A stretch of DNA of 44,104 bases from Syntrophorhabdus sp. (GCA_012719415.1 JAAYAK010000284.1:1-44104); one strand, 5' to 3'. Positions 1-44,104 are shown, counted from the first letter of the stretch. Translations and numbers: made by a program. Notes: generated by a model from the sequence alone, not told the origin.

Positions 1-14
1 CGTCAACTTTTGTA

Positions 15-43
15 TTGATTGCGGGGCGTTCCTGTGCTATAAA
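15..43 (+). promoter_or_regulatory. Promoter of the tRNA-Lys gene
   Basis: TTGATT at 15-20 and TATAAA at 38-43 are separated by 17 bases, a near-consensus sigma-70 promoter. Transcription would begin a few bases before the tRNA 5' end at 54. No terminator with a T tract follows the tRNA, so this promoter could also read into the first prophage genes from 253. Confidence 0.7.
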
Positions 44-53
44 AAAAACCCGT

Positions 54-130
54 GGGCCGTTAGCTCAGTCCGGTAGAGCAGTTGACTCTTAATCAATTGG
101 TCCAAGGTTCGAATCCTTGACGGCCCACCA
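54..130 (+). tRNA. tRNA-Lys (anticodon CTT)
   Basis: A full cloverleaf can be drawn. The acceptor arms GGGCCGT (54-60) and ACGGCCC (120-126) pair perfectly. The anticodon arm has loop CTCTTAA, giving anticodon CTT for lysine, and the T arm contains GGTTCGAATCC. The CCA end is encoded (128-130). The 3' half of the gene lies inside the prophage attachment core, so the phage restores an intact tRNA on integration. Confidence 0.95.
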
Positions 131-136
131 AAACAT
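86..136. repeat. attL, left attachment site of the prophage
   Basis: This 51-base stretch covers the anticodon loop, T arm and acceptor of the tRNA plus six bases beyond CCA. It is identical to 42097-42147. Similarity continues with three mismatches to about position 150 (42161 on the other side). The arrangement, with a tyrosine integrase next to the distant copy, is the usual one for phages that insert at tRNA 3' ends. Confidence 0.93.
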
Positions 137-166
137 CTTGAAGTAATTCCAGCACTTACAGTCTTA

Positions 167-188
167 TCCCCGTTCAGAAAAACGGGGA
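167..188. promoter_or_regulatory. 8-bp hairpin between tRNA and first prophage gene
   Basis: TCCCCGTT (167-174) and AACGGGGA (181-188) form a perfect inverted repeat with a six-base loop. No T run follows on either strand, so it is not a convincing terminator. It could be an operator or an RNA element in the leader of the 253 gene. In the integrated state it sits just inside attL. Confidence 0.4.
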
Positions 189-200
189 AAACTGCGCCAA

Positions 201-235
201 ATTTGTTGCGTTCGTTGCGTTTGAACGCAACAAAT
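201..235. promoter_or_regulatory. 13-bp inverted repeat upstream of the replication operon
   Basis: ATTTGTTGCGTTC (201-213) is the exact reverse complement of GAACGCAACAAAT (223-235), with a nine-base spacer that repeats GTTGCGTT. The right arm can therefore pair with either of two left partners. It ends seven bases before the Shine-Dalgarno GGAGGTG (242-248) of the first prophage gene. An operator or translation-control hairpin is likely; the ligand is unknown. Confidence 0.5.
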
Positions 236-252
236 CGCACCGGAGGTGTGCC

Positions 253-534
253 GTGAGAAAGGCCCCTCTGGCTCGGAAGGATAAGAACGGTTTTCACAAC
301 CAACCCCGCGGAGAGCACAAGCTCGCATTTGCGTTCAATGCCGACGGAACCAGGTGGTATTACCGTACCAAGTCGGGAGCATGGCGCAACATCGCCGACA
401 TCAATATCTATGGACTCCGCTACATTCTGGAGCGCCTAGAGAAGGAAGGGCGGCAATCCGGCAAGATCTATCACGTTATCAGCGAGGAGCTTGCGCTTAG
501 ACAGAAGCAGGAAGCAACGAGGAGATCCGCGTGA
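253..534 (+). CDS. Small early phage protein, unknown function
   Basis: The 93-residue product starts at GTG 253 behind GGAGGTG. It is basic, with an aromatic patch near residues 34-46 (WYYRTKSGAWRN) that resembles a short beta-hairpin, then a helical, charged second half. I do not recognise the family. It is the first gene inside attL, and its last bases (GTGA) overlap the start of the next gene, so the two are probably translationally coupled. Its place directly before replication genes suggests an early role in DNA replication or its control, which is inference from position only. Confidence 0.7.
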   Translation: MRKAPLARKDKNGFHNQPRGEHKLAFAFNADGTRWYYRTKSGAWRNIADINIYGLRYILERLEKEGRQSGKIYHVISEELALRQKQEATRRSA

Positions 535-734
535 TAGCGCCTGAATTACTCGAACTCATAAAACTCCTGCACCAAGAAGCCATGAATGCATATTGGACCA
601 CGCGGTGCCACTGTGAAGGCGAGTATCGGCCTGAGTGTAGCGAACCCCCGGGATGCTCGTCTGCTCGCCAGTGTCATCTGCAGGCCACGATAGGCGACGC
701 TATCAAGGAAATGGAGACTCTCAATGTTAAATAA
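531..734 (+). CDS. Small cysteine-rich early protein, unknown function
   Basis: The 67-residue protein begins at GTG 531, overlapping the previous stop in GTGA. It has a helical start, then several Cys and His residues between residues 25 and 50 (CHCEGEY..C..PPGCSSARQCH) that could hold a metal ion, and a helical end. No family is recognised. It sits in the replication operon between the first small gene and the initiator-like gene. Confidence 0.65.
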   Translation: MIAPELLELIKLLHQEAMNAYWTTRCHCEGEYRPECSEPPGCSSARQCHLQATIGDAIKEMETLNVK

Positions 735-758
735 CGGCCGCCTCATCGACGGGCGGGA

Positions 759-1535
759 ATGGAATCAACTATCGTTGACTGGAGGCAAAGCGAATTGAGG
801 GCGCGGAACGTCAAGCCAGGGTTTTACAAAGATGATCTTCTGGCAGAATGTGAACCTCTAGCCAGGATACTCCTCACGGGCTTATGGTGCCTAGCCGACC
901 GGGAAGGGCGCCTTGAATATCGTCCGAGACGCATCAAGGCCGAAGCATTACCCTATGATGATATCGACATCTGTAAGCTCCTGGACCAGTTGAACACGCG
1001 AGGCTTCATAGTAGTGTACAAGTATGGTGATGAAATATTCTTGGAAATTCCGGGATTTGCACAAGAACAAAGCCCTAACGTGAAGGAAGGTGCGAGCACC
1101 ATACCGGCACCGTGCGAGCATGATACTTGTATGGTGCTAGTTTCCCCCCTTCCCCCTTCCCCCTTCCTCTTTCCTGATAACCCCCTTCCCCCTAACGCGC
1201 CCAAGCGGGCGAGGGCGCAGGGCACACTGAGGAGATTTGGGGAGTTCTGGGATGCCTATCCGAAAAAGAAGGCAAAAGGCGACGCCGAGAAAGCCTGGGC
1301 CAGAATCAATCCGAGCGAGCTCCTGATAGAGCAGATTCTATCAGCCGTACAGCGGGCCAAGACCTCGAAAGACTGGACCAGGGAGGACGGGAGATATGTC
1401 CCGCATCCGGCTACCTGGCTGAACCGCAAGGGATGGGAAGACGAATACCCGCAAGGAGGATCAAGTGGAAATGGCAATGGGAATGCCGAGAGTGCAGCAG
1501 CAAGCCATCAACGCCCCGTCGACCTGTCCGAATAA
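759..1535 (+). CDS. Phage replication initiator-like protein
   Basis: The 258-residue protein has an N-terminal block (about residues 15-105) with the LLTGLWCLADREGR pattern and a helix-turn-helix-like arrangement, typical of phage replication proteins of the DnaD/lambda-O kind that bind the origin. A proline-rich linker (about 125-150) follows, with a highly repetitive C+T-rich DNA stretch at 1143-1192. The C-terminal part (about 155-230), FWDAYPKKKAKGDAEKAW...PHPATWLNRKGW, is the block seen at the end of many phage O-like and DnaT-like proteins that recruit the helicase loader. The next gene encodes a DnaC-like loader and overlaps this one by 71 bases. Start at ATG 759 has only a weak Shine-Dalgarno. 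Confidence 0.8.
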   Translation: MESTIVDWRQSELRARNVKPGFYKDDLLAECEPLARILLTGLWCLADREGRLEYRPRRIKAEALPYDDIDICKLLDQLNTRGFIVVYKYGDEIFLEIPGFAQEQSPNVKEGASTIPAPCEHDTCMVLVSPLPPSPFLFPDNPLPPNAPKRARAQGTLRRFGEFWDAYPKKKAKGDAEKAWARINPSELLIEQILSAVQRAKTSKDWTREDGRYVPHPATWLNRKGWEDEYPQGGSSGNGNGNAESAAASHQRPVDLSE

Positions 1536-2226
1536 CATCCTGGATGAGCTCGACGGGATCCTGAAGCGTGTAAACACGGAGGATCTTAAGGCTGAGGCTG
1601 AACACGGGGCGACTCCCGATGCTGAAGCGGCTGGGAAGGAATTTCCGGAACAGCCCAGGAGAAACCCGGAACCGATTTTGCGCTCGATAGGCGTAGGACG
1701 CAGGTACGTTACCTGCTCGTTTGATAGCTATGAGGGCAAACCACAAATCGTTGCAGCGTGCAGATCTTGTGGAGCGGATCCGTTCGATCTGGTCCTCACG
1801 GGTGACACGGGAACGGGGAAAACGCATCTGGCGGTAGGTGTTCTGCGCGAGCTGGTGAGGAACGGACACATCCGCGGCGCGGACGACGCCCGCTTTGTTC
1901 CGGTACCCGAGCTTCTGGCTGACATTCGCGCTTGCTACAGGCCTGGGGGACCGGACGAACGGGACATCATGGACAGGTATTCGCATCTCAAGTATCTCGT
2001 CTTGGATGACCTCGGTGCAGAAAAGACCAGCGAGTGGTCGATCTCCACCCTATATCTCATCATCGACCGAAGATACAGGGACATGAAGCCAACGATTGTC
2101 ACCACCAACCTGTCAATGAAGGATATTCCTGTCATCTTGGGTCAGAGGATATCATCGAGACTCACCGGTGGCAAGATCATCGAAATCAAGGCAGGAGACT
2201 ACCGGGCCAGGAGGTTCGAAACATGA
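1465..2226 (+). CDS. dnaC: DnaC-like helicase loader ATPase
   Basis: This 253-residue AAA+ ATPase of the DnaC/IstB family would load the replicative helicase onto phage DNA. Walker A is GDTGTGKT (residues 113-120), Walker B is LVLDD (178-182), sensor I lies in TTNLS, and an arginine-finger region RISSRL follows. About 75 residues at the N-terminus are variable and likely contact the helicase or initiator. GTG 1465 follows AAGGAGGA (1453-1460); ATG 1471 is an in-frame alternative. The end overlaps a small downstream ORF in ATGA at 2223. Pairing with the initiator-like gene is the lambda O-P or DnaT-DnaC arrangement. Confidence 0.88.
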   Translation: MEMAMGMPRVQQQAINAPSTCPNNILDELDGILKRVNTEDLKAEAEHGATPDAEAAGKEFPEQPRRNPEPILRSIGVGRRYVTCSFDSYEGKPQIVAACRSCGADPFDLVLTGDTGTGKTHLAVGVLRELVRNGHIRGADDARFVPVPELLADIRACYRPGGPDERDIMDRYSHLKYLVLDDLGAEKTSEWSISTLYLIIDRRYRDMKPTIVTTNLSMKDIPVILGQRISSRLTGGKIIEIKAGDYRARRFET

Positions 2227-2306
2227 TCGACATCGAGTTGAAAGGTGTGAAAGAAGCCTTCGAGATGTTCGACCCTCAGGAGGAGGAAACGTGTACGTCA
2301 ACGTAA
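2223..2306 (+). CDS. 27-residue ORF resembling the N-terminus of the next gene
   Basis: ATG 2223 overlaps the dnaC stop and opens a 27-codon frame. Its first 17 residues (M-IDIELKGVKEAFEMFD) match the start of the gpZ-like protein (VNVKLKGIDKALKKFD) at LKG, A, F and D, with conservative changes between. It ends inside the next gene. It may be a translated leader, or the remnant of a duplicated gene start. Confidence 0.45.
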   Translation: MIDIELKGVKEAFEMFDPQEEETCTST

Positions 2307-2911
2307 AGCTGAAAGGCATCGACAAGGCATTAAAAAAATTCGACCGGCAGATCGTCCGCCGTGCGTCGGTTATGGCCGTCAACGACATAGCCAAACAAGG
2401 AACAGCAGCGGCGAAGAGACAGATAGCGATGGAATATAACATCAAGCCAAACCGTATAGCCCGGTTTCTCAAGGTCACAGCCCGGGCGGCGGGATCGAAG
2501 ACTTGGGCTGTCATCACGGGTATCGGCAAGGGCCTTGCCCTGTCATACTTTGGGGCAAAACAGGAAGGTGTGATTACCAGCAAGAAGAGTTTTCGGTACA
2601 CCCGCAGGGCGCAGCGCCAGGGAAATCTCAGAAGGGGTGGAGAGGTAACGGTCCAGGTGAAGAAGGCAGGTGGCCGCAAGGTTGTCGCCACTGAGCCCAA
2701 GCCCTTCATCGTGCGTCTCAAGTCCGGTCATATGGCGGTCATGCAGAGGCAGGGGGAGAAGAAACTGCCGGTGAAGGAGCTCTTTGGACCTGGCGTCGGT
2801 CTTCTTTTCGGCTCAAAGAGGATTATGGGGAATGTGACGAAGCTCATAAATGAGAAGTTTGGCCCGCGCTTCACCTACTGGCTCAATCGGTATAGAGGAG
2901 AGAGATCATGA
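2291..2911 (+). CDS. Phage minor tail protein Z-like
   Basis: The 206-residue basic protein resembles the prophage minor tail protein Z family. It shows the N-terminal helical block with A-N-D-I-A and I-K-x-x-R-I-A motifs, a central part with SYFGAKQEGV, and the C-terminal pattern of MQRQGEKKLPVKELFGPGVG that matches the family's R-x-G-x-R-x-PI-x-x-L-x-GP signature. Such proteins take part in tail completion or head-tail joining in the virion. GTG 2291 follows AGGAGGAGGAAAC. Its place before the terminase, rather than with the tail genes, is unusual. It overlaps the next gene in ATGA. Confidence 0.75.
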   Translation: MYVNVKLKGIDKALKKFDRQIVRRASVMAVNDIAKQGTAAAKRQIAMEYNIKPNRIARFLKVTARAAGSKTWAVITGIGKGLALSYFGAKQEGVITSKKSFRYTRRAQRQGNLRRGGEVTVQVKKAGGRKVVATEPKPFIVRLKSGHMAVMQRQGEKKLPVKELFGPGVGLLFGSKRIMGNVTKLINEKFGPRFTYWLNRYRGERS

Positions 2912-3399
2912 GCGCGGGTCCTTCCCGGGACCGAGGTACTCACGACTGCCAAGAACGCGAGGATTCGCTACTTTTGAAGAAATTCCATGATGGAAAAATG
3001 GAAGAGCCCGAAAGGATTGCAGGAAACGCAGGGCTCCGACTCGAGGACGTGGTGAAGGAGTTTGACGCAGTCCTCCTGGATGAAGGACGTTGCCGCGGCT
3101 GGTTCATGAGGAAGCTTCACCCGGCGCATACTGTTTGTCCATCCTGCGGTCGCGTTCTCACGAAGAAACAGCAGGACCTGTTCTTCCTGGGCAAGAGGGT
3201 GACCTGCAAGAATTGCCGTCGATGGTTCAATGAGAGGACCGGGACAATATTCTCCGGAACACACGCAACCTACGGAGAGGCGATGCTCCTCATGTTTCTC
3301 CTGGGCCTCGGGCAGTCGGCGCGGATCATCGCGAGCATACTGGGTTATGATGAGGAGACGGTGAGGATCTGGCGGAAGAAATTCGAAAGGGGACAGTGA
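2908..3399 (+). CDS. Zinc-ribbon and helix-turn-helix protein, IS1595-like N-terminus
   Basis: This 163-residue protein has an acidic helical start, then a zinc ribbon (CPSCG at about residue 77 and CKNC at about 98), the pattern RRWFNERTGTIFSGTH, and a helix-turn-helix (SARIIASILGYDEETVRIWRKK). The ribbon, the R-TGTIF segment and the HTH occur in this order at the start of IS1595/IS1-type transposases, but the catalytic domain is absent. It is the gene just before the small terminase, to which it is coupled through ATGA with gpZ upstream. A DNA-binding role in packaging or late regulation is plausible. It could be a domesticated transposase front or share an older common fold. Confidence 0.7.
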   Translation: MSAGPSRDRGTHDCQEREDSLLLKKFHDGKMEEPERIAGNAGLRLEDVVKEFDAVLLDEGRCRGWFMRKLHPAHTVCPSCGRVLTKKQQDLFFLGKRVTCKNCRRWFNERTGTIFSGTHATYGEAMLLMFLLGLGQSARIIASILGYDEETVRIWRKKFERGQ

Positions 3400-3406
3400 C
3401 GAGAGC

Positions 3407-4036
3407 ATGAAGGTGATCCAGCCTGAGATAGCGGGCGAAACCGGCGAGGCCTTCTTCAAGAGCCTGCACGTAGTAGTGCAGTACTTGGAGCAACAGGGCT
3501 ACAAGATCAAGAAGTCCTCGATCTATAACCATCAGGCCGCCGGCAAGATCAGACCGACAAAGGACGGGCACTATCTTCTGGTTGACGTGGAGAAGTATGC
3601 CCAGGCGCATCTGAGGCTCTCCGACGGGACGCCCTCCGGCAAACAGCTGCTGGATGCATTTCAGAAGGAACAGGCCGATGCTTCGCTCCGCGAAAGAAAT
3701 GCGCGGGCCCGGCTGCACGAGCTCAAGGCGGGCGCACTCGAGGGGAAGCTGGTCCCCCGGGAAATGCTCGAGAGCGAGCTCGCCGCCAGGGCAGCGATCT
3801 TCCGTGCCGACGGCGAGAACTTCTTCCGAGGCCAGGCAGCCGCCATGACCAACATAGTCTCCGGCGACGAGACGAAGGTTCCGGACCTTGTGGCCTTCTG
3901 TCTTGACGCCCTCGAGGAGTGGCTCTCCCGATATCTGCAGCGGGATGAATTCAAGGTCGATACCGACGCTTACGAGCGCATCTTCGAGCAGGCCGGGAAG
4001 GACGAAGACGAGGATCTTCCGGAGAGTGACGATTGA
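3407..4036 (+). CDS. Phage terminase small subunit
   Basis: The 209-residue protein has an N-terminal winged-helix-like DNA-binding part in which SSIYNHQAAGKI (about residues 37-48) would recognise the packaging site, followed by a long charged helix (RERNARARLHELKAG) and the E-L-x-x-R segment typical of Nu1/gp1-type terminase small subunits that pair with GpA large subunits. It recognises concatemeric phage DNA and delivers it to the motor. The stop overlaps the large-subunit start (TGATG at 4034-4038), so the two are coupled. Confidence 0.82.
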   Translation: MKVIQPEIAGETGEAFFKSLHVVVQYLEQQGYKIKKSSIYNHQAAGKIRPTKDGHYLLVDVEKYAQAHLRLSDGTPSGKQLLDAFQKEQADASLRERNARARLHELKAGALEGKLVPREMLESELAARAAIFRADGENFFRGQAAAMTNIVSGDETKVPDLVAFCLDALEEWLSRYLQRDEFKVDTDAYERIFEQAGKDEDEDLPESDD

Positions 4037-6093
4037 TGATGTCCTCCACGATGACGAGCTCAGTCCGGGGCTACTATCCTGACATCGCATCCCTTCCCTC
4101 ATCCATCCGTTTCACAGACGGGGAGAGGCGGGCGTTCAGGGCCCGAGAGAGGGATTCGCGGACAGGCAGGCCCCTGACGGTCTCCCAGTGGGCCGAGCGT
4201 TACCGCATTGTTGTCGGCGGCGCCATGCCGGGCCGCTGGCGCAACAGTGTGACCCCCTTCGCCGTCGAGCCCATGGATTGCTGGTCGACGCCTCATATCC
4301 GAGAAGTCTACCTGTGCTTTGCTCCCCAGGTCGTAAAAACGCAGATCGCCTTCAACTGCTTGGGCTACGCCATTGACCAGGACCCGGGCTCCGCCATGTA
4401 CGTCATGCCCGACGAGAAGGTGACGAAGAGGATCGCCCGCCGGCGTATCCTCCCGATGATCCGGTCCACGCCCCGGCTCGCTTCTCTCCTCTCTCCCAGG
4501 TCGGACAATACCACCACGCTCTCGATCAGGTTCGTGAACGGAATGGACCTGATGATGGCGTGGGCCACGTCGGTCGCGGAGATCTCCTCGGAGGACGTGA
4601 GGTATTTCATCGGTGACGAGATTGCAAAATGGCCGGGCTACTCCGGCGCCGGCGAGAAGAAGGAGGCGCATCCCTGGTACCTGGGGAAGGTGCGTACCAA
4701 CACCTATCCTCATACCAAGAAGATCTTGGGACTCTCCTCGCCTGGTGCCGCACCGTGCCTGATCACCGAGCTCCTGAGGTACGAAGCGGACGAGGTCCGG
4801 CGCTTCGAGGTTGCGTGCCCGATATGCGGCCACCGGCAGATCATGGACGCGGACCACATCGTGGCCCTGGATGGCGAGAAGGATCCCCGCGTGATTGTCC
4901 GGAAGAAACTGGGGAGATATTCGTGCGATCGGTGCGCAATCTTCTGGGATGACTACATGCGCAACCAGGCGGTCCTGAAGGGGTCCTGGGTGCCGGGTAC
5001 GTTCGACTCGGATGGAGAATGGCACCGCGGTGAAGCCATTGTGCGGCCAACGGCGGTGGGATTTCATCTTCCGTCCTGGTACTCACAGTTCATGTCACTC
5101 TCGGACGTGGCTGCCGCGGCGATCCGTGGTGATGAGGACCCGAAGAAGAGAATGATCTTCGTCACCCAGCACAGGGCTGAAGAATTCAAGGACGCCGTTG
5201 AGAAGAAGAAAGAATCTGAGATTCTGAAGAATAGATGTTCTGTACCATCCGGGATGGTCCCCGCCGGCGCGATCGCCCTCACGTGCGGGGTTGACTCCCA
5301 CAAATGGGGGTTTGTCTTCACCGTGTTTGCCTGGATGGAAGACCTCACCAACTATAAGATCCTGCACGGTCGTCTGGGAACCCTGAAGAGCGTCGAGGAC
5401 CTGATATTCAACACGAGATTCCAGGTCGAGAAATCGGGCGAGACGATGGCGATCTGGCGCGCCGCGATCGATACGGGCGGCGGCAAGCTCGACGATGACG
5501 AGTCCACGATGACCGAGGAGATCTATCAGTGGCTGAGCATGCTACCTCCGGGCGTGGTTTACGGCGTGAAAGGCGCATCACATCGCCAGGAGACACGGGC
5601 AAAGGTGACGATCATCGACAAGTTCCCCCACTCGAACAGGGCAATCCCGGGAGGCCTCGAGGTGCACATCCTCGATACGGCCGAGTTCAAGGCGCTGATC
5701 CACTGGCGGCTGTCAAGGCAGGAAGGCGAGAATCAGCGTTTCTACTTCGATGCCGATACCATGGATAGAGATGACCCGTACGTCCGCGAACTGCTCGCAG
5801 AAGAAGCCAGGCGCCGCCGTAACGGGAAAATAGAGTGGGTCAAGGTCAGGTCGGCGAACCATTACCTGGATGCCACCGTCTACGCTCACGCGTGCGCTGA
5901 TCGGTCCTGGCAGCCATCACTGAAACTGATGTCGACGTTCATCAAGCAGGAAAAAGAGAAGAGGCGTGCGATTGTTGAGACCAGGGCGATACAACGTGAC
6001 ATGTCTCCACAGATGAGAGAAGAAATCAACCATCCTCGCCGGCCGGATCTGAGCCGGATCCGCGAGAGGTTGTCGGACAGGTTGGGAAGATGA
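4036..6093 (+). CDS. Phage terminase large subunit, GpA family
   Basis: The 685-residue protein is a lambda gpA-type terminase, the ATP-driven packaging motor and nuclease. The N-terminal ATPase part has the WAERYRIV and CFAPQVVKTQ segments (the second at residues 94-103); a zinc site (CPICG near 263, CDRC near 299) lies in the middle; the nuclease part begins at LTCGVDSHKWGF (about 417) and contains DTGGG. The phosphate-loop position reads QVVKT, lacking the glycine usual in the family; lambda gpA is also deviant there. ATG 4036 or ATG 4039 can start it. The end overlaps the next gene in ATGA. Confidence 0.92.
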   Translation: MMSSTMTSSVRGYYPDIASLPSSIRFTDGERRAFRARERDSRTGRPLTVSQWAERYRIVVGGAMPGRWRNSVTPFAVEPMDCWSTPHIREVYLCFAPQVVKTQIAFNCLGYAIDQDPGSAMYVMPDEKVTKRIARRRILPMIRSTPRLASLLSPRSDNTTTLSIRFVNGMDLMMAWATSVAEISSEDVRYFIGDEIAKWPGYSGAGEKKEAHPWYLGKVRTNTYPHTKKILGLSSPGAAPCLITELLRYEADEVRRFEVACPICGHRQIMDADHIVALDGEKDPRVIVRKKLGRYSCDRCAIFWDDYMRNQAVLKGSWVPGTFDSDGEWHRGEAIVRPTAVGFHLPSWYSQFMSLSDVAAAAIRGDEDPKKRMIFVTQHRAEEFKDAVEKKKESEILKNRCSVPSGMVPAGAIALTCGVDSHKWGFVFTVFAWMEDLTNYKILHGRLGTLKSVEDLIFNTRFQVEKSGETMAIWRAAIDTGGGKLDDDESTMTEEIYQWLSMLPPGVVYGVKGASHRQETRAKVTIIDKFPHSNRAIPGGLEVHILDTAEFKALIHWRLSRQEGENQRFYFDADTMDRDDPYVRELLAEEARRRRNGKIEWVKVRSANHYLDATVYAHACADRSWQPSLKLMSTFIKQEKEKRRAIVETRAIQRDMSPQMREEINHPRRPDLSRIRERLSDRLGR

Positions 6094-6368
6094 ACGAGAA
6101 TGCGAGCAAGAAGCTGCTGATCGGAGCGAAGGCGATAGCCAGGTACTTAACTATCTCCAAACCAACATTCTACGAATTCGTTCGGGAGGGGGTAATACTG
6201 CCCGATGGTAGAAGAATTCGTCTGCCGGCAACTGTGATCAAGAAGGTGTGGTATGCCCATGCGGACAATCTGGACGAGTTCTTCAAAGTTATTACGCTTT
6301 CGCCAGTCAAGGATATTCCTGACGAGATGGAAGAGGACGAAGCCGCCGAGTCGTTCGACCGAGGCTAA
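6090..6368 (+). CDS. Small helix-turn-helix DNA-binding protein
   Basis: The 92-residue protein starts in ATGA overlap with the terminase. Residues 8-60 (LIGAKAIARYLTISKPTFYEFVREG...LPATVIKKVWYAHADNLDEFF) form the excisionase/MerR-like winged helix typical of small phage DNA-binding proteins. The tail is strongly acidic. It is the last gene before the cargo island, and in many lambda-like phages the gpW gene would follow here directly. A role in packaging or late regulation is possible. Confidence 0.7.
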   Translation: MNENASKKLLIGAKAIARYLTISKPTFYEFVREGVILPDGRRIRLPATVIKKVWYAHADNLDEFFKVITLSPVKDIPDEMEEDEAAESFDRG

Positions 6369-6403
6369 AGATTACTCCACTAAACGAGCCTGCATAATGA
6401 AAG

Positions 6404-6428
6404 TATCGCATTATCGTTACGCGATAAT
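6404..6428. promoter_or_regulatory. Likely operator of the HigBA operon
   Basis: Nested inverted repeats occur here: ATTATCG (6410-6416) with CGATAAT (6422-6428), and TATCGC (6404-6409) with GCGATA (6421-6426). They lie immediately upstream of the -35 box at 6435. HigA-type antitoxins bind such palindromes to repress their own operon, so this is the best candidate site for the HTH of the 6786 gene. Confidence 0.6.
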
Positions 6429-6434
6429 TTATAC

Positions 6435-6464
6435 TTGACAATCACGAACCGGGTTTAGTATACT
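6435..6464 (+). promoter_or_regulatory. Strong promoter of the toxin-antitoxin operon
   Basis: TTGACA at 6435-6440 matches the -35 consensus exactly, and TATACT at 6459-6464 is a near-perfect -10, with an 18-base spacer. Transcription should start near 6471, the very position of the toxin's GTG codon, so the mRNA is probably leaderless. Confidence 0.8.
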
Positions 6465-6470
6465 TGTTTC

Positions 6471-6773
6471 GTGACGATGGAAGTTATCTTTGACAACAAG
6501 CATCTCGATAGGCTTGAGACCGATGGAAGCTTTGAAAGTGGTTACTCAGCCGACGTTGTGAGAGCATATCGAAAACGGATGCAATTGATCAGAGCGGCAA
6601 CGGACGAGAGGGACTTTTACTCGTTCAGGTCACTCAATTTTGAAAGGTTGAAAGGCAAGAGACAGCATCAATACTCGATGAGATTGAATAATCAATGGAG
6701 ATTGATTTTAGAATTTAGAGGAAAAGGCGAGGGGAAGGTAGTAGTGGTAATCGATATTGAAGATTATCACTAG
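6471..6773 (+). CDS. higB: HigB/RelE-family toxin
   Basis: The 100-residue protein carries the HigB pattern: helices with A-x-x-x-R-x-x-x-I-x-A, then FRSLNFERLKGKRQHQYSMRLNNQWRLILEF, ending in VVVIDIEDYH. Family members are ribosome-dependent mRNA interferases that cut translated mRNA when the antitoxin is lost. GTG 6471 lies at the predicted transcription start; ATG 6477 is an in-frame alternative, and neither has a Shine-Dalgarno. The antitoxin gene follows after 12 bases. Toxin-first order is typical of higBA. It opens the cargo island between terminase and head genes. Confidence 0.9.
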   Translation: MTMEVIFDNKHLDRLETDGSFESGYSADVVRAYRKRMQLIRAATDERDFYSFRSLNFERLKGKRQHQYSMRLNNQWRLILEFRGKGEGKVVVVIDIEDYH

Positions 6774-6785
6774 AGGAGGAGTGTC

Positions 6786-7952
6786 ATGGCGGATAGAAAG
6801 ATGGCCGAAGTTTTTCCTCCTGGTGAATTCATCAAGGAGGAGTTGGAAGCACGTGGTTGGAGCCAGATTGATTTATCCGAGATCATTGGAAGACAGCCCA
6901 ACGTGGTGAACGAGATAGTCATGGGCAAGAGATCCATAACGCCCGAAACAGCGAAGGCCCTGGGAGAGGCCTTCGGCACGACCGCCCAGATATGGATGAA
7001 TCTCGAGACAGCCTATCAGTTGTGGAAGAGCAAGGAGAAAGATACCGACAAAGTGATCGCAAGACGCGCCAAATTATACGAGATCGCTCCCATCAAGGAG
7101 TTGACGAGACGTCACTGGATTGAACCGTCGGAGAACATCGAGGTCCTTGAGAAACGGGTCATGAATTTCTTCGAGATCAACGATCTCGAGAGCTCTATCG
7201 CGCTACCGTACGCAGCGAGGAAGAGCTCGCAGAGTGTTACCGCGTCGCATTGGGCATGGATTCACAGAGTGAGGCGGCTCGCTCGTATGGTTGATGCAAA
7301 ACCCTTTTCCGAACAGTCATTCAAGAATGGGTTGGTGCAGCTGAGGAACCTGCTGGTCCACACACAGGAAATAAGACATGTGCCGAGAATCCTTGCTGAT
7401 GCTGGAATCAGATTTTTGGTGCTGGAACATCTGCCTCAAACGAGAATCGATGGTGTTACATTGTGGGTTAACAAGTCTCCCGTAATTGCGTTGTCATTGA
7501 GGTTCGACAGGATCGACGCCTTTTGGTATACGCTGGCGCACGAACTGGGTCATGTAAAGCAGAGGGATGGTCTAAAAGGCGGCCTGGTAATCGACACGGA
7601 TCTTGTGCGGGAAGAACACCAGGTTGAAGAACAACTAATAGAGGCGGAGGAGCTGGCAAATCGCTTCGCCACCGATTTCTTGGTGGATCAAGAAGAACTT
7701 AATGATTTTATTCTCAGGGTCCATCCGCTATACGGGAAACAGAAAATCATGAATTTTGCTGAGAGGATCAAGGTCCATCCTGGCATTATTGTCGGACAGC
7801 TCCAGCACAGGAATGAGATACCTTGGTCGTCATTTAGACCGATGCTGGAAAAAGTGCGGCATGTCATAGTCCCATCGTCGCTGACTGATGGGTGGGGGCA
7901 ATTGCCCCCGAGCCTTAAAGAGAAGGAAATGCCAAATGCCTACACAAACTAA
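6786..7952 (+). CDS. higA: HigA antitoxin fused to an ImmA/IrrE-type metallopeptidase
   Basis: The 388-residue protein has a HigA-type HTH at residues 10-80 (FIKEELEARGWSQIDLSEIIG...FGTTAQIWMNLETAYQL), a helical linker, and an ImmA/IrrE-like domain with the zinc motif AHELGH at 251-256 and downstream glutamates (EAEELANRFATDFLV) that could give the third ligand. It should neutralise HigB and repress the operon at the 6404 palindrome. The peptidase part might cleave a regulator such as a repressor, as ImmA does in ICEBs1; that is inference. Shine-Dalgarno AGGAGGAG lies before ATG 6786. Plain HigA proteins are about 100 residues, so this is the long form. Confidence 0.9.
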   Translation: MADRKMAEVFPPGEFIKEELEARGWSQIDLSEIIGRQPNVVNEIVMGKRSITPETAKALGEAFGTTAQIWMNLETAYQLWKSKEKDTDKVIARRAKLYEIAPIKELTRRHWIEPSENIEVLEKRVMNFFEINDLESSIALPYAARKSSQSVTASHWAWIHRVRRLARMVDAKPFSEQSFKNGLVQLRNLLVHTQEIRHVPRILADAGIRFLVLEHLPQTRIDGVTLWVNKSPVIALSLRFDRIDAFWYTLAHELGHVKQRDGLKGGLVIDTDLVREEHQVEEQLIEAEELANRFATDFLVDQEELNDFILRVHPLYGKQKIMNFAERIKVHPGIIVGQLQHRNEIPWSSFRPMLEKVRHVIVPSSLTDGWGQLPPSLKEKEMPNAYTN

Positions 7953-8418
7953 GTTGTTGCAGAAGATTGTTCAGGACTATATCAATGCGGGCGAGGCTTG
8001 GCCGGCTTCGGCTCACGAGATAGCCAAATGGGCTGTTAACAACAAGAGATGGCAGCCTCAGTCGTCCGCGATAATCAATCAGTGTGCGGACCGGATAGCA
8101 CAGGCGATGCGAGAAGAGTATATCACCGACCCACAGGGACGGAAAGTACGCGCAAAACATGCAATAAAGATGGAGCGAGATGGGAAGCAGGTAGGCTTCT
8201 GGGACGACATGCGCTGGGCTTCAAGAGAGCATATGGGCGTTGCTTTCCAGCAGCGCCGGCAACAGGTTGTGGGTGACTGCCGGCAACTAAAAACCGATCT
8301 TGACAGCTACAATGACAATTACAATAAGGAGAGTCCTATTCAGATGTCCTTCAACTTCACACACGACTTGGAAGAACTTGAGCTGGGAGCTCGACGTTCA
8401 AAACTGTCTGTTGTATAG
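7936..8418 (+). CDS. Conserved protein of unknown function in cargo island
   Basis: The 160-residue protein starts at ATG 7936 (AAGGA eight bases upstream) and overlaps the end of higA by 17 bases, so it is part of the same transcript. It has a helical N-terminal half (YINAGEAWPASAHEIAKWAV) that looks like a winged-helix fold, DPQGRKVRAKHAI in the middle, and REHMGVAFQQRRQQVVGDCRQLKTDLDSYN near the end. I have the impression of a widespread hypothetical family but cannot name it. Coupling to the antitoxin/peptidase gene suggests a shared job. Confidence 0.75.
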   Translation: MPTQTKLLQKIVQDYINAGEAWPASAHEIAKWAVNNKRWQPQSSAIINQCADRIAQAMREEYITDPQGRKVRAKHAIKMERDGKQVGFWDDMRWASREHMGVAFQQRRQQVVGDCRQLKTDLDSYNDNYNKESPIQMSFNFTHDLEELELGARRSKLSVV

Positions 8419-8452
8419 GCACAACGCAAAACGAGTCTCTTAAGGGGGAGCA

Positions 8453-8692
8453 ATGGGAAAACCACGTGACAGAATGGTGTATCAACGCGATGATGGTTCC
8501 TGGGCGAACAAACGTGAAGACGCTACGAGGCCATCGAGTACGCATAGGACACAGAGAGAGGCGATTGACGCTGCTCGAGGGATGCTGCAGAATCAGGGGG
8601 GAGGAGAGCTCACAATAAAGGGTAGAGACGGTTTGATCAGAGACAAGGACACCATTTCTCCGGGGAACGATCCGTTTCCTCCCCGGGGATAA
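8453..8692 (+). CDS. DUF2188-family protein
   Basis: The 79-residue protein has the DUF2188 pattern: YQRDDGSWANKREDATRPSSTHRTQREAIDAARGML, then GELTIKGRDGLIRDKDTI and the end NDPFPPRG. Biochemical function is unknown; family members are small stand-alone proteins often linked to mobile DNA. GGGGGAG precedes ATG 8453. It sits 34 bases after the previous gene and closes the higBA transcript. A 7-bp inverted repeat, CCGGGGA and TCCCCGG, in its last codons (about 8659-8688) might serve in termination. Confidence 0.8.
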   Translation: MGKPRDRMVYQRDDGSWANKREDATRPSSTHRTQREAIDAARGMLQNQGGGELTIKGRDGLIRDKDTISPGNDPFPPRG

Positions 8693-8865
8693 CGATCAGA
8701 AAATGGGCTCTCCTGGGTCCACCCATCCGTGCCTCGATTTGCCTTGCCTGGCCAGCGTTCCCGCGAAAACATAGAGCTCTAATCTGGGGTTTCGTTTCTC
8801 GATAGCTATGTTACAGTGGAGCACTGGGCCGAACATTGAAATGATGTTGTCCTGGGGGTGTCAGT
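8693..8865. promoter_or_regulatory. Intergenic region before the abortive-infection gene
   Basis: No gene is visible in these 173 bases. They must hold the end of the higBA transcript and probably a separate promoter for the AbiJ-like gene; TATGTT at about 8806-8811 is a possible -10, but I find no good -35. The Shine-Dalgarno before ATG 8866 is weak (GGGGGTGTC). Confidence 0.3.
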
Positions 8866-9690
8866 ATGAAGTTCAGCCAAAGGAAAGGATATAGCACTTT
8901 ATCAACAAGGATCCAGAAGGAAGAGATGACTTCCGAATTAAGGAACTCTCTATGGAACGTCCTTGACTACAAGGAATGGAGTACACCGGCGTTCCGAACC
9001 GATTCCTCCACGGGTATGCAGGAATTTAGCAGGAGTCTGTGGTTCATTCACTTTAAGGAACCGGTGGATAGCCGACCTAGATCACGACTCGGCAAAGGGA
9101 ATGCCATTTTAGCGGAAATCAGGGGCCGTTTTTTCGCGTATGTATGGTGGGAGGTGTATGATTTCCTGGAGTTTACTCTGAATTATTTCAGAGACACGGC
9201 CTTGAACAAAGCCATAAATGATATACTCTCTGTGGAACTTGCTGGTTATCGTTTTCTCAATGGGTATATCACCGAGCTCACTTCGGAAGAAGAAATCGGA
9301 TCAGTAGAACTTGCGTTGACGAGCGCAGAATTTCCGGGCGTCCAAGCTCATCTGAAGTCTGCTCTTGCTTTGTTTAGCAACAGACAACATCCGGACTATC
9401 GTAATTCGATTAAGGAGTCTATTTGCGCGGTGGAGAGCATTGCCCAGGCAATTACGAAGAAGGAAAAGGCCACCTTGGGTGACGCCCTTAAGATTATTGG
9501 CGAATCCTCCAATCTTCACCCAGCTCTAGAGAAAGCATTTATCAAACTCTATGGGTACACGTCTGACGGAGACGGTATCAGGCATGCCATGCTGGAGAAG
9601 CCGAGCCTCGGTCCGGAGGATGCAAGGTTCTTTCTGGTAGCTTGTTCTGCGTTCGTGAACTATCTGAAAGCCAAGATTCCATCGACGTAA
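8866..9690 (+). CDS. AbiJ-like abortive infection protein
   Basis: The 274-residue protein starts like the AbiJ N-terminal-domain-4 family: MKFSQRKGY, an IQKEEM segment, then LRNSLWNVLDY (about residues 25-35) and a W-E-V-Y-D-F-L-E block near 99-106. The C-terminal half (about 165-270), with KESICAVESIAQAI, GYTSDGDGIRHAML and ARFFLVACSAFVNYLK, resembles the HEPN-like helical domain of these proteins. The His follows Arg directly (RHA), not the R-x4-6-H of HEPN ribonucleases, so nuclease activity is uncertain. Family members are reported or predicted to protect against phages by abortive infection. It lies alone downstream of higBA and is AT-richer than the phage structural genes, which suggests cargo. 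Confidence 0.78.
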   Translation: MKFSQRKGYSTLSTRIQKEEMTSELRNSLWNVLDYKEWSTPAFRTDSSTGMQEFSRSLWFIHFKEPVDSRPRSRLGKGNAILAEIRGRFFAYVWWEVYDFLEFTLNYFRDTALNKAINDILSVELAGYRFLNGYITELTSEEEIGSVELALTSAEFPGVQAHLKSALALFSNRQHPDYRNSIKESICAVESIAQAITKKEKATLGDALKIIGESSNLHPALEKAFIKLYGYTSDGDGIRHAMLEKPSLGPEDARFFLVACSAFVNYLKAKIPST

Positions 9691-9737
9691 GAGAGTCTTC
9701 AAAGCTTGTCTTTGTCAGACCACTTAAAACCCGTCAA

Positions 9738-9789
9738 GTAAAAAGTTGGTCATCCTGTGTATCCCAAGTGTAAAAAGTTGGTCATCCTG
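9738..9789. repeat. Two 20-bp direct repeats 32 bases apart
   Basis: GTAAAAAGTTGGTCATCCTG occurs at 9738-9757 and again, identical, at 9770-9789. The 32-base period is close to three helical turns. It lies at the boundary between the cargo island and the head module. Spaced terminal repeats of this kind occur in IS21-family ends, so a remnant of an insertion element is one possibility; a double protein-binding site is the other. Confidence 0.8.
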
Positions 9790-9806
9790 CGGTTTTGCCA
9801 AAAAAC

Positions 9807-9824
9807 GGGGGTTAGACTACCCCC
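9807..9824 (-). terminator. Hairpin abutting the gpW start; terminator on the minus strand
   Basis: GGGGGT (9807-9812) pairs with ACCCCC (9819-9824). On the minus strand the stem is followed by GTTTTTT, a good intrinsic terminator. No minus-strand gene feeds into it. On the plus strand the stem ends one base before ATG 9825 and buries the only G-rich ribosome-binding candidate. Confidence 0.6.
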
Positions 9825-10040
9825 ATGGCAATCAAGACAACCCTAGAACAACTGGAAGAGGTCCAAGCGGCCATTTCGAAGGTGATGAGCGGGCAGTCCG
9901 TTTCCATCGACGGGAAACAGATCACCCGGGCGAACCTGGCGGATCTGGAGAGGCGCGAAGAGAAGCTTCTGGCCCGGCATCGGGCTGAGAGCGGCCAGGG
10001 CGGCCCGGTCTTCAACCGCGGCCTGAAAGGGAGGAGTTGA
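9825..10040 (+). CDS. gpW-like head-tail joining protein
   Basis: The 71-residue protein matches the lambda gpW family in size and pattern: TLEQLEEVQAAISKVMSGQSVSIDGKQITRANLADLERREEKLLAR, two helices around a short beta-hairpin. gpW stabilises the DNA-filled head and forms the platform for tail joining. It directly precedes the portal gene, as W precedes B in lambda. Its start codon abuts a hairpin (9807-9824), and TGATG couples its stop to the portal start. Confidence 0.88.
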   Translation: MAIKTTLEQLEEVQAAISKVMSGQSVSIDGKQITRANLADLERREEKLLARHRAESGQGGPVFNRGLKGRS

Positions 10041-11719
10041 TGTCCCGCGAGGCCTCCGCGCGCAAGGTCGACATCTTCACCGCGGCCAGGGATTCCCTGG
10101 CGATGCAGATCGGGGCTGCAGCCGGATCTCCCAAGCCTGTGCTCCTGTACGGCCCGAACGGCAAGGCCCTCTCCCCGGACTCATACTATTCTTTCCGGCG
10201 CCAGGCCGCCCAGCGGAAGGGATCCCTGAAGAACTGGGTTCCCCAGAGGCTCTACTCGACGCAGCAGGAAGCCCGCGACCGAGAAGCGATCGTTGCCAGG
10301 AGCATCGATCTCACAAACAACGATCCCCACGCTGCAGGCGTGGTGGACATGTTCGCGGCCACCGTTGCCGGATCCGGCCTCCAACCCATACCGTCGAGCG
10401 ACGCCGGCATGCTCGGCCTCGAGAAGGAGCAGATCCGGAAGCTCCAGGGACAGCAACGCGCGATCTACCGCCGCTGGTATCGCCTGGCCGATGCGACCGG
10501 CCGGATGAGCTTCGGAGGTATTCAGTATCTCTGCATCCGCAGTCTTGTCGCGCATGGCGAATACCTCGTGCTGCTGTACATGATCGACAATCCGGCGCGG
10601 CCATATAGCTTAGCCTGTCATATCATCAATCCCCAGCGCCTCAAGACCCCCGTCGATAAGATCAATGATCCACGCATCCGGGATGGCGTCGAGATAGGCG
10701 AGTACGGGGAACCGGTAGCCTACTGGATCAAGCTCAGCTCACAGAGCTCGAGCGCCGCGACGCTTCCCGATACGTCGGAGAATTTCCGGAGGATCCCGGC
10801 GTCCGTTGGCCACCGGCTCAACGTGATACACCGTTTCGTGACAAGGGAACCGGAGCAGGTCCGCGGGATCCCGCTGCTGGCCCCCTCCATGAAATTCTTC
10901 AGGGACCTGAACGATTACCTGGACACGGAGCTCGTCTCCAATATCGTTGCATCCGCCATATCGCTTTTCATCGAGCTCCAGCCCGGCAACGATCCCCTCA
11001 ATATCGGGCGCAACCTCTCGACCTTCACGGAGAGAGGCCTCAGCCAGACGGGTACCGAAAGCGAGACCCGATACCAGGAGATGGAGCCCGGAATGGTCAT
11101 GTATGGCAACACCGGGGAAAAACCCCACCTTCTCTCCCCGGACCGTCCGGGAACCACCTTCGATCCCTTCACGAAGATAATCAAGAAAGCGATCGCAATG
11201 GGCATCAACATCCCCTATCCGGTGGCATTCAAGGATCCGGAGAGCGTGAACTTTGCCGGCTTCCGGTCCGCCATGCTCGATGCCTGGCGTGTCTTCATGA
11301 TCCATCGCACCTGGCTCGGCGAGGATACCTGCCAGCCTATCTACACCATGCTCATGGAGGAAGGCTTCCTTCGCGGCGAGCTCGAGGCTGATAATTTCTA
11401 CCTCAATATCGATGCCATCACTCACTGCGACTGGCGCGGATCCCCGAAGGGAGACATTGAACCCATCAAGGCGGTGCAGGCCGATGTGCTCGCGATTCAG
11501 AACAACATCAAGACCCGGGCCGAGGCCATCGCGGAGCGCGGCGGAGATCTCCGGAGCACCTTCGACCAGCTCCAGGAAGAGCAGGACATGATGCGCGAGA
11601 GAGGCCTCGATGAAGAGAGGGTCAGTCCTGACACAGCGGACAAATGGGCCAGGGACGAGAAGCGCTCCGATCAGGAGACGGTCGATGACATGGACGGAGC
11701 GGGTAATGAAGGAATGTGA
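10040..11719 (+). CDS. Phage portal protein, lambda family
   Basis: The 559-residue protein is a lambda gpB-type portal, the dodecameric ring at one capsid vertex through which DNA passes. Recognisable parts are LYSTQQEARDREAIVARSIDLTNNDPHAAGVVD near residue 70-105, the central VIHRFVTREPEQVRGIPLLAPSM, MGINIPYPVAFKDPESVNFAGFRSAMLDAWR (about 390-420), and an acidic tail after DIEPIKAVQADVLAIQNNIKTRAEAIAERGGD. ATG 10040 overlaps the gpW stop. The end overlaps a GTG of the protease gene. Confidence 0.94.
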   Translation: MSREASARKVDIFTAARDSLAMQIGAAAGSPKPVLLYGPNGKALSPDSYYSFRRQAAQRKGSLKNWVPQRLYSTQQEARDREAIVARSIDLTNNDPHAAGVVDMFAATVAGSGLQPIPSSDAGMLGLEKEQIRKLQGQQRAIYRRWYRLADATGRMSFGGIQYLCIRSLVAHGEYLVLLYMIDNPARPYSLACHIINPQRLKTPVDKINDPRIRDGVEIGEYGEPVAYWIKLSSQSSSAATLPDTSENFRRIPASVGHRLNVIHRFVTREPEQVRGIPLLAPSMKFFRDLNDYLDTELVSNIVASAISLFIELQPGNDPLNIGRNLSTFTERGLSQTGTESETRYQEMEPGMVMYGNTGEKPHLLSPDRPGTTFDPFTKIIKKAIAMGINIPYPVAFKDPESVNFAGFRSAMLDAWRVFMIHRTWLGEDTCQPIYTMLMEEGFLRGELEADNFYLNIDAITHCDWRGSPKGDIEPIKAVQADVLAIQNNIKTRAEAIAERGGDLRSTFDQLQEEQDMMRERGLDEERVSPDTADKWARDEKRSDQETVDDMDGAGNEGM

Positions 11720-11733
11720 CCGTGGAGGACCTG

Positions 11734-13140
11734 ATGTCTGATCTTGTTTTTCAGCTGATAAACGGGACGCCCTGGGCGATCTCCCCGGAGATGCTTTCCG
11801 AGATCCACCGGATCTATGAGGACCACAGGGCCGGCCGCACCCCGGACATTGCGGCGATCGAGGCACAGCTCGGCAGGCCTCTCAAGAACGACCAGAGGGA
11901 CTACGAGGTTGTCGACGGGGTTGCCGTCATATCCGTCGCCGGCGTGATCGCCAAGCGGATGAACCTCTTCATGGAGATCTCCGGGGGAATATCGGTGGAG
12001 AAGGTCAGCGCCGATATCAAGATCGCGATCGAGGATCCCGTAGTCAGGGGCATCGTCCTCGTCGTTGATTCTCCGGGCGGGGCCATAGACGGGGTCTTCG
12101 AGCTGGCGGACCTCATATACAGCGCCCGCGGCCAGAAGCCGATCGTCTCACTTGCCTACGGCACAATGGCATCGGCCGCCTATCTTATCGGGGCGGCGGC
12201 GTCCTCCGTCTATGCCTCTGACATCGCCGCGGCGGTCGGGTCGATCGGTGTCGTTGCCGTGCACAAGGACACCTCCGAGCGTGACGCAAGATCCGGAGTG
12301 GTGAGCACGGAGATCTACCGGGGCAAGTACAAGCGCATCATCAGCGACGGCCCGCTTACGGCAGAAGGCCGGATGAACATGCAGGAGAAGGTCGATTATT
12401 ACTTCTCACTCTTCGTGAACGAGATAGCCCGGTTTCGGGGTGTCTCGGCCGATACGGTGCTCACGACGATGTCGACGGAGGTAAAAGACTTCTTCATCGG
12501 CCAGCAGGCGGTGGACGCCGGCCTTATCGACGGCATAGCGACGCTTGACGGCGTTATCAACCTGGTCCAGGAGACCAGAATAAAATCATCTGGAGGGATC
12601 ACAGCCTCCGGGAAGGAGAAAGGCATGGGAGAAACAGTCATCACAACCATCGAGCAGCTCGCCGCCGCTTACCCGGACCTCACGGCAGCGGTACGCGAGC
12701 AGGGAGTGAAGAGCGTCAACCTGGAGGCGGCGACAAGAGAGGCCGCTGGGAAGGCGACAACGGCCGAGAAGGACCGGATCCTTGGCCTCGCCGGTGTCCA
12801 CTTCGGGACCGAGGAAGGCGCGAAGTTCGCCGGCATCGTGAACACCGGAGTGACCGTCGAGCAGCTGACGGCCATACGCGGTTCGGAAGGATCGGCCCAA
12901 GCGCAGTCCGCCGAGGACAAAAAGCGCGACGAGCTCCTCGCCGGGATCAAAGGGGCCGGGGCCCCTGGCGTAGGAGCGGACGCCGGCGGAGCTGCAGCGG
13001 AGACGAAGGACTATATGACCCTGGTCAATGAGCACCGGGCACAGCACAAGTGCAGCATGACCGAGGCCATGTCGGCGGTCACCGCGAAATATCCCGAGAA
13101 GCACAGGGACTATATCAAGGCCGCCAATCAGGGCAAGTAG
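11734..13140 (+). CDS. S49 (SppA/gpC-like) prohead protease with scaffold domain
   Basis: The 468-residue protein has an S49 peptidase core: VAVISVAGVI, VDSPGGAIDGV, the nucleophile serine in GTMASAAY (Ser147), and the lysine region YRGKYKRIISDGPLT. Such proteases mature the prohead, like lambda gpC. The C-terminal ~170 residues are helical and alanine/glutamate rich, the scaffold part. ATG 11734 follows GGAGG at five bases; GTG 11716, overlapping the portal stop, is the alternative and adds six residues. An internal start at 12625 with its own Shine-Dalgarno can yield the scaffold alone. Confidence 0.92.
   Translation: MSDLVFQLINGTPWAISPEMLSEIHRIYEDHRAGRTPDIAAIEAQLGRPLKNDQRDYEVVDGVAVISVAGVIAKRMNLFMEISGGISVEKVSADIKIAIEDPVVRGIVLVVDSPGGAIDGVFELADLIYSARGQKPIVSLAYGTMASAAYLIGAAASSVYASDIAAAVGSIGVVAVHKDTSERDARSGVVSTEIYRGKYKRIISDGPLTAEGRMNMQEKVDYYFSLFVNEIARFRGVSADTVLTTMSTEVKDFFIGQQAVDAGLIDGIATLDGVINLVQETRIKSSGGITASGKEKGMGETVITTIEQLAAAYPDLTAAVREQGVKSVNLEAATREAAGKATTAEKDRILGLAGVHFGTEEGAKFAGIVNTGVTVEQLTAIRGSEGSAQAQSAEDKKRDELLAGIKGAGAPGVGADAGGAAAETKDYMTLVNEHRAQHKCSMTEAMSAVTAKYPEKHRDYIKAANQGK
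12625..13140 (+). CDS. Nested scaffolding protein (Nu3-like), in-frame internal start
   Basis: ATG 12625 lies in frame within the protease gene and is preceded by AAGGAG (12613-12618) at six bases. The 171-residue product (MGETVITTIEQLAAAYPDL...) would be the free scaffold that guides capsid assembly, as Nu3 is nested in lambda gene C. It is rich in Ala, Glu and Lys, with a small helical C-terminal domain (MTEAMSAVTAKYPEKHRDYIKAA). This is inferred from the start signals and the family pattern. Confidence 0.7.
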   Translation: MGETVITTIEQLAAAYPDLTAAVREQGVKSVNLEAATREAAGKATTAEKDRILGLAGVHFGTEEGAKFAGIVNTGVTVEQLTAIRGSEGSAQAQSAEDKKRDELLAGIKGAGAPGVGADAGGAAAETKDYMTLVNEHRAQHKCSMTEAMSAVTAKYPEKHRDYIKAANQGK

Positions 13141-13182
13141 GGAGCGCACAACAAAAACGCCAACGAGAGGGAGGTACAGGAT

Positions 13183-14172
13183 ATGTACAACGAAGGCATC
13201 AGAACATTTTTGGCCGGTGAGGACCTGGAGGCCCGCCGGCGGGTCAAGATAAAATCAGCGACAACGACGACCCCACCCGAGGTGGCATATGCCGATGCGG
13301 GTGAAGACTACATCGGTGTCACAGAATATGCCGTCGAGTCAGGCGAACCTATCGCCTGCCGGCTCAACACCTTCCCGGGCACCCTGGAGATCGAGTGCGT
13401 CGTCGATTCCGAGATAGCCCGGGGCACGGTGCTCTACGGCGCCGACGATGGCAAGGTCTCTGACGCAGCCTCGGGTACCGCCCAAGGGATTGCACTCGAG
13501 GCCGGCTCGGATAATCAGCATATCGAAGTGGCGGCATGGAACGTGAAATCCACCACGGCAGCCACCGTCTCTGTCGCCGACTCCGGCTCGCTGATAACGG
13601 GAGTGACCGTTGAGGCGGCCCTCGCCGAGATCATGCAGGGCATCAAGACCGCACAGTGCACCGTGGTGCCCAGTCAGATCCGCCTCGAGGACGGCACGGA
13701 ACTGGGGAAGTTCGCCGACGGCGCCTCAGGCGTCGGCTGGGCCCAGCTCTCCAACAAGGACCTGGGGATCCGCTGGAACAACCAGGCAACCCCCGATGAC
13801 ATCATCATGCAGTTCGTCATGCCTCAGGATTTCAATGACGAGGCCGACGTGATCCTCCACCTTATGGGTGCGATCGTGAAGGCCGGAGCGGATGAGGCCG
13901 ACTCGCCCGTCGTCGCGGTCGAGGCCTACTTCTCGGAGGTGGGCGCGGATCCTGCCGCTGACACCGACTGCGGCGGAGATTCCGGGGAATTCCTGACGAC
14001 CGCCGATGCCGCCTACCAGGAGAAGACGCTCACCATCACGGCGGCGAACGCGCCTGCAGCGCCCTGTGTGCTCACATGCGTGCTCCACCCCAAGGATGGC
14101 CAGCTCGAGACAGACGACTTCGTCCTGCTGACGCCCTGGCTCGAAGTCACCAGGAAATGCCTGACGGCGTAA
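13183..14172 (+). CDS. Head decoration protein (DUF2190-like) with C-terminal beta domain
   Basis: The 329-residue protein has an N-terminal ~120 residues like DUF2190/gpD-type capsid decoration proteins (repeated short beta strands, IARGTVLYGADDGKVSDAASGTAQGIALEAGS). A linker follows, then about 190 residues of a probable beta-sandwich (IMQFVMPQDFNDEADVILHL...KTLTITAANAPA...DDFVLLTPWLEVTRK). Position between protease and capsid genes fits a decoration protein that stabilises the shell. Decoration proteins are usually 110-130 residues, so the second domain is additional and may project from the capsid. GAGGGAGG precedes ATG 13183. Confidence 0.78.
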   Translation: MYNEGIRTFLAGEDLEARRRVKIKSATTTTPPEVAYADAGEDYIGVTEYAVESGEPIACRLNTFPGTLEIECVVDSEIARGTVLYGADDGKVSDAASGTAQGIALEAGSDNQHIEVAAWNVKSTTAATVSVADSGSLITGVTVEAALAEIMQGIKTAQCTVVPSQIRLEDGTELGKFADGASGVGWAQLSNKDLGIRWNNQATPDDIIMQFVMPQDFNDEADVILHLMGAIVKAGADEADSPVVAVEAYFSEVGADPAADTDCGGDSGEFLTTADAAYQEKTLTITAANAPAAPCVLTCVLHPKDGQLETDDFVLLTPWLEVTRKCLTA

Positions 14173-14215
14173 CGATGGCGCCCGCCGGCACATAAAAAGA
14201 AGGAGGTAACAGATT

Positions 14216-15220
14216 ATGAGATCATCGAACACACCGAGCATATACAGACCCGACCTGGGCGTCGTGGCCGTGGAGTATCTCGAGGGCGAGGCCATGTCCA
14301 ACATAGGGCTGCAGATCATGCCGCCCTTTCCCTGCGACGATCACGCCGGCGTCTTCCCGGTCATCCCCGCGAAAGCGCTCCTTTCCGTCGAGGACACCTC
14401 ACGGGCGCCGCGGGGCACCTACAACAGGGGCGACTGGGCTTACGAGGAAGGGAAGTACGCGACGCGTGAGAACGGCTGGGAAGAGCCGATAGACGACAGG
14501 GAGCGCAAGCTCTTTGAGCGCCGTGCTCCGGGCCAGGGAGATTTCATCGCCACCAGAAGGGCCATGGGGATCATCGTCCGCAACCAGGAAAGACGGATCG
14601 CGAACAAGATCTTCAACGCCGTGAACTTTACCGCCCACGCCGTGACGAACGAATGGGACGACGCAGCCAACGCGACGCCGATCGACGATGTGACGACTGG
14701 CAAGCTGGCCTTCCGCGAACAGTGCGGGATGCTCCCCAACGCCCTGGTTATCAGCTATACGACCTTCGAGAGGCTGAGAAGGGTAGCGCAGATCGTGGAC
14801 CTTCTCAAGTACACCTTCCCGGGGCTCGACATCAACAGCGTGGGGGCAGCCGAGCTCGCGAGGATCTTCAATGTTCCGAGGATCCTCGTTGGCGGAGCCA
14901 TATACGATTCGGCCGGCAAGGGCCTCTCGGTGGACATAACGGACATCTGGGACAACGAGTATGCAGCGCTTCTTCGCGTCGCCACAGACCGGCTCGATCT
15001 TATTGAGCCCTGTGTCGGCCGCACCTTCGTCTGGACCCAGGACTCGGCCGAAGAGCCGATCGTCGAGCAGTACCGCGAAGAAAACCGCAGGAGCGACATC
15101 TTCCGCGTCCGCCACGACAGCGATGAGTGTCTCCTGAGATCCTACGATCCGGACGGCAATGTCGTCAGCGATATCGCGGCCAAGTGTGTCTACCTGTTCA
15201 GCAACATCACCACGAAATAG
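14216..15220 (+). CDS. Major capsid protein, HK97-fold (gpE-like)
   Basis: The 334-residue protein has the features of lambda-type capsid proteins: VEYLEGEAMSNIGLQIMPPF, a charged segment DRERKLFERRAPGQGDFIATRRA resembling the E-loop and spine helix region, LVISYTTFERLRRVAQIVDLLKYTF, and the AELARIFNVPRILVGGAIYDS stretch typical of the axial domain. It builds the shell. A strong Shine-Dalgarno AGGAGGT (14201-14207) lies eight bases before ATG 14216, as expected for the most abundant virion protein, and a stable hairpin follows the gene. Confidence 0.92.
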   Translation: MRSSNTPSIYRPDLGVVAVEYLEGEAMSNIGLQIMPPFPCDDHAGVFPVIPAKALLSVEDTSRAPRGTYNRGDWAYEEGKYATRENGWEEPIDDRERKLFERRAPGQGDFIATRRAMGIIVRNQERRIANKIFNAVNFTAHAVTNEWDDAANATPIDDVTTGKLAFREQCGMLPNALVISYTTFERLRRVAQIVDLLKYTFPGLDINSVGAAELARIFNVPRILVGGAIYDSAGKGLSVDITDIWDNEYAALLRVATDRLDLIEPCVGRTFVWTQDSAEEPIVEQYREENRRSDIFRVRHDSDECLLRSYDPDGNVVSDIAAKCVYLFSNITTK

Positions 15221-15232
15221 CACGAATCCAAA

Positions 15233-15255
15233 CGGGCCGGGCAACCCCCGGCCCG
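15233..15255 (+). terminator. Strong hairpin after the capsid gene
   Basis: CGGGCCGGG (15233-15241) and CCCGGCCCG (15247-15255) form a 9-bp all-G+C stem with loop CAACC. No T run follows, so it probably slows or partly ends transcription or protects the capsid mRNA 3' end rather than being a full intrinsic terminator. Confidence 0.55.
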
Positions 15256-15271
15256 ATACAGTGAGGTAGCC

Positions 15272-15598
15272 ATGAGAGTCAAGATCAATTCTTACATCGT
15301 GGGAATGAGCCAGAAGCCCGGGTCGATACTTATCGTCGGCCAGGATATCACGGAGGAAGAGGCGGCCAGGCTCCTGAGCATGGGCAAGGAGGCTGAACTC
15401 GTCCCCGAGGATCCCGCCGACGAGGAAAGCCCCGGCTCGCCTCAGGGCACGACGGACGCCAGCGCTCCCGAGGATCCGTGGTTCGGAATGCCAGGCACGG
15501 CACAACAGGCCGCGGGCGGTCCCCTCGAGGGCGGTAGCAGTGTCAAGGAAACCACCGTGGCAGGGAAGCAGGGCAAAAGGTCTAAGGCGGCTCCATAA
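15272..15598 (+). CDS. Small acidic head-region protein, unknown function
   Basis: The 108-residue protein has a short folded-looking start (VKINSYIVGMSQKPGSILIVGQDITEEEAARLLSMGKEAEL) and a disordered, acidic and Gly/Pro-rich remainder. The first part resembles the short C-terminal piece of small phage proteins downstream of capsid genes. GTGAGGT precedes ATG 15272. It is followed by an overlapping frame at 15540. Role unknown, perhaps a head or head-tail accessory protein. Confidence 0.7.
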   Translation: MRVKINSYIVGMSQKPGSILIVGQDITEEEAARLLSMGKEAELVPEDPADEESPGSPQGTTDASAPEDPWFGMPGTAQQAAGGPLEGGSSVKETTVAGKQGKRSKAAP

Positions 15599-15743
15599 TG
15601 GGGAGAGCCGCCGGCATACCGAGGACCTCGGGGATGACAACATCTTCATCTACGCGATGCGCTACGCCGATGACTACGAGCTGCAGGCTTTCATCGAGTG
15701 GCTCAAAAGCGAAGGGATCCTGATGGAGGGACAGAATGGGTAA
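15540..15743 (+). CDS. Small protein overlapping its neighbours, unknown function
   Basis: A 67-codon frame from GTG 15540 overlaps the previous gene by 59 bases and the next by 8. Its second half, DDNIFIYAMRYADDYELQAFIEWLKSEGILMEGQNG, looks like a genuine folded peptide, while the first third is arginine-rich and probably just the other frame of the upstream gene. The true start is unclear; ATG 15657 lies in frame. Another frame from ATG 15598 (TAATG) gives a serine/threonine-rich peptide and looks less real. Confidence 0.5.
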   Translation: MSRKPPWQGSRAKGLRRLHNGESRRHTEDLGDDNIFIYAMRYADDYELQAFIEWLKSEGILMEGQNG

Positions 15744-15960
15744 CGACGGTTTCCTGACGTTCACCGAGAAAGACTGGGAGAAGACGCCGCCGGAACGACG
15801 GGACTGGATCGTGTACAACACGCTCCGGAGTATGGACGAGCGCCTTAAGAAGCTCGAGCAACGAAGGTTCCTTAATTTTGCGTGGATGTTTGTCGGGAGT
15901 GCCGCCGGGGGGGCCCTCATGATACTCATACTCATCACCCTCAAGGTGAAGGCTTTCTGA
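15736..15960 (+). CDS. Small membrane protein, possible lysis accessory
   Basis: The 74-residue protein has a soluble N-terminal part with a basic/acidic helix (WIVYNTLRSMDERLKKLEQRR) and one membrane segment near residues 46-70 (LNFAWMFVGSAAGGALMILILITL). GAGGGACAG precedes ATG 15736. It lies directly before a multi-pass membrane protein and the endolysin, so it may be a holin, an antiholin or a lysis-associated protein. No family is recognised. Confidence 0.65.
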   Translation: MGNDGFLTFTEKDWEKTPPERRDWIVYNTLRSMDERLKKLEQRRFLNFAWMFVGSAAGGALMILILITLKVKAF

Positions 15961-15970
15961 GGAGGTAGAC

Positions 15971-16480
15971 ATGGTAACGGTATTCATAATTATAGGTTTG
16001 CTGGCCCTGTCGGCATTATGGTTCTTCATCGGAGTTCTCTTCGCAAAAAGGAACCCCGGGTACATGGAGGCGATCGACAACGCCTACATCAAGGGCAGGA
16101 CTGAGGCAGAGAAGGAGATCCAGGAGAAGCTGAAAGAGGCAGAAGCGTACATCAAGAGCAGGACGGGCAGCGTGCAGATCTCACCTGTCTCGGGCGGCGA
16201 CCTGACGAAGTACCTTATGAGATTCGGCGTGCCTCTGGCGGGGCTTATCGGCCTCATCTGGCTCCTCAAACCCAATACGATCGAAGTGATGCTCTACAAG
16301 TGCTGTCTCATCGTGACAGGCTATACCCTTGCAGAGCTTATATGGTTTGTCGGATACAAACGGACTTTCGACAGGCAGGAAAAAGCAGGGAGGATTACCG
16401 ATGTCGGCAGGATTGCGATACTTGTTTTTCGTGGTCTGCTTATTGGTTCTGTTATCGTCGGTCTTACCCAGGGATTGTGA
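15971..16480 (+). CDS. Putative holin or lysis membrane protein
   Basis: The 169-residue protein shows four hydrophobic segments at about residues 3-24, 82-99, 109-128 and 148-166, with a charged coiled helix between the first two (GRTEAEKEIQEKLKEAEAYIK). The gene overlaps the endolysin start by 80 bases. Holins release or activate endolysin by piercing the inner membrane. The C-terminal three segments look like a putative-holin family, but I cannot name it with confidence. GAGGAGGT lies before ATG 15971. Confidence 0.65.
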   Translation: MVTVFIIIGLLALSALWFFIGVLFAKRNPGYMEAIDNAYIKGRTEAEKEIQEKLKEAEAYIKSRTGSVQISPVSGGDLTKYLMRFGVPLAGLIGLIWLLKPNTIEVMLYKCCLIVTGYTLAELIWFVGYKRTFDRQEKAGRITDVGRIAILVFRGLLIGSVIVGLTQGL

Positions 16481-17006
16481 CGGACAGACCGTCAATCGGT
16501 GCCTGAAGTACCGCGCCCTGGTCATCCGTGAGACCCGGTACCACATCGGCATGGGCGCGCCCTGGCACCTCTTTCTTGGGCAGATCGAGCAGGAGTCCCG
16601 CTGTGACGAATCGGCCACCGCCTTCGACGGAGGCCAGGGTCTCGGGCAGTTCATGCCGGCAACGGCGGACTGGATCCACCAGCAGGAGCCTGCCCTGAAA
16701 AAGATCTGGAGAAAGCCCCTTCCTTATGACCCACGGTGGAACGTTCGGGCCATGATCCTATACGACAAGCGGCTCTATGAAACAGGGACGTGCCCCGGCT
16801 GGTACTTCGCGTTCAGGGCCTACAACGGCGGCGCCGGCAATCTCAACAAGGAGATCACCCGGGCGGGATCCTGCAGCATCGCCCTTGTCGAAGAGCAGTG
16901 CGCGAGGAAGAAGATCACATTGAAGAACGGGCACGTCCTGGATCTGTGCACGGTGAACTGCGAATACCCGCGGCTCATATTCACGAAAGGTGAGAAATAC
17001 AAATGA
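16401..17006 (+). CDS. Endolysin, lytic transglycosylase fold with N-terminal signal
   Basis: The 201-residue protein starts with a hydrophobic segment (residues 6-23, LRYLFFVVCLLVLLSSVL), a Sec signal peptide or a signal-arrest-release anchor. The catalytic domain follows, with GQIEQESRCDESATAFDGGQGLGQFMPATADW, the SLT pattern in which Glu65 is the likely catalytic residue, and later FRAYNGGAGNLN. It would cleave peptidoglycan at the end of the lytic cycle. ATG 16401 has GGGAGG at seven bases. It overlaps the holin-like gene upstream and the next gene in ATGA. Confidence 0.87.
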   Translation: MSAGLRYLFFVVCLLVLLSSVLPRDCDGQTVNRCLKYRALVIRETRYHIGMGAPWHLFLGQIEQESRCDESATAFDGGQGLGQFMPATADWIHQQEPALKKIWRKPLPYDPRWNVRAMILYDKRLYETGTCPGWYFAFRAYNGGAGNLNKEITRAGSCSIALVEEQCARKKITLKNGHVLDLCTVNCEYPRLIFTKGEKYK

Positions 17007-17575
17007 ACCTCAAAGTGCTGAAGGCAATGGAGATCGCGATCTTCGGAGTGGTAGGGGTTGCTCTTTGCTCAGCCGGATACGACTGGTACCGGTCAAGGCC
17101 CGTCACGAACACCGAGAACTGGATGCCTGCGCCGGAGGTGAAGGAAACCGTCAAGGTCAAGAGAATCATGGTTCCAGGGCCAAAACAGATCGTGACAATA
17201 GAGAAGCCCGTGGTCGTGGAAAAGCTGAAGCTCCCGGATACGGTCGCCCAGGACGCCAACAAACAGGTCTTGGCGACAGGAGAGGTACCCCCTTACAAAG
17301 GGAAGACCAGCATTGCCGCCGTTATGGACACGAAGGAAGGGAGCACCCAGATCATAACCAGGCAGCAGCCTTTGCCCCTTATCGCCTTTGAGTCCGAGAA
17401 AGAGATAGGCGCAAGAGGAGGGTACGCAGTGGATAAGGATGGTTCAACGCCACGGGGCGACATCTACGGTCGCTGGACCTTTCTCCGTGTGGGTAGTGCC
17501 CATGCCGCCTTATATGGCGAGGCGAACACCAGGGCTGAAGCCAAGGCCATGTTCGATCTGAGTTACAGGTGGTGA
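17003..17575 (+). CDS. Membrane-anchored periplasmic protein in lysis cassette
   Basis: The 190-residue protein has one N-terminal membrane segment (about residues 9-27) and a periplasmic part with a valine/lysine/proline-rich stretch (KVKRIMVPGPKQIVTIEKPVVVEKL) and a C-terminal region that ends like a beta-barrel strand set (WTFLRVGSAHAALYGE...MFDLSYRW). It is coupled to the endolysin by ATGA. Gram-negative phages need a spanin here, which this single gene could replace; however, it lacks a lipobox and a clear coiled coil, so the spanin role is a guess. Confidence 0.6.
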   Translation: MNLKVLKAMEIAIFGVVGVALCSAGYDWYRSRPVTNTENWMPAPEVKETVKVKRIMVPGPKQIVTIEKPVVVEKLKLPDTVAQDANKQVLATGEVPPYKGKTSIAAVMDTKEGSTQIITRQQPLPLIAFESEKEIGARGGYAVDKDGSTPRGDIYGRWTFLRVGSAHAALYGEANTRAEAKAMFDLSYRW

Positions 17576-17585
17576 GGAGACCAGG

Positions 17586-17876
17586 ATGACGGACGTATTT
17601 GCCGAAGCGATGACGGACATTCTCGACGACGAGGACCTGGGACAGGATGCGGTCTACGAAGAAAACACCATCAGAGTGTTGTTTCAGAACGGCTTTGTTG
17701 TGGTGAACGGTGTGGAGACCACAGCGCCGATAGCAGAATGCCTGGACACCGATGTGACCGGCGTGGCTCACGGGGACACGATAACTGTCAGCGGCGTCAC
17801 GTACAACATCATCGGCATTCAGCCGACGGGATCCGGCACCACGAAGCTGATCCTTTCGGGGGACTCCCATGGCTGA
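17586..17876 (+). CDS. Head-tail joining protein, gpFII-like
   Basis: The 96-residue protein begins with FAEAMTDILDDEDLGQDAVY and ends with TDVTGVAHGDTITVSGVTYNIIGIQPTGSGTTKLIL, the pattern of FII-type head-tail attachment proteins that cap the gpW ring and bind the tail terminator. Position before the tail terminator-like gene fits. GAGGAGACCAGG precedes ATG 17586. It overlaps the next gene by 8 bases. Confidence 0.78.
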   Translation: MTDVFAEAMTDILDDEDLGQDAVYEENTIRVLFQNGFVVVNGVETTAPIAECLDTDVTGVAHGDTITVSGVTYNIIGIQPTGSGTTKLILSGDSHG

Positions 17877-18312
17877 CACCATCCGTGAGCAGATCATCGC
17901 CGCAATGATAACCCGCTTCCAGGGAATCAAGAAGGCCTCCGGATATAAGAGCGACCTGGGGAACAGCGTTCACCATTTCCGGGGCAGCGATTACGATGTG
18001 ACAGAGTTGCCGGCGCTCAACGTCGTCGATGGAAGAAACGACATCGGTCCCGCCACGTCGACCCAGTTCGATAACATGGTCGACATCACCCTCGAGATCA
18101 AGGTCGCGTCGGGAGAAACCACCTACAAGACTGCGTACGATATCATCGAAGACGTCTACAGGGCAATAGCCGTTGATGACACCTGGGGAGGGCTTGCACT
18201 CGACACGCTTCCCGGGTCTGACGAGATTGAGACGGAGCATGCCGGGAAGATAATATCCGGGATCACAATTAAGGTGCAGGTGCAGTACGAAGCAGGAAAA
18301 TGGAGATTCTAG
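17869..18312 (+). CDS. Tail terminator-like protein
   Basis: The 147-residue protein has the size and layout of phage tail completion/terminator proteins (lambda gpU-like): an N-terminal helix (REQIIAAMITRFQGIKK), ELPALNVVDGRND, a beta strand MVDITLEIKVAS, a helix TYKTAYDIIEDVYRAI and a final strand GITIKVQVQYEA. Such proteins cap the tail tube and join it to the head. It lies between the gpFII-like and major tail genes, in the expected place. Confidence 0.72.
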   Translation: MADTIREQIIAAMITRFQGIKKASGYKSDLGNSVHHFRGSDYDVTELPALNVVDGRNDIGPATSTQFDNMVDITLEIKVASGETTYKTAYDIIEDVYRAIAVDDTWGGLALDTLPGSDEIETEHAGKIISGITIKVQVQYEAGKWRF

Positions 18313-18323
18313 GGAGGAAAACC

Positions 18324-18515
18324 ATGGCACAGTACAGATTAAAACCGAACGAACCGGACATCGAGATTGTCGATGGACCCTTCGCGCGGAAGAAGTTCGT
18401 GGCGGGCAGGGTATACACTGAGATTCCGCCGAAAGAGGCGGCGAGATTTGAAGCTGTTGACCAGTACACGCCCCCCACGCGGGAGGATGAAGAATATTTC
18501 GGAGGTGAGGAATGA
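18324..18515 (+). CDS. Small tail-region protein, unknown function
   Basis: The 63-residue acidic protein (MAQYRLKPNEPDIEIVDGPFARKKFVAGRVYTEIPP...) reads as a small beta domain with an acidic tail. GGGAGGAAAACC precedes ATG 18324. It overlaps the major tail protein gene in ATGA. Small proteins of this kind stand before the tube gene in many siphophages; the function is not known to me. Confidence 0.7.
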   Translation: MAQYRLKPNEPDIEIVDGPFARKKFVAGRVYTEIPPKEAARFEAVDQYTPPTREDEEYFGGEE

Positions 18516-19777
18516 GAAGTTTCAGAGCTGAACACAACCTGATTGCCGTTTCGGCGAATTTGCGAGAGACGGCGCTGAACACCGAGCAGACCCTCGACAC
18601 GACGTTGCTGGTCGACCGCGATTCCATATTGCAGCTCTCACCGCGAAGAGAGGACAATCGTGACGAGCAGACCGGGAAGGAAGAACCGGATAGGGCTTAC
18701 AATCTGGGAGCCCTATCAGAGACAACACTCACATTCTCGAAAGCCAAGCCGCAGGACTTTGCATTCGGCTACGCCTTTGCGCTGGGAACGTGCTCGCCGA
18801 GTGCTTGGGGAACAGGCTACAAACACGTGATTACGCCGACAGAAGAGATGTGCAATCCATCTTTCACCGCAGCCGGCAGGCTCGGTCAGACGGTGATGAA
18901 AAGAAGGTTCGCTTCTTTCCTGGTCGATCAACTCACCGCGACATTCGCGAAAGACTCCTGGGCGAAGCTGAGTCTTTCCGTCAAGGGTACCGGGAAGTAC
19001 ACCGACAACGTGACGAAGGAAACGGTAACAGCCGCATACAATGCCATGGAGCTCACCCTCGCGGCGAACGCTGTCCAGGGAGCGACCGCGGCGGCACGGC
19101 TGGACAGCATCCACGCCGTTCGTGTCCTCGTGCCGACGACCGGGGAATACAAGGATGTCGCGATCACTGCGGCATCGTCCGCCACGCCGGCGGTCCTTAC
19201 CATCACGGCACCGGGCGAAGAGGCGACGTCGACTAGCTACGAGATCCTTTACGCGCCGACCGAGCCAGCTTGGTGCAGTTTCCCGGCCCGAGTCGATGAG
19301 TCTCCGCTCAGGGTCACCGACCTGGTTGTGAAGGTAGGCGGTCTGTGGAACGGGACGACGTTCCTCGAAGGGCACAGCATGAGCGAAGAGATTGAATCCA
19401 TCGAACATGTCATCAGCAACGAGATGGCCGTGGAATTCCGTCCGGGAGGCACAGGGGCGTATGCGAGTTATGCATATCGTCAGAGAAGGATCCAGACCCT
19501 CAAACTGGACAGGCAGTTCCGGGATTTCATCATGCAGCGGAAGATTCTCGACAATGAGTACTTCGGTGTCCAGATGAAGGCCACGGGGGCCGAGTTCGAA
19601 ACGGGCAAGAACTTCTACGTTGATGTCGTATTCCCGCGTTGCGTTGTCCTTACGGCGCCGCTTAAGGTCAACGGCAATTTTGTCGGCGAGGAAGGGGACT
19701 TACAGGTCCTCGAGGACGATACCTACGGATCCGTGCGGGTCGAAGTGGCCAACAAGGTGAGCGGGTACGCTCAGTAG
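18512..19777 (+). CDS. Major tail tube protein
   Basis: The 421-residue protein is the probable tube subunit: it stands between the terminator and the tail chaperone, is beta rich, and carries FRAEHNLIAVSANLRETALNTEQTLDTTLLV at the start, a pattern seen in large siphophage tail proteins. A threonine/alanine-rich inserted domain lies near residues 170-250. The end (VDVVFPRCVVLTAPLKVNGNFVGEEGDLQVLEDDTYGSVRVEVANKV) is typical of tube proteins. It is larger than lambda gpV, so the insert may be surface-exposed. The start overlaps the previous gene in ATGA. Confidence 0.78.
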   Translation: MRSFRAEHNLIAVSANLRETALNTEQTLDTTLLVDRDSILQLSPRREDNRDEQTGKEEPDRAYNLGALSETTLTFSKAKPQDFAFGYAFALGTCSPSAWGTGYKHVITPTEEMCNPSFTAAGRLGQTVMKRRFASFLVDQLTATFAKDSWAKLSLSVKGTGKYTDNVTKETVTAAYNAMELTLAANAVQGATAAARLDSIHAVRVLVPTTGEYKDVAITAASSATPAVLTITAPGEEATSTSYEILYAPTEPAWCSFPARVDESPLRVTDLVVKVGGLWNGTTFLEGHSMSEEIESIEHVISNEMAVEFRPGGTGAYASYAYRQRRIQTLKLDRQFRDFIMQRKILDNEYFGVQMKATGAEFETGKNFYVDVVFPRCVVLTAPLKVNGNFVGEEGDLQVLEDDTYGSVRVEVANKVSGYAQ

Positions 19778-19792
19778 TAAGGAGAAAACCTG

Positions 19793-20236
19793 ATGGATGA
19801 GAGGGAATACATCTACGAGATAAACGGCAGAAGCTATGTTCAACGCCCGCTCGTACTGGGACAGATAGGTCAGATTAACGATGTCCTCAAGGGTGTCGAG
19901 ATAACGGGCGACATGGGTATCGAGCAGATCGTGCAGCTCCTCGGCGACCGGTTGCCGGTAGCGATGGCGATTGTTCTCACAGAGAAGCACACGAGGATGC
20001 AGGACAAAGATCCACAGGTTCTCGCCGAGGAGATGCGGGAATTCATGGACATCGGCACCGCCATGGAGGTGATAGACCATTTTTTGTCCTTGAACCCGAT
20101 AGCTTCCATTTTCGGGAGGTTGACGGGGATAATGGCGGGGATCACGAAGGCGAAAATTGGATCGAAGACATCGTTATCGCCCTCTCCGGAGGAGACATCA
20201 CAAAGCGAACGAGAATTCTCTGGGGATTCACCCTGA
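19793..20236 (+). CDS. Tail assembly chaperone, short form (gpG-like)
   Basis: The 147-residue protein lies between the tube and tape-measure genes, the position of lambda gpG. It starts MDEREYIYEINGRSYVQRPLVLGQIGQI and has a helical core to about residue 110; its last part is serine rich. It would coat the tape measure while the tube polymerises. A slippery T TTT TTG at 20080-20086 allows a -1 shift into a second frame, giving the longer G-T form. GGAG lies before ATG 19793. Confidence 0.82.
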   Translation: MDEREYIYEINGRSYVQRPLVLGQIGQINDVLKGVEITGDMGIEQIVQLLGDRLPVAMAIVLTEKHTRMQDKDPQVLAEEMREFMDIGTAMEVIDHFLSLNPIASIFGRLTGIMAGITKAKIGSKTSLSPSPEETSQSEREFSGDSP

Positions 20237-20412
20237 GGGAATGTCTTCCCTACGTAAAGGAGCGGTCTCGATGGAGACTCTTCAGGGAAGCGGTGATCGG
20301 TTTTCTGGCCAAGGAAGAACGATGCGACGGCAGGCAACGCGAGAGGTGCAAATTCGAGTTCGGTGAGTTCCTCGAGTGGGCCTGCAAGAATTGCGACAAA
20401 CGGAAACAGTAA
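19793..20412 (+). CDS. Tail assembly chaperone, -1 frameshift product (gpGT-like)
   Basis: Ribosomes slipping back one base at 20080-20086 would read 98 residues in the first frame and then 108 in the -1 frame to TAA 20410-20412, giving about 206 residues. The second part contains ENWIEDIVIALSGGD, TRILWGFTLRECLPYVKERSRW and a cysteine-rich end (CDGRQRERCKFEF, WACKNCDK). This frame has no start of its own and reads as real protein beyond the first frame's stop at 20236. In lambda, GT links the chaperone to the tail tip and tape measure. Confidence 0.8.
20080..20086 (+). promoter_or_regulatory. -1 ribosomal frameshift site T TTT TTG
   Basis: In the gpG frame the codons are CAT TTT TTG TCC, so TTTTTTG fits the X-XXY-YYZ rule for a -1 shift. 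The -1 frame is open across the site and runs on to 20412. The position, in the last third of gpG, is where siphophage tail-chaperone shifts lie. Confidence 0.8.
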
Positions 20413-20427
20413 TTAGGGAGGCTGTAC

Positions 20428-23220
20428 ATGGCGGATGACAGAGTCCAGCTTATCATAGAAGGAATTGATAGGGCCACGCAGGTCTTCAACGGTATCACGA
20501 AGCAACTGAAAGCGTTGCGAAACGAGGCGGACAAGGCAGGCACCGGCGTGGGAGAATCCTTTGCGAGGAGCAAGAGCCACCTCAATGCCGTAGAAAACCA
20601 GTTCGGTCGTATCAAGACCCAGATAATGGGTGTTGTTGCCGCTTGGAAACTCTTCGATATCGCCAGAGATGCCATCATGCTGACGAGCCGTGTGGAGACC
20701 CTTTCCGCAGTCCTCGGCGTTATGGGGCGCAACGTCCAGCTTTCGAAAGCCGAGGTGGCCGCCTATGTCGGCCAGGTCAAGGCCATGGGCATCACAACGG
20801 AGGCGTCCCAGCAAAGCATAATACGGATGGTTCAGGCCCAACTCGACCTCTCCAAGGCCGGACAGCTTGCACGGGTTGCCCAAGACGCGGCAGTTATCGG
20901 AAACGTCAACTCCTCTCAGGCTCTCGAGCAGATGATTCACGCGATTGTGACCTTGCAGCCGGAGGTCCTCCGAACCATTGGAATCACGGTCAATTTCGAA
21001 CAGGAATACAAGAAAGCGGCCGATACGGTCGGCAAGAGCGCAGACCAGCTCACCCAGGCTGAAAAGCAACAGATAGCCATGAATGCCGTTCTGGAGCAGG
21101 GAACGAAGATACAGGGTGCCTACGAGGCGGCAATGGGTACCGCCGGCAAGCAGCTCAAATCCATGGAGAGGTACACCGAGGAACTGAGACTCAAGCTCGG
21201 GGAGATAGGAAGCGGTGCATTCACGACGGTCATCTTTGAGGTGGTCGACGGCCTCAAAGAGTGGGACAAGTCACTTTCCGCCCTCAAGGAATCGGGGGAC
21301 CTCTCGCAGATGTCCGACGACCTTCAATACGGTGTCCTGGTGGCCCTCAACGACATCAAGACCCTCGCCGTGGACATCTGGAACGTCCTCAAGGAGTTCG
21401 GCCCCGTCGTTAAGCTCTTTCTCGAACTCATCGTCATGGCCGCCAACGGCTGGGGCGATATCCTGGCGGCTATTCGGCCAGTTACGGAGATAATGGGCAA
21501 ACTCATTGGCATGGGCTGGGACTTTGTACAGGTCCTTAAGAGCGCCGCGAATGTCTTGACGTCCATAGCTACGGGGGATTTTCAAGGACTCAAGCAGGCC
21601 CTCAGAGAGATCGGTTCGGCCGCGGGAGATCTGGCGAAAAAAACGAGCGAGGGTAGCGCCATGCTATTGCGGTTCCCTGAGAGCGTGGCCGATTCCCTTT
21701 TGGCAAGGGATGCGGCAAAACAGGCGGCAAGGAACAAGGTGGCTGAAGCGCGCGCCAAAAAGGAATACGAAAATGCCCAGCACATCCCTAGTGGTCTTGG
21801 AAAACCGACGTATGGTTCCGGCGAGACGTCCACAAAAAAAGGCGGCGGCAAGGGTGGCGAGAACGCCCTCGAGAGCTGGGCCTCCAAGCTCAGGGACCTT
21901 GACACCGATATACGGAAGGCCCTCTTTCCGGACGATGACCTATCCCGCAAGCTTGAAGACATCAGAAACAAATACGAAGATTTGATCGCTCAGGCCGGGA
22001 AGTATGCGAAAGAGCATGGCAAGGGTTTTGATACCGCCAAGGTTGAAGAGTGGCGCAAGACCATGGAACAGGCAGCCCGATCCGCCGACGCCGAGAAGAA
22101 ACTGAAAGCCTGGACGGACGTGGAGCAGCAGGTCACCGAGCGCACGGCTCCCGAGCTGGAACGACGTCTGGCAGCCGAAGATAAATTCATGAGGGAATCG
22201 GAGGAGAAGCTCAAGAAGGCTGGCTTCAGCCATGAAGAGATCTCCGAAAAGATGGTCCAGGTAACCGCCGCGGCGGCGGAGAAAAAGAAGAAGATCGAGC
22301 TTGACTACATTAACACGGTGATGGAAGCGGAGAGCCGCCGCTATCTGTCCCAGCTCGACATGATGGAGAAGGAACGTTCCGGATCGAAATTAGATATCAC
22401 CCGGCAGCGCATCTCCGTTTACCAGAGCATCCTGAGCGCGTATCAGCAGAACTGGGAGAACGAGACCGATCCCACGGCGAAGATCCTCTGGGCGGATAAA
22501 ATAGACGAGACGCGGTCCAAGCTCATCGATCTCAACATCACATTGAAAGAGCAGGACGGATTATTTACTGAAGGTCTCGGCAAGGGCCTGCGAGACTATC
22601 TCTGGGATATGAAATCCGTGTTCCAGCAGGGCGTGGAGATGGCCCGGGAGTCGGCCCAGGCGATGGAATCCGCCTTCTCCGACTTTTTCTTCGACGCCTT
22701 CCAGGGAAAGCTTCAATCACTGGCGGACTATCTCAACTCATTTCTGAAGTCTGTTCACCGGGCCCTGGCGAACGCGCTGGGACAGCAGGTGTCCACAGGT
22801 CTCACGTCCCTGGTGCAGGGCATTTTCTCCAGCGGGACGCTGTCGTCCACTGTAACCGGCTCCGTCGGCATTCCCTCCAGCGCCAACTACGTCCCTGGCG
22901 TGCACCACAGCGGGGGCGAGGTCAGAAAATTCATTCCAACCTTTCATGCGGGCGGCCTCAATGACGACGAGCGGCTGGTAATCAACCGCGTGGGTGAACG
23001 CTACATAACACGGGAGCAAAACGAATGGCTGACTCGTATGGCGAAGACAACCGAGGGGACACAGCCGAAGGTTTCACTTATCGTCAACAACAATACGGGG
23101 CAACCTGTCAAAGCAAGGCAGGAGACCACTCAGGTCAACCCTCAGGAGACGATCGTCACTCTCTGGCTCGATGCGTACAACCGGAACGCCTATGGCCTGA
23201 AGAGCGGTCTGGGGGGATAG
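20428..23220 (+). CDS. Tail tape measure protein
   Basis: The 930-residue protein begins MADDRVQLIIEGIDRATQVFNGITKQLKAL, typical of tape-measure proteins, and is largely helical. A hydrophobic stretch lies near residues 305-395 (VVKLFLELIVMAANGWGDILAAIRPVTEIMGKLIGMGWDF, in pieces). Charged coiled coils follow to about 790. The C-terminus (23161-23217) carries LWLDAYNRNAYGLKSGLGG, a motif found again at the ends of two early proteins of this prophage. Length implies a tail of roughly 140 nm at 1.5 angstrom per residue. GGGAGG precedes ATG 20428. Confidence 0.9.
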   Translation: MADDRVQLIIEGIDRATQVFNGITKQLKALRNEADKAGTGVGESFARSKSHLNAVENQFGRIKTQIMGVVAAWKLFDIARDAIMLTSRVETLSAVLGVMGRNVQLSKAEVAAYVGQVKAMGITTEASQQSIIRMVQAQLDLSKAGQLARVAQDAAVIGNVNSSQALEQMIHAIVTLQPEVLRTIGITVNFEQEYKKAADTVGKSADQLTQAEKQQIAMNAVLEQGTKIQGAYEAAMGTAGKQLKSMERYTEELRLKLGEIGSGAFTTVIFEVVDGLKEWDKSLSALKESGDLSQMSDDLQYGVLVALNDIKTLAVDIWNVLKEFGPVVKLFLELIVMAANGWGDILAAIRPVTEIMGKLIGMGWDFVQVLKSAANVLTSIATGDFQGLKQALREIGSAAGDLAKKTSEGSAMLLRFPESVADSLLARDAAKQAARNKVAEARAKKEYENAQHIPSGLGKPTYGSGETSTKKGGGKGGENALESWASKLRDLDTDIRKALFPDDDLSRKLEDIRNKYEDLIAQAGKYAKEHGKGFDTAKVEEWRKTMEQAARSADAEKKLKAWTDVEQQVTERTAPELERRLAAEDKFMRESEEKLKKAGFSHEEISEKMVQVTAAAAEKKKKIELDYINTVMEAESRRYLSQLDMMEKERSGSKLDITRQRISVYQSILSAYQQNWENETDPTAKILWADKIDETRSKLIDLNITLKEQDGLFTEGLGKGLRDYLWDMKSVFQQGVEMARESAQAMESAFSDFFFDAFQGKLQSLADYLNSFLKSVHRALANALGQQVSTGLTSLVQGIFSSGTLSSTVTGSVGIPSSANYVPGVHHSGGEVRKFIPTFHAGGLNDDERLVINRVGERYITREQNEWLTRMAKTTEGTQPKVSLIVNNNTGQPVKARQETTQVNPQETIVTLWLDAYNRNAYGLKSGLGG

Positions 23221-23223
23221 AGA

Positions 23224-23568
23224 ATGGACAGCTTCAATGAGGCATACGCAACACCGTGGACCTACGGGGCAAAGGGGGAGCATTACAAGCCACAGATCAG
23301 GACCGAAAAGGAGGCAAACTACGTCCAGGTTCGGTCCGCCGCCAGCAGGGCCCGTGAGAGAAGCATCCACCTGCCATGGGATCGGATCCCGATCGCAGAG
23401 TACCAGAGCATCATTACGTTCTTTGACAGCCATATTGGTGAAGCCTTCACCTGGACCAGCGAGGTCACCGGTACCACATATACCGTTGTCTTTGCGCAAG
23501 ACACTATCCCATACGAGGAGGTGTCTCACGGCATGAGGAAGATCGACGTCTACCTGGAGGAACTGTAA
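23224..23568 (+). CDS. Minor tail protein, gpM-like
   Basis: The 114-residue protein has the short beta-rich layout of lambda gpM-type tail-tip proteins (SAASRARERSIHLPWDRIPIAEYQSIITFFDSHIGEAFTW...TYTVVFAQDTIPY). It follows the tape measure and precedes the gpL-like gene, as M does between H and L. It forms part of the ring that closes the tail tube. The final ATG of its stop region (TAATG) starts the next gene. Confidence 0.8.
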   Translation: MDSFNEAYATPWTYGAKGEHYKPQIRTEKEANYVQVRSAASRARERSIHLPWDRIPIAEYQSIITFFDSHIGEAFTWTSEVTGTTYTVVFAQDTIPYEEVSHGMRKIDVYLEEL

Positions 23569-24203
23569 TGCCGCTGCCCATATCATCCCAGGCGATCCAG
23601 GAAAAGAACAAGCTGGAGGGAGGCGGTACCTGGATCATACTCCTCGATATCGACGTGCCCGGCCTCGAGGATAACATCAGGGTCACGAGCGACAACGAAG
23701 AGACCGTCTGGAACGGGAACACCTATGTGCCCTTCCCGTTCGAGATCGATGAGATCTCCGATTCATCGACCGGCGAGGTCCCCCGTGTAGACATCAAGGT
23801 GTCCAACATCACCCGGGCCATGGAGGGATACCTCCAGGATTACGACTACTACACGAAGGTCAACGGCTACAGCCCGATAGAGCTTACGATATCGGTGGTC
23901 CACTCGGCCCACCTCGATCTCACGGAACCGGAAACGGAATACGTCTTTCACCTGAAGCAGCCGAAGACGAACGCGAAATGGGCCACGTTCACCCTGGGGG
24001 CGAACAATCCCTTCAACAAGCGGTTTCCGCTTAACAGGCTCCTCAGGAACCGCTGTAGATATAAGCAATTCAAGGGAACGAGGTGCGGCTACACGGGTGC
24101 CGCCACATCCTGCAACAGGACCCTTGCCCGCTGCCGGGAACTGAATAACTCCGCACGGTTCGGAGGATTCCCCGGGGTCGGTAATTCGCCGGTGTTCGTA
24201 TGA
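23568..24203 (+). CDS. Minor tail protein, gpL-like with four-cysteine cluster site
   Basis: The 211-residue protein resembles lambda gpL. The N-terminal ~150 residues are beta rich (WIILLDIDVPG, VPRVDIKVSNITRAMEGYL), and the C-terminal part has four cysteines at residues 163, 173, 182 and 189 in LRNRCRYKQFKGTRCGYTG and CNRTLARCRELNN. In lambda gpL the corresponding cysteines hold an iron-sulphur cluster needed in the tail tip. ATG 23568 overlaps the previous stop, and the next gene overlaps in ATGA. Confidence 0.87.
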   Translation: MPLPISSQAIQEKNKLEGGGTWIILLDIDVPGLEDNIRVTSDNEETVWNGNTYVPFPFEIDEISDSSTGEVPRVDIKVSNITRAMEGYLQDYDYYTKVNGYSPIELTISVVHSAHLDLTEPETEYVFHLKQPKTNAKWATFTLGANNPFNKRFPLNRLLRNRCRYKQFKGTRCGYTGAATSCNRTLARCRELNNSARFGGFPGVGNSPVFV

Positions 24204-24622
24204 GGGATCTGCGTGACTTCATAGGCTGTCCCTTCCGCAACCACGGCCGCGGCGAGATCGATCCCGAGACCAGGAGGCCTCTCTACGATTGCTATGGTCT
24301 CTTCATGGCCATCTACAAGGAATGCTATGGCATCACCTTGCCGGATTATACAATCTCCTGCTTCGCAACCGAGGAGATCCGGGCACAGTTCGAGAAGGAA
24401 GTCGGCAGGTGGGAAGAGCTGCGGGAGCCTGAGACTCCCTGTGCAGTGGCTCTGGCTGCGAATACACATTTTCCCGGTATGGTCTGCCACTTCGGGATCT
24501 ACGTGGGCTATGGGAAATTCATCCATACGCTGAAGAAGGCCGGATCCATCGTTTCCCATGTGTACGACCCAGTCTGGAAGAACAAGATCAAAGGATACTA
24601 CCGGTGGAAAAGATCCTCCTGA
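24200..24622 (+). CDS. Tail assembly peptidase, gpK-like NlpC/P60
   Basis: The 140-residue protein keeps the NlpC/P60 core of lambda gpK: Cys31 in YDCYGLFMAIY, His97 in VCHFGIYVGYGKF and a second His109 in FIHTL. It likely acts as a peptidoglycan-opening peptidase or an assembly factor at the tail tip. The N-terminal Mov34/JAB part of gpK is missing, so this is the short form. It overlaps the gpL-like gene by four bases and the I-J gene by 19. Confidence 0.87.
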   Translation: MRDLRDFIGCPFRNHGRGEIDPETRRPLYDCYGLFMAIYKECYGITLPDYTISCFATEEIRAQFEKEVGRWEELREPETPCAVALAANTHFPGMVCHFGIYVGYGKFIHTLKKAGSIVSHVYDPVWKNKIKGYYRWKRSS

Positions 24623-27600
24623 CCTGTATCAAGAATCCCTTCAAGCCTCTCGAGAGCAGGATAGTGATGGAGGTGGACCGTCTTCCGTCCATGCGTGACG
24701 CCGTGCGGGAGTTCTTTCCCGCTCCCCTGGACAGCGGTTTTGACGTTGTTGTGTCGCTGACCACCAGGACGATGCCATCACGGATCCTGACGGATGAGGA
24801 GATCGATAGAATACTGCCGACAGCCGGAGATTCGATCGTATTCGCAGCCGTGCCCCATGGTGGGGACGGGGGTGGAGGAGGCGGCAAGGATATCGTCCGG
24901 ACTGTCGCGATGCTCGCAGTTGTGGTGGCGGCTTCCATAGTGACGGCCGGTGTCGGATCGGTCCTCATGGGGGGGTCGTTTATCGGCGGCGGCATGATCG
25001 CGGCAACAGGCACTGCAGCATTTTGGGGTGCCATGGCAGGAATGGGGGTCATGGTCGCCGGTGGTCTTCTCGTCAACGCAATCCTCCCGGTGTCATCATC
25101 TGTCGACTCGGTAGATGCGTCCTATGCCTCCGCCGACTACAGCAAATCGAACACCTATGGTTGGGATCCGTCGCCTAACGGCGACCAGGAAGGAGGAATG
25201 CTCGGCGTCCTTTACGGGACCCACCGGGTGACGCCCCATATCAACGGGCGATATGTTTCGACCAGCGGTAACTCCCAATACCTCAATGTCCTGTATGCAG
25301 TGTGCGAAGGAGGACAGACCGGCATCGATTCCATAAGCGACGTCGAGATCAATGATAACCCGGCCGCCTACTACAGTTCCGTCGAGCTCGTGACCCGCCT
25401 GGGGACAAACGACCAGGCAGTAATCCCGTATTTCAACGACACCATTCTCGACACGCCCGTTGGCGCCAGGCTTTCAACGTCCCATGTGACACGTCAGACG
25501 ATGGGGAACACCGCTCAGGGGCTGGGTGTCGGCATATACCTGCCCTATGGCTTGTACTACGCGAACGACAACGGGGGATTGACGGCCCAGTCGGTAACCT
25601 ACCAGGTCGAGTACAAGAAGTCTGAGGATCCCGATTGGTCGATATGGGGGACCTACACCGTCACGGCCGCGCAGAACAGCGCGATAAGAGAATACAGGAG
25701 GATCGATAATCTCGATCCCGGGCAATACGATCTCCGGGTTGTCCTGACATCAGCCCTGCCCACCGGGTCACGCTACAGGAACGACACGTACTGGGAATAT
25801 CTGGAAGAGATCATTTATGACGATTTCACCTATCCGGGTGTGGCCCTGCTGGCCGTGAACGCGCTCGCCACGGATGAGCTCTCGAATTCCACTCCCCGCG
25901 TGACGTGCCTTGGATCCCGTCTCACCGTGCCGGTCTGGACCGGCTCGGCCTATGAGAACAAGCCGGCCACGAATCCGGCCTGGGCCGCCTACGATATCGT
26001 CCACAACGACGAATACGGTGGAGCGGTCCCGTACTCCCGAATCATCTACCAGAAGTTCCTGGAGTGGGCTGACTGGTGCGACGAGAAGGGCTACACATGC
26101 AACATCTATTTCGACACGATGAAGAACCTGAGGCGGGCCCTCGACACGATATGTACGCTAGGCCGCGGCAACGTTCTGCAGATAGGGTCGAAATTCACCT
26201 GCATCTACGACGGTGATGTCTTGCCGGCGGACAGTTTCCTCTTCAGCATGGGGAACATCAACAGGAACTCCTTTGGCGAGGAGTGGCTGCCCATGGACGA
26301 CCGGGCGAACCAGATCGAGGTGGTCTACTACGATGCCGAATTGAACTACAAGAAGCAACCAGTTGTTGTCGAGCAGGATGGCTTCGATGATCTCGGGGTC
26401 GACGTGTCACCGAGACAGGTGGACCTGGTTGGCTGCACCGATCGGACCATGGCGATAAAGCATGGCAAATTCCTGCTGAACTGCAACAGGTACATCACGC
26501 TCACGGCTTCGTGGGAAGCCGACGTGGATGCGATCCACTGCCTGCCGGGAGATATTGTACGGGTGGCTCACGACGTACCTCAATGGGGCTACTCGGGACG
26601 CGTTGTGTTGGCACGGGCGAACACGGTGACGCTGGACCGGGAGGTCACGCTGGAACCGGACACCACCTACGGGATTCAGGTGCAGCATTACGAAACAGAC
26701 GTACTGGAAGAACTGACTGTCGAGGCTGTCGCCGCCACCAAGACGACGAGCGAGCTTATCCTTACGAGCTCGTGGGAGAACACCCCGCCCCCCTTGTCAA
26801 ACTATAGCTTTGGTGAGGTAGGCAGAGTCAGCAAGCTGTTCAGGATCACGAGGATCGCCAAGGCGCAGGATATGAAGAGGAGAATCACCGCGGTCGAGCA
26901 CGTGGCGGATGTCTACAATGATTCGGTTGCCGTGCCGGCGATCTCAAACGCATCGAGCCTTACTGTGCTGGCGGGCCTCAATGTAACGGAGATATTCCGG
27001 AAGAGCCCTCTTGGAACGTTCGAATCCGTGGCTTCTTTGACCTGGAGGGGCTACGCCCTCCAATACTGGATATACCAGGCGAGTTCCGCTGCGGGACCGT
27101 GGACGCTACTGGGATCCACCACAAACCGGTCATACGAGACCGATCCGCTGCTCAAGGAAGGGGCCCTGTACTATTTCTGTGTGACGGCCGACAAGAGCAT
27201 AGAGAGCGGAATTGTCAAGAGCGTCTACATCTACGGCAAGACACGCGCACCCTCGGATGTTCAGAACTTCCGCGCCAGTCCGGCCCAGGGGGGTTTGATA
27301 CTGTCGTGGGATGCGGTGGCGGATCCGGACATCGACTATTACCTGCTCAAATTCTCGCAGAATACCAGCGACACCTGGAACAAGATGACGGAGATGTCGA
27401 AGGTTTACGGCACTTCCGTGACCCTCCCAGCTGCCCTGTCCGGAAAGTACGCCGTCAAAGCCGTGGATCTCAATGAGCCTCAGAACGAGAGTGAGAACGC
27501 CGCCTACATCGTCACGGACGTGCCCACGGTGTTGCACTGGAACGCATACCGGGAAGACATAGAAGAACCTACCTTTTCGGGGACGAAGACAGGCCTCACG

Positions 27601-28272
27601 ATCATCAACGGTTGTCTCTATCTCGACACTATCCTGGGGCTTGACGACATCGAGGAGGTGGACGCTCTCGAGGATTTTGATTCCCTCGACTCGGGCTACG
27701 TGACAGAAGGGACCTACGAACTCGAGGAACTCGACTTCGGGAGCATCCAGACGGCCAGGTGCAGCATGCTGGTCGAGTTCTCCGGCTTCGACCGGTCACA
27801 GTCATTCGACGACATTAGCGATTTTGATGCGATCGAGAACTTCGATGGGGACACGGCCGGAGCGACCATCAAGACGCAGATCTCCACGAGCCGCGACGGA
27901 GTGTCATACTCAGACTGGATGGATTTCGTTGTCGGTGACTTTACGGCGCGCTACATAAAGCGCCGGGTTGTGATGACAGCTCCGGACGCCACGCTCGGGA
28001 TCCTCATATCGGCGATCCATTCCTACGCCGACATGCCGGACAGGAGCGAGTCCGGACAGGATGTGGACTGCGGCACCGGTGGTATCGCGCCGACATTCAC
28101 AACGCCGTTCATGGGCAAACCCCGAATTGGAGTAACCATACAGGGATGGCAAAATGGGGACTATCCGTACCTCGATCCGAGTCTCATAACAACGGATGGT
28201 TTCAGTCTTGTCATAAAGAACGGCACGTCACCAGTTGAACGGCTTGTCGACTGGACGGCCGCAGGATACTAA
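24604..28272 (+). CDS. Tail tip and host-recognition protein, gpI-gpJ fusion
   Basis: The 1222-residue protein starts (GTG 24604) with about 90 residues like the tail assembly protein gpI, then a glycine-rich hinge (GGDGGGGGG) and a hydrophobic stretch at about 100-165. The J-like part follows (YGWDPSPNGDQEGGMLGVLYGTHRV at about 182-206 and the tail-hub domains). Two fibronectin-III-like domains lie near residues 800-880 and 885-975. The C-terminus has repeated acidic short motifs (LGLDDIEEVDALEDFDSLD, then FDDISDFDAIENFDGD). It forms the central tail spike. No Shine-Dalgarno is obvious. Confidence 0.88.
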   Translation: MEKILLTCIKNPFKPLESRIVMEVDRLPSMRDAVREFFPAPLDSGFDVVVSLTTRTMPSRILTDEEIDRILPTAGDSIVFAAVPHGGDGGGGGGKDIVRTVAMLAVVVAASIVTAGVGSVLMGGSFIGGGMIAATGTAAFWGAMAGMGVMVAGGLLVNAILPVSSSVDSVDASYASADYSKSNTYGWDPSPNGDQEGGMLGVLYGTHRVTPHINGRYVSTSGNSQYLNVLYAVCEGGQTGIDSISDVEINDNPAAYYSSVELVTRLGTNDQAVIPYFNDTILDTPVGARLSTSHVTRQTMGNTAQGLGVGIYLPYGLYYANDNGGLTAQSVTYQVEYKKSEDPDWSIWGTYTVTAAQNSAIREYRRIDNLDPGQYDLRVVLTSALPTGSRYRNDTYWEYLEEIIYDDFTYPGVALLAVNALATDELSNSTPRVTCLGSRLTVPVWTGSAYENKPATNPAWAAYDIVHNDEYGGAVPYSRIIYQKFLEWADWCDEKGYTCNIYFDTMKNLRRALDTICTLGRGNVLQIGSKFTCIYDGDVLPADSFLFSMGNINRNSFGEEWLPMDDRANQIEVVYYDAELNYKKQPVVVEQDGFDDLGVDVSPRQVDLVGCTDRTMAIKHGKFLLNCNRYITLTASWEADVDAIHCLPGDIVRVAHDVPQWGYSGRVVLARANTVTLDREVTLEPDTTYGIQVQHYETDVLEELTVEAVAATKTTSELILTSSWENTPPPLSNYSFGEVGRVSKLFRITRIAKAQDMKRRITAVEHVADVYNDSVAVPAISNASSLTVLAGLNVTEIFRKSPLGTFESVASLTWRGYALQYWIYQASSAAGPWTLLGSTTNRSYETDPLLKEGALYYFCVTADKSIESGIVKSVYIYGKTRAPSDVQNFRASPAQGGLILSWDAVADPDIDYYLLKFSQNTSDTWNKMTEMSKVYGTSVTLPAALSGKYAVKAVDLNEPQNESENAAYIVTDVPTVLHWNAYREDIEEPTFSGTKTGLTIINGCLYLDTILGLDDIEEVDALEDFDSLDSGYVTEGTYELEELDFGSIQTARCSMLVEFSGFDRSQSFDDISDFDAIENFDGDTAGATIKTQISTSRDGVSYSDWMDFVVGDFTARYIKRRVVMTAPDATLGILISAIHSYADMPDRSESGQDVDCGTGGIAPTFTTPFMGKPRIGVTIQGWQNGDYPYLDPSLITTDGFSLVIKNGTSPVERLVDWTAAGY

Positions 28273-28282
28273 GGGAGGCGTC

Positions 28283-29482
28283 ATGCAACACGACTACGAC
28301 ATCACCACCGCGGATGCAAATACCGGAGCAACGATCAGGGCGGCGATAAACGCAGCCCTCAAAGCCCTGGCCACCCTGAACGAAGGTGCCGACGAGCCTG
28401 CAGCGACCTTCCCGAACATGTTCTGGCCCGACCTTACGAACAATCTTCTGAAGCGTAGAAATCCAGCCAATACAGCATGGATAACGATGGGTACCCTGTC
28501 CGACATCTATCTGGGCCTGGCTGCGACCTTCGACGAGAATAGCTTCACCGAGTCCCAGCAGATCGAGGGAGATGCGCTTCTGCTCAGGCTGAACGATACA
28601 GGGGCATCGGGCGAGGAGTGGGCGATCAGATCGGACGGAGGGAACCTGGAGATCGTTCTGAACACAGGAACCGAAAGCGCCCCCGTGTGGACCGTGCAGG
28701 CGCGGATAGACGTGAACGCCCTGAGGATCGGGAATGGCGCCTCGGCGGACATCGATATAGTGGCCAACAACGATGCGGGCAACAAACCCAGGCTCAGGTA
28801 TCAGGCAGCGGGGTCGAAATGGCAGTATTCCAATGACGGGACGACCTTCAACGACATAGGAGGATCAGCCAGTAGTCTGCCGACAGGGGGTACAACAGGG
28901 CAGGTCTTGGCAAAGACGACCGGGGCGGACTACGACGCCGGGTGGATCACGCCCGCGAATACCGGGAAGTTGCAGAGGGCAATCTTTGGCAGTTCCGGGA
29001 CATTCACATTCCCCGCGGGCACGACTGCCAGCACGGTGTTCAAATTCACGATTACGGGCGGCGGCGCAGGCACATACTGGGGCACGGGTAACTATTCCAT
29101 CGGGGGTGGCGCAGGCGCAACGGCCATAGTATGGCTGTCGGGCTTCACGGCAGGTCAATACATTAACGTCGTCGTTGGCGCAGGTGGCGGTTATGCGACG
29201 CACGGCGGAGCCAGCTACATTTCCTCGGGCAGTGCTCCCATTACAACCGTATCAGGGGGTGGCGGATATCATAATGGTGTCGGGGGCAGCGGGAGCAACG
29301 GGCACATCAATATCCCTGGCGGGTACGGCAAGGGCATCGGCAACTACAATGAAGGATTGATCGGCGGAAACTCGGTCTATGGCAGTTGGCCTGCATATGG
29401 GGCAGGAGGGAGCTACAATACTACCGATGCCAATGGCAGAATTGGTCAGCAAGGTGTCGTAGTAGTGGAATGGGTGCTCTAG
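28283..29482 (+). CDS. Tail fibre with glycine-rich tip domain
   Basis: The 399-residue protein has an N-terminal anchor (MQHDYDITTADANTGATIRAAINAALKALATLNEG) shared with the next gene, repeats in the middle, a collagen-free linker, and a C-terminal domain with glycine blocks (TGGGAGTYWG, GGGAGAT, GAGGGYATHGG, SGGGGYHNGVGGSGS) like the polyglycine adhesin tips of T2/S16-type fibres. These blocks pack as polyglycine helices, and the loops between them bind receptors. GGGAGG lies before ATG 28283, right after the I-J gene. Confidence 0.82.
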   Translation: MQHDYDITTADANTGATIRAAINAALKALATLNEGADEPAATFPNMFWPDLTNNLLKRRNPANTAWITMGTLSDIYLGLAATFDENSFTESQQIEGDALLLRLNDTGASGEEWAIRSDGGNLEIVLNTGTESAPVWTVQARIDVNALRIGNGASADIDIVANNDAGNKPRLRYQAAGSKWQYSNDGTTFNDIGGSASSLPTGGTTGQVLAKTTGADYDAGWITPANTGKLQRAIFGSSGTFTFPAGTTASTVFKFTITGGGAGTYWGTGNYSIGGGAGATAIVWLSGFTAGQYINVVVGAGGGYATHGGASYISSGSAPITTVSGGGGYHNGVGGSGSNGHINIPGGYGKGIGNYNEGLIGGNSVYGSWPAYGAGGSYNTTDANGRIGQQGVVVVEWVL

Positions 29483-29491
29483 GAGGGACAA

Positions 29492-30760
29492 ATGCAACAT
29501 AGCTACAACATCACGAACGTCATTGCCAAGGGCGGTGTAGCATATCGAGCGGCGGTCAATGCTGCTCTGCAGGCCCTCGTCTCAAACAATCTCGGGGAAG
29601 AGGCCACGGCGACTCCGTATGTGGGCATGCTTCAGTGGTTCGATGAGGGGACTACGTGGATCCTCAAGGCCTACACGGGCGTAGAGGGGCATGAATGGGT
29701 GACAATCCTCACCATCGAGACCAGCACGGGGACCGTGACTTTCTCCGAGGAAGGAATCGCCTTCGCCACGGCCTCGGAGGTCCTTGCCGGAGCAATTACC
29801 AACAAGATCCTAGCCCCTTCAACCCTCAATGCCGAACTCGTCAAGAATTTGAAACCCGTGGTGAATGCGAGCGTGAACAAGCTCGACCTCCTGACGAAGT
29901 CGGGAGGAGCCGTCCCGGATTCGGACAACGTCATAACGGTGGCCATCCCGGACGGCAACGGCTACACGTTTCGCAAGAGATCCGGGGCCTACCTGTCAGG
30001 CACATCACAGTTCATCCTTGCCGACGCTACGGCCTACTGGGGTGCCATGAGCGGAGCGGATAAGATAAAGGTTCACAAGTACGCCATCTTTGACGGAACC
30101 GGCATCGTGTGGGCCCTCAGTCGCTTTGCTGGCTTTCATAATGTTCCCGCTACCACGACACCAGGCGATGATGATTATGTCCTTCTGGAAGACGGAAGCA
30201 CGTACACGCGAAGCGCCTCACATCACTGTGTTTGTGTCGGTGAGGCCTGGGCCAATTACAACACCGCGAATACCCCCAATTGGACGTTCTATGATTCATC
30301 GACGTCCGCGGAACTGGCGCCGCAGGTCATCTGGAATCCGAAAAGCGACTACGGCAAATCCGTCAGCCTTGCCACCACGATCACTCAGGCATCAGATATA
30401 GGTCAATCGGTTGTTTCTGCTGTCGTCAAGCAAGCGGGTGTCTATGAGATATCATATCGACATTCCGCATCCTCCAGCGCTGGAGCATATTGCATCGGTG
30501 ACGTGATTATCAAAACGGGATCAGCCACCTACGGATCTGCGACGATACAATCGCAAAATCGACACTGCAACATAGACGATGCCGGCATCGCCGTCGGAAA
30601 CTCAGACTCGATGTCAACGTACAAGAAGAAAGTGTACCTTAATAATGGGGATACCATTCACGGCGGCAGTAATGTCTATTCAGCATCTGGGAACAGGAGC
30701 GTACACGGGAATGACACTTATATTGGATGTACCATGTTATCGTTCAGGAGGACTGACTGA
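29492..30760 (+). CDS. Second tail fibre, paralogous anchor
   Basis: The 422-residue protein shares its N-terminal ~35 residues (MQHSYNITNVIAKGGVAYRAAVNAALQALVSNNLG) with the fibre just upstream, but the rest differs: VTFSEEGIAFATASEVLAGAITNKILAP, then a beta-rich C-terminal domain (about 290-422) ending in YIGCTMLSFRRTD, similar in style to C1q/TNF-like or jelly-roll tips. Two fibres with common anchors could bind different receptors. GGAGGG lies before ATG 29492. TGATG couples it to the next gene. Confidence 0.78.
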   Translation: MQHSYNITNVIAKGGVAYRAAVNAALQALVSNNLGEEATATPYVGMLQWFDEGTTWILKAYTGVEGHEWVTILTIETSTGTVTFSEEGIAFATASEVLAGAITNKILAPSTLNAELVKNLKPVVNASVNKLDLLTKSGGAVPDSDNVITVAIPDGNGYTFRKRSGAYLSGTSQFILADATAYWGAMSGADKIKVHKYAIFDGTGIVWALSRFAGFHNVPATTTPGDDDYVLLEDGSTYTRSASHHCVCVGEAWANYNTANTPNWTFYDSSTSAELAPQVIWNPKSDYGKSVSLATTITQASDIGQSVVSAVVKQAGVYEISYRHSASSSAGAYCIGDVIIKTGSATYGSATIQSQNRHCNIDDAGIAVGNSDSMSTYKKKVYLNNGDTIHGGSNVYSASGNRSVHGNDTYIGCTMLSFRRTD

Positions 30761-31176
30761 TGAATGCAAGTATCGTGTGTACCCTCTTGGCTGAGAGGAT
30801 TGACCCGACAAAGTTTCAGGTGTGGGGAACGGAAATCAAGTGGCTGGTTGAACCGACCGCCGGGGAGCTGGCGGCTGCCGCTGACGTTATTGCCAATTAC
30901 GCCACCCTCGAAGCCGATTACCTGGCCATCCAGGAGGCCCTTGCCAACCGTGTCACGTCCCTCACTATGCGCCAGGCGCGTCTACAGATGCTGGCCATGG
31001 GTGTTCTGTCTCAGGTCGAGGCTGCAATCGCCCAGGCAGGTCAGGTAGCGCAGATCCAGTGGGAGTATGCGACAACCGTCGATCGAGATAACACGCTTTT
31101 CCAGAGTATAAAGACAGCGCTCGGGTTCACAGATGAACAGGAAGAGGCCTTCTTCAATGAGGGGAGTCGGTGGTAG
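30760..31176 (+). CDS. Tail fibre assembly-like protein
   Basis: The 138-residue protein follows the second fibre with start-stop overlap (ACTGATG). It has a short beta region (FQVWGTEIKWLVEPTAGE) and long helices after that (NRVTSLTMRQARLQMLAMGVLSQVEAAIAQAG). MTMRQAR-type helix patterns are common at the ends of fibre assembly and tail proteins. It probably helps fibre folding or sits at the fibre base. It is the last gene of the late rightward operon. Confidence 0.6.
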   Translation: MNASIVCTLLAERIDPTKFQVWGTEIKWLVEPTAGELAAAADVIANYATLEADYLAIQEALANRVTSLTMRQARLQMLAMGVLSQVEAAIAQAGQVAQIQWEYATTVDRDNTLFQSIKTALGFTDEQEEAFFNEGSRW

Positions 31177-31228
31177 ACCTGTATTCTCAAATTTGCCCCG
31201 TTGAACAATGGTCAAAGGCAAGCTTGCA

Positions 31229-31903
31229 TTACGTAGCACTAAGGAGGGTTGTCTCGTAAATGTCCTGCTTGAGGTCTGCCAATCTGGTGATCAAGTAAAC
31301 GCACGTATAGCGCTGCGCCTGATTTTTCAGGTCGTGATACCCGACGGTTATGGAGACTAATACAGCGCTCTCGTAGCCTTTGGCCATGTCGTTGAAGCGA
31401 TCCCTGTGATACTGAATTCTGATCGGAGTTACATCCTGCTCTGGCAATATTTTGAGATGATCTGTCCCCGTCCACGATGTGGCCAGAAGCCGTGTTGCTT
31501 TCGCCTTATCCTTCCAGTTCTTCACGATCTCTATTTTCCATTTGAAAGAAGCATTCTTTTCGACACTCTTCCCATAGTTCTTTAACACGGGCGAAATTTG
31601 AACTACATTTTCACGAACTTTCTCGACCCTCAACTCTTTGATTGCGCAAGCGGGATCGTTAAGAAGCTGAGTCAATTTAAGCTGATCAAGAGCAGCAGAG
31701 GTCTGCGACTGAGTCAGTCGGAGTTGGGTGAAAGCAGCATCGGCTTGCCGGCGGGTTTCCGTGATTTGTTCGTCGAGCTTGCCAAGGTTGCAGTACAGCA
31801 CGCCAAGGGTTAGTAAGTAGGCTACGAGAATGAGGGACTGAACCAACGTGTCCTTGTTCAGACCTACCCAGTACTTGTTATAATACTTCCTAAAGGGCTT
31901 CAT
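31229..31903 (-). CDS. Single-span membrane protein, possible lysogenic-conversion gene
   Basis: The 224-residue protein has one membrane segment at about residues 20-40 (LVQSLILVAYLLTLGVLYC), a coiled coil next (about 42-80, with ITETRRQADAAFTQLRLTQSQ), and a beta-rich C-terminal domain. It faces left, opposite to the tail operon, and is AT-richer than it. Phage cargo genes of this kind can alter the host surface or block superinfection. No family is recognised. The 52 bases between it and the tail operon hold no clear terminator. Confidence 0.7.
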   Translation of the reverse strand: MKPFRKYYNKYWVGLNKDTLVQSLILVAYLLTLGVLYCNLGKLDEQITETRRQADAAFTQLRLTQSQTSAALDQLKLTQLLNDPACAIKELRVEKVRENVVQISPVLKNYGKSVEKNASFKWKIEIVKNWKDKAKATRLLATSWTGTDHLKILPEQDVTPIRIQYHRDRFNDMAKGYESAVLVSITVGYHDLKNQAQRYTCVYLITRLADLKQDIYETTLLSAT

Positions 31904-31952
31904 GGCGGAATTCTATCCTTTTCGAACCTCAAGAAGAAGTGGATGGTCAGCA

Positions 31953-32567
31953 TTAAGGCGTTGCAGGAGGCTCATTGTCGTCGGCTAGCAAGCATAACGG
32001 TTCAAAAACACGGCCTGGCGCATTCTTAAAGATGGCATTCTTGGCGTGTTCACAGGTTATCCATGGCTTGTTATATAGAAGACTCTCCATCCGCATGAAG
32101 AAAAGCGAATAGACTTCCTTGTCTGAAAACGGAGCTCCGACGTTGACGGGACCGGTTGAAGCTGTGGCACCAACGCCACCCCAACCGCCTTGAACTCCAG
32201 GGGTCATCGTTGCCGTTGGGATAATGCTCTGAGCCGAGGAACCGACGTATAGTTGCGTGATGACATCAGTGTCCTTTTGAACGGCTGTTACGTCAAAGTT
32301 GTAGCTGCCAAACGAAGCTGCCAACACAGCATAGATAAGGTATTTGCGGGAGCCAACCATCTTGTTTGGAAGGTGATGTATTTGAACGTCGCTCGGATCC
32401 GCGAGTCTGAGTACCTTTTCGCTGGTCTCCAGAACCTTGTCAACTGTGGTATCCTTGAATGTACGCTGGGTCATATCCAACCACTCCTGGCGGGTAAGCT
32501 GTGGCGGGGGCGTAGCGCAGGCCGTGAGAAGAACTGAGATTGCTGCGATGAACAATAAGGGTTTCAT
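31953..32567 (-). CDS. Lipoprotein, possible lysogenic-conversion gene
   Basis: The 204-residue protein has a classical lipoprotein signal: MKPLLFIAAISVLLTAC with the lipobox LTAC and the lipidated Cys17. A helical region with DVQIHHLPNKMVGSRKYLIYAVLAASFGSYNFDVTAVQ follows, then a glycine-rich loop (TPGVQGGWGGVGATAS). The mature protein would sit in the inner or outer membrane. ATG 32567 has AAGGAG at seven bases; a TTG just before it is less likely. The +2 residue of the mature protein is Ala, favouring sorting to the outer membrane. Confidence 0.82.
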   Translation of the reverse strand: MKPLLFIAAISVLLTACATPPPQLTRQEWLDMTQRTFKDTTVDKVLETSEKVLRLADPSDVQIHHLPNKMVGSRKYLIYAVLAASFGSYNFDVTAVQKDTDVITQLYVGSSAQSIIPTATMTPGVQGGWGGVGATASTGPVNVGAPFSDKEVYSLFFMRMESLLYNKPWITCEHAKNAIFKNAPGRVFEPLCLLADDNEPPATP

Positions 32568-32589
32568 CAACGTTCTCCTTGCTCTATTC

Positions 32590-33315
32590 TCAAACTAAGT
32601 GCTGTGTCCAGTGTTCCTCGGATACGATCCATGGCTTCTTCTTCTTTTGCTTTAGTTCCATAGCCTTTTCTATCTTTCTTCCGTAAGAAGAATGAATCCA
32701 ATCAGCGCTGCTCATGGTGCCAACGACAAGGTAATCGGTTCCTTGAGTAACGTTCTTGCTGATTAGCCCCTGTCGAAGAGTTGTCTCGGTTTCGCAGCGT
32801 TCTCGGGTACCGAAGGCAAAGACGCCGGTGAAGCAAAAGCTGTTTGCCGGGATAACTATTTTGGGCAATGGGTGGTCCAGGGGCAACGAAGACGATGCCT
32901 TCACTCTTTTGTTGTCTTGACCAGCTCCCGTGAATTCCATCAGAAGAGATAACAGTTGCTTTCGTTCGCCGTCGTCAATGATGCCATCGAGCAATATCTC
33001 TCTGATGCGTTGGTAGAAAACGTTCACGGGGTACAATTCCTTGAATTCACTGTTTTCTGCTATCCATCCTTCGAGAAACCTTATTTCCTCATCCGTAAGA
33101 CTTTTATCCACTATGCATCCCTTGCAGATACCGATGAGCTCATCAATGACTCGATCACTTAGGCGCTTCATGTTGAACCTGTGGTAATATGGAGTATTCG
33201 CTGAATTCTCGGGATTATGTCGAATGATGTATCTTTTCACGACGCCCCCCTTTAAAATGAAAGCTAAATCAACTGCTTGTTTCTCGGTTAAGCCACGTCC
33301 AATATAGCAAATCAT
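32590..33315 (-). CDS. BRCT-domain protein
   Basis: The 241-residue protein ends in a BRCT domain (about residues 155-241: ANSFCFTGVFAFGTRERCETETTLRQGL, TQGTDYLVVGTMSSADWIHSSYGRKIEKAMELKQK) of the kind found at the end of NAD-dependent DNA ligases. The N-terminal part (about 48-130) is a TerB-like helical domain (DRVIDELIGICKGCIVDKSLTDEEIRFLEGWI). It probably binds DNA or protein partners in replication or repair. GTG 33240 has a GGGGGG ribosome site and is an equally good start, giving 216 residues. Confidence 0.78.
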   Translation of the reverse strand: MICYIGRGLTEKQAVDLAFILKGGVVKRYIIRHNPENSANTPYYHRFNMKRLSDRVIDELIGICKGCIVDKSLTDEEIRFLEGWIAENSEFKELYPVNVFYQRIREILLDGIIDDGERKQLLSLLMEFTGAGQDNKRVKASSSLPLDHPLPKIVIPANSFCFTGVFAFGTRERCETETTLRQGLISKNVTQGTDYLVVGTMSSADWIHSSYGRKIEKAMELKQKKKKPWIVSEEHWTQHLV

Positions 33316-33453
33316 GCAAATAGAACAATCTCAACGGTTCCAGGTAGATGACAACCACTCCGCGGTCCTTGAGCCCTTTCCAGTGCTTGTACACTCCAGC
33401 ATCCCTGTCTTGATGGTCTTCGAGCGTCTCATCCAGCCCGCCCCTTATTACCG
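33316..33453. other. Short stretch between repressor and BRCT gene
   Basis: These 138 bases lie between the repressor stop and the BRCT gene. On the minus strand one frame reads as plausible protein (IRGGLDETLEDHQDRDAGVY, then KHWKGLKDRGVVVIYLEPL) but lacks a usual start codon; it could be a remnant. No promoter or terminator is convincing. Confidence 0.3.
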
Positions 33454-33936
33454 TTATTCCCCGCCCACACGATGTTTGTCTCTCCGATGCTTGCTCTCCC
33501 CGAGTGATTCCCGAGTCTTAAAGTCTGACTCGACGTCCGATTTCTCGAGCTTTGCCTTCCGATCGACGGATATCTTGAAAGCCTTAATGTTCTCAGTGAT
33601 GGCGGTCTTCATGATAGCGTCATCTGATTCGAGGATATCTATGAGGTCGCTTACCAGGGCTTGGGTACCCGGCTTCACCGAACGCAATCGAGTCAATGGG
33701 GTATCGCCCTCTTCGATGGTCTGGGTACTCCTGATCATCGATCCTTCGCCCGTGAGAAGCCAGTGGGCGTCAACATCGGTATTCCGAACAATCTTTTCGA
33801 GCGTATCTGCCCTGGGCTCTGAGTGTTCGTTTTTTATTTCAGAAAGGGACCCCTGAGCAATACCAATAATACGAGCTAACTCGGCTACTTTGTAGCCTTT
33901 ATGTAAGCGGTATTCTTCTATCCGTTTGCCAATCAT
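33454..33936 (-). CDS. CI-like phage repressor
   Basis: The 160-residue protein begins with an XRE-type helix-turn-helix: RIEEYRLHKGYKVAELARIIGIAQGSLSEIKNEHSEPRADTLEKIV (residues 5-50), then VDAHWLLTGEGS, a typical phage repressor junction. The C-terminal half is charged and helical, without a LexA-type peptidase, so RecA-stimulated self-cleavage is not evident; the ImmA-like peptidase at 6786 is one candidate for its removal. It likely binds the two 14-bp operators just upstream. Start at ATG 33936 is set by the HTH; the upstream ATG 34008 would put the promoter region in the gene. Confidence 0.87.
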   Translation of the reverse strand: MIGKRIEEYRLHKGYKVAELARIIGIAQGSLSEIKNEHSEPRADTLEKIVRNTDVDAHWLLTGEGSMIRSTQTIEEGDTPLTRLRSVKPGTQALVSDLIDILESDDAIMKTAITENIKAFKISVDRKAKLEKSDVESDFKTRESLGESKHRRDKHRVGGE

Positions 33937-33947
33937 CTTAAGCTCGT

Positions 33948-33961
33948 ATAGGCATACCGAT
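33948..33961. promoter_or_regulatory. Repressor operator 1
   Basis: ATAGGCATACCGAT matches the reverse complement of the second operator at 12 of 14 positions. It lies between the repressor start codon and the rightward promoter, so bound repressor could control its own leftward transcription. Confidence 0.65.
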
Positions 33962-33970
33962 ATTTTTTGC

Positions 33971-33999
33971 TTGACAACTATTGGTATGCCAATTATGAT
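33971..33999 (+). promoter_or_regulatory. Early rightward promoter (PR-like)
   Basis: TTGACA (33971-33976) and TATGAT (33994-33999) are separated by 17 bases, close to the full consensus. The spacer contains operator 2, so the repressor would block polymerase directly. Transcription starts near 34006, two bases before an in-frame ATG at 34008. Confidence 0.82.
33980..33993. promoter_or_regulatory. Repressor operator 2
   Basis: ATTGGTATGCCAAT is nearly a perfect palindrome (ATTGG and CCAAT arms). It lies within the spacer of the early rightward promoter. Its centre is 32 bases from that of operator 1, three helical turns, which would let two repressor dimers bind on one face. Confidence 0.68.
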
Positions 34000-34070
34000 T
34001 GTTTCCAATGGAAGGGACCACTGGAAAATCCGAAAAAAGAAAGAAAGGCACCCTGAAGGAGGCCATCTCC

Positions 34071-34274
34071 ATGAAGCAGGTCGGCATCCGCGATCTGTCC
34101 GAAAAAGACGAAGAGCAACTCGTAGAGACGATATTCAACATGCTGGTGGGCTTGGAAGAGGACGTTGCCCTGGACATACTTGCTTCTGTTGAGGGTGACA
34201 TTGAGAATAATCTCATTGTTGCTCCGCGGCTGAAGGACCGTTTACACCAGGACGCAGGCTATGACCGCACTTAA
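34071..34274 (+). CDS. First early protein after PR, unknown function
   Basis: The 67-residue acidic protein (MKQVGIRDLSEKDEEQLVETIFNMLVGLEEDVALDILASVEGDIENN) is helical and has no HTH, so it is not a Cro in sequence, although it has Cro's position. ATG 34071 follows AAGGAGG at eight bases. ATG 34008, two bases from the predicted transcript start, would add 21 basic residues as a leaderless form. The end overlaps a convergent minus-strand gene by 62 bases. Confidence 0.65.
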   Translation: MKQVGIRDLSEKDEEQLVETIFNMLVGLEEDVALDILASVEGDIENNLIVAPRLKDRLHQDAGYDRT

Positions 34275-34434
34275 AACAATATCTGGCCGTTTCAGTCCGG
34301 ATCTTCTCATTGCAGGAAGGGTTTGGACACTTGGCGATCAATTCCGTGCCGCACTCCTCGCAGTATTTGACGTCCCCTGCGTTCACGCCATACATGCAGC
34401 TGGGACATATTCTCATACGATTCTGCCTTGGCAT
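34213..34434 (-). CDS. Double zinc-ribbon protein
   Basis: The 73-residue protein has four zinc-knuckle pairs: CPSC near residue 10, CEEC near 25, CPNPSC near 36 and CFKC near 53, the DZANK-type double ribbon. AGGAG lies eight bases before ATG 34434. It faces left, against the early promoter, and its 3' end overlaps the previous early gene. Small ribbons like this bind nucleic acids or proteins. The four ordered Cys pairs make a chance frame very unlikely. Confidence 0.75.
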   Translation of the reverse strand: MPRQNRMRICPSCMYGVNAGDVKYCEECGTELIAKCPNPSCNEKIRTETARYCFKCGHSLRPGVNGPSAAEQQ

Positions 34435-34454
34435 ATCTCCATCTCCTGCACACA

Positions 34455-34519
34455 GGGCAAGGGGGTCACGTCGAAAGACGTGTCAAATAACCCTTCTAGG
34501 TATCCCCTTGCCTTTCTTT
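34455..34519 (+). ncRNA. Structured RNA element with GNRA hairpin, attenuator-like
   Basis: A 12-bp outer stem (34455-34466 with 34502-34513, two G-U pairs) encloses a 6-bp hairpin CACGTC-GAAA-GACGTG (34467-34482) with a GNRA tetraloop and a single-stranded joining part. TTTCTTT follows the outer stem, so on the plus strand it could end transcription. It begins with CACAGGGCAA, which recalls the c-di-GMP riboswitch, but the conserved part after the hairpin does not match. It precedes the 34548 frame by 28 bases. Confidence 0.5.
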
Positions 34520-34547
34520 ATCAAGCGTATCCCCAAAGGAGTCTCTC

Positions 34548-34829
34548 ATGAGCCCTTCTAAAACCGTGACCCTTAAAATAGTTCCCGATGCCAAGCCCAT
34601 TCTTCTAATCATTAAACTTCTTTGCCGTGCTGTGAACATCAGCAAGACCCCGATCGAGCTTGGCGAAGATTTGTCTGAACTGGTTCGTATCGAGACGGAT
34701 CACGGTTCCGCACGCGCAGGTGAACTTCACGTTACCCTTTACCCATCTGACAGATTTCTTCGCCACGCGGCCGCATTTCTTGCAGACAAGCTCGATCTCG
34801 ACGCCGTCAAGGACATCGGCCATGAATAA
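34548..34829 (+). CDS. Possible small early protein opposite a zinc-ribbon gene
   Basis: A 93-codon frame begins at ATG 34548 behind AAAGGAG, a good ribosome site. It starts MSPSKTVTLKIVPDAKPILLIIKLLCRAVNISK, and the rest runs antisense to the zinc-ribbon frame 34605-34823, so most of it could be the mirror of that gene. The start signals are better than chance, the sequence is otherwise unfamiliar. Only one strand may be real here. Confidence 0.35.
   Translation: MSPSKTVTLKIVPDAKPILLIIKLLCRAVNISKTPIELGEDLSELVRIETDHGSARAGELHVTLYPSDRFLRHAAAFLADKLDLDAVKDIGHE
34605..34823 (-). CDS. Small zinc-ribbon protein
   Basis: The 72-residue protein has one zinc ribbon, CKKCG near residue 15 and CACG near 35, set in IELVCKKCGRVAKKSVRWVKGNVKFTCACGTVIRLD, pieces of which look like known ribbon scaffolds. 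The helical end is DTNQFRQIFAKLDRGLADV. GGAGGAGG lies six bases before its ATG (34823-34821). That start overlaps the plus-strand ATG at 34822 in the sequence CATG. It is one of three small minus-strand genes in this stretch. Confidence 0.65.
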   Translation of the reverse strand: MADVLDGVEIELVCKKCGRVAKKSVRWVKGNVKFTCACGTVIRLDTNQFRQIFAKLDRGLADVHSTAKKFND

Positions 34830-35187
34830 CCTCCTCCAAACCCTCAGAAACGAGTCCTTCCGTGCCCGGGAGACGGTCCACAGATTGAAGGCCCGGGTGC
34901 TGAATGAACGGGCCGGGCTGGAAGCGGATCCGCTTGTGAGAGAAATCCGCCTCGCTAAGAGCCGCCTCGAACTGGCCAGGGCTGAACGCATCAAAGCAAG
35001 GATGGAAATCTCCTCTCCGCAACCTCATAAGGGTCCTCTATCCTGGTGTCCTCGCCGCGTCAGAGGGTATATCCAAAGACTACTCATTGCTCTTTTTCTC
35101 GATGCATACGACCGGAACGTAGGTTGCCTAAAATCAGCTCTAGAAAACTTTCCGTGCGATCCACACAGAGGCTCTCGATGTCACTGA
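34822..35187 (+). CDS. Small helical early protein with tape-measure-like end motif
   Basis: The 121-residue protein starts at ATG 34822 (AAGGA eight bases upstream). Residues 1-65 form a long basic helix region (LLQTLRNESFRARETVHRLKARVL, in pieces). The end carries LFLDAYDRNVGCLKSAL (35092-35142), the motif seen at the C-terminus of the tape measure and of the 39433 protein. The last 103 bases overlap a minus-strand gene. Function unknown. Confidence 0.6.
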   Translation: MNNLLQTLRNESFRARETVHRLKARVLNERAGLEADPLVREIRLAKSRLELARAERIKARMEISSPQPHKGPLSWCPRRVRGYIQRLLIALFLDAYDRNVGCLKSALENFPCDPHRGSRCH

Positions 35188-35347
35188 AAGACAGGCCCAT
35201 AATCTCCTCTCTCTTTACGGTGAGCTTAACCGAGCATGATCTGCTTTGCTCACCTATCGCAACGTCGTGTTCATATATGCCAATCTCAACACGCTCTAAT
35301 TGCGCGCCGCGGGCACCCTTGAGAGAGACTGCGACCGAAATAGGCAT
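35084..35347 (-). CDS. Small early-region protein, minus strand
   Basis: The 87-residue protein (MPISVAVSLKGARGAQLERV...) reads as a small beta domain with a helical end (LSFSDIESLCVDRTESFLELIL). AAAAGGAGGTG lies four bases before ATG 35347. Together with 34605-34823 and 34213-34434 it may form a leftward transcript of small genes; upstream ATG 35461 is in frame but has no ribosome site. No family is recognised. Confidence 0.55.
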   Translation of the reverse strand: MPISVAVSLKGARGAQLERVEIGIYEHDVAIGEQSRSCSVKLTVKREEIMGLSFSDIESLCVDRTESFLELILGNLRSGRMHREKEQ

Positions 35348-35379
35348 CGGCACCTCCTTTTCGCCGTCAACAAAAACCT

Positions 35380-35441
35380 CCCCCGCCCGTACACGTGGCG
35401 GTCTTTTCCTTCGACAAGATGATTCTGTCACGGGGCGGGGG
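35380..35441. repeat. 9-bp G+C-rich inverted repeat
   Basis: CCCCCGCCC (35380-35388) and GGGCGGGGG (35433-35441) are exact reverse complements with a 44-base spacer. They lie upstream of the CII-like gene and of the leftward small gene. They could bound a regulatory region or form a long-looped hairpin. No gene on the plus strand is evident from 35188 to 35520. Confidence 0.4.
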
Positions 35442-35520
35442 CTGATGTCAAATAGTTTCATGAGTATAGAGTCACATCAAAATGGCAGGGTTTCAATTAT
35501 GCATCAAGGGGGAGGGTGTA

Positions 35521-35982
35521 ATGCACTCATATGAAGCCATGCAGGAGGCAATTCAAGGAAGGACCGTCGACCATGCAAAGGCTCTAGGTGTTTCCGTGAG
35601 CCTGGTAGCGAAGTGGCAGGAGCCGCACGTTGATTTCACGGACTCAGGCGCTTACAATCCCCTCGATAGGATAGCCACAGTTCTCGAGACGGCTCTTCGC
35701 CTGGGCATCCCACGCCCACACGCTCTCTCTCCCATCTACTATTTGAACCATCGCTTTGACCTGGTTTGTTTTCCCTTGCCCGCTCACGGCGCCGGCACCG
35801 CGGTGAACGATGAGCTCATCAAGACGATTAAAGAATTCTCCGACCTCGCCCAGGCCACGTCCGAGGGCCTCATGGACAGCAGGATCTCGCACATCGAGGC
35901 GAAGAAGATCATCCGGGAGGGTCGGGAGGCCTTGAGGGCGATCGGTGCACTCCTGGAGGTAGTCAAGGAGGCGATAAGATGA
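35521..35982 (+). CDS. CII-like phage regulatory protein
   Basis: The 153-residue protein resembles phage regulators of the CII/CP76 type. The N-terminal part has an HTH (YEAMQEAIQGRTVDHAKALGVSVSLVAKWQEP), then NPLDRIATVLETALRLGIPRPHALSPIYYLNHRFDLVCFPLP, the pattern of that family, and a helical end. It would influence the lysis-lysogeny choice or early gene expression. GGGGGAGGGTGTA precedes ATG 35521. It overlaps the next gene in ATGA. Confidence 0.75.
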   Translation: MHSYEAMQEAIQGRTVDHAKALGVSVSLVAKWQEPHVDFTDSGAYNPLDRIATVLETALRLGIPRPHALSPIYYLNHRFDLVCFPLPAHGAGTAVNDELIKTIKEFSDLAQATSEGLMDSRISHIEAKKIIREGREALRAIGALLEVVKEAIR

Positions 35983-36293
35983 CCTCAAAAAATTTTTGCT
36001 CAAAAGCTCGTGTCATCGTTTCTGAGGACAATGATTTATCACTTTTGACCACAAGTGAGGGGGACCTTTTTGAGGAGATCCTTAACGGGATCCTCGTGGC
36101 CGTCATCATCTTCGTGGTCGTATGGATGATCCTCGCAGAGATAGGCAATAATCCGAATTACCGTAGTGGGGCAGCCCGGCCCGGCCGGCAGCTTGGCCTC
36201 CACGAATACTACGCTATTGAGGGGGCCCGCGCACCTTCTGATCATCACCATGACCGCGGGCTCCCTCGCAATGAGGAGACCTTATGGAAATAA
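35979..36293 (+). CDS. Small membrane protein, unknown function
   Basis: The 104-residue protein has a soluble start, one membrane segment at about residues 34-54 (EEILNGILVAVIIFVVVWMIL), and a basic, His-rich tail. It overlaps the CII-like gene in ATGA and the sliding-clamp gene by 10 bases. Its role is unknown; superinfection exclusion is one possibility. Confidence 0.62.
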   Translation: MTSKNFCSKARVIVSEDNDLSLLTTSEGDLFEEILNGILVAVIIFVVVWMILAEIGNNPNYRSGAARPGRQLGLHEYYAIEGARAPSDHHHDRGLPRNEETLWK

Positions 36294-37432
36294 CCATAGA
36301 TCGCCAGTACCTGCAGAGCAAGGTTGATATCGTCAAAGCTGTAACGAAGCACAAGAGCCTCCTCGCCGTTACCCGGTCCGTGCTCATCGAGCTCGACGGA
36401 GAGCATGGCAAGATATCCGCGACGGATCTCGAGACGTCCGCCATCACGGGTTTCGCTGGTGCGAACGGTGACGAGAGCCTCAAGATCGTAGTTCCCGCCG
36501 GCACTCTGTCGGACATCCTCGCGAGCATCGGAGACCAGGAGATCACGCTGATCGTCGGGGACGGAGAAAATGTCCTGAAGATTGAGCAGGGCCGGGTGGA
36601 GATCGGCCTCGCCCTCATGGATCCTGAAGAGTTTCCGGACATTGAGGTCCTGAACGATACGGAGGCCTTCCAGATAGCTGCCAAGGACATCCTGCGCGGT
36701 TTGGGAAAGGTCCTTTATGCCGTATCCGCGGACGACAAACGCTTCATCCTTACCGGCGTCCTCATGCAGGCCAAGGGCGGAGAATTCAGGATGTGTGCGA
36801 CGGACGGCTTCCGGATGGCCCTTCTGAAAAAGGAGGTACCCGACCTACCTGATTCTCCCCAGATTGTCATACCCGGGAGGAACATCAGGCTCCTGAGGGA
36901 GATCCTGGACGAGAACGCGACCGTTGGAGTGATCATCAACGAGGCAAAAGTCCAGTTCATGACGACGCAGGCGACCATCATCTTCCGCACCCTGCAGGAC
37001 GCATACCCGAATTACGAGAGCATCCTTGCGGCCACCGGCACCCACAATATAGCTTTCGCCAAGCGCATCCCGTTCCTGGAATGCCTGTCCAGGATGGCGG
37101 CGCTTGCCACGAAGAACGATCCCGTCAAGCTCACGAGAACCTCGGCCGGAGGCCTGACGGTCCGGATGGAATCCGAAAAGGGCTACGCCCAGGAAACGAT
37201 CGATTGCGAGTTCAAGTCCTCCGACGAGTTCGATTTCGCCTTCAACCTGAAATATCTCCTCGACGCCGTGGAGCATATCGACAGCGACCAGCTCGTCATA
37301 CGCTACCCCGGGGCCTACGGGGTAGTGGTCCTGGATTCTGTCGACTACGTCTGCGGTGTCATGCCGATCCGGACGACCGGCGACTGGACCCCCGATCGAA
37401 CAGCAGGCCAAGGCCGGCGGAGGTCAGGATGA
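36284..37432 (+). CDS. dnaN: Phage-encoded DNA polymerase III sliding clamp (beta subunit)
   Basis: The 382-residue protein has the three repeated domains of DnaN. It begins MEITIDRQYLQSKVDIVKAVT with LLAVTRSVLIEL, has SADDKRFILTGVLMQAKGGEFRMCATDGFRMAL in the second domain and ends in YVCGVMPIR, the counterpart of the bacterial MPMR-type C-terminus, followed by an extra basic tail of about 19 residues. The clamp holds the polymerase on DNA. GAGGAG lies before ATG 36284. Clamps are rare in lambda-like phages, so this phage may use its own clamp with the host polymerase. Confidence 0.9.
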   Translation: MEITIDRQYLQSKVDIVKAVTKHKSLLAVTRSVLIELDGEHGKISATDLETSAITGFAGANGDESLKIVVPAGTLSDILASIGDQEITLIVGDGENVLKIEQGRVEIGLALMDPEEFPDIEVLNDTEAFQIAAKDILRGLGKVLYAVSADDKRFILTGVLMQAKGGEFRMCATDGFRMALLKKEVPDLPDSPQIVIPGRNIRLLREILDENATVGVIINEAKVQFMTTQATIIFRTLQDAYPNYESILAATGTHNIAFAKRIPFLECLSRMAALATKNDPVKLTRTSAGGLTVRMESEKGYAQETIDCEFKSSDEFDFAFNLKYLLDAVEHIDSDQLVIRYPGAYGVVVLDSVDYVCGVMPIRTTGDWTPDRTAGQGRRRSG

Positions 37433-37707
37433 GTGAGATCGGAAGGGAGATCTTCGTCAAGAGTGTTCTTCCCCTGGAACAGCGGGAGGATTCGCTGCTT
37501 TTCGAGATGAGTTTCACAGACGCCGAAGGGAATGCATTCAAGTCCCGCTTCTTCGTACGAAACCACAACGTGGGCCTCTTCAATATGGCCCTCAGCAAGA
37601 TGCGTCCCCTAACAACGGCAAGCGTTTCCCATACTTCCCCCAGGGGCCCGGCTCTCCTATCCGGAGGCCGGGCCTCCAACAACACCGGAGGTCAGTCGTG
37701 CCCGTAG
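37429..37707 (+). CDS. Small early protein after the clamp gene
   Basis: The 92-residue protein (MSEIGREIFVKSVLPLEQREDSLLFEMSFTDAEGNAFKSRFFV...) starts at ATG 37429, which overlaps the clamp stop, with GGAGGT ahead. The first ~60 residues look folded. The end is low-complexity because it holds GC-rich inverted repeats (GGCCCGGC and GCCGGGCC at 37645-37674) and the ribosome site of the ParB gene. No family recognised; a single-strand binding or clamp-associated role is speculative. Confidence 0.65.
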   Translation: MSEIGREIFVKSVLPLEQREDSLLFEMSFTDAEGNAFKSRFFVRNHNVGLFNMALSKMRPLTTASVSHTSPRGPALLSGGRASNNTGGQSCP

Positions 37708-39431
37708 CCAAGAAGGCAACCAAGACATCGGGAACCAGGAAGAAAGCTCCAACCAAGAAGCCGGAGAAGGTCCGGCCGGTTAGCGAGGATATCCCCAAGA
37801 CCCATGTTATCTCACACCTTGCACTGGATGAGATCCTGCCGAACCCCAGGAACCCGCGAAAGACCTTCAATGATGTACCCTTCACCGAGCTCGTCTTGTC
37901 GATCCAGGAAAAGGGTGTGCTGCAGCCCATCATCGTCCGGCCGCTTGTGGACTCCGAGAGCGACAGAAGGAAGTACGAGATCGTAGCCGGTGAGAGAAGG
38001 TGGAGAGCGTCGGTCACTGCAGGGATGGTCACAATCCCCGCGATCATCCGGGAGCTCACCGACCGGGAGGCCTTCGACGTCATGGTCATCGAGAACCTTC
38101 AGAGGGAGGACCTCGATCCCCTCGAGGAGGCTCGGGCATTCGAGGCCTACGCGACAGAGGGCGGCGATGTAGAGGACCTCGCCAACAAGATCGGATCCGA
38201 TCCCCGGTACATCCGCCGGCGGGTGCGGATCCTGACGTTGCCCGAGGAAATCTTGACAGGGTGGCGTGACGGCAAGGTATCCCTGGGGCATCTCGAGCAG
38301 CTCATGAGACTGTCGCGCAAGGAAGATATACTCGAATGCTACAAGAAGGCAACCGACGAATACAGTCCTTGGTCGGTGGCCGACCTAAGAGAGGAGATTG
38401 ACGACCGCTCTCCTGAACTCAGCACCGCCCTCTTCGACACGGGAAACTGCGAGACTTGCACCATGAACACGTCCATCCAGGGAGGTATCTTCGGGACCGA
38501 CTTCACCGCCGAAAAGGCCCTGTGCCTCAATCCCAAATGCTTCAAGGAAAAGCAGGTCAACTACCTCACGGAACACTGGAAAGAGACAGAGGCCGCGGCA
38601 GAGTTTCAGACCAATGGTTTTGAGTTGGTTGAGGATATCAATTACGCGGACTATAGCCCTTTCTACTCGCACCATACCGACAAGCTATCCGCGTGCACGG
38701 AATGCTCGAAGCTTGTGTCGATCCTCGAACTGAGCGGCCACGTCCGTCTTGGCAGGGCGTGCATGGGCAGCAAGGACTGCTATCGGGCGGTCTTATCCGG
38801 AAAAGATGAGTCCGGATCCGGGGCCAATGGCAAGAACACCAGGGTGAATAACATCGGCCCCGAGTTCCAGGACAGGTTTTACCGGGAACGGGTCCCCGTA
38901 GAGGCGGCCAGAATGCCGTTCGAGGATGAGCATATCCTCCGCCTCATCGCCCGGAGCCTTCTCTCGGCGAGCTCCAAGAGCACCGAGGAATTCAAAAAGG
39001 CCTTCGGCGTCAAGGGCAGCTGGTATGAAGACAAGGAGAAGATATGGATTGCCCTGGAGGCACTTTCCAGTGATGATCTCATCCACTGGATCCGGAAGAC
39101 GGCTCTCTATTTGACCCTCGAAGACGTCCAGGCCGGTTTCGATATGCCGATGAAGCATGCTATCGGTAGGCACTTCGGGCTTGATCTCGCTCGGGACTGG
39201 ATTCTTCACAAGGAATACCTGCAGCGCAAGACGATCCCGGAGATCCTCGCCATCTGTAAGGACCTGAAGCTCCTCGAGGGCCCGGAGGTCAAGACGTTCG
39301 CGGCAACGAAGCTCCGGCTCAAGACTGAGAAATACGACACCCTCAGAAAGAAGGACCTGATCAGGCTCATTCTCGAATCCGGCATAGATCTCACGGGAAA
39401 GGTGCCCAAGGAGATCCTGAAGACAAAATGA
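37698..39431 (+). CDS. ParB-like protein with zinc-binding cysteine pairs
   Basis: The 577-residue protein has a basic N-terminus, a ParB/Spo0J core (about residues 35-180: LDEILPNPRNPRKTF, GVLQPIIVRPL, GERRWRA at 98-104, VIENLQREDLDPLEEARAF) and an HTH region. Later it has four cysteine pairs (CETC, CLNPKC, CTEC, CMGSKDC) that probably bind zinc, and a C-terminal helical part. ParB-core proteins are CTP-dependent clamps on DNA. No ParA partner is seen, so it may work in replication or regulation, not partition. GTG 37698 follows GGAGGT. Confidence 0.85.
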   Translation: MPVAKKATKTSGTRKKAPTKKPEKVRPVSEDIPKTHVISHLALDEILPNPRNPRKTFNDVPFTELVLSIQEKGVLQPIIVRPLVDSESDRRKYEIVAGERRWRASVTAGMVTIPAIIRELTDREAFDVMVIENLQREDLDPLEEARAFEAYATEGGDVEDLANKIGSDPRYIRRRVRILTLPEEILTGWRDGKVSLGHLEQLMRLSRKEDILECYKKATDEYSPWSVADLREEIDDRSPELSTALFDTGNCETCTMNTSIQGGIFGTDFTAEKALCLNPKCFKEKQVNYLTEHWKETEAAAEFQTNGFELVEDINYADYSPFYSHHTDKLSACTECSKLVSILELSGHVRLGRACMGSKDCYRAVLSGKDESGSGANGKNTRVNNIGPEFQDRFYRERVPVEAARMPFEDEHILRLIARSLLSASSKSTEEFKKAFGVKGSWYEDKEKIWIALEALSSDDLIHWIRKTALYLTLEDVQAGFDMPMKHAIGRHFGLDLARDWILHKEYLQRKTIPEILAICKDLKLLEGPEVKTFAATKLRLKTEKYDTLRKKDLIRLILESGIDLTGKVPKEILKTK

Positions 39432-39432
39432 T

Positions 39433-40242
39433 ATGCCTCTGATATGCACAAAATGCGATCGCCCCGAGGGACAGAGGGAAGGCAACGAGATTCATTGCCG
39501 ATATTGCGGCAACGTAGCTATAGACGGAGTCGAGCCGAGATGGCCGTTCAAGGAACAGGAGATTACGAAGCGAGACGTGCCAGTAACCGGTCAGATCCTG
39601 CCCGGAGCCTGTTGCAGCGAGGGGCAAAGCCCGCTGCAGCTTGCAGAGAGTGTTAGGCCAAAGGAGGCTGATATGGGAAAGAAGAAGTGCAGCGTCGAAG
39701 GATGTGAGAAACAGTCCTGGGTCGATGGCCTCTGCCACCGGCATTATACCGAGATGCGCGGCGAGTATGTACCGAAGAGGAAATATCCTCCCCGGACAAA
39801 GCACGCCACGAAGGATCCCGCTCCTGAAACGAGAAAGGCCCCGGCTGAAACGAAAGCCCCAAAACCCGAGACCAAAGGACGGAAAAGGCGGCCCGCGATT
39901 CCTGCCGGCTTTCCTGCTGGCGTTCTGGACGGAGAGGCTACGCCCCCATCTCTCGAGCCGGGCGATACCGCTGTCATCGTGAAGTTCACGGGCTGCGATC
40001 AGCTTCTGGAGGACCTCAGGGTTCTTGCGAAGAAGGAGTTCCGGAACATTGATGCTCAGATCCTGTACATAGTAGACCAGTATCTCAAAATGCCGGTGCT
40101 CGACGGCGCCGCTGCGCCTCTCACAGGGAGGATTGACGCGGTCTGCATTGACAGCGAAGAGAGGGTTGCCTCCCTCTGGCTCGATGCCTTCAACCGCAAC
40201 GTCTGCGGTTTGAGGAACGTGCTGGGGTCCAAAAGTGCCTAA
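39433..40242 (+). CDS. Zinc-ribbon protein with RHH-like part and tape-measure-like end
   Basis: The 269-residue frame has an N-terminal zinc ribbon (CTKC...CRYC), then after an internal ATG 39673 with AAAGGAGG a second Cys/His segment (CSVEGCEKQSWVDGLCHRHYTEM), a Lys/Pro/Ala-rich linker (about 110-160), and a ribbon-helix-helix-like block (DLRVLAKKEFRNIDAQILYIVDQYL). It ends in LWLDAFNRNVCGLRNVLG (40174-40227), shared with the tape measure. Translation from 39673 gives 189 residues and has the better ribosome site, so two products may be made. Confidence 0.68.
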   Translation: MPLICTKCDRPEGQREGNEIHCRYCGNVAIDGVEPRWPFKEQEITKRDVPVTGQILPGACCSEGQSPLQLAESVRPKEADMGKKKCSVEGCEKQSWVDGLCHRHYTEMRGEYVPKRKYPPRTKHATKDPAPETRKAPAETKAPKPETKGRKRRPAIPAGFPAGVLDGEATPPSLEPGDTAVIVKFTGCDQLLEDLRVLAKKEFRNIDAQILYIVDQYLKMPVLDGAAAPLTGRIDAVCIDSEERVASLWLDAFNRNVCGLRNVLGSKSA

Positions 40243-40414
40243 GGTCCTGTACGCCGTTTTCGACCGCAAGAAGGGGATCCTGAAACGCTCCTCGAAAAAG
40301 GGGAAGGTTTTGAACTTCTTCGCGGCGCAGCCATTCGGAACACGCAAGCATCTCCTCATTGCCGAACGGGAGATCTTTCCCGGGAGAGACTACTGGAGGA
40401 GGATACATGTTTAA
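40235..40414 (+). CDS. 59-residue basic protein
   Basis: GTG 40235 opens a 59-codon frame (MPKVLYAVFDRKKGILKRSS...LIAEREIFPGRDYWRRIHV) that overlaps the previous gene by 8 bases and the next by 8. GGGG lies six bases upstream. The peptide is basic and patterned like a small folded protein with alternating strands. No family is recognised. Confidence 0.55.
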   Translation: MPKVLYAVFDRKKGILKRSSKKGKVLNFFAAQPFGTRKHLLIAEREIFPGRDYWRRIHV

Positions 40415-40589
40415 GCGCAGGAAGCGCAGAGGAGCACGGTGCATGAGCTTTTTCCAGGGAGCCTGTTTTGCCTATCTGATCATAGCGCTCTCCCTTTTCG
40501 CTTCCGCGGCTTTCTTCGCTCACGGTGATGTCAAACGCGGCTTCTATTGGTTCTTTGCCGCGGCGCTGAACATAACGGTGACGGTATGA
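40407..40589 (+). CDS. 60-residue membrane protein
   Basis: ATG 40407 follows GGAGGAGG and gives a 60-residue peptide with a basic start (MFKRRKRRGARC) and two hydrophobic segments (about residues 17-35 and 43-58). It is coupled to the next gene in ATGA. Function unknown. Confidence 0.65.
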   Translation: MFKRRKRRGARCMSFFQGACFAYLIIALSLFASAAFFAHGDVKRGFYWFFAAALNITVTV

Positions 40590-40684
40590 ATGGATATCTG
40601 ATCTTTTTTGTCGGCGTTTTCATAGGGATCATGTTGCTGAGCTTCGCACTGAGCATGATCTCGTTCATTGGAGGAAGGAAGTGA
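40586..40684 (+). CDS. 32-residue membrane peptide
   Basis: ATG 40586 overlaps the previous stop and encodes MNGYLIFFVGVFIGIMLLSF and so on, one membrane segment with a short basic end (GGRK). It ends in GTGA, overlapping the excisionase-like gene. The start-stop overlaps on both sides support translation. Function unknown. Confidence 0.55.
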   Translation: MNGYLIFFVGVFIGIMLLSFALSMISFIGGRK

Positions 40685-40923
40685 CCGTAAGAATGGCATC
40701 GGGACAGGTGTTAGAAGGGCGCAGGTGGCTTTCGCTCGCCGAAGCCGCCCGATATGTCAGCCTCTCAGACAAGACCCTCATGAAATACGTGAACGCCGGC
40801 GTGATCTATGGAACCCGCAAAGGGGGGAAGTGGCTGATAGACCGGGCGTCGATCGACACGTGGCTCGAGGAAGACAAGATCAAGCTGTTGAACCTTGTCA
40901 ACCGGAGGAGGGCGGTTCGTTGA
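40681..40923 (+). CDS. Putative excisionase (HTH, MerR-like)
   Basis: The 80-residue protein has the winged-helix pattern of phage excisionases and related factors: RRWLSLAEAARYVSLSDKTLMKYVNAGVIYGTRKGGKWLIDRASIDTWL. GGAGGAAGGAA precedes GTG 40681. It ends in TTGA, overlapping the integrase start. Its place just before int suggests Xis, the directionality factor for excision; a transcription regulator role is the alternative. Confidence 0.75.
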   Translation: MTVRMASGQVLEGRRWLSLAEAARYVSLSDKTLMKYVNAGVIYGTRKGGKWLIDRASIDTWLEEDKIKLLNLVNRRRAVR

Positions 40924-42074
40924 CAAATAAGAGACCCAGGGATATAAATGTAGCGATGAGACATGAGTATCCGGTCCTGAAGAAGGAGCCAAACGGGTAT
41001 TATTACATCTACTATAACCGCCTGAAGAGGATCTCGCTGGGTGTCAGGGACGAAGCCACCGCCCTTAAGATCTTCAACATCGAGAAACAGCAATACCTGG
41101 ACCACCTGAAGGAGAACGTCCTTTTCATATCGAAGAAGAAGGGCGATTATACCCTGGATGAATACAAAAAGCTCTACCTGAAGCTGGCCAAACAATGGAA
41201 GAGAGACGAGACGATCAGGATCGATGAGCTGGTCCTCACCAAGCTGTGTGATTTCGAATACCAGGTACCGGACTCGGCTGTCACGATCAGGGTAGGTTCT
41301 CTCGTGGTGGATAGCATCAAGCGTTTCTCGCTGATCATAGCGTCATTTCATGAAAAGCAGCTCGAGGCTTGCAGCCACACTTCCCTGAATGTGTATATCC
41401 GCCACCTCAAGAGCATATTCCAGTACGGTGTCGATCACGAGTACCTGACCAAGAACCCGTACGCGAAGGTGAAGCAATCCCGGGTCCAATGGCAGCCGCC
41501 GCGGGTGTTGAGCGACAGGGAGATAACGAAGATCCTCAGCCTCCAGCCGAACAAGGAGAAGAAATTCACGCCGGATCCGGAGTTCCTGATGATGGTCGAA
41601 GCATACCTGTACACGGGTTGCCGTTGCGCCGAGCTCGTCAATCTGAGCCGCAAGGAGGACGTAAGGTCCGATCACATCGTCATCAGAAATACCAAGACCG
41701 GGAAGTTCAGGGTCATCGATCTGAACGAGAAGGGCAGGGCGGTCTTCGCCAGGATCCCGAAGCGGGGCCGGAGACTCTTCCCCCGGTGGCGCCCGCAAAC
41801 GGTGTCTCACATGTTCCTGGAGTATGCCCGGGTAGCCGGAATACACGACGTGAACCTCCATGACCTCCGCCACACCTACGCAAGCCGGTGCCTCGAGGCC
41901 GGCATGAGCCTGGCCACCGTCCAGATCCTCATGGGCCACGAGAGCATCAACACGACGATCAAGTTCTATGGCCATCTATCACGGGAGCATATCAAGAGGG
42001 AAGTCGAGAAACTCTCGTACGGATACACGAAACAAACGCAACAAATGAAGGTTGTAAGTGATGAAGATGATTAA
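40920..42074 (+). CDS. int: Tyrosine-family phage integrase
   Basis: The 384-residue integrase has an N-terminal DNA-binding part, a core-binding domain (about 90-180) and the catalytic domain. Catalytic residues are Arg235 in TGCRCAEL, a lysine in NTKTGKF, His314 and Arg317 in HDLRH, His340 in MGHESINTT and Tyr350 in KFYGHL. It joins attP and attB by strand exchange. TTG 40920 follows GGAGGAGGG and overlaps the excisionase stop; ATG 40956 has no ribosome site. The gene ends 22 bases before attR. Confidence 0.95.
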   Translation: MTNKRPRDINVAMRHEYPVLKKEPNGYYYIYYNRLKRISLGVRDEATALKIFNIEKQQYLDHLKENVLFISKKKGDYTLDEYKKLYLKLAKQWKRDETIRIDELVLTKLCDFEYQVPDSAVTIRVGSLVVDSIKRFSLIIASFHEKQLEACSHTSLNVYIRHLKSIFQYGVDHEYLTKNPYAKVKQSRVQWQPPRVLSDREITKILSLQPNKEKKFTPDPEFLMMVEAYLYTGCRCAELVNLSRKEDVRSDHIVIRNTKTGKFRVIDLNEKGRAVFARIPKRGRRLFPRWRPQTVSHMFLEYARVAGIHDVNLHDLRHTYASRCLEAGMSLATVQILMGHESINTTIKFYGHLSREHIKREVEKLSYGYTKQTQQMKVVSDEDD

Positions 42075-42096
42075 CCTTTTATTTTACCTCCGTTCT

Positions 42097-42147
42097 CTCT
42101 TAATCAATTGGTCCAAGGTTCGAATCCTTGACGGCCCACCAAAACAT
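42097..42147. repeat. attR, right attachment site of the prophage
   Basis: These 51 bases are identical to 86-136 and contain the 3' part of tRNA-Lys, from the anticodon loop through CCA plus six bases. The 5' part of the tRNA is absent, so this is not a second tRNA gene. Beyond it, about 14 further bases match the left side with three mismatches. Host sequence starts after this point; no gene is seen until 42204. Confidence 0.93.
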
Positions 42148-42203
42148 TCTGAAGTGATTCCGCAAGTCAGCTATTTCATCCGAGCGACGTTCCCGGCTTC
42201 AGC

Positions 42204-42506
42204 CTACTTCAGCTTCCCGATCTCCTCCTCGACCTCTTCGGCCCCCTCGGCATAGAACTTCTCTTCATCGGGGGCCAGTTCGCGGAGCAGGCGGAGGAAC
42301 TCGCCGGCGTGGACGCGTTCCTCATCGGCGATGTCGCGAAGGACCTCTATAGCGAGCGTGTTGTCCGTCGACTCGGCAAGCTGCATGTACAACTGGATCG
42401 CCTCGTACTCGGCGGCGATCATGAACCGGATCGCACGAATGAGCTCCTGGTCCGTGAGCTTGCGGTTGTTTGCCAATCCTGAAAAAGGTGATCCGAATTC
42501 CGGCAT
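42204..42506 (-). CDS. Ferritin-like (rubrerythrin-type) diiron protein
   Basis: The 100-residue protein is a short ferritin-like helix pair with metal-ligand patterns E-Y-E-A-I-Q-L-Y (about residue 33-40) and DEERVHAGEFLRLL (about 61-74), ending in EEVEEEIGKLK. Proteins of this size and pattern are iron-oxidising cargo of encapsulins in anaerobes, or stand-alone rubrerythrin-like proteins. AAGGAGG lies before ATG 42506. It is host DNA beyond attR. No encapsulin gene is in the window. Confidence 0.83.
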   Translation of the reverse strand: MPEFGSPFSGLANNRKLTDQELIRAIRFMIAAEYEAIQLYMQLAESTDNTLAIEVLRDIADEERVHAGEFLRLLRELAPDEEKFYAEGAEEVEEEIGKLK

Positions 42507-42652
42507 GGTAAACCTCCTTCGATCTTGTTTCTGTATAGCTCGTCACCCGGCGCTGGTTGCCTGTCTGATATCCACAACGTAAGTGTGCTCTTTGCGACTT
42601 GTACGAATTCTAGTTTGCATTCTGTCTGGTGTCAAGACTGCCAGTGGAAGAG

Positions 42653-42673
42653 GGGGGGTGCTGTCAGCCCCCC
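42653..42673 (-). terminator. Terminator-like hairpin at the end of ablB
   Basis: GGGGGG (42653-42658) pairs with CCCCCC (42668-42673), with a 9-base loop that contains the ablB stop codon. On the minus strand TCTTCC follows, a weak T tract. It probably ends the ablA-ablB transcript. The bases from 42507 to 42652 between it and the ferritin-like gene show no gene. Confidence 0.6.
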
Positions 42674-43515
42674 AGGTGTTTGTACCAGACGTTCATGCTC
42701 TCTATCTGTCCCGATATGTTGGTGTTGTTGATCATTCTTCCACCGTACCGGTAGCCGCATCTGGCGAAGGTGAGGTTCATCCCCGGGGAGGATGATCTGG
42801 CTATGGTGTACGCCGTTATGATGCGTTCGGCGCGCATCGCCTCTTCCATCGCCCGGAGAAGATGCACGGACAGGCGGCATCCCCTCCACTCGGGGAGGGT
42901 CGCGAAGTCGGTCATCTCCACGCTTCCACACTCTTTGTCCATTTCCGCCGAGGACAGGGCGACAAGGGTTCCCACTGTTTCGATCCCGAAATAGCGAACG
43001 TGCGTTTCCATGGTTTCAAGAAGGTAGGATGGGTCGTGGATAGGGAAGGGATAGGATGGAAAGACCGTTGAGTAGATCTGAGCCATCCTGGGGGTATCGT
43101 CCGGGGAACACACGCGCAGGAGGAAACCATCGGGAAGCGCTGCCGGGGGTGACGCTGAATCCTTCAGGTAAAGATCGAGCAGGCTGTCGAGCACGGAGCG
43201 GTTTTCCTCACGGGTCCGCTCGTAGGACAGGTAGAACCCGAGAAAGGCCGCATCCTGAGACCCGTTGTAAAAGCCGGGGATACGGGCTTCCACCTGGAAA
43301 CCGTGACGGAGGAACGCTTCCTGCGCGGAATCGGGCACCTTGGCGAACACCTTGGAATACCCCTGTTCCGTTGCCTTCGCGATAAGGCCCAAGGCCACCT
43401 TCTCGGGATCTAAAGGTCCGAGCTTCATGAGGTAGACCCTGTCGTTCGAGGGACCGTGCTGGATGAGGCAGCCCTCAAAATGCTCCAGCGTGTCAACGGG
43501 TCTATCAAGCATCAT
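42664..43515 (-). CDS. ablB: Beta-lysine N-acetyltransferase
   Basis: The 283-residue protein is a GNAT acetyltransferase matching AblB, which acetylates beta-lysine to N-epsilon-acetyl-beta-lysine, a compatible solute. Visible features are [31 protein letters not shown] at the start and the GNAT core ([27 protein letters not shown]) with [21 protein letters not shown] near the end. ATG 43515 overlaps the ablA stop by 11 bases; the longer frame from ATG 43575 overlaps by 71 and is less likely. It is host DNA. Confidence 0.88.
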
Positions 43516-44104
43516 CGTTCGACCGTCTGTTGTGCCTCTCATTGTCTGCGGGAACCAGGGAGATCGTGTCGTCATAGTCGGCGAGAAGCCCCTCGATACC
43601 TATGCTGGTATGTTCCACGCTGTCGTCGAGTTCGAGCTGCAGATCGCATTGGGCGCAATTCCGGTCGCAGAAGACGGGTTCGTATGAATCGGGTTCCTTG
43701 TATGTGGTGATAACACCTTCGTAGTTTCTCAGCACCACCTTGTTCGTTGACCAGGAAATGAGATAGTGGGGCATGACGGGGATCTTCCCTCCGCCTGCCG
43801 GCGCGTCGATCACGTAGGTCGGCACGCAGAACCCGCTCGTATGTCCGATGAGGCTTTCCACGATCTCTATGCCTTTGCCCACGGGTGTACGAAAATGGCT
43901 CAACCCCTCGGACAGATCACACTGGTAGAGATAATACGGCCTGACCCGGTTGGCCACCAATTTATGGACCAGCGACTTCATGATGCGAGGACAATCGTTG
44001 ATGCCCGCCAGAAGGACGGACTGGTTGCCAAGGGGTATGCCCGCGTCGGCGAGCTTGGCCAGGGCCCTTCGGGAGGAGGACGTTAGTTCCCGGGGATGGT
44101 TGAA
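43505..44104 (-). CDS. ablA: Lysine 2,3-aminomutase, C-terminal part
   Basis: The visible 199 residues are the C-terminal end of a radical-SAM lysine 2,3-aminomutase, cut by the window edge. They show [31 protein letters not shown], the PLP-lysine region [17 protein letters not shown], and the zinc-ligand pattern [11 protein letters not shown]. The enzyme converts L-lysine to beta-lysine, the substrate of the ablB product encoded next. The radical-SAM CxxxCxxC motif lies beyond the window. It is host DNA, transcribed towards attR. Confidence 0.92.

Follow-up and report, generated by a model that had tools for sequence, protein, structure and literature searches.

Prophage and genes in the window

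The window analysed here is the whole stretch of 44,104 nucleotides from Syntrophorhabdus sp., and it carries a prophage of about 42 kb that is bounded by att repeats of 70 nt and sits at a tRNA-Lys(CTT) gene (Table 1). The tail genes stand in the order of lambda (tape measure, M, L, K, J), and the stop codon of the gene for the tape measure protein (TMP) and the start of the M-like gene are 3 nt apart and in frame. Two adjacent genes located 3' of the J-like gene begin alike (28283-28368 and 29492-29577, 67% identity over 87 nt), which suggests a tandem duplication.

Gene B is located in the rightward early region, and gene C is flanked by a ParB-like gene and the integrase gene and lies downstream of the phage beta-clamp gene. 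The phage-encoded DNA polymerase III beta clamp and the ParB-like protein, which has a Rho_N-like end, are encoded at 36284-37432 and 37698-39431. Judged by gene position alone, B and C would be expressed early. Their lengths (Table 1) and their location in the part of the prophage that encodes beta clamp, ParB and integrase set B and C apart from TMPs, which are long, tail-located products of a late operon.

An earlier note on this DNA had described three similar peptides, encoded at 23161-23214, 35092-35142 and 40174-40227, at or near the C-termini of the TMP, protein B and protein C, here called segments A, B and C and listed with wider bounds in Table 1. All three are indeed encoded in frame at these coordinates, and they end 1 (A), 14 (B) and 4 (C) residues before the stop codon, so that segment B is near the C-terminus and not at it.

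Table 1. Features of the prophage, with coordinates in the window.
Feature	Coordinates	Strand	Remarks
att repeat, left	81..150	+	in tRNA-Lys(CTT)
TMP gene, 930 aa	20428..23220	+	weak Pfam Tape_meas_lam_C match, E 0.0035
TMP C-terminal module, residues 880-930	23065..23217	+	55-82% identical in TMPs with unrelated or barely related bodies
Segment A, putative terminal docking helix, ETIVTLWLDAYNRNAYGLKSGLG	23146..23214	+	within ORF 20428-23220; same position as lambda gpH 818-842 helix
M-like distal tail protein gene	23224..23568	+	phrog_14 minor tail, E 8e-5; Pfam Phage_min_tail only 13 bits
L-like hub protein gene	23568..24203	+	Pfam Phage_tail_L, E 1.4e-13
K-like NlpC/P60 gene	24200..24622	+	Pfam NLPC_P60, E 2.8e-8
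J-like central fibre gene	24604..28272	+	phrog_31, E 4e-147
Cassette with B and antisense ORF (approximate)	34516..35405	.	missing from related phage on G006:C105
Gene B, 121 aa	34822..35187	+	no family assigned; 74% identical, ungapped, in L003/G099
Segment B, RLLIALFLDAYDRNVGCLKSALE	35077..35145	+	within ORF 34822-35187
Antisense ORF, 87 aa from ATG behind AAGGAGGTGCCG	35084..35347	-	overlaps segment B; open and ungapped in L003 too
Gene C, 269 aa	39433..40242	+	zinc ribbon 1-33, zinc-finger-like 84-105, ribbon-helix-helix (RHH)-like 177-221, TMP-type tail
RHH-like domain of C	39961..40095	+	several relatives end after this domain
C-terminal extension of C, residues 222-269	40096..40239	+	unaligned with L003/L004 past 221; no counterpart in G005, G062, G102, G203
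Segment C, ERVASLWLDAFNRNVCGLRNVLG	40159..40227	+	within ORF 39433-40242; kept in G006:C105
att repeat, right	42092..42161	+	93% identity with 81-150

Likeness of segments A, B and C

The ungapped DNA identity was 42/54 nt for A/C (8.5 SD above the window mean), 35/54 for A/B (6.4 SD) and 30/54 for B/C. When the window was compared with itself by BLAST, A/C (23146-23214 against 40159-40227, 74% over 69 nt, E 2e-6) was the strongest DNA repeat after the att repeat, and A/B was the fourth (E 0.11). Among the 1275 pairs of C-terminal 45-mers from 51 predicted genes, A-C (score 88), A-B (58) and B-C (44) took ranks one to three, followed by a pair scoring 38. A held-out profile, made of TMP ends only with B and C left out, was searched against the whole 3.7-Mb genome, where it found C at E 4e-7 (32.4 bits, 38 positions) and scored B at E 0.0055 (19.2 bits), a value to be read against one unrelated chance match of 22 bits among 296 other genomes. 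A profile match in G203 contains a stop codon and was discarded as chance.

At the codon level, A and C use the same codon at 8 of their 12 shared residues (4.6 expected), and A and B at 5 of 11 (4.2 expected). The clear DNA similarity that had been claimed for all three segments thus holds for A and C and does not single out B. Taken together, the likeness among the three peptides is judged not to be due to chance, securely for C and probably for B.

It is rather unlikely that only A and C are related and that B resembles them by accident, although the chance-level codon sharing, the self-BLAST value for A/B, the low scores of B with profiles that exclude it (10-17 bits) and a control with 100 shuffled windows, one of which gave 13.6 bits, all point that way. 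Against an accident stand the second and third ranks of the B pairs and the retention of B in G099, a genome in which the TMP carries the end as well. What mainly supports B is that its match lies within the same 42-kb prophage, and the right frame and the nearness to a C-terminus help. Given the chance-level codon sharing with A, B may be an older copy, a helix reached by convergence or, at lower odds, a coincidence; with less certainty than for C, protein B may carry a more diverged version of the TMP end.

The cassette holding B is about 0.9 kb long, and its flanking positions 34515 and 35406 in the window map to 6638 and 6589 in L055. Compared with L003, the substitutions in gene B upstream of the antisense overlap are mostly at codon position 3 (11, 17, 29). 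The antisense ORF has a strong ribosome-binding site, lies inside the rightward early region and shares 104 nt with the 3' end of gene B. Within this overlap, the substitutions between the window and L003 spare the frame of gene B rather than the antisense frame, for which reason antisense coding was rejected as an explanation for the likeness; at A and C, there was no support for an antisense gene.

Exchange of the tape measure end with the tail-tip genes

Segment A is the predicted terminal helix of a TMP end module of about 50 residues. The motif search over other phages that had been proposed found the motif again, at the ends of TMPs: in other viral contigs it forms the last ~20 residues of these proteins, whose open frames, where complete, have 807 to 1771 codons.

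The TMP body of the window is 77-78% identical to that of L005/G005, and the comparison of the two phages gave 78% for the body, none for the TMP tail, none for M, 27% for L, 33% for K and 32-35% for J. The opposite pattern was found in G099 (L076), with no similarity of the TMP body and 76% for the tail, 82% for M, 82% for L, 71% for K and 74% for J, and in G006 and L066, again with no similarity of the body and 68% for the tail, 49-50% for M, 87% for L, 74-77% for K and 75% for J. Across G099, G006, L066, L065 and L077 together, the TMP ends are 68-82% identical, M 49-82% and L/K/J 68-87%, with bodies unrelated or barely related, and the more distant L063 (open frame of 1771 codons) still has 55% in the TMP tail and 47% in J. 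This is a double dissociation, in which the TMP end is exchanged with the tip genes and not with the TMP body. As M falls to 50% where the TMP end is still at 68%, the end goes above all with L, K and J.

Close TMP ends differ almost solely at synonymous sites (0 nonsynonymous to 6 synonymous nucleotide changes for L069/L072, and 1 to 7 for L074/L075), indicating that selection acts on the peptide. This bears on the reading in which the three segments share a DNA- or RNA-level element (a binding site, a recombination site or a regulatory RNA) and the peptides are a by-product. The same orientation at the three loci and the marked conservation of segment B DNA between the window and L003 would be in line with such an element, but the latter falls in the overlap with the antisense ORF, the DNA pattern CTCGATGCNTWCRACCGNAACG occurred in no viral contig, and the Rfam search gave no match except the tRNA. 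Together with the synonymous changes in the TMP ends, these results led to the rejection of this reading, which is considered very improbable.

The structure model of the TMP end had a mean pLDDT of 36, that is, very low confidence, and it placed helices at positions 125-147 of the last 150 residues with a pLDDT of about 50; the model of protein C was of similarly low quality (mean pLDDT 38). Both models were too poor for use or for a fold search, so that their helices at these positions carry little weight. No match to the TMP end or to C was found among solved structures, and INPHARED phages contained no relative of C or M and no meaningful match to the TMP end.

Because the TMP end travels with the tail-tip genes, docking to the tail tip, which the earlier note had suggested for the motif as a whole, is the best reading for segment A. 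From this linkage and from two published systems, the assignment of segment A as the part by which the tape measure end docks in the tail tip appears well supported. The end would sit in the lumen of the tail tip and pair the TMP with the M, L, K and J proteins of its own tip, which would explain why it is exchanged with them rather than with the TMP body. Lambda and TP901-1 are known examples of a TMP end with its tip partners, to which the double dissociation adds evidence from evolution that the last 50 residues of the TMP are its tip-specific part.

The probably appended end of protein C and comparison with known systems

The Cys and His residues of protein C are invariant in four relatives, and its architecture is shared by relatives. 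Residues 177-221 resemble a ribbon-helix-helix domain, a likeness that stays at the level of resemblance, since the scores against the Pfam families RHH_5 (13 bits) and ParD_like (13 bits) did not reach the cut-offs of 26 and 23. An assignment of C as an HNH endonuclease was rejected, because the PHROG matches cover only the zinc-finger-like part, residues 76-121 (E 2e-4 to 8e-4), and leave the catalytic HNH motif uncovered. L093, L094 and L095 (in G102, G062 and G203) form a small Cys-rich family related to C with a shared terminal RHH-like domain, VDFGKHVHVLREIEKLAEQQIRPVELQVIYML.

The relatives in G005, G062, G102 and G203 have Cys-rich parts and the RHH-like segment and reach a stop codon within about 10 residues after it, while L003 and L004 are 57% identical to C up to residue 221 and then have a different, shorter end. 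A decayed copy of the segment in the L003/L004 homologue was considered and dropped, the resemblance (SPVLEA-CG against SLWLDA...CG) being weak and inseparable from chance. Among the relatives of C, the TMP-type end occurs only in the window and in G006:C105, and the relative G006 carries two of the tags. As the other relatives lack it, the TMP-type end looks like an addition to C.

Over 69 nt, the DNA of A matches that of C at 51 positions and that of the G099 TMP end at 53, which, with the relatives of C that lack the segment, supports the recombination between loci that had been offered as one possibility. The DNA match and the same-codon excess of A and C fit an origin of the C segment in a TMP gene within this group and not convergence. 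Since the TMP end is widespread and the tail of C narrow in spread, we infer that the transfer ran from the TMP to C; the 26% difference in DNA between A and C suggests that it is old or that another TMP allele was the donor. In the proposed sequence of events, gene C would have gained at least 69 nt of TMP-end DNA, fused in frame at its end, before the phages of the window and of G006 split. That segment A is the docking end of the TMP and that segment C came from such an end are together regarded as probable.

Between the window and G006, the C gene has diverged by 9% and the core of the C segment holds an unchanged run of 66 nt, another such run being present elsewhere in the gene. The three changes in the segment all alter residues, which for this one close pair speaks neither for nor against purifying selection. 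These features bear on the possibility that illegitimate recombination left the segment in C (and B) as a mere scar, a 3' piece of the TMP gene that was joined in frame and is tolerated without a role. Relatives of C manage without the segment, B and C are by position not among the virion genes, and the tail of C departs from the TMP consensus at several constant or aromatic positions (A-to-V, Y-to-C), all of which agree with a scar and make it quite possible, if somewhat short of an even chance. The identity of the segment core despite the divergence of the gene, the occurrence of the same helix on two separate genes and the retention of frame and C-terminal position argue against a scar, subject to the second identical run. 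A retained protein-binding helix in C and B is favoured, with substantial weight left on the scar.

In the favoured reading of a retained helix, C and perhaps B may bind the same tip proteins as the TMP or the TMP helix itself, and C would then either travel with the tail or compete during tail initiation. Taken by itself, tip binding by C is a tentative proposal, somewhat less probable than the scar. The helix could also serve oligomerisation only, as a trimeric coiled coil like that of the TMP which does not touch the tail. Oligomeric action is usual for proteins with RHH-like domains, but RHH domains already dimerise, and the model of C lacks the confidence that such a reading would need. 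The lambda counterpart of the segment is a three-helix coiled coil (PMC10721106), which agrees with oligomerisation; overall this reading is unlikely. Still more doubtful is that C is a DNA-binding cargo or regulator plugged into the tail tip, borne in the virion and entering the next host with the TMP, the TMP end being a portable loading tag.

The portable end tag of the earlier note thus survives in part: the motif recurs as a TMP end and was probably appended to C, but it is not widespread, since outside this small phage group it was found only on TMPs in the collections scanned. In 99 genomes, the genome contigs and viral contigs, the tag profile had no convincing match other than TMPs, B and C, and a general bacterial or phage signal was rejected on this ground. 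Should the copy in C have a function, it would amount to a minimal signal, about 23 residues long, that brings a foreign protein to the tail tip of a siphophage or, alternatively, one that interferes with tail initiation. End modules of this kind are known, and the copy on a non-tail protein is a variant of which no description was found in the open-access papers searched.

Among the nearest counterparts is the terminus of the lambda TMP (gpH 818-842), which forms a three-helix coiled coil in the lumen of the tail tip (PMC10721106). In the lambda record this helix is preceded by VVINNDG, and the helix of segment A by LIVNNNTG; the two thus agree in their place in the protein, in a V-N-N-x-G stretch followed by a terminal helix and in the M-L-K-J gene order, but significant sequence similarity between them was not shown. 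To our knowledge, no second lambda protein carries the C-terminal helix of gpH.

In TP901-1, infectivity depends on the last 60 residues of the TMP, and when the last 30 are lost, heads alone remain, according to the available text of that report (PMC5099701), so that there too a C-terminal module of 50-60 residues is required to start tail assembly. TP901-1 belongs to another phage group with other tip proteins, and no copy of the module elsewhere in its genome was found in that text. Another activity joined to TMP sequence, which could ride in the tail, is also seen in the TMP-fused RNA polymerase of P23-45 (PMC10770324, available text) and in the TMP-related effector Tme of contractile injection systems (CIS) (PMC11126660). 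In both of these the whole TMP carries the extra domain, as far as the available text on P23-45 goes, whereas in C only the last helix is present, on a separate small protein whose delivery is putative.
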